Assembly (NCBI GenBank): GCA_964019415.1
Contig: OZ025871.1
Location: 9,723,713 to 9,787,712, forward strand
Direction of reading: 5' to 3'
Source of the DNA: Ianthella basta
Taxonomy: Eukaryota; Porifera; Demospongiae; Verongiida; Ianthellidae
Length of the DNA: 64,000 nt
Below, piece by piece: positions 1-64,000 of the stretch; the first letter of the stretch is position 1, and every line of letters starts with the position of its first letter. The notes below the pieces were generated by a model. That model searched no databases. It was not told the DNA's origin and saw nothing but the letters and a program-made list of their open reading frames with translations. The position numbers and the translations under genes were made by a program.

Positions 1-240
1 TGCCAAAGAACAGTTGGATGAGGTGGGGGACACACCATTGTGCACGTGTCCTGTGCATGGGAGGGTGAAATGAACGGGACAGAATAGAGAGAGGTATTTG
101 AATGCATGAGAGGGGATAGGGAAGACAGCACATAAAGTACTTGGCATTACTTTTAAGCTTACATTATGGAAGTGATGGATGATTAACTATACTGGAATCT
201 GTGCTATATTCAATCACAAGCAGCATGTAGGCATGCACAC

Positions 241-296
241 TCTCTCACACACACACACACACTCTCTCTCTCTCACACACACACACACATTCATGC
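241..296. repeat. CA/CT microsatellite
   Basis: Alternating runs of CA and CT dinucleotides, seen directly. It lies just downstream of the visible Ig exon of gene Z on the minus strand, so probably in an intron. Confidence 0.9.
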
Positions 297-362
297 ACTT
301 CACATAGGCATGCACCAGTAATATGTCATGCTAAAACCCATGAATATCACCAACATGCTCAC

Positions 363-1793
363 TAAATATTCGGAGTGGTGCACTGGAGTAGGCGATAGTT
401 CCTTCACAATCAGTGCAATTGTACTGACCTTCTGAATCTTGAGTAGCTATGGCTGTGTAGCTCGTGCCCAACTCTCCAAGTGAGACACCATTCAGCTGCC
501 AATATCCAATATGGCCACCACAGTAAAAGGTGACTGTCTCACCTACAGACACATCTGGTAAAGTGTATTTGAGTATAAAGAGTGCAAGAGTGGTACATAT
601 ATATTATAAGGATTGGGGATATGTGGGATCAGAAGTGCTTTGACTTCAGAGATGACAAAATGGCCGAGTTATGCATGGTGTACCATATATTCCACCAACC
701 CAGCCCTGCTTAATCATGCTAGTGGCCAGGATTGCTGTAGCATGAAACAGAGATTGAAGTGATTTGTTTCTCTGTGTGAGTGGTGCTGTTGTTAGTGCTT
801 GATTAATTATGATTTTACACTGTTGATGCTCAACAGGTCTGGCCAGCATATTGCAAACGATTTGTGCCTGCACTAAAAGGTACAAGGTATAATTTGAGTA
901 TAGCAGCCTTGAAGTACATTCAAGTTGAGCAGACTGTTCTGGTACCCATCACCTACTGTATTTTGGCATCAATACAATGAGTTGCATACATTTATGTGAT
1001 TTTTTCCCATGTGATAATTAACATAGTTGGAAGAACCATACTGATAAGAATCAAGAATGGAAGGACAGCTGTCTCCAGAGAGGCAACACTAACAACCAAT
1101 AAGAAGGCAGAGCGAACAATTATCTCCTCCATCCATGCACCATTTAGTGCACCAGGCAGCTATAGTAGAATAATCAGAAGACAACCGATGAATCTTCAAA
1201 TAGCCAGATTGTTATCTTCCTCAAAGTGGGCTATATAGTCCAACTTCTTTCAACTTATCATCAATCAGCCATGTTGCTTTTCTACAACTGGAAAAGGGCA
1301 AAATAGTCGTGTGTTTCTCTTTTTTGTTAGAACAAATAAGGATATGAACACTGGTTACCAATTATATGGAAAGGTGAGGTCACCACTTTCTTCTTTAACA
1401 TTGTTTTCCATAATTATATCAGGCCCTGTATATATGGCATATAACATGACCTAAAATAATTATTGAACAATGAATAACATTGTATATATTTATCCTCATG
1501 CCTATGAAATGATGCTATAATCAAATTTCTTTCATAATTACTGACATAATGCTTAAATGTAAGCAAAATTACTTAAATAAAATTTACAAATTTGTATGGA
1601 CAGATAGTGTTGCGGTTAGGTATAATTATGCATAAGAACCAGATAATGTGTGCAATTCCTTTTAGGCCCGGAAATGTCAGTTCTATACCCATCAAGCAAG
1701 ATGTAGCTATAGCTTACCATTTCCACTTGCTCCAGACAGAGTGAACAGTAGCAGCAAAGTAACAAGAAGGTAGTTTACTGAAAATGGAGACAT
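363..1793 (-). CDS. Gene Z: 5' end of a secreted or membrane Ig-domain protein (partial)
   Basis: Two exons are visible. Exon 1 (1718-1793) starts at ATG and encodes a signal peptide (start MSPFSVNYLLVTLLLLFTLS), ending one base into a codon before a GTAAGC donor. Exon 2 (363-554) follows an AG acceptor; the split codon reads Asp, and the 192-nt phase-1 exon encodes one Ig domain with the paired cysteines VTFYC and EGQYNC. Its left end has a GTGAGC donor, so the gene continues past the left edge. A signal peptide followed by Ig with phase-1 introns matches the 5' end of gene B, so a fourth RTK of the same cluster is likely but not shown, because no kinase exon is visible. Confidence 0.75.
555..1717 (-). 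other. First intron of gene Z
   Basis: Intron of about 1.16 kb between the signal-peptide and Ig exons. Around 650-716 it holds a piece resembling the ~128-bp repeat unit at 17.8-18.1 kb (shared words: caaaatggccgag and acccagccctgct). Nothing else recognised. Confidence 0.6.
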
Positions 1794-2460
1794 ACTAAAT
1801 CAGATGGAATGTTTGAACTATTAGCAGTGTTCATCTGCAAAGTTGTGCAGATAAGAGAGATTCATAAGAGAAAATTAACATTGTATATAATTATGGTCAT
1901 GATGCATGCATGATAGTATAAATTTAGCTATGGCCAGTGCATTATAATGAATAAGATATGACCAAACTATTGCATTTCGATCATATGGACTTCAGGTGAG
2001 TACAGAGAGTCATGCGATCGAGGCATAACATCCTGCATTCTGATTAACTGCATGGAGAGCACTGCTTCCAGCCTAAACCTGTCCAATCCACAGATTAATC
2101 AATCTAAGCAATCCTGTCAAAACAAGCTTTGGCCATCACCATCAAAGCCACCAGCTTGCCAAGAACAATTCTAAATCCAACATGACTAAAAGGATACAAG
2201 TGGTCTTTATTTATTCTGTTAATATACCTTGTTTGAATTCATACATAATGATAAGTTATTATAAGAACCCAATTTGCCAATATAATAACTTCAGAGGTTT
2301 ACAAATAAGGCATAAGATCATTGCACCAATTCTGCATTTAGTGCTCATGTATTTCCTATTTCAAGGGAACTCGGTTGCAATAGTATAATGCTATCGATTA
2401 TCAGTGTCTAGTTTGACGTAAACATACAGTGCATGTGAAACAGAGGAATTGACGGATAGT
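1794..2460. other. Upstream flank of gene Z, no gene seen
   Basis: AT-rich sequence between the gene Z start codon and the MITE. It must contain the gene Z promoter if the start is correct, but no core element stands out. The short ORF at 2182-2388 has no coding character. Confidence 0.5.
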
Positions 2461-3577
2461 TACACTGTTAAAAATAGGAAGTGACGGTTGCACCCAAAAT
2501 TGATGTGAATTGGTTGCCACAGTGAGCACACCCTTTTGCAGTGTGATGTTCACTTTAAACATGCAGTATACAACATACCATTATGGGAACAGTTGGTAAG
2601 AGAATAAGCACTTAACGGTACATTTCACTACAGATATGGTACACTACTTTAAGGATTCGAGTTTACATAATACACAGCATACCAACTGACTCGACAGTTT
2701 GTGGGTGATGGCATCCAGACCCCTTGCGAAAATGGGGCATCTGGTGTCTCAGTGAATTTGACCAGGGAATACGGCATCCCCTGCATTCATTGGGATTCTG
2801 GTGCCCCAATGAATGCCACTGTGGAATATGGCATCCCCTGTAAACATTGGGCATCTGGTGCCCCAGTGAACTTCACCGGGGAATACGGCATTCCCTACAA
2901 ACATTGGGCATCTGGTGCCCCAGTTAACTTCACCGGGGAATATGGTATCGCCTACAAACATTGGTCATCTGGTGCCCAGTGAAATTCACAGGGGAATACG
3001 ACATTCCTTGCAAATTAAACATTGGGCATCTGATGCCCCAATGAACTTCATCGGGAATATCATTGCGACATCCCCTGCAAACATTGGCCATCTGGTGCCC
3101 CACTAAACTTCACCAAGGAATACAGCATCTCCTGCGAACGTTAGCATTGGGCATCTGGTACCCCAGTGAACTTCACCGGGGAATATGGCATCCCCTGCAA
3201 ACATTGTTCATCTGTGCCCAGTGAAATTCGCCGGAGAATATGGCATCTACTGCAAATATTGGGCATCTGGTGCCGCAATGAACTCACCAGGGAATACAGC
3301 ATCCCCTGCCAACATTGGGCATTTGTCTGTACCCCCAGTGAACTTCGCTGGTGAATGTATTAGATAGCTTGTATAGAATTCCAAATGAACTCTTGTCATC
3401 GTTAATTTTGGTTATGAATTACTTCAATGTCTCTTAAAATTAATTAAACTATCAGAAATGACATGACAGTGTGGATACTGGTGTTAGTGTGAACATCACA
3501 TAAATGTAATGGTGTGACTGATCACACCCTTGGTGTGAGCATTGACTGGTGTGATGGTCACACCATATTACAGTGTA
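2461..3577. mobile_element. MITE with CACTGTWA ends carrying a minisatellite (copy 1)
   Basis: Starts TACACTGTTAAAAATAG and ends ATATTACAGTGTA, giving short terminal inverted repeats CACTGTTA/CACTGTAA inside a TA on each side, as expected for a Tc1/mariner-type target. Subterminal blocks (CCACAGTGAGCACACCC on the left, GGTGTGATGGTCACACC on the right) are shared with the copy at 50534-51354, which confirms a repeated unit. It is non-autonomous: no transposase reading frame. It lies between genes Z and A. Confidence 0.75.
2731..3355. repeat. 57-bp minisatellite, about 10.5 units
   Basis: Tandem units each containing a version of gggcatctggtgccccagtg, about 57 bp long, with some units of 55-63 bp. 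Because 57 is a multiple of three, several frames stay open on both strands and encode a 19-residue repeat (for example KHWASGAPVNFTGEYGIPY). It is internal to the MITE; the sister MITE has only about four units. I regard it as non-coding. Confidence 0.85.
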
Positions 3578-4866
3578 GCCAGCAATTAATATGGTGGAGT
3601 GTGGTGCAAAACTGTATTCGACTATAGAGAAGGAGTGATGATGGTGTCATTTCCACACAATAATTGCTTCAAGAAATCTAAAATTCAATCCTCTATAAAT
3701 TATGCATTGCTAGCAACAGTTTCATTCTAAAGTGCTGTATACTTTCCAGCACTAATAACTCACCTCAGCACATGACCAGTACTCAGTCTAATCGATCTAG
3801 AGCAATGTACATCTTCTTTTTATAGACAAGGACACACTCAATCTGCCACAGAAGATTCTATGGCATCTTGACAACATGACCTACACACGATGTCATGCCT
3901 ATATTCCCACTTGGGACCCCACACTGACACACACTTCCCTGGCTATCTATACACAGCTCCAGTGATCAATCGCAGAATGAAATCAAGAGAAACAATATAT
4001 TGGCATACCTTACTGATTCAGTTAACATAACAGTTGCAGGAGAAGCAAACCATACCCAAAGACTCTTTATGTACGAGAGGTCAGTTCATTGCAGTAAGCC
4101 AGGTGCACTGCAACGGCCAGGCCGGGCTAGGTTGAACAAAGGCTAATCACTGGATATTATGCCTACCAGCCTTCTACACTGAAGTGTTTCACTGTTCATG
4201 TACATGTCCATCTAAATCTGTGGCCTTGCTGTGTTATCAATCTTAATTCTATAGTCTTTGAATTCATGATATGTAAAATAGGCCACCATCGCCATGCAGG
4301 TACTACATACATGGTGAACCATGCAGTATGTGGCTAGTTTGGCTAGCATGCAGTGTATAGAATGCATACTGGTAGCACTAGCAGGCGCCAGCATTGACTA
4401 CTAGCAACTAGCAACATAATACTATACATCCTCTGTAATTGATCAATAGTGTGGCTTCACTGTCTGAGGTCAACACCTATGGCATCATCATTATGACCCC
4501 AGATAGGCTGTCAGCCCTTACTTCCATTTGCAACGCTTCATTTACTTATTCCCCCATTGATTCAGAGATTCTCTTGGCTAGGTACTCAAGTAAAACCATG
4601 CAGGCAGTGCTGTTCTGATGGAATACATGCAACTTGACCTCATAATTCTGTAAACTTGCATTTCATGATTCCTTCACTATATGTTATACACATATATAAT
4701 TCACTAGCCATTCATCATATACAATATTATCCATTTCCAGTGTTAAAGTGGTAATGATTATTGAGTGTATAGTATACATATAATGGTACAGGTCTATATA
4801 CACTAGCAAAATATAATTATGACGTAATTAATGTTTACAGGCTATTACTGTACAGAGTTGCAATCA
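3578..4866. other. Intergenic region between the MITE and the 3' end of gene A
   Basis: About 1.3 kb with no ORF of coding character. It should contain the 3' UTR and polyadenylation site of gene A on the minus strand; I could not place them. Confidence 0.5.
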
Positions 4867-6695
4867 CTATGAGTGGCTGTCTTCAGTGGCAGCTTCTAGA
4901 CTTGCTTGTTGCTCACAACCACTGTGTGCAATTGGTTGATTGTGAGCAGGTGCTTTCACCTTCTCTTCAGCTTCAGGAGGTGCCTTCACAATCTCCAGCT
5001 CTTCAGCTGGATCAAGGCATGCTTCAGCTTCCAAACTGCTCAAAGGCATATACTTGTACCCCTTTGCATGTGATATGAGACCATCAAACACTTTTTTCAA
5101 CTCCTGGAAGGAGGGCCTTGACTCTTTGTCATCACTCCAGCACTCTCTCATTATGGAATAGCTAAAGTAAAATATAGAACACTGGCAAAAATATAATTCT
5201 CCTAAAACATTAAAGTGGGCAGAGTAGCACTGCATGGTCTACCAAAGTATGCACTATTTTACTATAATATTCAAGGTGCAGAGCACAAAACCACAGTGGG
5301 TGCAGGCTGTATATATCCATTACAATTGCTTACACTCGTTCTGGGCACCCTTTAGGAGACTCCAGCCTGTAGCCTGCCATCACCCTGGAGAGGATAACTG
5401 TGTTGCCAAATTCCTTGTATGGCACATCACCTGTTAAAATATATACAATTGGAAAGTACATGACATGGTATTAATAATTATAGTGGTATATAAGTCCACA
5501 AGTTAAATCCTGCATGCCTGTCACTCTCCGGTTTTATGGAACACAAATGTGTCTTCTTGAATAACAACACTGGTGATTATATATAAAGACTTACCAATAC
5601 TGAAGATCTCCCACAAGCAGACACCATAGGCCCACCTATATGCACAGCCAGAAGGAAACTATGAAGTATGCAATACCTAGTGTGAAAATGTTTGCGGAGA
5701 CAGCGCATTGGATAATTATGTTTTTATGCTGGTATCCATTTTATTGCTCTTGACTCACACATCTGACTTCTCGCTAAAAACTCCACTGAGGAGTGTTTCA
5801 GGTGGCATCCAGCGAATTGGAAGTCTAGTCTTTCCAGTTGAAGTGTATTCCAATGTCTCCTTTGCCAGTCCAAAATCACTTATCTTCAGTAGCTCATTGT
5901 CCCCTACTAAGATGTTGCGGCAGGCAAGGTCACGATGGATGACTCCTTTTGATTGCAGATACTCCTATACACGTTATACACAATGTTCCATTTATACACA
6001 GTGTGCACAGTACATAGCAGTGCATGTATGCAGTATAACTTATCTAGTATATCACTCTCACCATTCCACTAGCAATCTGCCATCCAAAGCAAGTGAAGCT
6101 CTTGAGATGTTGATCAACGTCTGGAGCATGTGTCTAATGGGTGGTAGGACGTACATTCAGATCAGTTACTTTATATGTACCTAAAATACTACCTATACCT
6201 TCGTTGCTCTGAGGTAGTCCTTTAGGCTCCCATTGGGAACATACTGCATAACTAGCATCACTGGGAGGGTGGTGGTGACACAGCCAATCATCTTCAAGAC
6301 ATGAGGGTTGTTGCCAACAGAAACTCTCTTCATCACATTAATCTCTTCCGTAAACAGTTTTCTCTCATTCTCACCACTGCTGAAACCTGTGTATGACAGT
6401 AAGATTGGCACAACACACCCAGTATGTGTATACTTCCTGTGTAGTTTTGCATGTGTTCCTACATACACTGGCATATTCAATCTCACTAACGTCGAAGCAT
6501 TTTCACTGCAACGGTCAGGTGTGACTTCCCCTCAAACTCCATTTCTTGCTTGTGTGCATAGATCCTGGGTGACATGGCTGTCAGTGCTAACTGTCCTTTG
6601 AACATATCACCATATTTCCCCTGACCCAATTGATCTCCAATTTCAATCTCACTTCTGGAGAGCTCCCAAGCATCTCCATGTGCTTCAGGGACTAA
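4867..6695 (-). CDS. Gene A kinase domain and C-tail exons
   Basis: Seven exons encode a complete tyrosine-kinase fold: glycine loop [16 protein letters not shown] lysine, alpha-C glutamate in the [11 protein letters not shown] segment, hinge [10 protein letters not shown], catalytic loop [24 protein letters not shown], the WAYGVCLWE helix, and CW followed by RPSF. The activation segment has one tyrosine (LEYTSTGKT) rather than the YxxxYY seen in many RTKs. A short tail of about 60 residues carries YKYMPL, a YxxM motif of the type that binds PI3-kinase p85 SH2 domains once phosphorylated (family knowledge). Catalytic residues are all present, so an active enzyme is expected. Confidence 0.92.
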
Positions 6696-9600
6696 CTGTG
6701 TTCAGGCATATGAACAAACACATGCAGTGCACTCATGTGCATGCTTATACAATTATAACATCGATTATCAACAAAATTGGCTGTATATAAGGTTCAAAAC
6801 TGAAAGCACATGTTCATTTGATGTTGAGAACATTGTTTATGCTATGCATGACTTGTGAATTGTATAACACTATACCTCATCATATTTCTGTACATGTACA
6901 CCCATAGGGTACTGTGCTAATGGAATCATCCTGCATTAGAAAGCATAAACGACTTTTGCTAAGCAAAGTGCATTGCACATCAAATGGCAGATAAAAAATG
7001 TTAGCAGACTGAAAGTATGGCATTATTATTGCCTTTAATCTGTATCAGTCAATATTCTTTTATGAATATTGCTACTATAATACCAAGGGTACATTTCTAC
7101 AATGTTGTTACCTCTCTGTCTTCTTCATTCGAGCTCTTCTGGATCTGAACCAGATGCAAGCTGTGATAGGCACACAAGCTCCACCAGCAAACAGCAGTAG
7201 AATAGCCAGAACCAAAATGATGGTACCGGTAATGGTACTAATGTCATTTGGTGTTTCCACTGTACTTGGCGGGAGTCTCACTGCACATGCATGGGATTCG
7301 GAGTACAGTACTTACAAGCCACATTTAAACAAAGTAATATATAATATATGATTGTGCAAACTGATGAGACACCAACATATACTAGTGTAGTTGGTAGGTT
7401 AGCATTATATCCAGTGCTTTTACCACTTGATGTAGCATAATTAATACTTCGCACATACAATCATAACTATTGTTAATATCAGACTATGCAAGCAACTTGC
7501 ATACTTACCTGCCCCAATGCGTTCTACAAACACCAATAGCTGACTCCAGTTGGATACAAAGTTGTAATCTGTTGGAACCAACTCCAGTCCTAGTAAGCTC
7601 TTTTCGCCCACAATGGGAGGTGGCAGATCAGTGACATTCACTGTACACCAGATTTCAGTATGATTCATCTCAAAGAAGCAACAAGGGTTTTCTGTTAATT
7701 CAAACCTATAATAGCATTTTGTTGCAAAGAGTAGTTTAATGAGAATCACCAATAATTATTCATTCAATACAAGTCTAAAGTACAAACTGAAAATCACCAT
7801 GGTGCTGTAGAAATGAGGATGAAGAAATTGATGGAAAATTTGTTGTGCAAGTAAAATTAAACTTGCAAACCACTAGCTAAAACTTCTTTACAATTTCATA
7901 ACCAGTTTGAGTAAGTTGTTGCCATTTGTGCTGAGTTTGTGCCATTTTCTGACAACTGTGAGCAGTGGCTATTGCAAATGAATCAAATTATGTATGCTTA
8001 TAAACACTATAGCAAGTATTTTAAGGACCGCACAATGCAGCAGTCCAACATTTTTTATTAACAATATAAATTTTGTAACATCAAAGTATCTGAGTTCAGA
8101 ATAGCTGCCTCAGTGATTTTGCAGGTAACACCATATAGTGCACGTGCAGACTCATCTCTACTTACGGCCAATGCTCTCATTGATAAGTTTAAATTTCACA
8201 CAAGGGCAAATCCCATTGCAGAATTTAGGGTCTGTGAGACTACTTTGAATGATGGGAATTTCCAATTGCATCAATGTGTCCTCCTCACTGACATTAACTG
8301 AAGTGTCTGCTGTCTTCCAGGAATATTCAGGAACTGCATTGATGATTGAAGTGGGGAAAGCGTCAATTGGTTCAAAAATTATACAGTTGTAGTGAGAAAT
8401 ATGAAGCATAAATAATTAATAGTTCTGCCGCAACATAATTGAAATTATTGTACAACCAACCAACGTATCAATGTTATAGAAGACATGGTAGTAATGTTGC
8501 AAACATTTCAAGGCAAGCCCTCACCATTGAATATGATGAACTCCTTTGTCTGGTAGCAAGAGGTATTGCTCAGCAGTTCCTGGTTGATTGTTACCAAACC
8601 AGGAGCTGTACTGTTTGGCATGTCCATATTTTCACCTTCAATGTCAATGACACATCTTGTGAATAACTGCCGTGGATGAAATTGGCAGGTTGTGTTTAAG
8701 TCTGTAGATAAAGATCAAACATCATTTGAAATCTCTGAAATGATAAATCTGATGAATGAACTTACACACAGCTATTCCATTGTTATTGAATGACAGACTG
8801 AGAGAAACAGATGTTACATCACAGGCCGGACTGTTCCGAATAACATACACAAACAGAGCTTTAAAGCTTGCAATGTGCACTTTAGTCCTGTCTTCATCAA
8901 AGCAGAACTCTTCGTGTACATCTGTTATAATAATTAAAATATAATTATTCATACAAACGATCTCATCAGGCTATACTGATGATTGTATGTATTACATCTG
9001 TACGTTGCGCAAGGCAATTATAGCATGTATTGCTAATGATCTTCATTCTCTCATGCAATATACATAGAGAGATACGTACTCGATGACAGTCTTCGATGTG
9101 TACAGTACACATTCAGTGCACAACATACATTTACAATTGTGCCAATGTAGGAATGTGTGTACAATATACATTTAGCATCACGCCCACACATGTGAATATG
9201 ATAGCAAGACTATGCAGCTCCAAAATTTGATCATCATACCTTCATCGATAATTGTAATGGAAGTCGAAGGATGCAAGCCTAGCAGAAACCCTTCTTCAAG
9301 AATTATATCCGCTGTGAATGTCTCATCACACTCTGGCACATCATCATTCACCATAATTGGAATGTTCACACTTGCAGTGATGGATCCACTTTCAAACATC
9401 AGCAAATACAGGCCACAATGTACATCATCCACACCTACAGGGATATGTGCAGTATGTGTAAGAACATCATCATAAATTTAAAAGCATGTTTCTTGGGCCT
9501 TGATCAGTTTGTAGCTCAAAATTAACTTACAATGAGCAGTGTTGCTAGTGATGTTTACAGTAATGTTGAAATTCTGATGACTGGCTGTGTTCGCAGTGAC

Positions 9601-12600
9601 AGACAAAGTGAGATTTCTACCTTCCTCAATTTCAATGTACTCTTCTAGAAAAGATATTACAATCACATCTTGAATGTTAACTGTCGCCTCCCGAATTTTT
9701 CCCAAACTAATCTCCAAATCATCAGAAATGACGGAATGGGCTGACAGATGGAGAACAAAATACTCTGTGCCTTCATTTGTATCCAGGTCTTCAACAATGG
9801 GTATGTTAATCGTGGTAGAGGTCTCATTTGCGGCAAAGAAACCAGAATATGACCCACCTCTGAAGTCAAAGCCAGCTGCAATAGAATGGCATATGCAGCA
9901 GTAGCAATATCACACACTGTTACTACACAAAATTAATGCAGCAGCTATATAGCTATTCTGGAAGCATTATTACATACATCCAATAGGGCTATAATTATAA
10001 GGAACTATTGTAGCACTCACCTGATGCACTTCCAATGCCATTTACAGTATCCACTTGTACTGTATAGTTTAAATGTGGAATGGCCCTACTGGAGTTGAGA
10101 GCCACACTGACACTGCCAACTGACTCGTAGACATGATATACTGATTTACTGAAAGTGCACAGTACTATTGCAGTGTCCAGAATAATGACGGTAGTGGATG
10201 CAAATGTATAATTGGACTCTGATTGTAACTCTGCAGTAAAGTACTCTTCGCCCTCATCCAACAGGTCACGGTGAATTAGAATCTCCATAAGTGCAGTACT
10301 CGATCCTTCGTGAAACACTGCTGCGATGTTTTCCTTTCCAGAATGTGTGGTATAGTCACTTCCAACTATTACAGAGGACAGACATATGCAGATCTTCAAA
10401 ATTCAGCACATGAGCAAAAAATAATGTGATGATAATAAAACAAGCATTGCATGATATGAATAATATAGAGTAGGAAGGATGCCCTGGCATAACCTGTTCA
10501 TATATGCACATGCAAACCTTCCATCAAAGGTAGGGGAGAACACATGGTGGCAAATGTGTATATCGATGTGTCCCAAGCAAGTTGACAGTGATGCTTGTGT
10601 ATACATGGGCAGCACAGAGTGCATACAATTGCAAAGAGACAGCACGTCATGATGATTTCCCACGCAGCACTTGCAACAGCTTGTCCACCCCTACATATAT
10701 TGTCACATGCTTGCATGTATGCACAATAATGTAATAGCTACTCACACTTAGCAGATCCATTCTTCAATTGCACCAGGAGAGTATATTCTGCAATAGCTGT
10801 TACGTTTGAAACCAACTCAAGTGTAACTGATTGCTCTACCTCGTGCATCATGTACATGGCAGCAGAGAAGGAATAACTGCCTGCATTGACAGTATTGAAG
10901 AATTACATTAATTCAGTAATAGTGAAGGTTACTTCTACTTCAACCCCAAATAACAATGTTGTCGCACTATCTGTTCACATACTTAACGTGTCATCAAAGG
11001 CAGAAAAGCGATAGATAAGTGAATGTTGAATAAGTGAATGCTTACATGTCTAACTGTTGCCAGTTAGACATGTAAGCATTGCATAATACTGCGTGCCTGT
11101 CCTTAATTCACCTGAGTATAATTATTATAAACACTTACTGACATGCGTATGCCTGGAGTTAAATAACAACTCACTTTGATTACAGGTGGCCCCTGTCCAT
11201 CCTGGTTCACAGGAGCATGTGTTGGGGGACACACAAGTTCCTCCATTGGCACAAGATGCATTGCACACAGCTGAATTGAATGCAAGCAAACATTCCAAAT
11301 TGTAAACTACCATCTCATACAGGCTACTGAATATTCTAGAGCTATTTGATGCATGATTAATGCATATTGAATGAACACAATCACAATATTGGCCTCTTCC
11401 CATGCAGATTGTGTTGTCTCCACTGGTAAATGATGGTTGAGTTGTCAAATCTGAGTAGTTTGCATAGCATTCCTATCTGCTATGCAACAGAAGCATCTTC
11501 ACTGCCTGAATTAATGTTTATATCAAGCTAAGGATGAATGATTAGAACCAAGCATGTACTTACGTATGTATAGTCACTTGCCATCACAGCTGAGTAGCTA
11601 TAGGGCACGTATGCAGGCAATTATCAGTGGAAATCATTCTGTGTCATAGTTATATTGATTGGGAGGTGGTTTATATGCCATTATTACACTGAATTAGCAA
11701 CTGAGATATGTTGAAGATATAAACTCACGAACACACTCTTGCCCCAGTGTCTGGTATCCAGTGCAGCATGTTGTCCGATAGCTAGTGTAGAACTTGAAGG
11801 TTGATCTACTCCTAAGTAGAAAGATACCACAAACGCAATAGTATTATTACAAAAGAATGGACCTATTAATAATAGCAATGCAGCCTAAAGAACGTAACAC
11901 TGTCACATTTGTGTAGATAGCTTCATGGTTACCATGGTTACACAAACAAAAGACAACATTGGAAACTGTACATGGTAGGAGAAGGGGGGAATAGTATAGA
12001 TGTCATATTCATTTGCACCAACTATTAAACTTTGAATATCATACAATGAATTTAGCTTATGCACATGAACTATTTGCAATGTATACCTAGCTATTGCTAA
12101 CCTGTTCACCTCCAGCCAAAAAAGTGGTGAACAAGATATACAATTAATGAGCTGCTTAAGGGTTACACTCCCCTTTCAAACTTCCTTTTGACAAATTTCT
12201 AACTTGAGTAGTAGATTTAATGTTGTCTGAGACTCGTATAAATACATTTTTGTGAACATTTCTCATACATGCAGAAAATCACATACATTACCTTTGCCTT
12301 GACTGCCTGCATCTAGCCCATCCAAAAAGGCCACAGTTGGTATAGTAATATTCAGTATAGTATTGCTCAACACTGTAACTGGACTGATATGCCACAGTCA
12401 TTGATCCAGTTTCATTGCAAAAGCTACAAAAGAGGAAAGATCTGGTGAAACTACCAGATCATGAACATGATGATACAAATGGACAATTGGCACTCTTCCC
12501 ACTTCTTTATGTGAAATTATTCCCTGTGAATATCATTGATGTGTAACATGCAGGTGGCTGGTATTGTATTAGTAATAAACACTAGCTATACAAAACACTG

Positions 12601-13385
12601 GATTCTTATTATTGCCCTCCTAATTAGCTCACTAATGTGACACAATTGGGAAAAGTAGAGATTGCGCATTCCTAACAGCATCACATTGAATTATACATTT
12701 TATATTAATGTGTTCTATCATGTGGTATTGAATTCAATAATAATCATGAGCTACCTTACCATACCTGCGTCCGTGGCTGCATTGTGCTTAACAATATGTC
12801 CGTGCCATGAAGTGTCTGACCCGCTAGACCCAATGTCTCACTACTGCACAGGGAAGAAAGAGAACCTTTCTTCCTTCCTCGTGCAATGATGAGAGTTTGG
12901 GTCCAGTGGGCCAGATTGTTATATGATGCAGCAGCTAAATTCATATTAATTATCTGTATTCATTGTAACAATTGGACAGCATATCCAAGGCAGGGATGAA
13001 TTCGTTTAGCTGAAGAACACTTGCTGCATGTTGCTTGCTTTTTGGCTAGTTGTGCAGTATAGTCTCTCACCAGCATGGCACCTGTTGGTTAGCTATATGT
13101 CAGGAAAATAATACCATGTGCATGCAGGTACACAACCAATTTTTACTGGATGTGTATTTGACTATATCTGTAGAGCATACTTCAGTGACCTGCATGACCT
13201 GCTAGGAGATGGCTGTGCCATCAGTGCACCTACTGGTGTGTGGTGTATGCATTGAGGACCGTCCTCTCCCTCGGTATCAATTAGCCCAGTCACCTGTCGC
13301 CCTTGACAATTATCACAATGCAGCACAGCAACATCCACTGTAGGAGAGACCCTGACAGCCTGTGATGGACTTGAAGTTGTTCCAT
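4867..13385 (-). CDS. Gene A: receptor tyrosine kinase with EMI, EGF and Calx-beta ectodomain
   Basis: Single-pass RTK; my 22-exon model gives 1,172 aa. Exons, 5' to 3': 13294-13385, 12760-12843, 12292-12423, 11729-11811, 11175-11270, 10746-10880, 10021-10365, 9531-9875, 9240-9434, 8766-8921, 8525-8701, 8166-8333, 7509-7691, 7112-7280, 6876-6930, 6491-6695, 6199-6386, 6062-6133, 5759-5964, 5595-5635, 5334-5430, 4867-5161. All introns are GT-AG and every phase joins. Order: signal peptide, EMI, EGF, Calx-beta repeats, TM, kinase. Two points are uncertain. Exon 1 uses a GTGACT donor after VKGD; reading on hits a stop. Exon 7509-7691 needs an acceptor 14 nt inside the one used in B and C, otherwise the frame breaks. 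Confidence 0.82.
7112..7280 (-). CDS. Gene A transmembrane exon
   Basis: Encodes a short extracellular stalk ([13 protein letters not shown]), a hydrophobic helix ([19 protein letters not shown]) and a basic stop-transfer segment ([10 protein letters not shown]). Entry phase 1, exit phase 2, as in genes B (25387-25543) and C (54985-55135). The next small exon (6876-6930) is juxtamembrane. Confidence 0.9.
7509..10880 (-). CDS. Gene A Calx-beta ectodomain block
   Basis: Eight exons, all entered and left in phase 1. They hold Calx-beta-like repeats, recognised by the pattern GSDYTT followed about 40 residues later by [11 protein letters not shown] and an ILDT end; further copies show [16 protein letters not shown] and [16 protein letters not shown] ending in IIDEG. 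Calx-beta folds are calcium-binding beta sandwiches known from sodium-calcium exchangers and integrin beta-4. The last three exons (8525-8701, 8166-8333, 7509-7691) encode cysteine-containing segments conserved among A, B and C that I cannot name. Confidence 0.85.
11037..11080. repeat. Perfect 20-bp hairpin
   Basis: aatgcttacatgtctaactg, then loop ttgc, then its exact reverse complement. It sits in the gene A intron between the EGF exon and the first Calx-beta exon. No flanking element was recognised. Confidence 0.95.
11175..12843 (-). CDS. Gene A EMI and EGF exons
   Basis: Exons 12292-12423 and 11729-11811 form an EMI-like domain: CFCNETGS at the start, [10 protein letters not shown] in the middle, and the diagnostic [10 protein letters not shown] close before GQEC. 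Exon 11175-11270 is a single EGF domain ([22 protein letters not shown]). EMI followed by EGF is a common extracellular-matrix combination, for example in the emilin and multimerin types, and suggests protein-protein contacts. Exon 12760-12843 upstream is a 28-residue linker (start SETLGLAG). This N-terminal set replaces the Ig domains of genes B and C. Confidence 0.8.
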
Positions 13386-13454
13386 TTCGTTTTGTCTCTT
13401 CTGACAGTGTGGCTACTATATATACATGTACAGGGAACTGTATTAGAGACGAGG

Positions 13455-13515
13455 AATGAGCATACCTTGTTCAGAGAGACAATTCCATCTGTTCTTTTCT
13501 TCCTACTCCACAGGA
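13455..13515 (-). other. Candidate 5' UTR exon of gene A
   Basis: The minus strand reads GGATCCTGTGGAGTAGG, ending in CTGAACAAG before a GTATGC donor. Near-identical blocks occur at about 47.81-47.87 kb and 49.91-49.96 kb upstream of the paralogous N-terminal modules, so it is conserved relative to its surroundings. It has no usable start codon, hence the UTR call. Confidence 0.45.
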
Positions 13516-13519
13516 TCCC

Positions 13520-14100
13520 CTACATACTATTAGCCTAGCTCAACTTCCTACCACAGTTACTGAAATATAAATTCCCTTGCGTCCCACCAGCACACAAACA
13601 CCACCAACACACAAACACCACTACATCACCATGTTTTGAAGCTATTGAATGGGTAAATATTCCACCAGTGTCCAACTTACTCAATGTTATCAGTTGAAGC
13701 TGTTCACCACGGTTATACTTCTGTGCTGAATACATGGAATAAGCCAATGGTTAAGAACTTGTCTCTTGTATTCGGTTGTACATGTGCTCAGCCCCTACTC
13801 CACGCCCCACATGATGAATAGTGTGACCTTTGATCAACATGTTTACAGCATGACCTTTTATAGCTATAGGATAAAGTAATCCACCGGATGATGTTCTCTA
13901 TGAAAATGATAGTGAATCATAACCTATATTGATTGAATAGATTTCATTCAACTGCTTATATCGTTTCAGCTTCATACATTATCCATTCAGTATGTCTTCA
14001 ATGTCCTCCAAACTGGTACAATACTCCAACCTGGTATAATACATGCACTTGTAGCTACAATAGAGGACTACTCATGAACACATCCGTATTGGTCTAGTGT
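13520..14100. other. Upstream region of gene A, shared with the duplicated modules
   Basis: Holds no gene. It matches the regions 47.9-48.9 kb and 49.95-50.5 kb in many blocks (for example ggataaagtaatccacc and tgtcttcaatgtcctcc), so it is a duplicated promoter or upstream segment. Confidence 0.6.
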
Positions 14101-14525
14101 GTACAATACATAATGCTATGGTTAGAATAATAATAATAATAATTGTCATGTTGTGCATGCAATATTCAGGTTACCAACCATTACAGATGTGCCAAAGTTA
14201 ATTCTCTTGTTATATTATAGGACACTTTATGAACATACTGCATGCATGGGTCTCGTGTAATATCATCGTATACTATAATATTATTGACTAGTTCAACATG
14301 GCTTGTCATGATGCCTATTCTAAAGCATAATAAATACTTGCTAGATAGTGAGCCATTATAATTTACCATCTAAGTAAAACAAATACACATTAATAGAATC
14401 TATACGTACTGTGCAATTCCAGCAACTGAAATAAAAGAGCTGTGTTGCCTCTTAGCTGCCCAGGCCTGGCAGCGAAGTTTGTACATGTACAAAGAGAAGT
14501 GAGGGCTTCTCAGCTGGCTCAGGCA

Positions 14526-14790
14526 TCAGAAAGGGTTGGTTCTCTAATACCAGCTTCACAACAGGGTTGAAAACCTTGCCGACGTTTCGACCAGATGCTC
14601 TGGTCTTCTTCAGGGCGAAGATGGTTGGTAACCTGAATATTGCATGCACAACATGACAATTATTATTATTATTATTCTAACCATAGCATTATGTATCTTC
14701 CCCCCGAAGAAGACCAGAGCATCTGGTCGAAATGTCGGCAAGGTTTTCAACCCTGTTGTGAAGCTGGTATTAGAGAACCAACCCTTTCTG
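14526..14790. mobile_element. Foldback element with about 87-bp arms
   Basis: Left arm 14526-14613 and right arm 14704-14790 are near-perfect reverse complements (shared words: accagagcatctggtcgaaa and ggttttcaaccctgttgtg). The spacer, around 14630-14690, is itself an inverted copy of 14107-14175 (gcatgcaatattcaggtt, the attatt run, ctaaccatag). The arms look like the end of a retroelement of Penelope type, by the hammerhead-like core described separately. Confidence 0.8.
14574..14620 (-). ncRNA. Hammerhead-ribozyme-like motif
   Basis: Read on the minus strand: CTTCGCC (stem I), CTGAAGA (core CUGANGA), one extra A, GACCAG-AGCAT-CTGGTC (perfect 6-bp stem II with loop), GAAA core, CGTC at the expected cleavage position, then GGCAAGG, which can pair with the first segment apart from one mismatch. 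Penelope-like elements are known to carry minimal hammerheads with a very short stem III. The extra A before stem II may weaken it. The right arm of the foldback holds a second copy at 14704-14743 (+) with CTGA changed to CCGA. Confidence 0.45.
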
Positions 14791-15005
14791 ATGTACAAAG
14801 AGAGTTTCCTTGTTTGGAATTTGCACATGCATGGCTAGATTTCATGCAATTTTCTATTTGTGCAGAATAATGGGAAGTATATGCTTAACTAGTGAATAAC
14901 ATGTGGTAAATTATTAAGCAAAGAATAGAACAGTGAATAATAGAAAGTGAACAATTTGCGGTATGATCATTAGCTGCAATTCTAACTGTTAGCTATAGTT
15001 CTTGT

Positions 15006-18000
15006 TCAAGCATCATTCCCTTCAGTGGCAACTCCTGAACTTGCTTGATGCTGGCAGTCACTGAATGCTGTGGGGTGAATGTGAGGAGGTGCCTCCACAC
15101 TTTCCTCAGCTGGATCAAGGTCTGCCTTGGTTGCCAAAGCATTCAAGGGCATGTACTTGTACCCTTTTGCATGTGAAATGAGATCATCAAACTCTTTTTT
15201 CAACTCCTGGAAGGTGGGCCTTGCCTTCTTGTCATCACTCCAGCACTTTATCATAATGGAATAGCTACAGTACAAATATGTGTGTTTAAGTAAATAATTT
15301 TACATAATCTTTAAAAGTATGTGGGCTAAATTCCAATTATAACATGGTGTATAGCATGCAGTTCAGTAATATAAGGTTAAATACCACCTCAATACCCACC
15401 CTTTCCCACCACCACTCAGCCTCCCACTATCATTCCCCCCCCCCCCCCCACCATCGCAGTTTTGTACACGACCCTCCACCTCCCCCAAGACCATGGCTCC
15501 TGGGTCCTCCCGGCCCTCCGGGCCCTCTCACCGGGCTTTGGCATCAGCTTCAGGCCCAGGAAAGGGAGCTGGCTCATCTGAGGCATTGCCTGGGGGCTCC
15601 ACCACCACAGAGCATGCACTGGGGCCAAAACAATCAGTAAGTTATGGGGTCTGGAATGTTAGAGGTTTTGTGCAGAGGGACTACTGTAGGCTTAGGGAAA
15701 ATGTGATCACAGCAACGGATCTTGACATAGTCTGCTTGTGTGAAACATTTCTAAGAAATTCTGAGATTATAAGCATTGAGGGGTATAAATGGTTTGGACA
15801 CAATAGGACCAACATCTCTAAAAGAGCAGTGAGGGGGTCAGGTGGAGTGGGTGTGCTTGTCAAGGAAAGTATGTTTGATAGGTTTAGTATTGACGTTGTT
15901 GATAAAAGGCACGAAGACATCCTATGGCTTGCATGTACTCAAATAAATAACCCAGACAACACAATCTTCATAGGTGTATGCTACTTGCCACCAGCAGCCT
16001 CTAGTAGAGGGGATAAATCTCATGATGTATTCGATACTCTAAGATGCCAATGTCTGAAATTCCAGGATAAAGGAGAAATTTTGATTTGTGGTGATTTCAA
16101 TGCTAGGATTGGTAGCCTGAATGACATGTCTGACGTCACACAAACTAGGTTATATTTACCCCAAAGACAGATAATTGACTATACTACTAACTCCCATGGT
16201 AAACAGCTAATAGATTTTCTGAGAGACTGCAATATGGTCACACTCAATGGGAGATTCTCAAGCGATAAAGACAACTTTACAGTAATCTCATCAGTAGGGA
16301 AATCTGTTGTAGACTATGCTATAGTACAGGCAGACCACTTCCAGAATTATTCCAATTTTCAAGTGAAAACTGTTTTGGAAATATTGGAATACTACTCCAT
16401 CCCATCCGATTCCCCTATGCCGGACCACTCACTGGTTTGCTGGGAGTGTACGTATCCGGAACTTATGCCCAACAGGGCTTCACCACAATGCTTAAACAGT
16501 GCTAAACTGTTACCTCATGTTCCGATATACTGCCGAGATTTAAACAAACCTCTTTTTAATAGTAATCATCCAGTACAAGTACTAGAAGAGCTAATAACAG
16601 AAATAGACTCACTAACAATATCCAGTGACACTAACAATGGGGGCAATGATTTCATTGAAAATTACAGCGCATTCTACTCTCTTATTAACAAGTACTTCGA
16701 GTTAAAAACTCGTGGGGTGCCAGGGCGCCCCTGAACCTCGAACTACTTGCTAGCAATTTTCCCATGTACGTTCAGTAAATCAGATAGTTGGGAGTACAGT
16801 ATTGTTGTTGGCCTGAAAGATACATCAAGACACACTAGACCGTTGGGTTTGCAAGAGTTTCAAGTCTCCAGAGCAGCCAGTCATATCCAGTGAAAGCATT
16901 CCTACCAAACTGTCAAATGTTTGCCTACTGCTTTTTGATCTATATGACATTCTAAATGAGCAATTGTTACTTTGTGCCTGGAGGAGGAGTGTGCTGGCTA
17001 AAAGGCTACCCTATGATGACTATATGAGCGAATCATGGCTATAATTATGTGTCATGACTCGCTGGTCTCCCATTATTGGCCTACGGGTCACAAGACTTCT
17101 GTTGTATATTTAGGGCTGTACCTCGCAGAAAAACAGTTAAGTAAGCTTCCTACCATAATAATATTACTTAAACATGCTCTAGAAACACTTTGCGTTCTTT
17201 GGATACACGGCGAAATCTAAAGAGAATGGTTTTGAGCCTAGCAAACAGAAAGCGTCCAGCGCGCGGCCATTTTACAATGTCCGTCAGTGATAATTGGAGC
17301 TGTATCTCGCAGAAGAGACGTTCCTTAGGATTTTTATTAGTATCACTCTATTAACACATGTTTATGACCACATTTCGTTCGATTCAAACACGGCGAAACG
17401 TCATTAGAGAGGATTTAAAGCTTTGTAAAGAACGACGTGAGCGCCGCCATTTGCAAAATGACAGAAATATATACAGTGCAAGTTACAATATACACCACTA
17501 ATCTAAAGTAAATAATATAATATAATATAATATAATATAATTCCCGGGGGGTTAGGCACCCCTCACGAACATGTGATAGGTGTGCTTTTGAAGTATGGGA
17601 GATTTTAAGACTTTTAAATGAGGCAGAATTTTTAATTAGGCCTTCGTTCTTCTACAAGCAGCCCGCTAAATCCTAATATAAATGTGCATAGCATAACACT
17701 TAATGTATGGTGCATTTATATTGATGCATAGTGGTATCTTGTATATTAATGCAACTGGGCTCGTTGAGACGTGAAACTTGGTGGACACATCCAAGTGGTC
17801 CACCTTCCTATGTTATTAGCGGGATTTTTTAATTAGTCTCAAAATGGCCGACATATGTGAGCTGTATGATGTATTCAACCAGCCCGGCCCGCTCACTCAT
17901 GACATTTGATGGACCAAGCCAGATAATCCAACTGTTCATGTCATTAGCAGGATTTCTTAATTAGTCGCAAAATGGCCGAGAAAAAGTGAGGTTTATTGCA

Positions 18001-21000
18001 TATCTTACCGACCCAGCCCTGCTAAGTCATGATACTAAGTGGATGTAGTTAGATGACCAATTTCCTCATATCATTAGCAGTATTGCTTAATTAGTCACAA
18101 AATGGAGGCGATGTTTTGAACAATCACATTTTGACACCAATTTGTAGGCATTAGCCGCTATGCTGGAGCAGAGCAGCACCAACATATACACTTGCTCACA
18201 ACTATCCAGCCACAATATCCAGCTACTACACCACCACATAGATAAATACAACCACCATCACCACCACCACAGTGGAAGTTGCAATGAGCACACAAGTATA
18301 ATATTATGTGCTAGAGCTGCAAGAAAACAGACCACCACATCAGGCGCTGCTACCACATACTACTACCACCACCACACAGTGCAAGTTACAATATTACGGC
18401 CACCACATGCATTCCTAAATGAAAATGACCACCACCACCACCACATGGTGCCAGTACAATGGATGCATTCAGTATATGTGCCATTGCTCTAGAAAAAAAC
18501 ACCACCACCACCACCACACAGTGCAAGTTACAATATCGCAGCCACCACCACCTGTGCCAGTAAAGTATCTGTGCTAGTTGGTCATAGAGAAAAAGACCAC
18601 CAGTGCAAGTTACAGTAGCCACCACCACATGTGCCAGTAGAGTATCTGCACTAGTTGGTCATAGAAAAAGACCACCAGTGCAAGTTACAGTGGCACCAGC
18701 ACCATTCGCACCACCACATGTGCCAGAAAGTAAATGCGCTCAATGGCTGAAGAAAAAGACCACCAGCGCAAGTTACAGCTGGTCAGAACCTGCACCGCCA
18801 CCATTGGAGTGCACGCTGCAGCAAGCAAATGTAACTTGCCTAAGGGCATGCCATTGAATTTCTTCCCACACACCCTCAATTCAATGGCATGCCCTTAGGT
18901 AAGCTTACATTTGCTTGCTGCAGCGTGCACTCCAATGGTGGCGGTGCAGGTTCTGACCAGCTGTAACTTGCGCTGGTGGTCTTTTTCTTCAGCCATTGAG
19001 CGCATTTACTTTCTGGCACATGTGGTGGTGCGAATGGTGCTGGTGCCACTGTAACTTGCACTGGTGGTCTTTTTCTATGACCAACTAGTGCAGATACTCT
19101 ACTGGCACATGTGGTGGTGGCTACTGTAACTTGCACTGGTGGTCTTTTTCTCTATGACCAACTAGCACAGATACTTTACTGGCACAGGTGGTGGTGGCTG
19201 CGATATTGTAACTTGCACTGTGTGGTGGTGGTGGTGGTGTATATATATATATATATATATACGAACATGAAGCCATACGAAGACCTAAATCTGAAAACAA
19301 TATAGGGGCGCCTTCGGCGCCCCCAAAAAATGAGTATCATAATCATAGCACTAAAACCCGTCACAGATCATCTAAAAAGCTCTGACCTGGACTCAGCTAG
19401 GAAAAACCTGAGACTAATACAGAAAGAATGGACAGTAGAACAAAATACAGAAAAGAAACACAAGCTAAGCTGTGGCAAAAATTCAAGAAGGAACAGTGGA
19501 GATTCAATCTCAGTACCCGTAAAGCTAAAAGACAGTTTATTAAGGAAAAACAAATTTACTTCTTATTAACAAAGGCTTCTAACACAAAAAAGTTCTGGAA
19601 AGAATACCACTCAATTGGAATAAATACTGATAAGTGCAACACTACTGACCTGCCTAGTTTCATTATAAAAGAAGATGACACACTAACTACCAGCAGTGAG
19701 GAAACTATGAGGACCTGGAGAAAGCATTTTGAGTCCCTCCTAAATCCCCACGACACAGAATGTAGCAATTTAGGATCACAATCTAGCAATAGTTATACCC
19801 CGGGCCATTTGATGATGAAGTACTGAATAGACCTATTGATCTGGAAGAAGTGTATCAGGCCATAGCCCAACTAGAGGAAAATAAAGCACCTGGTCCTGAT
19901 TACATATGCCCAAGTATTATTAAGGATGACAAAGTCACCCAATACCTCCATAAATTATTCCAGAAGTGTTTTGAAACAGGAATTGTGCCCCCAGCATGTC
20001 TGAATAGCATTATCCAGCCAATCTATAAAGGAATTAAGGTGACAAAAATGATCCAAATAACTATAGAGGCATCACACTGCAATCGTGCATAGCTAAGGCA
20101 TTTGCTAAAATTATTAATAACAGGCTATCCAACTACCTAGAATCTAACAGTCTCTTACATGATGAACAGAATGGGTTCCGTAAGGGTCGCTGCTGTCAGG
20201 ACCACATATCTTCCTTATACTTCATAATTGAAAATAGGAAATTGAGCAAGCAAGACACTTATGCATGTTTCGTTGATTTTAGAAAGGCCTTTGACTCTGT
20301 TCCTAGGAAACTGCTTAGGAATAAATTATCACATATAGGAATTAATAATAACATTCATGCTAGTATAAAGGCATTATATACGGATACCAGAAGCTCCATA
20401 AAAATTGATAACAACCTCTCCTCCCCCATTATTGTTAAGCGTGGAGTGAAGCAAGGCTGCCCTCTCTCCCCTACCCTGTTTAATATTTCTATAAACGACT
20501 TGATTGGATATTTGAATGAAAAAGCTGAGGGGATTTCCTTTGGATCATGCCAATTGAATGCCCTCATGTATGCAGACGATCTTGTACTAGTAGCAGATAA
20601 GCCTGACTCACTCAATAATTTGTTACAGGCACTTAATCAGTGGTGCACTGACAATGGAATGTGCATAAATCCAGACAAAACCAAGATTATTCATTTCAGA
20701 CATCCGAAGAAGCAAATTTCAAATTTTCTCTTTACATGCGAAGAATATCGTATTTATTATACAGACATTTACAGATACCTAGGAGTAGAATTTACGGAAC
20801 ATCTTAGCTGGGCACAACAAATTGAGAGCACATCAATATCAGCAAACAGAGCAGCAAACTACTTAATAGCAAAAACTAGAAGCAGCGGAGTGCTAGTATT
20901 CGAAGTTTATACTCACCTGTATAACACACTTGTCTTACCTATCATTGGATATAGCAGTTTCTTGTGGGGTTATAAGGGGTATAGTGATATAATGAAGATA

Positions 21001-24000
21001 CAGAATAATTTAATGAGAAGCTTCCTAGGTGTAGGCAGAAATGCACCGATTGTAGCCCTTCTAGGTGATTTAGGCTGGCTCCCCATTACGACAATCACTA
21101 AGATCTCATGCATAGGATTCTGGTTCAGATTAAGCAATATGGCTGAAGGTAGATTAAATAAGCAGATATTTATTGAAGCAAGTAATCTAGCATATGATAA
21201 AGGGTATAAGAATTGGATTGCCCATATCCATGACGTGGATATGGGCAATCCAATAAAAATGACCACTCCAATGAATATTCAGCACCAACATTATGCATCA
21301 ATGAAAGTCTACAATACTGTAGGGAATATCTAATCAGATGCTCAATAGATAAATGGAAATCAGAGGTTAGCGAAATTCCAGTAGGCTCTGATTCAGGTGG
21401 TAGACTAGTGTTATATAGGCAAATTAAACATGGTCCAGGTACAGAGGACTATCTATTCGCTATGAGATCACTGGGGGGTAGGAGAGTTATGGCGGGCCTC
21501 CAAGCGGGATGCCTGCCCTTGGCGGTGGAGGTGGGGAGGTACACTGGGACACCCTGTAGTGATAGGGTGTGTAGACTGTGTAATTGTGGGGAGGTGGAGG
21601 ATCAGCATCACTTTTTAATCATCTGCCACACTCTTAGCTCTGTTAGACAAAAGTTATTTTCTCATTGCCTAACTCTATCAAACTCATTTACAAATCTTTC
21701 TTCTTATGACAAATGTAAGTTCCTCTTAACGAATACTGATAATACAACCATATCCCTTATTCTTCAAATGTACCATTTAAGGCAATCACTTTTATGCATC
21801 AATTAGTATATAGTCACTATGTATACTCACCTATCCACTTTCACCTGCAAGCTAATTTTTGTAAAAACATTTTCAGTGACCAGTAAGCCAACCTTGGCTG
21901 AGCAGCCTCTGATTCTCATGCTGCGGTCACTCTAATAATCATTCTCTCTCTATATGGTCTAACAGTGCACCTATATATAGTACATCCACTGCCCACAATA
22001 CAGAGGGTTAATATGTACAACAACAAAGTGCGCTTGTTGTATGTACGCACATATCATGCAGTACCATTATAGCTTACATTTGTTCTGGGCACCCTTTAGG
22101 AGGCTCTAGCCTGTAGCCCGCCATCACCCTGGAGAGGATAACTGTGTTGCCAAATTCCGTGTATGGCATATCACCTGCAATATGCACAATAGAGATAATA
22201 CAATGATATTATAATGGACTATATACAATAACACTGGGCTGAAACATGTATAATTATACACATTATTGGGGCGCCAAAGGCGCCCCTATATTGTTTTCAG
22301 ATATAGGTATTCGTATGGCTTCATGTTCGTACATATATATATATAATGTTTATATACTGCAATCAATTTCCAAGGACACCCTAGAGTATCTTATACTGTG
22401 TCAAAGATTTAGTGTGTGTATCCAGAACTTCAATTGTGCTTCAATTTTAGGATGTAGTTCTTCATTTTGACATCTTTAGGACTGTCTCTGTTAGGGTTAG
22501 AGTTTTTTGATTTCTTTAGGACTGTTGCCATTTGAGTTAGTGTTTGCCTGTAGTTGATGGTCTCGGTTTTGTGTTAAAAAAAAATGTTTATATATATATA
22601 CATATATTTCTGTCATTGCAAATGGCGGCGATCACGTCAATCTTTACAAAGCTTTAAATCCTCTCTAATGACGTTTCGCCGTGTTTGAATCGAACGAAAT
22701 GTGGTCATAAACATGTGTTAATAGAGTGATACTAATAAAAATCCTAAGGAACGTCTCTTCTGCGAGATACAGCTCCAATTATCACTGACGGACATTGTAA
22801 AATGGCCGCGCGCTCGACGCTTTCTGTTTGCTAGGCTCAAAACCATCTTTCTTTAGATTTCGCCGTGTATCTAAAGAACGCAAAGTGTTTCTAGAACATG
22901 TTTAAGTAATAGTATTGTGGTAGGAAGCTTACTTAACTGTTTTTCTGCAAGGTACAGCCCTAAATACAACAGAAGTCTTGTGACCTATAGGCCAATAATG
23001 GGAGACCAGCGAGTCATGACACATAATTATAGCCATGATTCGCTCATAGAGTCATCATAGGGTAGCCTTTTAGCCAGCACACTCCTCCTCCAGGCACAAA
23101 GTGACAATTGTTCATTCAGAATGTCATATAGATCAAAAAGCAGTAGGCAAACATTTGACAGTTTGGTAGGAATGCTTTCACTGGATATGGCTGGCTGCTC
23201 TGGAGACTTGAAACTCTTGCAAACCCAACGGTCAAGTGTATCTTGATGTATCTTTCAGGCCAACAACAATACTGTACCCCCAACTATCTGATTTACTGAA
23301 CGTACATGGGAAAATTGCAAGTAGTTCGAGGTTCAGGGGCGCCCTGGCGCCCCACAAGTTTTTTTAACTCAAAATACTTGTTTTTTAAAATGCAGCAAGT
23401 GGACTCATTCATATAAATACTTCCATAGACTAACCTAGACTGAAGATCTCCCACAAGCAGACACCATAAGCCCACCTGCATGGCCAATATATAACAGAAA
23501 TTTGTTATGCATAGGTAAACCATGGAAATCCATGGTTGAAGTTTATATATTACTTGAATTAAGACTCACACGTCTGATTTTTCACTAAATTCTCCCTTGA
23601 GGAATGTTTCTGGTGGCATCCAGCGAATTGGAAGTCTAGTCTTTCCAGTTGAAGTGTACTCCAAGGTCTCCTTTGCCAGTCCAAAGTCACTTATCTTCAG
23701 CAGCTCATTGTCCCCTACTAAGACGTTGCGGCAGGCAAGGTCACGATGGATGACTCCTTTAGATAGCAGGTACTCCTAAACATTGGTAGACATATGAAAT
23801 GCAATATTCTACAAATAGTAAAGCCATGATTGTCCTTACACACACCACTGTAATGAGGACCCATTGTTTATCTAACAAAATAATTCCTCACCATTCCACT
23901 AGCAATTTGCCAGCCAAAGCAAGTTAAGCTCTTGAGGTACTGATTAATGTCACGTACTTGTGTCTAATGGGTGGAAGGAAGCAGAATCTCCATCTGTAGC

Positions 24001-24813
24001 AGTATAGTTGTTGAACATTCTCCAAATGGCAACATTATAATCCTCAGTAAAATGCAATGCTTTGAGTGCTGTCATGCATGTAAGTAATAGAATACATTTG
24101 CCTACAAATTTTGTGTTGTATACGTTGTACAAATGTGTTGTATAAAATTTATGACTTGCATAAATTTGTTATAATTGTTTAACAATATTAATATTATTAT
24201 AATTGTATAAGAATATTTATATTATCATAATTGCTCAGATAACCCCCTAATCAACCCATCACTACTCAGGAAACAGACAATACTAACTTTCAGCATCCCT
24301 TACTTCAGCAGTTACCTTCTTTGCTCTGAGGTAGTCCTTCAGGCTCCCATTGGGAACAAACTGCATGATGAGCATCACTGGGAGGGTGGTGGTGACACAG
24401 CCAATCATCTTCAGGACATGAGAGTTGCTACCATCAGAAACTCTCTTCATCACATTAATCTCATCCATAAATAGTTTTCTCTCACTGTCATCACTGCTGA
24501 AACCTGCAACAGAAATGACAGGCACTACATGAGTGTGTATGCTAGATATGATTTTCTAAGCTTAAATGTGTTCCTGAGCAAGTAAATCTCAGCACTCACT
24601 TCGAAGCATTTTTACTGCAACAGTCAAGTGTGACTTCCCTTCAAACTCCATTTCTTGCTTGTGTGCATAGATCCTGGGTGACATGGCCTTTACCGAGAGC
24701 TTTCCTTTGAACACAGCTCCATAGTTGCCTTGGCCTAATTGGTCTCCAATTGTAATCACACTTCTAGAAAGCTCCCAAGCATCTCCATTAGCATCAGATA
24801 AGAAGTGCACTGC
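15006..24813 (-). CDS. Gene B kinase domain and C-tail exons
   Basis: Seven exons with [40 protein letters not shown], a single activation tyrosine in [18 protein letters not shown], and CW followed by RPTF. The tail has YKYMPL and ends soon after. Exon lengths (214, 188, 72, 206, 41, 97, 259) equal those of gene C exactly, and intron sequences between them also align, indicating recent duplication. The final exon is separated from the previous one by about 6.8 kb because a LINE lies between them. Confidence 0.92.
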
Positions 24814-27800
24814 CTGTGTTCAAACGGTCAAGGGCATTGTGAACATGTATTGAGTAATTTTATGAATGTGCTTACATGAATTTATCATGCATAACAATAA
24901 TTATTACAGTACTCTGACAGTTTATCTTAATAAAATTGTAGTGCACAATAAACTGCATGCAAAAATTTGAACTGATGAATCTTATGCTCCTTCAATTCAT
25001 AAATATTGTACCTCGTTATTGTTCTGTACACTTGCATGGTACTGTGCTGATGGAACCATCCTGCAGTATTAAAAAATTTTCATAAAATTGACAGTAGAAC
25101 GGCAAGTGCAGGCATGTCATTATACTGAAGGTCAGTATAATTATATACCTTGCAAGTACTACCAAGCTAACTAGAGTGGATCCAAAAGGAATGCATCGAA
25201 AATGCATCATGCAGTCATGAGCACAGGAGTAGTATACTCACAACTCTGACAGTATATCCCCCATATACAGAAGTGAGCTGATTGAGGACCTCCTTATAAA
25301 TGAAACTGTTGAATGCTACATGGTGTGCTGATCTCCTCATGAATGCTACTAGTACAAAATTTATACCCAGTGTACAAGTGCACTACCTCTCTGTCTTCTG
25401 TCTTCTGCATTTTCTGATTCTGCACCAGATGCAGACTGCAATAGGCACACAAGCTCCCCCAACCGACAGAAACACAACAACCACAACTGCCACAATGGTA
25501 GCACTGTTGGTTGATATCATTGCACTAGGTGGTATGTCAGTCTCTGCAGGTATTGGTTTCAAAGTACAAAATGTATGCATGATCCATTTTCTATAATGTA
25601 GCAAGATTCTTATACATACAGTCACTGAATGCTAGACCTTGCAAACATTCAATATACCTGTCGCAATGTTTTCCACAAACACCATCAACTGACTTCGGTT
25701 GGACACCCAGTAGTAATTTGAAGGAGAAATCTCTACTACTAGTAAGCTCTGATCTCCAGCCTTGAAAGATGGTAGACCAGTGACATTTATGATACAATTG
25801 ACTTCAGTATCATTCGTCAGAAAGAAACAGCAACGATCTTGTGCAAGTTGGAAACCTATAATGGCGTACAGATATGCAGAAACATAGAAAATATTAAATA
25901 GCTACACGTATGCATTATGCGAACATCAGAAGTCACATCTAAAATCATGAAGAAAGATTTGGTTGTGAAATGGGTGTGAAATGGTTTCCTATATGAGTGC
26001 TCAAAGACCATGCTGTGCTATGCAACTGTCTGAACTTTCAAGAATATCCATCAAAATCATTATAATTATGATGTATCATAATTGGCGAGCCGAAAGGCGA
26101 GGCAAGTAATCATGATGCATTGTCGTCCCCCGTTTGTATATATGTATATATGTAACTATGTATAATGTATATCCGTCCCAGTCAACCCAAGACACCTAGA
26201 TTGTGCAATAGCCCAGTGTTCTCTGCAGGTGCTCACGACAGCAAAATGCTCTACTTGGCCACCGTTAGCCGCAAAACTGCTCAACACTCCATGCACTTCA
26301 TCGCTGCATGCTGCGTTCAGATTGCTGTTAACGTTGCCCATTGCTCAAGCGAGGGTTACACGCCTGTTGGCGAGTTCGCCATATTGGCTGACGTCATTTG
26401 CCCCGCATGGCCGGGTACACTAAACAAAACACACACTGTGGTTAGCTAAGCAGGGACGAGCTTCTCTGCGCAGCTCTAAAAATGTAGGTGTTGATTGCCC
26501 AGCTGCCATTCAGTGCTTCGTATGGCTTGCTATGCCTTCTTTCTGCCAGCCAGTGAAAGCAGATTGCAGTTCTATTATATATTGCCCAAAATGTACTTGC
26601 CCTGGTCAAGTTACGCTCATCACTGTACTTTACTGAAATAGCTAGCTATATACATTCAAGCGAGGCTGGTTGCATTTTAATGTATGCCCTAGCATTGCAT
26701 ATAAAGTCATGTAACATATGTTAATATATACTATTACCAAGGAAACCATGTTTTCTCAGGCCTATCATTATATATCTCCTAATTGGACATGGTTTCCTTG
26801 GTAACAGTATAAATATTACATATAGTTGCTTCATGGAATAGTCAATACTAGAGCATACCCATTTCAACTTACTGTCATTGAGAAGTCTGAAATTTGCACA
26901 AGGACATTCCCCTTTGCAAGACGTGGAATCTGTCAGACTACTTCGCATGATAAACACTTCCCAGTGCACTGATGTTACGTTAACACTAATTTCTGTTGTC
27001 TTCCAATAGTATTCAGGGACTGCATTAATTCAAGGAGGATGCAGTTACCATTGCATTAAACAGTGCAATGACTATAATAACAAATGAAACATGCATGCTA
27101 AACAGTTAGCAGCAAATGGAAAATACTAAGCAACTGTATGTCAAAGTTAAAATGGTGCAGCTATGCATTGCCTTTATAGACTGAGCAAACATTTTACTGC
27201 CCTCACCACTGAAGATTGTAACATCTTTCATTTTGGTGCAGGAAGAGTTGTCCATTTCTTTCTGACTGAGTGTTACCATTCCTGGGACTGTACTGGTTGG
27301 CAAGTCTATATTTTTACGTCCAATGACAATGACACATTGTTTTACTGTTTGCATTGATTGAAATTGACAGCTTGAGTTTAAGGCTGTATATAGACAATAG
27401 ACAAAACAAATTTGAACTACCTTTACCTGTACATATGAATTATAATTATATTATTATTAATTATACTAGAACTGATAATCATAGTTACTTACACACAAGT
27501 TTTTCACTGTTATTGAATACAAGGTTCAGAGTAATAGAATCTGCATCACAAGCAGGACTGCTCCGGGTTATGTTCACAATCACATCTTTAAAGCTTGCAA
27601 CTGCAACTGTCGCTTCATCATCCTCTTCACCAAAGCAGAACTCTTCTTGTACATCTAATTAATGTACAGTCATGCAAGTGATGCATATTATATGCCAGAC
27701 ATTTCAATGCAAGTAAACACCAACACAATTTGAGTGTTTTAAAATTTTAATGTAGGCTTGTGGGTTCAGCTGCAATGTGCTCAAATACAAGGCATACCTG

Positions 27801-30800
27801 TAGCTTCAATGTCAATTATTGAAATTGTCCCATATATGTAATGCATGCATATGTGTTAACAAATAATGGAATCATATTGGAATCATATATCACTATACCT
27901 TCATCTACAATTGTGATAGAAGCAAAATGGTGTGAACCTAGTCTGAATCCTTCTCCAGGAACTGCAATAGATGCTGTGAATGTTTCGTCACACTCTGGAA
28001 TATCATCATTCACCAGTGGAATATTCACACTTGCAGCAACTGATCCACTTGTGAAATTCACCAAATAAATGCCACAGTGTATGTCATCCATACCTATTGG
28101 GAGACGGTTTAGCATTAATTGTAAATAGTGAATCAAGTCTTCCATAGTGTAATGATCATTAGGCTAAGTAAAATTATACTTGTTTACTGTCTGGCAGTGA
28201 TAATCAGATATGGGAGGGAGGTCCAATTGTAAGTCCATTTTTACATTGGTTAGTGTACGTCATGTGTAACCAGGTACGAACGTTACAGGTGGCTGGTACA
28301 CAGAGGGGATGGTTGCTTGGTTTGAGTAACATCGATGGTGTGGCCAGGCAGGGGCAACATGTGGTCAAGGTGACCTGTGGTACCACATGTGGTCAGGGCC
28401 ACCTGCAGCTGTGGTGCCAGTTAAGACTTCTCACTTTTCGGGTACATATATAATATTATATTAAGGTAGTAGGTACCTGTCAGCTAAAAGCTTTCTTTAG
28501 GGTACATTACTTTTGCCTATGCAACTCTCAAACCATAAATCCACCAATGATGATTGTTACAAATGTGATAAACAGGTAAATTTTCCATAATTTGATGCCA
28601 CTTGTTAATTGATCGAGGATTCCCTTATTGAGATAATCTAAGTGAAAGTGAAAAATTATCACCTTGATTGAAGTCAAGCAACTCCAGGGAAATTCGATCT
28701 TCCTCTACCCCCAAAGGCTGAGATGGACCAAACCAGGGATATACAATCTATAGACATGAGTGCACAAACCCATGGCAGCTATTAACTAGTTTCCATCTCG
28801 TTGTGGAGTTATTCTCTATCCCTTTTTAACTTACGAAATTTGCGATAACTCGATCACAGAAACAATTTTCCGTTATCGCTGCCATAGGAATCTGCCCAAC
28901 ATAATGCTCTACACGATGAAGCAAACCGCGTTTGGATCGGTTGTAACGCTTCAGACTAGATAGCTCTGCAACACCTTTAGCACGCACAGTGGCATGCCAG
29001 AGTAAGTGCCATTGAAACATTTCGTACTTGCTACCTAACCCAAAGCTAGGAACAACCTTTATAATGCAGAATCTAGTAGCTTTCAAGCTTTGCAAGTGGA
29101 ACGATCGCCCACAAGAGGCCGAAGTCTGCTATACTTCCCTCGCCATTGATTAGGAAGGCCAAATAGTTGTGGTTTCACACCTCATTTCACACCTGTCATC
29201 TTCCCTATCCTATGTATAAACATCCCAGCTGCCAGCAGTCAGCAATTACAATTCAGACCATTAACACTTAGAGTTTGCCACAAATCCCCGAATTTTCATT
29301 CTTTCATAACTTGTGACAGTGTGAAAGTACAGACTTGGAACTTTCAGTTAAGACTTCTGATGATGAAGATATTTCAACCATGCACAAATGAAGGCCAACT
29401 GATTTGGTCACTTTAGCCGTACCTACTATCTTAAGAAGACCTTATCCATTTATGGTTAGGGCTATAAATACCATTCAGGTGGCTAGTATACAGATGGGAC
29501 AGATAGGGATGATAAACAAGTAATAGATTATATTTGGCTTTATGCATAATTATATGTATATATATACTTCAGTGCATTAGCTTACAATGAGCAGTGCTGT
29601 TAGTAATATTCATAGTGATGATGAATTCCTCATCACTGGCAGTACTTGCAGTGACAGTCAAAGTGAGATGTTCTCCTTCCCTCACTTGAACATATTCTTC
29701 TTCCAAAGAAACAATAATCTCATCCTGAATGTAAACATTTGCCTCCCGGATACTTCCCAAACTAATTACAACATCATCATATATGTCGGAAGGAGGTGAT
29801 AGCTGCACAATGAAGTGCTCTGTGCCTTCATTTGAGTTAAGATCTTCAATGATAGGGATTTCTACCACTGCAGATGTCTGATCGGCTGGGAAGATCCCAA
29901 CATAGGAACCTGCTTTAAAGTCAAATCCAGCTGCAAAGGGACACATGAGTAGCAAATGGCAGCATCAGACACTAAGACATGACAAAAGTTAAGTTGTGTA
30001 TCCATCCTTCATAACTTCTGCACCAAAACACATACTCACCTGATGCATTTCCACTGCCAAATACAGTATTCACATGTACTGTATAGTTTGAATAGTTTGA
30101 ATTTGGAATGGCCCTGCTGGAGTTGAGAGTCAGACTGACACTCCCAACTGACTCATAGACAAGATAGTCTGACTTACTGAAGGCGCACAGTACTACAGCT
30201 GTGTCCTGAATGACAACAGTAGTTGATATGTTTGTGTCATTGGATTCTGACTGTACCGTGGCAGAGAAGCTCTCCTCATCTTCATCCAACAGGTCAGGAT
30301 GAATTAGAATCTCCATTATTGCAGTATTTGATCCTTTGTGAAACACTGCTGTGATGTTTTCGCTTCCAGAAAGTGTGGTATAGTCACTTCCAACTATTAT
30401 ATACAGTGTCATATAAAATTAATACAATTGATGGTGATCATCAAATGCCTGAACAAATACTGTTGTGTGTTATGATACAAATGTGTAGTACATATTCACT
30501 TAGTCGCCATTGCATAGATGTTCATTGAACTTAATTGGCACTTTTGTCAGCCATATAATTATTTTGAGGGTCACCTAGAGTTTCTCACTTGATTCAAAAT
30601 TAGTTTAGGAACCAAGTGGGTTAGAATAAATACTATTCTTTTTATTCTCCAGTTACCTTATGGCTGCAAATTTTGTGGCAACTAAAATAGTATTTATATA
30701 GATGTGGAATGCACTTAAGGTAGTGTAGTATTGACCTGAATTGCGCATGCTTGGGTAGAGCCTCTTATGGACTATTTCAAAATTCGGTAGAAAGCATTCT

Positions 30801-33800
30801 TTATATAATTCACGGATAACTACTGAGCGTACAGTGCATAATTTCATATGATTTATGAAAGGCATCATACCAGGCCATAGTAATTGTGAAGCGTTTGAGA
30901 TTGGCATTATGCAACGCAGTCACCCATGAGGTTTGCTTTTTAGGGGGTAGATCACAAGGATGATGCAATAGTGAACAGATGCCTTGGAATTTGGATACCA
31001 AAATAGCAAGTATTACTATTTTGGTATCCAAAGTCCATAGGATATTGAAAAGCTAAAACAATATACTAGGACTATCCAGCATAGATCAATATTGATACCT
31101 GCACAACAAATTCGAAAATGATGCCCAGAGAGATGCCCTTGTGGTGTGTAGCAATTAATGTCAAAAGTACCAGATAATTATAGAAGACATAAGCTACTTT
31201 CATTCTCCCACCCACAAGTTAACACATGTCCTGCCCCGGCCTTTTTGCCCCTATCTGTCACTTTCTTTCCACCTTGCCTGCAGATATATTAAATTGCCCT
31301 GCCTTGTTTTGAAATTTCATTCACTGATAAGGGCCCTTGGATTAGGGTCGAAACGTTTGATTGGACCCCTACAACTGTCCCCAATTCGATTGGCTAAAGT
31401 AGTTTCCAGAGAAAGTTTGTTTGATGTAACCTAGCCGCTCAGAAGTCTTCAAGTCAAAAAGATACTTTCAGAAGTTTCAAATTTAATTCAATTTCAAGAG
31501 GTATGCACTGTATCTTGCTAGAAATAATTACAAGGATGTGCATTAATGCTTACTGAAAAATTGTACTTACATGTAGCTGACCCATCCTTCAATTGTACCA
31601 AAAGAGAATACTCTTCTCCAGCTGGTGAGAATGACATCAGCTCAAGTGTAAGTGCCTGTTGCACCTCATACTTCACGTATGTGGCAGAAGAGAAAGCTGC
31701 ATTGAAATTATAAAGAAATCATTCTTCAAGTCCATAAATCATATGGAAACTAGAAATTATAAAAACGTATGGATGTAGGGATGGCATACGAAGACTTAGT
31801 ACAGAAACAAGTAAATGATGCCACACACCAAAACATTAACCCTATGAAGAAGTGCTAACAATAGGCATCCTGCATTAATTTAAGGGTCACTGACACGGAA
31901 AAAATTTTCCAGCAAATGATACCTTACTATCAACCAACAACTGGTATGGTAGTCATAGATGCCACTGATGCCTGCAATAGGGAGAAATTCGACGATATAA
32001 AGTCGCCAAATAGGGTTCATTTTTCTATTGGTGACATAACAAAATAGACCGCTTCCGGAAATTCTTGTGACGTCACAAGAGGAACAAAGAAGACATCCAG
32101 GCCCAAGAACACACTAAGAGCACACGAGAATACACAATAAATATAGGTACAAGTAAAAGTTGTTACATGCACTGTGAAGCATTAACTATGGTCCTTACAT
32201 TCAAGGATGTGGGACTAAGGTGCGACATTCTTGTATGTGGAGCCCATGGTTAATGTTCCATTGTGTAACAACTTTTACTTGTATCTGTACTTTTTATGCC
32301 ATCCCTACATCCTTGCTATTTTTGTAGAAAATTGCCATTATTTCATTAAGAATTATGAAGATGACGAAACATGGAAAGTTGAGGTTTTTGGATGGGAGCA
32401 TGTAGTTTCGCTCGGAAGTAAGGTTAGTGCTGAATGGTATACAACCAACAGTTTGTCATAAGTAGCTTTTTTGCTGGTTTTTAGCCGTACAAGGTAATAG
32501 TGCTAATTTTCATCTGTATTACAGCATACAAACAACCACCACCATTCGTACATAGACAGCATTACCATGCCCAGTCAAAGTAATTGGACAATTATAGTTT
32601 GATTACTTAACAGCATCATTGTGTGGCCATTTGAAGTTATGTATGCACGTGGCTAGCCTCAGCCGAAGTTAGCTGGCACGCTGTTTTAAATACATGCATG
32701 GTCGTGCATTTCCCGCCATTATTAATTACAGCCAGTTGGTTTCCAGTCGCCGGTCCTGCATTCTCTTCGGTGGCTTAGTGCAGAAACCAGGTACTTAGCT
32801 ATTTATTTTAATGTTTGCCCCAGGGATACAGAAATAAGGTCCAATAACAGCATCAATGTCCTATGGTTGTGGTTTTTAGTATGTAGCTATAGCTTAGCTA
32901 GCTACATACTGTAAACAGTACAGAAGCTAGAAATAAAGAAAATACTTATTGTCTACAAAATTAGTAAGGGTGTAGGGATGGCTTAAAAGGACAGAAACAA
33001 GTAAAGGCTGCTATATACACACTCTGTCAGTGGAGCATTAACCATCGTCCATACAGTCAAGGATGTAGGAACTCCGCGGTGCAACATTCTTGCACTTAGG
33101 GACCATGGTTAATGCTCTTCTGTGCAACAGCCTTTACTTGCTTCTGTCCTTCTTATGCCACCCTACATCCCTACTATTTTTATAGAAAATTTATATTATT
33201 TCTAGACTTATTTATATAATAATGCATCTCTACTGCAATTTGTTCCAGATGTTGTCATACTCTTAGATAGCAATCAGCACAAGACAAAGCAGTTAACCTG
33301 TATTTTATAATCTGTAACTACCTCAAACTGGTACTCAATTTTATACAGACAGAAAGGATACACATTGAGACACTAAGCTCTCTATAAAGCGTATTTTGGA
33401 GTAATATCATAACCACCATTGAAGCTCCATTGGCGGCCCGGGGACCTATAATTATTATACACTCCAAGCAAACATTAATTATACGTGAACACATAATTAT
33501 ATACACATATTTAGGCTGCTCTCAAAACCATCTAGTAATCTTCCAGAATATAATTTCACCACCAAAATACATGTTTGCAAGTGGACAATTAGCAGTTGGG
33601 GAGTGAAACACCAATTCAATTTGTATACGGTTATTTATTTTTAAGCAGGTATGATGCTTGATGGAAGAACAATTATGGATTTTGCTCATTAAGACTAAAA
33701 ATCAGACAGCACAGTTGTGCTGTCGATGTAGGGATGGTGGTCATTGTTTATATGCTGTAATACAAACGAAATGTAGCGCTACTCCTGAACAGAAGTAAGA

Positions 33801-36800
33801 ACTGCCACAAGAAACCGCTTACAAGGAAGAGAGGCTGTACAGTATACAGAGCTAACCTTACTTCCACGCTCGACACGCCATTTTATGTTGTTGTCTCCAC
33901 AAGCTTTAGCCAAGGTTATTCACCTAATCCTCCTCCAGTTTTAATTCAAATCTTCCACAGCGCAGTCAGATAACTGTTCTAAGGTGAATACAACATAAGC
34001 TTTGATTGGCGTTCGTCTGCATGCCGTTATTGAAGGTCATCTGCGGTTGTGCCATTTGACAGCCATTTGCAATTACTGTGCGGTTTCTTCCTGCCAGCAC
34101 TTTAGTTAGCTGCGCGCCACTTCCAGTTTCACTCTACAACTTACATCAGGGGTGTAGGTATGTATGGTGCAACTCTCGTATGTAGGGGCCATACATCTAG
34201 ACCACCTGTGGTGTGAGTACAGCTGTATGGTTTAGCTACATAAAGCCAGTATTATTGTTCCTGACAGTGACAGAAAATTGCGTTTATTGAAGTTGCTAGG
34301 TGACAAAGCCAGGCTGGAACTATGAACAATATTTCCTATATAGATCACGTATTTCTTCTGGGGAGGGGGAGGGAGGGGCTATAGCCCCTACCCCCCTGTT
34401 TTGCCGCCCTAGCCTGCATCACAACTATATATATAGCTAACTTTCAGCCTATCCAAACATAGGTAATTGTAATATATACTTGACCCACCTGCCACAGCCT
34501 ATACCCTAGGCTGCCCACCCAGACACAACCCACATTGTGCTACACACCCTGCCAAGATTCAGAGAACATCCCTTTATTGCCACTGTTGTTTGGAAAACCA
34601 GCCCATGTGTAATTTGCATTCCATAAAAGTAGAGAAACAAGGGTGTGTATCCAAAAACAAGAGCAGATGTAGAGATGGTGCAGGGTGTACCTGCACGTAT
34701 GGCCAAAAAACGGTGCACCCACTTTTGGGCCCTCTCTGTTTGGCACTATACACTGTAAGAACAGTGGTGGTTTCGAGCCACCAGTGGTGGTTCTCAGGGA
34801 CAAGCAGTGGTTTCAAACAACCTTTAGTCCCTGAGAAACCACCAATGGCGGTCTGAATCCGACACTGTTTTACAGTGTACACCAACACAAACATTGTACA
34901 CTTCACTGTCAACATTTGTGAAGTTCAAACACCCTATATCCAGGATGCGAGTGGCTTATACAGCGTACAGAGTGCAGTTGTACATGCGCCATGGTGTACA
35001 CCAGACTGCAAGTTCTGAGTATTCAGGCTTTCCTCATTAGCACTTCAGTCATGTACATGGATATATGCATGCAACAAAGTGGTATATGTACATGGGAATA
35101 TATGGCTGGAATGGGCTCCTGTGGCAGTCCTTGTTATTGCACACTCACAATTGCACTATAATGCACAAGTGGAGAAACAGGGGACGGTAGCAAGACCACA
35201 AGCATGGGAAAATGTTGGCAGATGTAGGGATGGTGAAAACGTATTCCAAGTCAGCACATGTTAATGACCTGGGTTTTGTATGGACCGGCCCTCCTCCTTG
35301 TTGCATGGACTGGCTGCCCCCCCTCTTTGCATGGACCAGCCCTCCTCCTTGTTCCTACATTATTTTAGCCAGGTGGTTTTGCCATATACCTTGTAGGTAC
35401 ACACCACACCATCTCCACATCTGCCCTTGTTTTTGGAGGAAACATTTTACACACCTAATAATTAATAATATTATGCTATGCGATTAGGTAAATTTGAAGT
35501 TGCAAGGTATTATATATATAACATTACCAGCATTATGAAAACGTTTCAAGAGAACATGCACAGTTGGTGTAGTGTCCATATAATGTACACATCCTGTACA
35601 TTGTTAATTGTTTCTTTGTACAGCATATATAATATATATAGAGCCAGCCATGAATTGCACAACTGCACGGGATTGTGCGAGAGCATGCAAAAATATGCAA
35701 AGCAAACACAAGTCTTATCTGCATGTATACTTGTACCATTATTATACAAATATTACATGTTCTTTAAGTTATTATGTATTATATAAGGTCACGTACATAC
35801 TTCCGAACTTACTGAGAAGCCTGATGTTCACAGTGCCTTTTGGTGCATTGCTAAATGGTAGCGAATTCAGTCCCCTGCTGAAGGATAACACTACACACTC
35901 AAAGACACGAGGCAATGTGGAGTTCAATGGGCCAACAGTGAGTTCTAAGGTATTGCTATTCAGACGGGCCCAAGGCACTGTTACTCCTGAGCCACTTATT
36001 GCTACAGTCCTGTCCACTGGCACACGCCAAACTACCATGTAGTACTGGCTAAAACGCTCAACTATCTTCAGAGGACAGGACAGTGTAGATTGCTCCCCTT
36101 CTGCCGCAATCAATGGTACAGTGTTATCTGGAGGTACAGCTGCAATATGGAAAAGAAGATACTCAGATGATGTTGTCGCTGTCCAGGACATTTTGCATAT
36201 TACAAACAATGTTGGGGAGTATTAAGTTCAAGTTACAAGTCACTCTTATTCTATAAGAACTAGCACATCATTAAGTAGTCTATAGCTAAGATCAACTTTC
36301 AAATGATTGCAATGTTTTGCCCATTTCAGGCTTCATTATGCAAAGTTGTACAACTGAATATCGACAGGTGATGATAGGCAGAAACAGAAACAGAATTTGT
36401 AGGATATATAGAATCTGTCAGTAACAGAGTGCATCCGACCAATCAGATAATCCAGTGAATGTTAGAATTGCCAATGGAATATACACATGTGTTCAGGCTA
36501 GCTTAGACTAAGAATTGTCTGTGCTTAACTGTATACCTAGCCTTGGTATGGCAGTTACCATCTCCATTTGGGATTTGTATTTATGCTAATGTAGCTATGT
36601 ATAAGTAGCTAGACTGGCAAACGTGTATACCCCTACAACTTGTACCTCCCCAACGTAGACAGTGCTACCACACTCTCTCATAATACAGTCAAACCACGGC
36701 CAATGGGCAGCTGTAAAGCTGCAGTATTATCAGTTGTATGTACATGTTACTTAACTTGCAAAATCACAGCAGACCAAATTACTGCAGAAATGGCTTGGGT

Positions 36801-39800
36801 AAAGATTGCCACAGAAGAATTCTCACTACCTGAAGTGCCTTCTAGCACAACTGCCCTGGTGGCAGAACAGAAGAAGTATCTGTTGGATCATTCAATCTGC
36901 CTGCTCTGTTTGAGGATCTTGGCTGTGCATGTGGAGACATTTGTCAGGGTTGCATACAATGGCTGGAGAGTGGACTACAATTATATGAAGACCCCTCCTT
37001 TATAGATTGGGAGGGAGGGGGGGCATGCATACCTACACTTCCCAAATATCAGAGGTTGCTTAGTAAATTCATAAAGCTTAAGTAAACAAACACCTCAGAT
37101 ATGAATGTGTGTGTTTGAACCACTGGCTTTACATTATAGCCTCTCTCCTAGGCCTATATAGGGTGTCCTCATTGTGTTCAGGATTGAGGTTAAAATTACA
37201 TAAAAAATATTATGTTGTTTCTGATGGGGAAATGTCCTGGTGGTGAAAGAACTGAGCCAAGTGCTAACAAGTATTTCGAGTTAAAAAACTCGTGGGGCGC
37301 CAGGGCGCCCCTGAACCTCGAACTACTTGCTAGCAATTTTCCCATGTACGTTCAGTAAATCAGATAGTTGGGGTACAGTATTGTTGTTGGCCTGAAAGAT
37401 ACATCAAGACACACTAGACCGTTGGGTTTGCAAGAGTTCAAGTCTCCAGAGCAGCCAGTCATATCCAGTGAAAGCATCCCTACCAAACTGTCAAATGTTT
37501 GCCTACTGCTTTTTGATCTATATGACATTCTGAATGAGCAATTGTTACTTTGTGCCTGGAGGAGGAGTGTGCTGGCTAAAAGGCTACCCTATGATGACTA
37601 TATGAGCGAATCATGGCTATAATTATGTGTCATGACTCGCTGGTCCTCCATTATTGGCCTACGGGTCACTAGACTTCTGTTGTATTTAGGGCTGTACCTC
37701 GCAGAAAAACAGTTAAGTAAGCTTCCTACCACAATAATATTACTTAAACATGTTCTAGAAACACTTTGCGTTCTTTGAATACACGGCGAAATCTAAAGAA
37801 AGATGGTTTTGAGCCTAGCAAACAGAACGCGTCTAGCGCGCGGCCATTTTACAATGTCCGTCAGTGATAATTGGAGCTGTATCTCGCAGAAGAGACGTTC
37901 CTTAGGCTTTTTATTAGTATCACTCTATTAACACATGTTTATGACCACATTTCGTTCGATTCAAACACGGCGAAACGTCATTAGAGAGGATTTAAAGCTT
38001 TGTAAAAAACGACGTGAGCGCCGCCATTTGCAAAATGACAGAAATATATATATATATATATATATATATACGAACATGAAGCCATACGAAGACCTAAATC
38101 TGAAAACAATATAGGGGCGCCTTCGGCGCCCCAATAAGCTCCTTTGTGAACAGATTGTAGCAAATGTGACACTTGCTGAATCACAATTGGAGGAAAGACA
38201 ACAACATTTTAATAGAATGACAAGGAACGTCACATTTTAACCATTAAAATTGCATCCACCACTTACACAATTTACGAAGATCATCTGGCTACAATGTCGA
38301 ATAAAATTGTTCTACCTTGGCATTGTTATTATTCTCCCAAGCTTCAACTTGCATGATCTTAGCCATATTCGTAGTGAACAAAAGTATGGGTGGTGCATAT
38401 AACACTTAATACCAGGTGCTAAGCTCTCCCAGGGATTATGCTACCAAATTTCATAAATACCGGAGCTCCGCAGCAATCTAAATGTTTAATTTTATGTAGT
38501 CTCACGCACAAGACCCACTGTGCAAGGTTTTGGCAGTATTGTGTAAGCCAACTTGTGCCATAGGCCAGGAATGTAATCATTGTGTATATAATTGTGGTTA
38601 ACACTTACAAAATGTTATCCGTAGTGCAGTATTGTGGCGAGTGAGGTGCAGATTGCCTGCATTCACATCGTTTTGCATGTACTGCTCATTCTTTATCTGC
38701 TTTCAGAGTGTATCCAAGCGAAGTAGGAGCACATCCAACAACATGTTTTGAGTGAGCCAACACCAATGTCTCTAAATTTAGGCTGACATCATATACCAAT
38801 TGGCGAATCTGATTAGTCAGTACAGGATCTCGAACTGGACACAAGTCAGTGCATGCAATAACACCGGACCCTCGGGGAGGTCTGGTGCGTGAGACTGTGT
38901 GTTATGTAGCGACACTTGCTATAAAAACCTATAAAAACATTAGCTGTTGAATGCTTTCAGCACTAAGTAATGTTTACTATAGCACTCTTACCTGAACATA
39001 GAACAAACATATTTGTGTAAACAGCTGTGTAGTGATAACTAGATTCATTAGTCATGTGACTTTACCTTACCTAGGCCTTTTATGGTGATAGTGCATGACA
39101 GTGCCACATGTTGTAGTTGTGCTGTTGAGCTATACTAGTGATTTGAGTGCTAAAAGAATCATTGTCAATCTCAAGTTCCAATAGGTTATGGTCCCAAGCC
39201 ACATTCCCCTTGTGCTTTAGACAGTTGTTCTTTGCAGTTGTTCGAGTTTGCAAAGAATGGCAGAAGCTATCAAATCTGTTTCGATTGTTCCTATCAAAGG
39301 ATCTAACTATCCCACATGGAAGCTGCAATGTTGCATGGTGCTAATGAAAGAAGGCCTCTGGTCAATTGTCAATGGCACTGAACAAGCCCCTGGGGGTGGA
39401 GATGAAGAGAAGCTCGCGAAGTTCAGTGCTCGCAGGGACCGAGCAGTAGCACTCATCGTACTGTCCATTGAGCCTTCACTGTTGTACTTGCTTGGTGATC
39501 CAGATGACCCTGTTGCTGTCTGGAAGAAACTGTCTGACCAGTTCCAGAAGAAAACCTGGGCCAACAAGCTACAGCTGTGGAAGAGGCTATACTCTCTTAA
39601 GCTGAGAGAAGGGGATTAGGTACAGGAGCACATTCACAAATTGACTGAGATATTTGCTGAGCTGGCAGTCATCGGTAGCCCAGTTGAAGAAGAGGACAGG
39701 GTTGTCCACTTGTTGGCAAGTTTGCCAGAGTCCTATGGTGTCTTAATTACTGCCTTGGAAGCCAACTCCGAAGTTCCAAAGATGGAAGTGGTCACGGAGC

Positions 39801-42800
39801 ATCTTCTGCATGAAGAGAGAAAACAGAAAGAGAAGGAAAGCCCAATCAGCAGTTCATCCAAGGCTGTGTCTGTCTCTCGTTCGAAGAAGGTAGCACCCAA
39901 GTGTTTTCATTGTGGAAAACTGGGGCATCTCAAGAAGCAGTGTTGTTTGCTACCTGCTAACCTGGAAGCAGCCAAATGGAGCAGAAGTAGTCAACCTGAA
40001 GCTAACAAGGCATCAGTGGGACAACACTCTGAGGGTGAGTGTGACGCACTTGTGGTTGAACATGTGCTTCAGGCTGGTGCCATGGGAAATTGGATTGTGG
40101 ATTCCGGTGCAACATGTCACATGTGTCGCAATGAAAAGCTCTTCTCAGAACTACATCCGTTGGATAGGAAAACGGACATAACACTTGGTGACGGTCACAC
40201 ACTGCAAGCAACAGCACAAGGAACAGTACCTCTAATGATGCACCTACCAGATGTAAGTTCCAGCAAGTGCTGCCTTTGTGAGGTATTGTTCGTGCTGTCA
40301 TTCTCATACAATCTTGTGAGTGCGTCGAAGGCAGCCGAAAGAGGAAAAGATACTAAGTTTGACCAAGATGGTTGCACAATAGTCGAAAGAGTGGATGCAT
40401 AATTGCCAGAGCTCAACAACGGGGAAGTGTGTACTACTTAGACTGCAGAGCTGCTGAATGTGTCACCATCACACAGCAGTCCTCTGACCAGACCACTCTG
40501 TTGCATCGGTGGTGGCCATCTTTCAGGGCAAGGATTGCAAAAGCTATCTCGAGACAAGCTTGTTCATGGGCTGGACAGTACTTCGTCGGAAGATATTGAC
40601 TTCTGTGAGGCTTGTGCGCATGGCAAGCAAAAGCGGACCCCATTCAAGTCGAGGGGCAACAAGTAAACCAAACCATTGGAGATTGTCCACAGTGATGTGT
40701 GCGGTAAGATGACCACACCCTCACTTGGCAGAGGTGAGCATTTACTCACATTCATTGACGACTGCACGCACTACACATGGGTGTATGTACTAGAACGGAA
40801 GAGTGAGGTCTTTGATCAGTTTCAGAAAAGGAAAGCACTTGTAGAGAATGAAAGTGGGCACAAGTTGAAGGTTCTGTGAACCGATCGAGGTGGAGAATAA
40901 ACATCTGAAGAATTCCAGAAATTTCTCCAATGTGCTGGGGTGCGTCATGAGCTGACGGTACAAAAGAACCCTGAACAGAATGGAGTGGCCGAAAGGATGA
41001 ACCAGACCCTGGTGGAATCTGTGCGATCAATTAATGCTTTCAGATGCCAACTTACCTCAGAGTTTTGGGCTGAAGCTGTATCTACAGCTGTCTACCTCCG
41101 GAACCGCAGCCCAATGAAGGCAGTTGATGGTATGACCCCTTTTGAAGCATGGATGAAGAAAAGACCTCTGTCCCATATCTTCGTGTCTTCAGATGCAAGG
41201 CCTACGTACAAATCCCAAAAGAACAAGCATGGAAAGCTCGACAACAAGGCAAAGAAGTGCATCCTTGTGAGTTATGGTGAGGAGACAAAGGGATACAGAC
41301 TTTATGACCCTGAGAAGAAGAGGATCTGTTTCAGCCGAGATGTGTCCTTCAATGAGAATGAGTGCGGCATGGAACATAACGTCACTGAGACAGGAGGAGA
41401 CCTGTATATACGTGGAGCTGGACCTCCACGGTGTGAATGATTCATCTACTGAACTTATGATCACCAATCAATCCCCAGTGCCACCGCCTCAGGAACTGCC
41501 GAATGTTCGCTGGTCAGGAAGAGAGAGATGCTTTCCTGACTGCTATGGAGAAAGAATCTACCTCAGCAAAACAGAGCCCTCTACTGTGGAAGAAGTCTTG
41601 AGCAGTCCCGAGTAGGACTGTTGGCTGAAAGCAATGGAGAAGGAGATGTCATCTGTGCAAGAGAATGAAGTCTGGGAGCTGGTTGATCTACCACAGGATC
41701 GCAAGCCAGTGGGGAGCAAATGGGTTTTCAAGGCAAAGACCAATGCTGATGGTCACATTGACCGGTACAAAGCATGACTGGTTGCCCAAGGTTTCTCACA
41801 GAAGTTCTAGACAGACTATGATGAAACCTTACCGTCCATACTCTCATTGCAACATCTGTCCAACAAGACCTGCAGCTGCATAAGGTAGATGTCACCACAG
41901 CCTTCCTCAATGGCAAGCTTGAGGAGGATGTGTACATGAAACAGCCAGAAGGATTTGAGGTTCCTGGCATAGAGCATTTAGTGTGCAAGTTAAAGAAGAG
42001 CATCTATGGACTACAGCAGTCTCCACATTGCTGAAATAGTGCTCTTCATAATCACCTCAAGAAGATGGGTTTCCTTCAGATGACCACAGATCCTTGCATC
42101 TACAGGTCTTCAGGAGGAGCTAGCCTATCTTGGTGTCTATGTGGATGACATCATCATTGCTGCACAAACCAACAAACGTCTTGCCCAAGTGAAGAGAGAC
42201 CTTGCCTCATGATTCGACATCAAAGATCTGGGGAAACACCATCACTTCCTTGGCATGCAGATTGTGCAAGACGAGGCAAGCAGGAGTGTTTGGATCGGTC
42301 AGCCTGCCTACATTGAGACTCTTCTGAAGCAGCTTGGAATGGAGCATGCCAAAGCCAGCCCTACACATCCCTTGATCCTGGAAACAAGCTGGTGAAAGCC
42401 TCAGAATAAGACGAGTTGTTTAATTAACACACATATCAATCTGCAGTTGGAAGCCAACTGTACTTGTCTGTCGCTACTAGACCTGACATCACGTTTGCAG
42501 TCAGCAATGTGGCCAAGTTCTCCGCTAAACCAACTACGCGACACTGGACTGCAATCAAGTGGATCATGCGATACCTGAGAGGTACAGCTGATCTCGACCT
42601 GAAGTTCACTCCACGAGGTAACTATGACTGTGTGGGGTTTTCAGATGCTGACTGGGCAGGTGGTCTTAACGACAGGAAGTCATCTTCTGGATACTTCTGG
42701 TACCGCTGTGAGCTGGAGGAGTAACAAACAAACAACTGTTGCGCTCTCAACGGCAGAGGCTGAGTATGTCGCATTGGCCAGTGCAGCCCAAGAAGCTGTT

Positions 42801-44568
42801 TGGATGAGACAACTTACTACATATCTCACTGGTGGACCCACTGTTGTCTTCGACGATAATCAAGCAGCCATTGCCATGACAAAGAATTCACAATTCCATG
42901 GTCACTCCAAGCACATCACTATCAAGTATCACTTTGTTTGGGACAAGGTCAATGATAGAACACTCAAAATAAGGAACTGTCCCACAACCAAAATGATTGC
43001 TGCTAATTATGTTGACAATGGAATTGCCAACAGGTACCTTCAACAAGATTCGCACGTTGGTTGTCGAAGTATGTTCCGGCAGCAAGAGGAATGTTGACTA
43101 TAGCACTCTTACCTCAACATAGAACAAACATATTTGTGTAAACTGCTGTGTAGTTATAACTAGATTCATTAGTCATGTGACTTTACCTTACCTTATGCTG
43201 TTATGGTGATAGTGCATGACAGTGCCACATGTTGTAGTTGTGCTGTTGGCCTGTACTAGTGATTTGTGTGCTAAAAGAATCATTGTCAATCGCTAGTTCC
43301 AATACGTAATTCCACAGCTATATAGAACATCTAATGAACTGGAACAAACCTGATGCCTGTATAAATTGTGTATCAATAGTCATTCAGGTAATGATCAAAT
43401 TATCTGATCACAAAATCATGATTGTTTGAATCAAATTGCTGTTCAAAATGTAGGTCACTTGCAGCTCTAGTACAAAAGTACATAATATAATAAGAAACCC
43501 AAAGTATGATTTTGTAAAAGCTGTACTTGAGACAGCTACAAGTGACCCAAAGTTTGGACAGCCGCAGCACAAGATGTTTACATCATTTTGTTCCAATACA
43601 ATTATGACGAACATACGTACAAATTGCAGGCATCTAGCATACGAAACTGAAGGTCAGTACAGCAAACATGAACATCCCTGAGACACACAGTACACTTATA
43701 GCTTGGAGACATAGGTGAATAAGTGATCATTGGCCTTTAATCCTTAATGACTGAACTAAGACTTATAGCTATAGCTATCATATTGCTCCACAAAGAAAAA
43801 TACTCAACTACGTAATCTAAAAGAAAAGACATATTAAACCTAGGAACACTAGCTACACTGTTCAGCAACATCAGTTATATCAGCTCGTACATACTATAAG
43901 ACCACACTGACAGTAAACAACTGGCTGGAAAGAGTGATTTGATGCTCATGCATGGTTACAAAACCAGAAAGCCCCTCAAACTATCATCTTTAACACATAC
44001 TTTATTCTTGATAGCAACACCATGAGCTCGAGTTTGTTAATGTTAGAGTAGTTAGTCTAGCCTTTCTGTCCGTCTCTTAGCTACATAGCTGTAAAGGGCA
44101 AGCACCGAGACAACACAAAATAATAGGGGAAAGCTAAAAGTCGTTCATACGCGCAAGATCTGCTACACGTTTACACCAAGACTACTCTTACTGTACTCTT
44201 CGTATGCACTCACTGAGAATAGCTATTTCGTTTGTGCTGTTCTCTTGACCATCATTTGGTCGGCACCTGTACGCGCCTTGATACGTGAGTGACATGGATG
44301 AGATGATCTTTGAATTTGCAGTGTCGCCATCGCTGAGAGTCCGTACTACCTGTCCGTTGCGGTAAAATATGGCGCCCACCGGTCCCATCCCCTTCTCGCA
44401 GACAAGACGAACCGTAGTCCCGATATCGACTAAAACGTCCACGAAATCTCCTTGCACTCGTATTCTTGGCGGTGCCGGATCCTCTGGTGCGGCACGGTGA
44501 CAGCACAAAAGCTGCATAGCAATAAAGCACAGGAGGGTCCTTCCGAGCAGCATAGTCACTGAAGACAC
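15006..44568 (-). CDS. Gene B: receptor tyrosine kinase with two Ig domains and Calx-beta ectodomain
   Basis: Complete RTK gene; 19 exons, 3,669 nt, 1,222 aa. Exons, 5' to 3': 44214-44568, 35813-36139, 31571-31696, 30040-30393, 29586-29930, 27899-28093, 27493-27654, 27207-27383, 26873-27019, 25658-25855, 25387-25543, 25012-25060, 24600-24813, 24316-24503, 23892-23963, 23570-23775, 23435-23475, 22078-22174, 15006-15264. Every junction has GT-AG signals and all phases join without a stop. Order: signal peptide, Ig, Ig, Calx-beta repeats, TM, kinase. The gene spans about 29.6 kb because introns carry insertions: a copia element and a hairpin-capped element in intron 1, a TTAA element between 29586 and 28093, a second hairpin-capped element between 23435 and 22174, and a LINE in the last intron. 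The coding frame is untouched, so it should be functional if the large introns splice. Confidence 0.85.
15493..16687 (+). pseudogene. LINE ORF2 N-terminal part: apurinic-type endonuclease
   Basis: Open frame with endonuclease landmarks: WNVRG, CETFL (catalytic Glu), GDFNARIG (Asp-x-Asn), DYAIV and PDHSLV (the usual SDH). It would nick target DNA for target-primed reverse transcription. The frame runs into the inserted element and ends in its terminal hairpin, so the protein is truncated before the reverse transcriptase. Confidence 0.88.
17811..18110. repeat. Degenerate ~128-bp tandem repeat
   Basis: Three units beginning near 17811, 17939 and 18068, each with a version of cattagcaggatttcttaatt and aaaatggccga, and the word cagccc. 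A related single piece lies at about 650-716. Confidence 0.65.
18499..19240. repeat. Giant inverted repeat, 362-bp arms, 17-nt loop
   Basis: Arms 18499-18860 and 18878-19240 are almost perfect reverse complements; the loop is tcttcccacacaccctc. The arms are rich in ACC/GGT triplets and contain repeats of gtgcaagttacagt. Both strands therefore show the same spurious reading frame. It lies within hairpin-capped element copy 1. Confidence 0.95.
19330..21806 (+). pseudogene. LINE ORF2 C-terminal part: reverse transcriptase
   Basis: Resumes directly after the inserted element. Motifs: [39 protein letters not shown] (catalytic YADD) and YLGVEF, then a terminal CxxC...HxxxxxC segment. The frame changes at about 19430, 19800-19850, 20035 and 21310, so at least four frameshifts interrupt it. 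The RT core itself (20242-21333) is open. Confidence 0.9.
22268..23382 (-). mobile_element. Hairpin-capped element, copy 2 (in a gene B kinase intron)
   Basis: Reverse orientation: hairpin GGGGCGCC-AAA-GGCGCCCC at 22268-22286, other end hairpin at 23336-23353 followed by the subterminal palindrome and caagta motif (to ~23382). The empty site is seen in gene C at about 53050, which shows precise insertion between flanking TTTTA and AATAATG. About 1.1 kb; no transposase. Confidence 0.88.
25387..25543 (-). CDS. Gene B transmembrane exon
   Basis: Encodes a stalk, a hydrophobic helix ([20 protein letters not shown]) and a basic stop-transfer segment (RIRKCRRQK). A further hydrophobic run before the acceptor would be intronic if the AG at CCTGCAG is used, which keeps the phase. 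Confidence 0.88.
25658..31696 (-). CDS. Gene B Calx-beta ectodomain block
   Basis: Eight phase-1 symmetric exons. Calx-beta-like signatures: GSDYTT with [23 protein letters not shown] with [11 protein letters not shown], and [16 protein letters not shown] closed by TIVDEG. The linker exon 31571-31696 (containing YVKYEVQQ) is the first exon shared by A, B and C; everything upstream of it is gene-specific. Exon 26873-27019 is seven codons shorter than its gene A counterpart and four shorter than in C. Confidence 0.85.
26090..26450. other. Insertion of unknown type in a gene B intron
   Basis: This intron (25856-26872) has no matching DNA in gene C here. It starts near ggcgagccgaaaggcgaggc, which can form a GCC-GAAA-GGC hairpin, and is more GC-rich than its surroundings. 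The 94-codon frame (26165-26449, +) has no recognisable domain. Confidence 0.35.
26734..26804. repeat. 17-bp perfect inverted repeat
   Basis: ttaccaaggaaaccatg at 26734-26750 and its exact reverse complement at 26788-26804, 37 bp apart, in a gene B intron. Possibly the ends of a tiny foldback. Confidence 0.9.
28461..29434. mobile_element. TTAA-flanked DNA transposon remnant
   Basis: TTAA at 28461-28464 and 29431-29434 flank imperfect terminal inverted repeats (GGTAGTAGGTAC left; GATAGTAGGTAC on the reversed right end, 11 of 12 matching). TTAA targets are typical of piggyBac and Kolobok. The matching introns in genes A and C are only about 100 bp, so this is an insertion. A 90-codon minus-strand frame (28826-29095) has no recognised domain. 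Confidence 0.65.
30990..31032. repeat. Perfect 17-bp hairpin
   Basis: tttggataccaaaatag, 9-nt loop caagtatta, exact reverse complement. It lies in the gene B intron between exons 31571 and 30393. Confidence 0.95.
32125..32335. mobile_element. Palindromic MITE, truncated copy
   Basis: Arms share tacaagtaaaagttgttaca and the word cattaacYatgg; the right end reads atgccatccctacatcc. The left outermost part is missing compared with the copy at 32961-33180. Confidence 0.65.
32961..33180. mobile_element. Palindromic MITE
   Basis: Left end agtaagggtgtagggatggc, right end gccaccctacatccctact; both arms then carry gacagaaacaagtaaaggctg and its complement and a central cattaaccat/atggttaat pair. Nearly the whole ~220 bp folds back on itself. 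A fragment of the same family is at 31755-31835. Confidence 0.75.
34358..34381 (+). other. G-quadruplex-prone G-run with adjoining palindrome
   Basis: Four G-runs in gggGagggggagggagggg, followed by the palindrome aggggctatagcccct and then a C-rich run. Seen directly; whether it folds is inference. Confidence 0.6.
34749..34879. mobile_element. Small MITE with CACTGTAA ends
   Basis: Begins TACACTGTAAGAACAGTG and ends CACTGTTTTACAGTGTA, so terminal inverted repeats of about 17 bp sit inside TA. Internally ccaccagtggtgg motifs and ccctgagaaaccacc also fold back. The ends resemble those of the MITEs at 2461 and 50534. Confidence 0.8.
35813..36139 (-). CDS. Gene B second Ig-domain exon
   Basis: A 327-nt phase-1 exon encoding one Ig domain with STLSCP, VVWRV and RVFECVVLS (cysteine, tryptophan and cysteine of an Ig fold). 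Clean CTTCTCA/GTAAGT donor and TTGCAG acceptor. It lies about 4.1 kb upstream of the chassis linker exon and about 8 kb downstream of exon 1. Confidence 0.85.
36140..37265 (-). other. Gene B intron 1, part without recognised features
   Basis: No coding exon supported. The plus-strand ORF 36640-37005 lacks domain motifs. Contains a G-run (gggagggagggggggg near 37008). Confidence 0.5.
37266..38132 (+). mobile_element. Hairpin-capped element, copy 3 (clean copy)
   Basis: The simplest copy, 867 bp. Left end AACAAGTATTTCGAG, subterminal palindrome CGAGTTAAAAAACTCG, hairpin GGGGCGCC-AG-GGCGCCCC, then ctcgaactacttg, which pairs with the outermost bases; right end hairpin GGGGCGCC-TTC-GGCGCCCC (38114-38132) after a TA microsatellite (38044-38070). 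An internal 84-codon frame (37368-37622) ends DDYMSESWL and could be a captured coding piece. No transposase. Confidence 0.88.
38971..39183 (+). repeat. 5' LTR of the copia element
   Basis: 213 bp, TGTTTACTATAG at the start and AGTTCCAATA at the end, matching the 3' LTR end to end. The primer-binding site should begin right after it (ggttatggtcccaagcc); the tRNA was not identified. Confidence 0.92.
39257..43097 (+). pseudogene. Broken copia gag-pol
   Basis: Gag-like start (MAEAIKSV) to 39619, where a stop interrupts it. Then, across other frames: zinc knuckle [14 protein letters not shown], protease DSGAT, integrase zinc-binding remnant [10 protein letters not shown] and catalytic region ([21 protein letters not shown]), reverse transcriptase ([17 protein letters not shown]) and RNase H ([26 protein letters not shown]). 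Many stops and frame changes, for example near 40402, 40667, 40880, 41615, 41776 and 42035, make it non-functional. Only breaks are described. Confidence 0.92.
43092..43304 (+). repeat. 3' LTR of the copia element
   Basis: 213 bp, TGTTGACTATAG at the start and AGTTCCAATA at the end. Followed by CGTAA, which corresponds to AGTAA before the 5' LTR with one mismatch. Confidence 0.92.
43310..44213 (-). other. Gene B intron 1, 5' part
   Basis: No gene or element recognised between the copia element and exon 1 of gene B. Confidence 0.5.
44214..44568 (-). CDS. Gene B exon 1: signal peptide and first Ig domain
   Basis: Starts at ATG 44568 or at the second methionine five codons on; signal peptide core [18 protein letters not shown]. 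An Ig domain follows, with VRLVCEKG and YQGAYRC. It ends in a GTGAGT donor with one leftover base, which fits exon 35813-36139. The region upstream (44570-44750) must hold the promoter; I saw no clear TATA element. Confidence 0.85.
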
Positions 44569-45443
44569 TCACTCAGGCAGACCTGTTAACTGCAAGACGA
44601 TTTGCGATTGTGTGATCGTAGATGGAGGATATATCTACAATGTCATGCAGCCAGTGGAGTATGAAACCAACCACGGGAAGCATAATGATAACAATATTCA
44701 TTAGCAGTCATGAAATGGCGTCTATTTACTTCTACTTCCTATTTCACTCGAGTTCATCGTAGTGGTACAACAGCAAACAATGTGTATAATCGTGCAGCAT
44801 CTGTCATAACTGCATGTTCTCTAGTGGAGGAAGGTCATGTGAAGCATGGTCATGTCTACCACTTTATTTTTCATGTGGGTTTTACATGATGACCTTCACA
44901 TGCAGTCTGTAGAAGCTACACCTTGCTTACATAGACAATGGATGTGAAGAATGGAAAAATTTATCTCTTACATTCTTCATTATGGATACATTGCAAACAT
45001 TCTTTACACAGCTTTTCTTGGGGATCAACTGATTACTGTATGAGATGGTAATTAATGTTTGTACACAAAGTCATGTCAGTGATTAGAACTGTAAAATTGA
45101 TTTGCCAAAAATTAAAATTTATAGCCTGCATGAGGTTGAATTCACATCTAAGAGAAGCTACAATCACAAACCTTGCTTAATGCATCTCTACTACACTCAA
45201 TGTGTTTATAAAATTACCATGGATATGAATTAAGATACTGAATTAAAGGAATTGCTAATACTGTTCTTTCCACTTCCGGGAGTCTCTTCACCATCTGGTT
45301 GTAACTACCGTAGACATGCAGTCCATTATGCTGATGCACTTTGTATAAGAGAGATGACAGAGATAGATTGTTATTACACCTTTCATAAATGTGAGGCCTG
45401 TATCTTATCCTTTTTGTATAATAATAATTTATTATGCTCTTAC

Positions 45444-46184
45444 CTTCCAGCTCTCTCCATCACAAACCAACAGTTTTTGTATTGAGCTTGTGCTGTTGAA
45501 GCGAAGTAACCCCACATTCTTCTTGTTGCATATTTCACCCTCCTGAAGGATGCCCACTATTGCATCTCCAGGAAGTTCAGACTTACCCCTATGCCTACCT
45601 TGCCACGTTGTCCAGAGAGCTAGCCCAGGTGGACCTGGGTCACCATGGAAAACATGTACAGAATATATTATAGCATTTTGCATTACATCCACAGAATCAG
45701 CCATGCAGATCAATCAGAATTAATGTATTCAAAAGGGTATATACGCAAAAGATTCAAGTGCAAATGAGTGCTAAAAATGTCTGTACTGATGACTGTGTTA
45801 TATACTCAAGATCCAGTTTCTCCTGGCCGGAGGCCCCTGAGGTCCAGGCAGGCCAGGCTCTCCTGGCTGCCCTTGCCCTTGTAGTAGCAATTAGATGCAT
45901 AATATAGGCATGGAGATAACATCACATTTCATCAAGGTGGTGAAAACTATGCATGCATGGGCTGTCACATAGCCAGAATCTATGTTTCAACAGCACCCAG
46001 GCTTTAAAAATTTGCAGTATTAGACAATGCGTCATTCTAGTACACATTGGTTAGCATGGCCACTTTAAACATACACAGTGTCCGGTTTAATGCAGTTGAC
46101 TCACTGGATCTCCCTTTGGCCCAATGACACCTGGTGGTTCTACTGGACCAAGGGGTCCAGGCTCACCAGGTTCTCCAGGGTCAC
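45444..46184 (-). pseudogene. Degraded collagen-like exons
   Basis: Three exon-like blocks. 46105-46184 encodes Gly-X-Y triplets (GDPGEPGEPGPLGPV) with one Gly-to-Glu break, and has AG and GTGAGT signals. About 45827-45884 encodes GQPGEPGLPGPQGPP, after which the collagen frame shifts. 45444-45640 begins GDPGPPGL, loses the triplet frame, then encodes GLLRFNSTSSIQKLLVCDG before a GTAAGA donor, resembling the 'CDG-x-W' segment found after collagen stretches in some invertebrate matrix proteins. Two frame breaks suggest a decaying gene fragment; sequencing errors could mimic this. No 5' or 3' end was found. Confidence 0.55.
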
Positions 46185-46562
46185 CTTGGTAGGAGCATAT
46201 AGGACAATGAACAAGGACTGCATGTGTACCGCAGAGTCCACACCATTGATACCTCCTCAAGTGCACCAGTCCTGTTAACTCTAACCTTTGGACCTCTGTC
46301 ATGGTCACTTGCACAGACTAAATAGCATATTATGCCAGAATGCATGGTATCAGCATGTAATAATGGTCAAATACATAGGCAGTGCATGTGGAGGGTTGTA
46401 TCTGCACATGTATACATCACTGTGCATGGGCACAGCTATATTTGCATGTATACCTCACTTTCACACTCTTGTCCAGAGTACCACCATTGGAACAGGTTTT
46501 AGAGCATACTATCACATGGCAATGAAGAAGACATCATTTGGCCCAAAGATGAAAAGAGCATG

Positions 46563-46945
46563 CAGCATCACTGGGAGGGTGGTGGTGACACTGCCAGTCA
46601 TCTTCAAGACATGAGGGTTGTTGCCAACAGAAACTCTCTTCATCATGTTAATCTCATCCATAAACAGTTTTCTCTTATTCTCATCACTGCTGAAACCTAT
46701 AATAGCAAGATAAGCAGAGCACACCCAGTGTGTGTACAGTTCCCGCATAGTTTTCCATATGTTCCTACATAGCTACACTGGTATTTTTCATCGTACTCAC
46801 AAGAAGCATTTTCACTGCAACAGTCAGGTGTGACTTCCCCTCAAACTCCATTTCTTGCTTGTGTGCATAGATCCTGGGTGACATGGCTGTCAGTGCTAAC
46901 TGTCCTTTGAACACATCACCATAGTTCCCCTGACCTAATTGATCT
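46563..46945 (-). pseudogene. Isolated RTK kinase fragment (two exons with intron)
   Basis: Matches gene A 6255-6640: the glycine-loop exon part (LGQGNYGDVFKGQ, VAVKML) and the alpha-C exon part (FSSDENKRKLF). The intron between them also aligns with the gene A intron, so this is a DNA-level duplication, not a processed copy. Homology stops abruptly at both ends; catalytic loop and DFG are absent. It cannot make a kinase. Confidence 0.85.
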
Positions 46946-47063
46946 TGTGCACTCTGTGCTCCCCCATTAATTTTGTTTCTGCATCTGTTCTGCAACGAAT
47001 ATTACAATTTGGTATCATTTGTGAATATGAGCACACACCATACAGCAAATTGAGCACATATAT

Positions 47064-47723
47064 TATCCTTACTTATATGCCGTGTCTGCCTGCATGCATA
47101 TGTAAACCACCAAAACAATCCACTGCTGGTTGTGTACTGTCCAGTATAATATTCGACAACATGGTGAGTGGACCGATATGTCACATGCATAGAACCTATT
47201 AAGTTGCAAAAACTACAGAAGAAAGAACCCAGTCACATTTGACTTTCATGTTCTGTCCTAATGGTGGACAATTTGTTTGTCAATCATTTCAAACACAAGT
47301 TATAACTCTCTAAACACTATTAACATGTGTAAAGCCTGACATAATGTGACATGCACATAATTGTGGCATTGCGTATCTGACTGTCTTGACTAGTAGGTTG
47401 CACATGCATTCTTCCATCATTTGCACTGCTTTTGTGACTGCTGTGAATGCTCCATTCGGAGATTTGGAAATTGTAGGACATAACTCCGGCAGATGTGCTG
47501 TTCAGAGTGCTTTGTAGAGCATGCTGCAGTGACCTGCATGAGCTGCTAGGAGATGGCTGTGCCATCAGTGCACCTACTGGTGTGTGGTGTATGCATTGAG
47601 GCAGTCCTCTTCCTTGGTGTCAACCCACCTGTCACTTCTGACTACTGTCACAAGACAGCACAGAACTATCCAGGGCAAGAGAGAATTAACCTGGTATCCT
47701 GCAAAGGACTTTAGAATGCTCTA
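47064..47723 (-). pseudogene. Duplicated N-terminal module, decayed copy
   Basis: Corresponds to the module at 49167-49800. Its start codon is lost (GATGGAG in the intact copy is GATAGAG here), and a one-base deletion in the EEDC region shifts the frame. The second exon-like block (about 47064-47205) keeps the EMI-start remnants but loses cysteines. Followed at once by the kinase fragment, so the array order is chimeric. Confidence 0.7.
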
Positions 47724-47899
47724 TCAAGTGTTTGCCCTTGTAGACTCCTTGGCTATGTATAGATTATATCTGTATTTGACAATAGGAAACTAAAATATTA
47801 TAGCATACCTTGTTCAAAGAGACAGCTCCTTCTGTTCTTTCTCTTCCAACTCTGTAGGATCCCCTACTCCTGTTAACATACCATATCTATCTATGTCAG

Positions 47900-48378
47900 T
47901 CAAATATTCACTTGATTTGTTCACCAGCACACAAACACCATGCACCATCATGCGCATGCATTAATGCTGTTAAGCAACCAAAAATTACACTGGTAACATG
48001 CATACTCAATGTAAGCAATTGAAGCTGTTGTATATGGCAAGGTTATACCACTGTGCTGAACATGGGATGATCCTGTGCTTAAAATAGCTGCTACTTGTGT
48101 TTGTTCTGCATATGTTCAGCCGTACCCCACCACACCCTTGCATGCATGAATAAGTGAATGACCTTTGATCAATATGCACTGTACATATGCCGTTTACGAG
48201 AGGACCTAGCTGTTTATAGGATAAAGGAATCCACCAGATGATATTCTGTTATGATACTGATAGCGAATCATGACCTGTATTGATTGAATAGTTTTTGATT
48301 TCGCTGCTTGTGGTTTCAACTTCATACATTATCCATTCAATATGTCTTCAATGTCCTCCAACCTATATAGTACAATAA
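47900..48378. other. Duplicated upstream region
   Basis: No gene. Matches the upstream regions at 13.5-14.1 kb and 49.95-50.46 kb in order and orientation. Confidence 0.6.
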
Positions 48379-48382
48379 ATAC

Positions 48383-48693
48383 AGGGTGCTGGTGGTCTGG
48401 TGGTCAAGATCAAGTCCAGTGATCCAGTGACAATGGGATGTTTGAGGCTCAAGCTCTGGCCATGAAACAAATTCCCCTCCAACAACAAACTTCCCACTGA
48501 ACAAATAACAAACTGATTAGCTACTGACTGATCATGTGTGTGTATGTGTTATGTGTGTTGTATGTATTATAGGGCTCGCAGGAAGACCAGCAAATTGCTG
48601 ATGCGACTCCCTATTCAAATAATCATTATCATTAGTATATCAATAATCATTATCAATAATCATTATCATAATCATTATCATAATCATTATCAT
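48383..48693 (+). mobile_element. tRNA-derived SINE
   Basis: Head gggtgctggtggtctggtgg contains an A-box-like TGGTCTGGTGG; about 45 bp on, gtttgaggctcaagctc resembles a B box. The tail ends in an ATCATT-type repeat (about 48615-48693). The two paralogous segments (14.03 kb and 50.46 kb) lack it: there the flanks tggtacaa and catgtacttgtagc are joined, so the insertion postdates the segmental duplication. Confidence 0.7.
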
Positions 48694-49166
48694 ACATGTA
48701 CTTGTAGCTAGTACATTACAGCTCTGCTCATGAACACGTATACGCACTGGCCTTGTATGTGCAATACATTATCATGGTTTGTTATACATGTACAAGAATT
48801 CTGGCTAGAATATACAGTCACATTGCGCATGCAATATTCAGGTTACTAACCATTGCAGAAGTGCCAAAGTTAATTCTCCGGCTGGTTAGGACACATTATG
48901 CATGAATGTACTGTGCATGGGTCTTGTCTAATATGGCATACTATAATATCATGGACAAGTTCAATTGCAACATAGCTTGCCATGGTGTCTATTTTGAAAT
49001 CATATTAAATAATTGCTAGACAGTGAGACATTAAATACGCATTGCTTGATAATGGAACCTATTATGAACACTGTGTAATTCATTGCCTGCAATTTTTATT
49101 AGTAATTTTTGTGAATATATATGAGCACACACCACACAACAAATTGAACACAAATATTATCCTTAC

Positions 49167-49803
49167 CTATACCGTGTCTGCCTGCATTTCTAGACCACCA
49201 AAACAATCCACAGCTGGTTGTGTACTGTCCAGTATAGTATTCAACAACATGGTGACTGGACTGATATGTCACAAGCATAGAACCTGTTTTGTTGCAAAAA
49301 CTACAGAAGAAAGGACCCAGTCACATTTGACTTAAACGTTCTGTCCTGATAGGGGACAATTTGTTAGTCAATCATTTCAAACACATGCAATTTATAACTC
49401 TAAACACTATTAACATGTGTAAAGCCTGACATAATGTGACATGCATATAAGGCATTGCTTGGCTAGTTGGTTGCATATGCATTCTTCCACCATTTGCACA
49501 AGGTTTGTGACTGCTGTGAATGCTCCATTCGGAGATTTGGAAATTGTAGGACATAACTCCGACAGATGTGCTGTTCAGAGTGCTTTGTAGAGCATACTGC
49601 AGTGACCTGCATGACCTGCTAGGAGGTGGCTGTGCCATCAGTGCACCTACTGGTGTGTGGTGTATGCATTGAGGACCGTCCTCTCCCTTGGTGTCAACCC
49701 ACATGACTCTGTCACTCCTGACAACTGTCACAAGACAGCACAGAACTATCCAAGGCAAAGGAGAACCTGGTATCCTGCAAAGGACTAGAGAATGCTCCAT
49801 CAA
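49167..49803 (-). CDS. N-terminal module of an incomplete receptor copy
   Basis: Exon 1 starts at ATG 49803 (or 49800), with a signal peptide (SPLPWIVLCCLVTVVRS) followed by VDTKGEDGPQC and SCRSLQYALQSTLN. The donor of exon 1 is unclear. A second exon (49167-49300) encodes the first half of an EMI-like domain (TSCGLFWW) with one expected cysteine replaced (RC to RN). No second EMI half, EGF, Calx-beta, TM or kinase follows before the next duplicated segment begins near 49100. Probably a truncated copy; a short secreted product is possible. Confidence 0.5.
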
Positions 49804-50533
49804 ATGTTCTCCCTTGTAGACTCATTGGCTATGTATAGATTATACCTGTATTGCATGGTCTGTATTTGACATTGGGAAACTGAAATATTATAGCCTACCT
49901 TGTTCAAAGAGACAGCTCCTTCTGTTCTTTCTCTTCCAACTCTGTAGGATCCCTTACTCCTGTTAAGATACCATATCTATCTATGTCAGTCAAATATTCC
50001 CCTTGATTTGTCCACCAGCACACTAACACCACCATTATGCATTAATGCTGTTAAGCAACATATTATTCCACCAGTAACTTACATACTCAATGTAATCAAT
50101 TGATTCAGAAGTTGTTGTATACGGCAAAGTTATGCCACTGACTGGATGACCCTGTGCTTAAAATAGCTGTTACTTGTTTTTGTTCTGCATGTGTTCAGCC
50201 CCTACCCCACCACACCCTTGCATGCATGAATAGGTGAATGACCTTTGATCAATATGCACTGTACATATGCTGTTTATGGGAGGACCGAGCTGTTTATAGG
50301 ATAAAGGAATCCACCAGATGATATTCTGTTATGAAATTGATAGCGAATCATGCTTTGTATTGATTGAATAGTTTTTGATTTCGCTACTTATGGTTTCAAC
50401 TTCACACATTATCCATTCAATAATGACAATATGTCTTCAATGTCTTCTAACCCCTGGTACAACACATGTACTTGTAGCTAGTACATTACAGCACTGCTCA
50501 TGAACGCGTATATACGCACTGATTTGACATTAC
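49804..50533. other. Upstream region of the N-terminal module
   Basis: Contains the conserved 5' UTR-exon-like block (about 49910-49965) and the same upstream segment seen at 13.5-14.1 kb. No gene. Confidence 0.55.
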
Positions 50534-51354
50534 TACACTGCTAAAAATAGGGAGTGACGATCGCAATAAAAAGTGGTGTGAATTGGCTGCCACAGTGAGC
50601 ACACCCTTTTGTAGTGTGATGTTCACTGCAACCAAGCAGTACACAACATCATTTTGGGAACAGTTTGCAAGAGAATAAGCACTTACTGGTACATTTCACT
50701 ACAGATATGGTACACTACTTTAAGGATTTGAGTTTACGTACGTAGTACACAGCACACCATGCACCTTGCTGGATAGTTTGTGGGTGATGGCATCCAGATC
50801 CCCAGCAAAAATTGGGTATCTGGTGCTCCAGTGAACTTCACTGGGGAATACAGCATCCCCTGCAAACATCAAGCATCTGGTGCCCCATTGAACTTCACTG
50901 GGAATACGGCATCCCTTGCAAACATTGGGCATCTGGTGCCCCAATGAACTTCAACGGGAAATAGGGCATCCCCTACAAACATTGGGCATCTGGTACCCCA
51001 GTGAACTTTACCGGGGAATACGGCATCTCCTGCAACACAAAGTACGTAACAGTACAATTAAAATACACAAATGGCATACTTAGTTTGAGGATGTACCATT
51101 GTACACAACATATACCAAATGGCTTAGCTGTGTCCTGGGTAGCTATGTACTTAGATATATTATTATGCGTTCTAAATAAACTCTTGTCATTTTGGTCAAG
51201 AATTATTTCAAAGTCTCTTAATCTATCAGAAATTACATGACAGTGTGGATACTGGTGTCAGTGTGAACGTCACACTAAAATAATAGTGTGACTGATCACA
51301 CCCTTGGTGTAAGCATTGACTGGTGTGATGGTCACACCATATTATAACAGTGTA
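50534..51354. mobile_element. MITE with CACTG ends carrying a minisatellite (copy 2)
   Basis: Starts TACACTGCTAAAAATAGG and ends AACAGTGTA; subterminal blocks as in 2461-3577. About four 57-bp units lie at 50808-51040. The paralogous segment near 48760-48790 lacks it, which defines the empty site. Confidence 0.78.
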
Positions 51355-52375
51355 TGGTTATTTATACAGGATTTCTGGCTAGAATATACAATCACGTTGT
51401 GCATGCAATATTCAGCTTACTAACCATTGCAGATGTGCCAAAGTTAATTCTCCAGCTGGTTAGGACACATTATGAATGTACTGCATGGGTCTTGTCTAAT
51501 ATGGTAAACTATAATATCATTGACAAGTTCAGCATAGCTTGCTTTGCGGTCATGCATTTCTCAGCCACGGTTGGCTTCCTGTATTGATTGACTAGTTTTT
51601 GATTTCGCTGCTTATGGTTTCAACTTCATACATTATCCATTCAATAATGACAATATGTCTTCAATGTCTTCTAACCCCTGGTACAATACATGTATTTGTA
51701 GCTAGTACATTACAGCTCTGCTCATGAACACTTATACGCACTGGCCTTGTATGTGCAATACATTATCATGTTTAGTTATATACAGAATATCTGGGTAGAA
51801 TATACAGTCATGTTGTGCATGCAGTATTCAGGTTACCAACCATTGCAGATGCACCAAAAGTTAATTCTCCGGCTTGTTAGGACATGTTATGAATGTACTG
51901 GATGGGTCTTGTCTAATATGGTATATTTACTAATAGTCTATAATATCATTGACAAGTTCAACAAAATTATATAGCTTGCCATGGTGTCTATTTTAAAATC
52001 ATGATTAAATACTTGCTAGACAATGAGACATTATAATTAACAGTTATATAAATTCACATTGCTTGATAATCCATTATGAACACTGTGCAATTCATGTTGC
52101 AGCAACTGAATCGTAAAAGCTTTGCTGTCTCTCAGCTACCCTGGCATATGTGTATATTGTACTTGCATAAAATGAGTTGGACACTTTACAAATGCATGGC
52201 TAGATTTTATACAATATTCTAATTGTGCTGATTGTGAATAATGGTAAGTACAGGCCCAGTTAGTGAATAATATGTGGTAAATTGTTTAGTAAAGAATAGA
52301 ATAGTGAATAATAGAAAGTGAACAATTTTGTGGTATGATCATTAGCTACAATTAAAGCTGTTAGCTAGTTGTTGT
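51355..52375. other. Intergenic region 3' of gene C
   Basis: Two tandem copies of the duplicated upstream segment (51370-51600 and 51790-52080), then unique sequence to the stop codon of gene C. No coding feature. Confidence 0.55.
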
Positions 52376-54474
52376 TCAAGCATCAATCCCTTCAGTGGCA
52401 ACTCCTGTACTTCTTTGATGCTGACAGTCACTCAATACTGTGCAGTGAACATGAGGAGGTGCCTCCACAGTTTCCTCAGCTGGATCAAGGTCTGCCTTGG
52501 TTGCCAAACCATTCAAGGGCATGTACTTGTATCCTTTCGCATTTGAAATGAGATCATCAAACTCTTTCTTCAACGCCTGGAATGTGGGCCTTGACTCCTT
52601 GTCATCACTCCAGCACTTTATCATAATGGAATAGCTACAGTACAAATATGTGTGTTTATGTAAATAATTTTACAAAATCTTTAAAAGTATGTGGGCTAAA
52701 TTCTAATTATAACATGGTGCATAGCATGCAGTTCAGTAATATAAGGTCTAACAGTGCACCTATATATATAGTACATCCACCGCCCACAATACAGAGGGTT
52801 AATATGTACAACAACACAGTGCACTTGTTGTATGTACGCACATATCAATACCATTTGCTTACATTTGTTCCGGGCACCCTTTAGGAGACTCCAGTCTGTA
52901 GCCCGCCATCACCCTGGAGAGGATAACTGTGTTGCCAAATTCTGTGTATGGCATATCACCTGCAATATGCACAATAGAGATGATACAATGATATTATAAT
53001 GGACTATATACAATAACACTGGGCTGGAACATGTATAATTATACACATTATTACTTAAAATGCAACAAGTGGATTCATTAATATACATCCTTCCATAGAC
53101 TAACCTAGACTGAAGATCTCCCACAAGCAGACGCCATAAGCCCACCTGCATGGCCAATATATAAACAGAAATGTGTTATGCATAGGTAAACCATAGAAAT
53201 CCATTGTTGAAGTTTGTATAAAATATTACTACTTGAATTAAGACTCACACATCTGATTTTTCACTAAATTCTCCCTTTAGGAATGTTTCCGGTGGCATCC
53301 AGCGAATTGGAAGTCTAGTCCTTCCAGTTGAAGTGTACTCCAAGGTCTCTTTTGCCAGTCCAAAGTCACTTATCTTCAGTAACTCATTGTCCCCTACTAA
53401 GATGTTGCGGCAGGCAAGGTCACGATGGATCACTCCTTTAGATAGCAGGTACTCCTGAACATTGGTGGACATATGAAATCCAATGTTCCATGAATAGTAA
53501 AACCATGATCGGCTTTATGTCTGCCCCGCTGAAATGAGGACCCATAATGACTGTTTATCTAACAAAATAATACCTCACCATTCCACTAGCAATTTGCCAG
53601 CCAAAGCAAGTTAAGCCCTTGAGGTACTGATTAATGTCAGGTACTTGCGTCTAATGGGTGGAAGGAAGCAGAGTCTACATCTGTAGCAGTATAGTTGTTG
53701 AACACTCTTCGAATGGCAACATTATAATCCTCAGTAAAATGCATTGCTTCATGTGCATGTCTTGTAAGTAATGAAATGCATTTGCCTACAAATTTTGTGT
53801 TGTATACGCTTTATAAATGTGCTGTATAAAATTAATGTGTCGCATAAATTTGTTATAATTGTATAATAATAATAATTATTATTATAATTGCTCAGATAAG
53901 CCACTGATTAACCCATCACTATACTCAGGAAACAGACAATACTAGTTTTCAGCATCCCTTACTTCAGCAGTTACCTTCTTTGCTCTGAGGTAGTCCTTCA
54001 AGCTCCCATTGGGAACAAACTGCATGATGAGCATCACTGGGAGGGTGGTGGTGACACAGCCAATCATCTTCAGGACATGAGAGTTGCTACCATCAGAAAC
54101 TCTCTTCATCACATTAATCTCATCCATAAATAGGCTTCTCTCTCTATCATCACTGCTGAAATCTGCGACAGAAATGACAGGCTCTACATGAGTGTATATG
54201 CTAGATATGATGTTCAAACCTTCAATGTGTTCCTGAGCAAGTAAATTTCAGCTTACTCACTTCGAAGCATTTTCACCGCAACAGTCAGGTGTGACTTCCC
54301 CTCAAACTCCATTTCTTGCTTGTGTGCATAGATCCTGGGTGACATGGCCTTTACCGAGAGCTTTCCTTTGAACACAGCTTCATAGTTGCCTTGACCTAAT
54401 TGGTCTCCAATTATAATCACACTTTCGGAAAGCTCCCAAGCATCTCCATTGGCATCAGATAAGAAGTGCACTGC
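52376..54474 (-). CDS. Gene C kinase domain and C-tail exons
   Basis: Seven exons with [10 protein letters not shown] (the third glycine of the loop is replaced by Glu), [39 protein letters not shown] and CW followed by RPTF. The tail has YKYMPL. The G-to-E change is at the last position of GxGxxG, usually glycine, and might reduce ATP binding; other catalytic residues are intact. No transposon interrupts these introns, so this is the 'empty' reference for gene B. Confidence 0.92.
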
Positions 54475-57400
54475 CTGTGTTCAAATTGTCATGCATAAAT
54501 GGTACTCTGGCAGTTTATCTTAATAAAATTGTAGTGCACAAAACTGCATGCAAACATTTGAACTGATGAATCTTATGCTCCTTCAATTCATAAATATTGT
54601 ACCTCATTATTTTTCTGCACGCTTGCATGGTACTGTGCTGATGGAACCATCCTGCAGTATTTAATAATTTACATAAAATTGACAGTAGAACAGTAAGTGC
54701 ACGGTTATATCATTATACTGAAGGTCAGTATAATTATATGCCTTGCAAGTACTACCGAGCTAACTATATATAGAGTGGATCCAAAAGGAATGCATCGAAA
54801 ATGCATCACGCAGTCATGAGCATAGGAGTAGTATACTCACAACTCTGACAGTATATCCCCCACATACAGAAGTGAGCTAAACAAGGACCTCCTTATAAAT
54901 GAAACTTTTGAATGCTGCACGGTGTGCTGCATCTCCACATCCATTACTAGTACAATATTTATACACAGTGTACAAGTGCACTACCTCTCTATCTTCTGTC
55001 TTCTGCATTTTTTGGCTCTGCGCCAGATGCAGACTGCAATAGGCACACAAGCACCCTCAACAAACAGAAACACAACAACCACAACTGCCACGATGGTAGC
55101 ATTGTTGGTTGATGCCATTGCACTAGGTGGTATCTCTGCATGGATTGGTTTCAAAGTACAAATGCATGCACACTCTATCTATAATATAGCAAGATGCTTA
55201 TACATACAGTCATTGAATGCCCTGCCAATGGCCCATATACCTGTCCCAATGTTTTCCACAAGCACCATCAATTGACTTGAGTTGGATATCCAGCTGTAAT
55301 TTGAAGGAGACAATTCCAATACTAGTAAGCTCTTATCTCCCACCATGGAAGATGGCAGACCAGTGACATTTATGGTGCAGGTGACTTCAGTATCATTCGT
55401 AACAGAGAAACAGCAATTATCTTGTGCCAGTTGGAAACCTATAAGAATGACATTGTACAAAAGTGCATAAACATATTAATGATATAGCTATATACCCGTG
55501 TACATTATGCAAACATCTCAAGTCATAATGTATTATACATCTAAATCATGAAGAAACGTTTAGAAAGTATCTTGTGATATTGCATCATGCATAAAGCAGT
55601 TGAGTACCTATTAAATGTAGAGCTGAAATTGGTGGCACTGTATAATTGGTATGTAGTGACAACATTCTGTCTAAGGTTTGCATTTCCATGTCCTATGTGC
55701 ATGCATGAAAAGACAATCTGGTGCTGCCAATTCAAATTGAGCTATGCTTGCACTTAGAGTGATTCGAGTACATTCTTTGCAGAAAATTCTTATTCATCGT
55801 TTCATTGGCATATATAATGCAGTGCTATGGATATAAACCTCAGTGATGGATAATTAACATAATTATGTGATACATAATGATATGCATGTCAATTTGTATA
55901 CACAAGTATACATTCCATGTTGCATTGCAATGACACCTGTCACCAGGTACAACGCTGCCTAATTATGGAACAGGTGATTGCTAGTGACATTGCATGTATG
56001 TCACATCTTTTTACGAAGTACTTTCAAAGTGTGGGTCAAAAATACTATTTTACAAACAAAATTTTGCAAAGGAGACTATGCTACATTGACAACTAAGGGT
56101 TTCTTATAATTAGTCTGTGACCAACATTGGGAGTGGTAGCTTCTGAGAATGAACAAACACGTGCTTGTCGAGGTTCACTACTATGCCAGACTTATGACAG
56201 TTCCTATTATTAATATAGCATACATAATTATTATGTACATAAATAATAGCAATAAAAACATACGCAACTGTGCCCCATTCACAGAAATCGCGAACATTTG
56301 TGATTGCAAAGATTTACAGGCATACAGGATTAGAGTAATACATTGCAAATATCTAATAAAGAATATCATTTCAGCTATATCCTGTATGACTGCTTCTCTT
56401 ATGTTCAAGCAGTCCAAGGATGTGCTCAAAGACCATGCTATACAAATGTATAAACTTACGAGAGTAAACAACAAATCACAATAAAGTCACTATTAATGGT
56501 AACAGTTGCCTCATTGAATAGACAATACTAGTGCATATCCATTTCAACTTACTATCATTGAGAAGTCTGAAATTCGCACAAGGACATTCCCTTTCGCAAA
56601 ACATAGGGTCTGTCAGACTATTTCGCATGATAGTCACTTCCAGTTGCACTGATGATTCCTCCCCACTTACATTAACACTAGCTTCTGTTGTCTTCCAGTT
56701 GTATTCAGGGACTGTATTAAAGCATTAAACAGTGCTATTATATAGTGCTTTCCGAACAAAGGAAACATGCATGCTGAAAAATTTTGTAGCAAATGAAATA
56801 TTTCATCAAATTCATGTCAAAGTGAAAATGACTTAGTTATGCATTATCTTAATTCATAGACTGAGCAAACATCTAATTGCCCTCACCATTGAAGACCATA
56901 ACCTCTTTCATTTGGGTGCAAGTGGAGTTGTCCAATTCTTCCTGACTGAGTGTTACCAATCCTAGGACTGTACTGGTTGGCATGTCCACATTTTTACTTT
57001 CAATCTCAATGACACATTCTGTTAGTGTTTGCATTTGGCCAAATAGGCAGCTTGTGTTTAAGGCTGCATATATTTATATAGACAATAGACAAAACAAATT
57101 TGAATTACCTTAACCAGTACATAATACTTGAACTGATGATCACAGTTACTTACACACAGGTATTTCGCCGTTTTTGAATGCAAGGTTCAGAGAGATAGAA
57201 GCTGCACCACAAGCAGGACTGCTCCGTGTTAAATTCACAACCACAGCTTTAAAGCTTGCAACTGCAGCTGTCACTTCAACATTCTCTTCACCAAAGCAGA
57301 ACTCTTCTTGTACATCTAAATAATGCACAGTCATGCAGTTAATGCATATGCCAGACATTCAGTGTACACACAACACAATTTGAGTGTTTTTAAATATACA

Positions 57401-60400
57401 TTTGTGAGTTCAATAGGAAAGTACCCACACACAAGGCTGTCTACAAAGATGTGTACAGCTTCAATGCCAATTATATTGTTGTCCCATGTATGTAATGCAT
57501 GCAAATGGGGTGACTGACAAAGTATGGAATTATAATGGAACAACACTATACCTTCATCTTTAATTGTGATGGAAGCTGAAGGGTGTGAACCTAGTCTGAA
57601 TCCTTCTCCAGGAACTGTAATAGATGCTGTGAATGTCTCATCACACTCTGGTACATCATCATTCACCAGTGAAATGTTCACGCTTGCAGTAACGGATCCA
57701 CTTACAAAATTCACCGTATACGTATCACATTGTATGTCACCCACACCTATAATCATATATGCAATCAAATATTAATATACGTCATGATCACCTATATTGA
57801 AGATCATTCTGTCAAGCTATGCTTTTTATGTATAGATTTACTTACAATGAGCAGTGTTGTTAGTGATGATCATAGTAATGTTGAACTCCTGATCACTGGC
57901 TATACTTGCAGTAACAGTCAAAGTGAGATTTCCTCCTTCTTCCACTTGAACATTGTCTTCTTCCAAAGATATAATAATCTCATCCTGAATGTAAACAAAT
58001 GCTTCCTTGATATTCCCCAAGCTTATTACCAGATCACCTGTAATAACAGAATGGCCTGCCAGCTGTACGATGAAGTATTCTGTGCCTTCATTTGAGTTTA
58101 GGTCTTCAACAATAGGAATGTTAACCACAGCAGATGTTGCATTTGAGGAGAAGACTGCAAAATAGGAACCTCCTTTAAAGTCAAAGCCAGCTACAATAGA
58201 GTTGCAGGAGTGTGATTATATAAATTATAGCCATCACACACTTCTATGACATACATGCTGGTAGGTATCTATCCATTCTTCAAGGCTACTGCATCAACGC
58301 TCACCTGATGCATTTCCAACATATGCAGTATCCACTTGTACTGAATAGTTTGCATGTGGAATAGCCCTACTGGAGTTAAGAGTCAGATTGACAAATCCGA
58401 CTGACTCATAGATATAGTACTTTGATTGGCTAAAGGTGCACAGTACAACTGCAGTGGGTTGAATGATGATCGTGGTAGCACAAGCAATAATTCTACCATT
58501 GGACTCTGACTGTAACTCTGCTGTAAAGTACTCTTCATCCTCATCCATCAGGTCATAGTGAATTAGAATTTGTAGTTGTAAAGTATTTGATCCTTTAGGA
58601 AAAACTGCTTCAATGTCTTTGGATCCAGTAAGTGTGGTATAGTCATGTCCAACTGTTACAAAGGATTGATAAGGATCATTAAATTTATATACATTAGTAA
58701 CCACGCTGTGTGATGATGATATTTATAAAGATGGAATAATGTAGTCAATGACAGAGAGTGGCTGTTAGTATAGGATTCTCCTGATCTCAAGGTCATCCGT
58801 GATAATTAGCAAAAACAGGAAGGCTGGCCTGAGGGTTAACCGCGCAGTTTAGTTTATGCATGCACAGATATTCTCATGAAGGCCTCAATAGTATGGAAAT
58901 AGAATCAGACATGTCTGAATGTTATCCATAGAATTGAGAATCTAATCAATAAAGCAGTTACTATGGATAAAGACTGAGATTCAGTTATTGCATAAAGCAT
59001 AATTCAGTATAATTATGTCATGTCTGTCAATCATTGGTCCAGAAATTAATTGCAGTATACTATAATACCTTGCGATTATTTCTGCAGCTGCCAATCATTT
59101 CTCAAGGACCCAGAGGTCTTTGTCAACAGTTACTGTATAATTCCTTTACGCAGTTGACACAGACCTCCAAGTCAAAACATAACATGTGCTTGTATACTCA
59201 CACATTGCTGATCCATTTTTCAAGTGTACCAAAAGGGAATGTTCTTCTTCGGCTGTCATGGCTGATACCAACTGAAGTGTAACTGACTGTTGTACTTCAT
59301 GTATCTCATACTTGGCAGCAGAGAAAGTATAAGCTGTAGATGGCATATGCATAGAGTCATTCAATTTAATTGACTCTAACCCTACATGCTGATTATAAAT
59401 TCAACTACTGTACCATAGCACCTAAAATTACGAGTTAAAATAACCTCTATAACAATGTATAGGCACAAAATTAATGAACAAAAATGATTGAAGTAGACAT
59501 CGACAGACTGATACACAATTTGACACACACACACACACAGCTGTGCAGCAAGCAAACATAGCTATCTAATACACTTAATGTTAAAAATGGCCAGCTGCAG
59601 TAGAGCTTAGAGACGCATCGGAAATGTGTGCAACGTGGTTCTGGCCACATCTGACAGATAGCATTGTTTCAGATGTGTTGGCCATTGGCTTTGCCTGTAC
59701 ATAGAGGACATTGTACATCAAGGAGACACAATTGTTTCGCTGGCAACACTTCCTGTGAGTGGCTGAGTAACCGTTTCTCTGAGTTGCTGACAGAAAGCGA
59801 ACAGTCAGATTGAAGAATGCATGGCATTAAACTGTTAGATGCAAAAATCATTTCTCCTTAACTTGATCTACATGGCCGTGTTTTACCCTAAAAATGTGTT
59901 CATTCCTGCTATTGAATGTAGGAGAATACTGGAGACTTCTCCCTATATAGCTTTCTGTGTGCCTTAGTTTGCAACTGAGGCATTGTTCTATTGCCTTAAC
60001 CCATTCAAATTGTTAAATCGCATGCTAGAGAGGAAATTCAGTACAGTTTCTTTAGTACAGGAAACATTACATTTTATTATTTTCTTCACAGTTTATGTAC
60101 AAGTTACTCACTCATCTCAAACCATACATACTTACTTTGTCGATCCATCCCAGGACACACTGAAAGAACACTGCTTCGTGCTTGCCCTTGTGTGTTGACA
60201 GCTACTACTGCGACATTGTAGGTCAGGAACTCATTGGGCAGTGTCATAGTGAAGTAAGGGCTGTTGCTGCTTCCTGCATTCACTGGGTTTCCAGGCATCC
60301 CTGCTGGTTCATACTCAATCTCATAGTAGATGGCTCCATTAGGGTGGAGTGGGGGGAGCCAGTTCAGTTGAATGGTACTCCCAATTGTAGGTTCAATAAT

Positions 60401-61126
60401 GGTTAGCATGCGTGGTTGGGTGGGGGCTGCAGGGATGCAAGCAATGGTAGCTGATTAGCAATGCATGCTGGTCATTAATGGAATCAGTGTGTTCACCTCA
60501 GTCACTGATACAATAATTATAATTATGAAAGTAGAATAAACTCACCACTTTCCATAGTAGTCACATTTATCTCCCTTGCCCCACCACTGACTGATGTCCA
60601 ATCTGTAGACCACACTCTGATCCTGTAGGTTGTTCCTCGTTCCAGATCACTCAGTGTTACACTAGTGGTGGCCCCTCCCACAATCCTCTCATACTGTGGA
60701 GTCATCACTGGGGGAGTACCAACGTCCTGTCTCTGATAGCTCACGTAGTATCCTGCAGCACCTGGCACTTGGGACCAAGAGACACTGATTGAATTAAGTG
60801 TAGTGGAAATAGTTTGAATTCCTTGTGTGGCAGAGGAGGGTGGCTGCAAGGTTGTGCTCACTGTAGTATGAGTAGAAGCACAACACACCAACTTAACCTT
60901 CATTCACATTCCTAAAGTGCTGTGTCATCATGAATGCAGACCGGAGTCGGCATGGGAAGTAAATTCAGCACCCTCTGTATTTAGTACAGTACAACAAAAG
61001 TAGTAAAGTGACTGCCATGCAGTTATCTCTCCCACCTTTGGAATATGCTGATCATCTGCTAGTACTAACAATTTGTGAGCCATTCTGAGTTTAATTGCAG
61101 TTCCTTATTGAGATTAATACACCAGG

Positions 61127-61195
<69 letters not shown>

Positions 61196-63515
61196 CAACT
61201 ACAAACACATATGTATGTTCCTCCTCCACACACCAGAATTTTCAAAAGCAGTAAACCAGCAGCATGCAATGGGCAACCTGAATGCATCTAGTACTATCCT
61301 TTTCCAAGCTGCTTCTCTCATACTGTGCTGAAAGATGTATCTCTCCAACTCATGATCGCTGGGATTTTGAGAGTGCCTTTCCCAGAAACATTCCAAAACT
61401 AACTTCACTTTTTAGTTACAGCCAGCAGAGAAAATACGAAGAAGACAAATGACAACGGGCAATTTCAAGCTCACTTAATTGCCTGGTAGAACGTGTCCAC
61501 TTGTGTTCCTGCAAGGTCAGTTCAGAGTTTAAATCGTCTGTATTTTCACATAACTCTTTAGCTGTATAGCTTTCTATTGGCAGCTATCAGCTGTTCACTC
61601 TTTCTCCTATACCACATACCAACAGGAAAACATATTAACTTTACATCTCAGCATAGAGTGCTACTGCACTCTCTGACACTATTGTAGCTATATCTCTTCA
61701 GGGTTGTAAGTTTACATGTACAACACTAGCTTGATTTCAAATGTCCAACATGCCACTCAATAGACATGTCATAACCCAATAAGCACCATTTCTGGTTACA
61801 CAAGATCAACAATTTGCAATGTCACAGACAGTCATATGTAATAATTATACTATACTGAAGTGTGGTTATTTACTACTTCAGTTAATGAAGTAGTAAATAA
61901 CTCCATGCTCACCTCCGTTTATGAGATGCACTCCAATGAATGCTGACTGGCCACTGGACACTTGGCACTCCAGGTCTTGATTCACATATGCAGGTGAGTT
62001 AGTGTACATGTGGATATCAGTGTGTTCATTGTCTTGAGGGTCTACACCTACAGCACCATTGTTTTGACACCGGTCACCACAATCTCCACAAGGTGTAGGG
62101 CATGTCATTAGCAGTCTATCCATACTGTTATGCCATGTTACTTGTTCCAACGTGCTAGTACCATAACAAACAATGTGGTCATTGCCAACCGCACCACTTC
62201 GCTGACGTGGACTGTTAGTGTGTGTGAGTGTGGAGTTGGTAACAAAGCTGTTTCTGGGGAAGAACACTCTTAAGCCACCATCGTCATTTAACAATGACAG
62301 TCCATCTGTGGAGGAGGACACGAAACCATACATACAATGTTCAGCAAAATCCCGGTGCTTGGTAGGCACAAAGCACACAGTGAACAGTATAGGGTGTGTG
62401 TATATGGGTTGTTGTATGCATGTTGGAAATCTTAGGATAGCAGAGCTCAAAATTGGCAGATGAAGCTTCAGGTCCCTTGAGGAAATGTGGGTTAAATCAG
62501 GAATTGAATCAAGGATCATCACTCTATAGCAGATTTTCAATGACTGAGCTACTTGTTTATCTTTATTATTTATTAGATGCATCCTGGTTATATTTTACCG
62601 TTCAATGGTTTGTCTGCATAATCTGTAAGGGGCTTGGGCTTCAAATGTTCTTCATCACCATCGTCTGCCTAATTTTGCCGAAGATGCATTAACATATAAG
62701 AGAAGACATCTCTATTGGCCACATTCCTAAAAAGACAGCATGAGGGTGACGTCTGCTAATGAAGGCAAAATATTCACACTCCATGTCAACGGAGGTAGGT
62801 ACAATTCAATAGCGTGTAAGCCCTTATTTTCGTGGGACTTTATTTTCGTGAATTTCGTGAGGCAGTAGGCTTTAGCAAAAAATATTCTCATGAATAATTC
62901 TTGCTTTATACTCTCAATATTGAAGCACAGTGCATATGATACCAATACAAATAACTAGGCGACCATTCACTAGAAAAATATCATTCCAAGCGGCAATTCA
63001 CAAAATTTTCATCCCGCGAAAATTAGAGCTTACAGGGTAGTTAAGACCAGGGCGTAAAGTAGCCAGGTCACCTTATAAGCCAGCATGGCAGAAAGGCAGT
63101 GACACTCTTCTAGCCTGCCTCTGGTGATGTCAAATGAAACACCCATGGAACACTATAGCGCAAGCATACTATTGACAAGAAAAAGGTGTTATTAATTATC
63201 TCGTTTTGGTGCACTACTCACTTGCAACTGACAATGTGTATTCAGCTGTCCCTAGTTGCTGTGAGTTGCCCTGAACAGTACAGGTGTAGACACCATTGTC
63301 AACATTCTGCCTGCGTACATTCACCACCAAGACGTTGCCCTGTTGGATCCTGGCTGCCCACTCATGATCAACTCCTCCTGCATCACAATAGCCCCCAGGA
63401 CAGGTCCACTGATAGCTCAGCACAGTGGTGGATGGCACTCCTACAACTCTGCATAACAAAATCAGGGCATTGCCTTGCTGCACAGCAGCAGTGTTTGGAT
63501 AGGAGTCAATGACAA
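52376..63515 (-). CDS. Gene C: receptor tyrosine kinase with Ig, FN3 and Calx-beta ectodomain (5' end missing)
   Basis: 21 exons, 1,428 complete codons visible, no stop. Exons, 5' to 3': 63222-63515, 61913-62305, 60546-60860, 60136-60426, 59202-59333, 58305-58652, 57846-58190, 57552-57746, 57154-57315, 56887-57063, 56553-56711, 55241-55438, 54985-55135, 54603-54651, 54261-54474, 53975-54162, 53579-53650, 53249-53454, 53105-53145, 52863-52959, 52376-52634. The first exon follows an AG acceptor in phase 1, so the signal peptide and perhaps more domains lie beyond the right edge. From the linker exon (59202) onward it matches genes A and B exon for exon; upstream it has its own Ig and FN3 set. 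Confidence 0.87.
54985..55135 (-). CDS. Gene C transmembrane exon
   Basis: Encodes a stalk ([11 protein letters not shown]), a hydrophobic segment similar to gene B ([19 protein letters not shown]) and a basic stop-transfer run ending before a GTAGTG donor. An acidic residue sits near the inner end of the helix. Confidence 0.85.
55241..59333 (-). CDS. Gene C Calx-beta ectodomain block
   Basis: Eight phase-1 symmetric exons with Calx-beta-like signatures GHDYTT with [24 protein letters not shown], and [16 protein letters not shown] closing in TIKDEG. Lengths (132, 348, 345, 195, 162, 177, 159, 198) parallel those of A and B. Confidence 0.85.
58653..59201 (-). other. Gene C intron with a possible tRNA-related scrap
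   Basis: ggctggcctgagggttaaccgcg at about 58823 resembles a tRNA A-box region, but no B box follows. Otherwise nothing. Confidence 0.25.
59334..60135 (-). other. Gene C intron between FN3 and linker exons
   Basis: Contains a short CA run (59522-59538) and an imperfect hairpin (tggccacatctga near 59643 with tcagatgtgttggcca near 59669). No gene. Confidence 0.5.
60136..60860 (-). CDS. Gene C two fibronectin type III exons
   Basis: Each exon encodes one FN3 domain, both in phase 1. 60546-60860: the [18 protein letters not shown] strand pattern and YRIRVWSTD. 60136-60426: [19 protein letters not shown] and [11 protein letters not shown]3 pairs next to Ig domains are usual in adhesion-type receptors. 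Confidence 0.9.
61129..61191. repeat. (CA)n microsatellite
   Basis: About 31 uninterrupted CA units within the gene C intron between the FN3 and divergent Ig exons. Confidence 0.97.
61866..61900. repeat. Perfect 15-bp hairpin just after a donor site
   Basis: ttatttactacttca, loop gttaa, exact reverse complement. It begins 12 bases into the intron downstream of the divergent-Ig exon donor on the minus strand. Confidence 0.93.
61913..62305 (-). CDS. Gene C divergent Ig-like exon
   Basis: A 393-nt phase-1 exon with [17 protein letters not shown] followed by VTWHN, an insert with [12 protein letters not shown], and [10 protein letters not shown]. The C...W...Y-x-C spacing suggests a divergent Ig fold with a cysteine-rich insertion. 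Confidence 0.65.
62811..63040. mobile_element. MITE with ~45-bp inverted ends
   Basis: Left end TAGCGTGTAAGC then cttattttcgtggga; the reversed right end reads TACCCTGTAAGC then ctaattttcgcggga. Both continue with a ttttNgtgaattNc match. TA flanks suggest a Tc1/mariner-type target. In a gene C intron. Confidence 0.75.
63222..63515 (-). CDS. Gene C Ig-domain exon (most 5' visible)
   Basis: A 294-nt phase-1 exon encoding one Ig domain ([28 protein letters not shown]), flanked by a CACAG acceptor and a GTGAGT donor. Confidence 0.88.
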
Positions 63516-63665
63516 CTGTGAAAGGAAAGGGAATATGCACTGAATAGTTCACTATATATAAAGCAGCAATCTGAAAGTGTTTTACGTTGGGCCAATAATG
63601 TATCATTCTATTTTTACACTGTAATAAACACTGGATTACAATTAGACTACTTGGTGTGCGATATG

Positions 63666-63734
63666 ACGCATAATTATACAGCTCGAGTCCCGAGGGCACA
63701 AACATCCAAGGGCAAGTGCTGTATAATTATGCGT
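63666..63734. repeat. 17-bp inverted repeat
   Basis: acgcataattatacagc at 63666-63682 with its exact complement at 63718-63734; the spacer holds ctcgagtcccgag. Located 150 bases upstream of the first visible gene C exon, in the intron. Confidence 0.88.
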
Positions 63735-64000
63735 TGTACCGCATCCTAAAAGATCTATAACTTTTACATGTCACTTATAATAAGTGCTATTTATCCCCAG
63801 TTGGCAAGAGTACATTGCTGAAGTTTTGTAGCATTGACTTTATTTGCTTGTGTTGTGTCACTGTGCGGCTTCCTCGCCAAGATTTCCAGCATTCCTACTC
63901 AGATATACCGACAAGCTGCCATGAAGAAGGCAATGCTCGCATGTAATGTATGTAGCACATGCCAAGTGAAGGAAGGCTTGTGGGTGACTATGATTAATTC

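Follow-up and report, generated by a model that had tools for sequence, protein, structure and literature searches.

Unrelated N-terminal modules before a common Calx-beta/tyrosine kinase chassis in predicted receptor genes of the sponge Ianthella basta

Three predicted receptor tyrosine kinase (RTK) genes, A, B and C, lie in tandem on the minus strand of a 64-kb stretch of the Ianthella basta genome (64,000 nucleotides of contig OZ025871.1, positions 9,723,713 to 9,787,712; hereafter the window). Each spliced model is a single ORF with one terminal stop, of 1144 aa in A, 1217 aa in B and 1447 aa in C. Behind N-terminal exons that differ from gene to gene, here called sensors, all three carry the same chassis: a Calx-beta stalk (e0-e3), a membrane-proximal region of four exons whose fold has no assignment (e4-e7), a transmembrane (TM) exon (TM8), a juxtamembrane exon and a tyrosine kinase. 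The features, in window coordinates, are as follows.

13294-13385, minus: gene A exon 1, holding the start codon and, judged by eye, a signal peptide; phase 2 out
12292-12423, minus: gene A EMI-like exon 1, phase 2-2 (PF07546, sub-threshold)
11729-11811, minus: gene A EMI-like exon 2, phase 2-1 (PF07546, sub-threshold)
11175-11270, minus: gene A EGF exon, phase 1-1 (PF07974, EGF_2, 29.8 bits, cut-off 22.1)
9240-10880, minus: gene A e0-e3, Calx-beta stalk by Pfam, all 1-1 (10880-10746, 10365-10021, 9875-9531, 9434-9240)
7509-8921, minus: gene A e4-e7, membrane-proximal, all 1-1 (8921-8766, 8701-8525, 8333-8166, 7691-7509)
6876-7280, minus: gene A TM exon (7280-7112) and juxtamembrane exon (6930-6876)
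4867-6695, minus: gene A kinase and tail, K10-K16, PF07714 (6695-6491, 6386-6199, 6133-6062, 5964-5759, 5635-5595, 5430-5334, 5161-4867)
44214-44553, minus: gene B exon 1, putative signal peptide and putative Ig domain, phase 1 out (Ig_2 26.1 bits, cut-off 27, 0.9 bit under)
35813-36139, minus: gene B second Ig-like exon, phase 1-1 (no Pfam family)
26873-31696, minus: gene B e0-e6, all 1-1 (31696-31571, 30393-30040, 29930-29586, 28093-27899, 27654-27493, 27383-27207, 27019-26873)
25012-25855, minus: gene B e7 (25855-25658, phase 1-1), TM exon (25543-25387) and juxtamembrane exon (25060-25012)
15006-24813, minus: gene B kinase, K10-K16, by Pfam (24813-24600, 24503-24316, 23963-23892, 23775-23570, 23475-23435, 22174-22078, 15264-15006)
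46536-50436, minus: fragment D, A-type remnants between B and C (EMI-like exons near 49300-49133 and 47212-47039; K10/K11 pieces within 46944-46536)
65370-65313, minus, beyond the window end: gene C exon 1 with putative signal peptide, start at 65370
63222-63515, minus: gene C Ig exon, phase 1-1 (I-set 23.8, cut-off 23.7, 0.1 bit over)
61913-62305, minus: gene C Ig-like exon, phase 1-1 (no Pfam family)
60546-60860, minus: gene C FN3 exon 1, phase 1-1 (fn3, PF00041, 34.1 bits, cut-off 25)
60136-60426, minus: gene C FN3 exon 2, phase 1-1 (PF00041, 32.3 bits, cut-off 25, longer form tested; alternative acceptor 60450)
55241-59333, minus: gene C e0-e7, all 1-1 (59333-59202, 58652-58305, 58190-57846, 57746-57552, 57315-57154, 57063-56887, 56711-56553, 55438-55241)
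54603-55135, minus: gene C TM exon (55135-54985) and juxtamembrane exon (54651-54603)
52376-54474, minus: gene C kinase, K10-K16, by Pfam (54474-54261, 54162-53975, 53650-53579, 53454-53249, 53145-53105, 52959-52863, 52634-52376)

A sequence-only reading of this DNA had described 17 common exons in the same order and phase, several of equal length, and both points hold in the rebuilt models: GT-AG boundaries are present at 48 of 48 chassis introns (16 per gene), and the lengths of e2 (345), e3 (195), e5 (177), K11 (188), K12 (72), K13 (206), K14 (41) and K15 (97) agree exactly among A, B and C, with e1 differing (345, 354 and 348, respectively). All eight ectodomain exons of the chassis are phase 1-1, and e0 has a phase-1 AG acceptor in each gene. 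The eight exons running from TM8 to K15 all have other phases (1-2, 2-0, 0-1, 1-0, 0-0, 0-2, 2-1, 1-2), which provides an internal contrast to the ectodomain. The same reading had the ectodomain phase-1 symmetric except for the EMI exons and a linker exon of gene A (12760-12843). Symmetry stands for e0-e7, the EGF exon of A, the second Ig-like exon of B and the four sensor exons of C inside the window, with two amendments in gene A. The EGF acceptors 11270 (phase 1-1) and 11422 (phase 2-1) tie in splice score, and 11270 was preferred for its fit to both the EGF domain and the frame. The linker keeps the frame, but nothing in the A-like fragment at 46-52.3 kb corresponds to it (a single 11-bp match, E=0.51), and it was therefore left out of the gene A model. 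The kinase pieces K10 and K11 of fragment D are 96% and 72% identical to A.

Pfam models, named earlier as the check on the domain assignments, match Calx-beta and tyrosine kinase in all three genes. Calx-beta (PF03160) is above cut-off in each, at best 1.5e-25, and gene A gives three stretches (6.3e-23, 81.5 bits against 27); PK_Tyr_Ser-Thr (PF07714) reaches 6.3e-82, with 5.2e-81 in gene A. The VAVK Lys, HRD Asp and DFG Asp are intact in all three kinases; in the glycine loop of gene C (GQGNYE), Glu replaces the third Gly. The best PDB matches of the kinase are EGFR, a Src-Abl ancestor, FGFR3, RET, EphA3 and BTK, among which no single class stands out. By eye, a hydrophobic leader follows the initiator Met, TM8 holds one hydrophobic segment and the third Calx-beta repeat is acidic (NDD, ECDE, DED). 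The tail has a conserved GYKYM, a YxxM motif that we take to be a PI3-kinase docking site. Over the three gene pairs, dN/dS lies at 0.24-0.28 for the kinase and at 0.32-0.36 for e0-e3, ratios that show purifying selection on the kinase and Calx-beta part; in e4-e7 it rises to 0.81 for B-C.

The N-terminal assignments, read earlier as EMI-EGF in A, Ig-Ig in B and Ig, Ig-like and two FN3 in C, stand in part. The EGF, C's Ig and both FN3 exons exceed their Pfam cut-offs; EMI and B's first Ig fall below; no Pfam family matches the second Ig of B or the Ig-like exon of C. The EMI match is weak (E=0.75, 11 bits against 25), yet aligns model positions 4-68 of 69. B's second Ig-like exon is 97-99% identical in copies E, G and J, and has relatives at 46-79% elsewhere on contig C4. 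C's Ig-like exon has 75 near-full-length matches in the genome, 3 on C4 and 72 on contig C12, the latter 63-80% identical; the single C12 gene that was read ends in a short tail with tyrosine motifs, and a kinase exon was not found there. In a tree of this exon no branch is starred and the C4 rows do not group, which leaves the donor-to-recipient direction for C without support. LINE-like ORFs lie on the plus strand in the last intron of gene B, and the 8-kb gap between its Ig exons contains copia-like ORFs.

A search of the genome for the chassis, as proposed earlier, gave at least 31 copies. For 30 of these 31, the matches listed include the kinase exon K13 on the same strand and no more than 15 kb downstream; the exception is copy 8788k. 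Seven sensor types stand in front of the chassis: EMI-like/EGF; Ig-Ig; Ig, Ig-like and two FN3; another Ig-like pair; an IgGFc-binding exon; an unassigned exon plus Ig; and a Calx-beta array. Upstream DNA was read for 11 copies: eight of them have a recognised sensor, and the 8-10 kb read for the other three (I, C11 5189k and C13 937k) gave none; nine further copies were assigned by search position only. At copy C11 6074k the IgGFc-binding exon is clear (PF17517, 168.6 against 25.6), and the exons of 6333k have no Pfam match at cut-off. In paralogue F, the first Ig-like exon is below threshold (V-set, E=0.013, 16.1 against 26) and the second matches no Pfam family, the label of both being given by eye from their cysteine/YxC pattern. 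In the best-scoring models, splice phases are 1-1 for the IgGFc-binding exon, the unassigned exon with Ig and the extra Calx-beta repeats before other copies, the sensor exons modelled being those of F, 6074k, 6333k and 6153k. The exchange point shows the symmetric phase-1 exons expected under exon shuffling. One sensor was kept through block duplication within B/E/G/J and within C/H/K, and swaps are therefore fewer than copies; C, H and K all have the Ig, Ig-like and first FN3 (FN3a) exons upstream, with no match to C's second FN3 in H or K among the matches listed.

Evidence for exchange between copies comes from C, F and H. The chassis of F groups with C, H and K at 100/99, and two features of C bear on its history.

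59560-64000, no strand: window part of the sensor block of C; no blastn match to F from 59560 to 68002 (past the window end), with both flanks matching
57884-57889, no strand: recombination breakpoint in C, close to the 3' end of e2; the sequence 5' of it is H-like, the sequence 3' of it F-like

Around the sensor block, C and F are 91-93% identical upstream and 75% identical in the e0 region. The Ig-like pair carried by F has counterparts before two other chassis copies. A pair with identities of 73% and 76% stands 10 kb upstream of 8788k, the copy that has no listed K13 exon; before 9054k, at a distance of 7 kb, its first exon recurs at 79% and its second in two pieces (78% and 52%). At the breakpoint (57,889/57,884), 156 sites favour C=H on the 5' side and 2 on the 3' side, against 24 and 76 for C=F, and none of 5000 permutations was as extreme. 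On the 5' side, C and F are 73-96% identical; just 3' of the breakpoint, C and H are 91-95% identical. These site patterns show, at the level of sequence, that C is a recombinant of H and F; this second recombination point falls inside the chassis, close to where e2 ends. Against this count the 24 sites on the 5' side that favour C=F and the near-identity of C, F and H to one another near e6.

Could plain tandem duplication, with one ancestral N-terminus per gene that diverged past recognition, produce the same picture? Neighbours do often share sensors (the 97-99% of B/E/G/J, and C/H/K). However, divergence without exchange sits badly with sensor blocks of C and F that have no blastn match between matching flanks, with sensor relatives that lie beyond the array (on C12, 63-80% identical to C's Ig-like exon; up to 79% identical in the case of the second Ig of B), and with F's first Ig-like exon being 76-79% identical to exons before 8788k and 9054k, copies whose e1 is just 42% and 41% identical to that of C. 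This explanation, already disfavoured, is very unlikely. An assembly artefact, in which haplotype switching or false duplication produced the mosaic and the duplications, draws on a 133-kb-offset duplication (G/H against J/K) identical in e1 and e2 protein and on more near-identical copies on contig C11. It is less probable still: C, F and H occupy three distinct positions along a single contig, with the C-F and C-H divergence just given, and unrelated sensors on distinct contigs are independent of the C/F/H join.

The splicing of the sensor exons to e0 is modelled, and they might instead be separate genes or remnants, with the kinase genes starting elsewhere and the joined models artificial. 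The copia-containing gap in B and C12-type TM exons upstream of C and F fit such a reading. Against it, each model is one ORF with an initiator Met, a hydrophobic leader and compatible phases, four B-type copies have Ig1 and Ig2 upstream at a spacing of 7.5-8.4 kb, Ig, Ig-like and FN3a precede C, H and K, and e0 has its phase-1 AG acceptor in each of A, B and C; we regard it as improbable.

Together, the comparisons show unrelated N-terminal modules before a common phase-1 intron and, as far as sequence can tell, segment exchange between copies. The proposal of sensors swapped on a constant chassis within a tandem array stands as to swapping, given the C/F block difference, F's pair at 8788k and 9054k, the C12 relatives and the other sensors at other copies. 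It needs amending as to the sources, which likely extend beyond the array: the EMI/EGF exons of A, the second Ig of B and the Ig-like and FN3 exons of C all have relatives outside it. We consider it probable that this is a large RTK family built on one chassis, with unrelated N-terminal modules reassorted before one common phase-1 intron that precedes e0. Since almost every ectodomain intron is phase 1, a module from another receptor gene landing upstream of e0 could be spliced in frame, and duplication, unequal crossing-over and gene conversion would keep pairing various sensors with the same kinase. A ligand on the N-terminal module would gather receptors via the Calx-beta stalk, possibly binding Ca2+, and the gathered kinases would trans-phosphorylate, tail sites such as GYKYM included; the probable role would be recognition of microbes or other cells. 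A more speculative, rather doubtful extension is a germline-recombining recognition system, in which sensors are continually reassorted on one kinase chassis and one sensor family also sits on kinase-less receptors with tyrosine-motif tails, as primitive paired receptors. If true, one recognition module would be wired to two outputs and could serve allorecognition or microbe discrimination.

It is an open question how early animals built up large repertoires for recognition in the absence of V(D)J recombination, and here one genome shows the parts: a constant signalling chassis, phase-compatible sensor cassettes, related sensor families elsewhere and recent recombination breakpoints. One signalling engine would be connectable to many sensors, and sensor exchange becomes testable among individuals of one species. 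For the design of modular receptors, chassis and cassettes are also a natural template.

RTKs with shuffled ectodomains are already known; the Calx-beta/TM/kinase chassis was not met in the literature searched, as far as its sources were available. Choanoflagellate RTKs (Salpingoeca, Monosiga) form fast-evolving, species-specific families (PMC4054682), a likeness to the present radiation; "calx" is absent from the main text of that paper, and exchange of sensors by exon phase in tandem arrays was not found in the parts consulted. A survey of pattern recognition receptors in Halichondria panicea places receptor tyrosine kinases, Ig and FN3 among putative cytokine receptors, and a figure legend lists Calx-beta and IgGFc-binding under "other domains" (PMC8242945); the sections consulted do not describe Calx-beta RTKs or sensor swapping. 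Like animal RTKs (EGFR, FGFR, RET, Eph), A, B and C have a putative leader and one putative TM segment (by eye), Ig, FN3 or EGF modules and HRD and DFG motifs; unlike those classes, they carry variable N-terminal modules on a constant Calx-beta body. Mammalian Ig families include paired activating and inhibitory receptors, to which the Ig-like and FN3 ectodomain common to C and the C12 receptors may be compared, given the short tyrosine-motif tail of the C12 gene read. The Na/Ca exchanger and integrin beta-4 have PF03160 in common with the chassis, whose Calx-beta part differs in being fused to a tyrosine kinase and, on the predicted topology, extracellular. Residues 287-367, the third chassis repeat with its surroundings, align at E=4e-4 with the Na/Ca exchange protein 3rb5, presumably Drosophila Calx.

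Translated self-comparison of the window, which is 64 kb of contig C4 in a searched genome of 209 Mb and 96 contigs, finds homologous minus-strand blocks that, refined to splice sites, resolve into three genes, A, B and C, all on the minus strand. Each carries a chassis of 17 exons with GT-AG at all introns: e0 to e7 (a Calx-beta stalk, e0-e3, and a membrane-proximal stretch, e4-e7), the transmembrane exon TM8, the juxtamembrane exon JM9, and K10 to K16 for the tyrosine kinase and tail. The sequence-only reading had proposed equal exon lengths, phase-1 ectodomain exons, Calx-beta repeats and a kinase, and each is borne out. Lengths are identical in the three genes for e2 (345), e3 (195), e5 (177), K11 (188), K12 (72), K13 (206), K14 (41) and K15 (97). 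Phase 1-1 holds for every exon from e0 to e7 and for none of the eight that run from TM8 to K15. Pfam recognizes Calx-beta in three stretches of A (6.3e-23) and the kinase of A at 5.2e-81, with both families matched in all three genes. To judge from exon lengths and the alignment, a phase-1 intron probably interrupts every Calx-beta domain (e0/e1, e1/e2, e2/e3). The C chassis aligns around its third repeat (residues 287-367) with a Na/Ca exchange protein, at E=4e-4, and e4-e7 (about 220 aa) matches no Pfam family at cut-off.

The kinase falls among animal tyrosine kinases, without clear class, by comparison with PDB. Its VAVK, HRD and DFG motifs are intact, the glycine loop of C reads GQGNYE, and GYKYM is kept in the tails of A, B and C. 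We infer signalling, ligands and Ca2+ dependence for these receptors. The parts of the literature covered, including those of PMC8242945, PMC8662651 and PMC4054682, yielded no receptor tyrosine kinase (RTK) with a Calx-beta ectodomain; an earlier mention in Srivastava et al. 2010 is possible. Choanoflagellates are known to have RTK families that evolve fast and are specific to lineages (PMC4054682).

Upstream of e0 the genes differ in their sensors, the variable N-terminal exons, which are as follows.

Sensor exons of A, B and C
13385-13294, minus strand: A, signal peptide exon
12423-12292 and 11811-11729, minus strand: A, EMI-like exons
11270-11175, minus strand: A, EGF exon
44553-44214, minus strand: B, signal peptide and Ig exon
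36139-35813, minus strand: B, second Ig-like exon
65370-65313, minus strand: C, signal peptide exon, outside the window
63515-63222, minus strand: C, Ig exon (above Pfam cut-off by 0.1 bit)
62305-61913, minus strand: C, Ig-like exon
60860-60546 and 60426-60136, minus strand: C, FN3 exons

Joined to the chassis, these exons give models of 1144 (A), 1217 (B) and 1447 aa (C), each with a single terminal stop. The domain labels first given to them survive in part: EGF, the C Ig and both FN3 exons score above the Pfam cut-off, and EMI, both B Ig exons and the C Ig-like exon are weaker or unsupported. A linker exon formerly placed in A at 12760-12843 fits the frame but has no conservation support, and was dropped. 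The stretch 13350-13168 was ruled out as an EMI exon, as the start codon and leader sit there in another frame. The two Ig exons of B are separated by Copia-like ORFs (gag-, integrase- and RNase H-like by eye; 39221-43094, plus strand).

How widespread is the chassis? With 71 of 527 candidates scored, the ectodomain part of the C chassis as query returned at least 107 exon matches, which define at least 31 chassis places, 29 by an e2 match and two by e1, and a kinase query returned at least 65 K13-type exons (114 of 1542 candidates scored). Both counts are lower bounds; assembly duplication may account for some of the places. Among the matches listed, a same-strand K13 lies within 15 kb downstream in 30 of the 31 copies, the sole exception being copy 8788k, and 34 of the 65 K13 exons have no chassis nearby, although a missing chassis match is weak evidence. 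Copies A to K span 9.73-10.06 Mb of C4. A tree of e1+e2 covering 23 of the 31 copies has two clades at 100/99: B, E, G, J and I fall together in the first, F, C, H and K in the second. The e1+e2 protein is identical in E, G and J, in H and K, and in L035 and L036. Across 61 kb or more, matches at C4 9.89-9.95 Mb recur at 10.02-10.08 Mb, always displaced by ~133,160 bases; this duplication, with identical e1+e2 proteins, could be either real or an assembly duplicate. At C4 9828-9833k a kinase exon set has EMI/EGF exons 3-5 kb upstream and no Calx-beta chassis between them among the matches listed, possibly a receptor without a stalk.

Sensors were sought in at least 8-10 kb of upstream DNA in 11 copies and recognized in eight: A, B, C, F, and 6074k, 5987k, 6333k and 6153k on contig C11. 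None was recognized in the DNA inspected upstream of I, C11 5189k and C13 937k; an EMI/EGF set 25 kb upstream of I is a candidate sensor only. F has two Ig-like exons, judged by eye, that differ from those of B and C (one V-set at 16.1 vs 26 bits, the other without a Pfam match). An IgGFc-binding exon (PF17517) precedes 6074k (2.5e-49) and 5987k (5.7e-48), a combination with an RTK that we did not find described in the literature covered in part. The sensor of 6333k combines an exon without a Pfam match, present twice, with an Ig exon (Ig_3 2e-4, 22.1 vs 30 bits), and that of 6153k is an array of extra Calx-beta half-domain exons (2e-35 for the single set of four that was tested). Top-scoring models under a simple splice score are phase 1-1 for the sensor exons of F, 6074k, 6333k and 6153k. 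Nine further copies are assigned a sensor by search position alone: E, G and J with the B Ig pair, H and K with the C Ig, Ig-like and first FN3 exons, 6185k and 6308k with IgGFc, and 9054k and 8788k with the F pair. IgGFc-binding exons also cluster at C6 0.93-1.67 Mb and C18 5.32-5.40 Mb, with no chassis copy there among the matches listed.

Evidence for exchange comes from comparing C with F, whose chassis groups with those of C, H and K. DNA upstream of F matches C at 59,302-59,559 (75%) and rejoins it at 68,003-69,964 (91-93%); across C 59,560-68,002 blastn gives no match reaching 60 bp. C and F thus have homologous flanks around different sensor blocks. The F pair itself recurs elsewhere: a pair 10 kb upstream of 8788k is 73% and 76% identical to it, and 7 kb upstream of 9054k lie its first exon (79%) and its second in two pieces (78% and 52%). 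In e1, 8788k and 9054k are just 42% and 41% identical to C. Relatives of the second B Ig lie on C4 at 9.30-9.52, 9.71 and 3.94 Mb (46-79%); with 150 of 340 candidates scored, relatives of the A EMI/EGF exons turn up on C17, C8 and C20, among other places.

A second breakpoint lies inside the chassis. Among 277 informative sites in C, F and H 3' of 59,400, the best split falls at 57,889/57,884, close to the end of e2. On its 5' side 156 sites unite C with H, 24 C with F and 11 H with F; on its 3' side the counts are 2, 76 and 8 (Fisher p 4e-41 at a split chosen by scan; 0 of 5000 permutations attain the observed maximum). In 150-column windows C-F identity is 73-96% 5' of the split and 98-100% 3' of it, and C-H identity is mostly 93-100% on the 5' side, 91-95% just 3', and 98-100% from e6 on. 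Synonymous divergence steps likewise: B-C dS is 0.57-0.73 in e0-e2 and 0.06-0.26 in later exons except the 16-codon JM9 (0.44), C-F dS falls from 0.11-0.18 in e0-e2 to 0 in e3-e5, and B-I dS from 0.17-0.20 in e1-e2 to 0-0.04 in e3-e4. The A-B and A-C pairs have no comparable dS step along the exons. Together, the identity split and the dS step indicate that the sensor with e0-e2, and e3 to the kinase, act as two linkage blocks in the array. Phase-1 introns would make modules exchangeable in frame, and block duplication, unequal crossing-over and gene conversion could supply the exchange.

Could a sensor module have come from another contig? A further line of evidence for exchange is that the C Ig-like exon has 75 near-full-length matches: three on C4 (C, H and K) and 72 on C12 (4.39-6.12 Mb), the latter at 63-80% identity. 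Another 13 rows are shorter or weaker; all 94 candidates were scored. One C12 gene, L045, encodes an Ig-like domain and three FN3, then a TM, and ends in a short tail containing HYVQL, NPAY and ETYCQY; no kinase ORF was seen in the 8 kb examined, and none there is among the kinase matches listed. Exons related to its TM and tail account for 62 matches; on C4 there are two, lying upstream of C and F. Ig-like dS is 0.47-0.49 in three C4-C12 pairs and 0.33-0.42 in two C12-C12 pairs. Copy number (72 vs 3) and dS make C12 the more likely source of the C module; C12 as a proven donor was set aside, the 15-row Ig-like tree having no starred branch and leaving the C4 rows ungrouped.

The pairwise dN and dS values come from the simple NG86 method, carry no confidence limits and in several cases are from short exons. 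On these, the kinase has a dN/dS of 0.24-0.28, e0-e3 one of 0.32-0.36, e4-e7 0.51-0.81 and TM plus JM 0.60-0.63. Between C and H (locus L053), dN and dS are 0.023 and 0.014 for Ig, 0.101 and 0.131 for Ig-like and 0.030 and 0.026 for FN3a, compared with 0.037 and 0.062 for e0-e5; with few changes behind them, these ratios are imprecise. As estimated, the values show a constrained kinase and weaker constraint outside it, with positive selection unproven. The Ig-like dS stands above that of its neighbours, and the exon looks as if it had been converted from another family member.

The window also holds, in the last intron of B, LINE-like ORFs that by eye resemble endonuclease and reverse transcriptase (15370-21803, plus strand), and a short collagen-like (Gly-X-Y) ORF at 46090-46317 (minus strand), between B and fragment D, a set of A-type remnants between B and C. 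A repeat of ~800 bp occurs in several copies and both orientations (16689-17498, 22597-23384 and 37266-38115, and 769-1595 of another fetched locus, L044). Arrays of one 57-bp tandem repeat family lie at 2721-3322 and 50798-51035, and a long near-perfect inverted repeat at 18497-19242 is a possible hairpin element.
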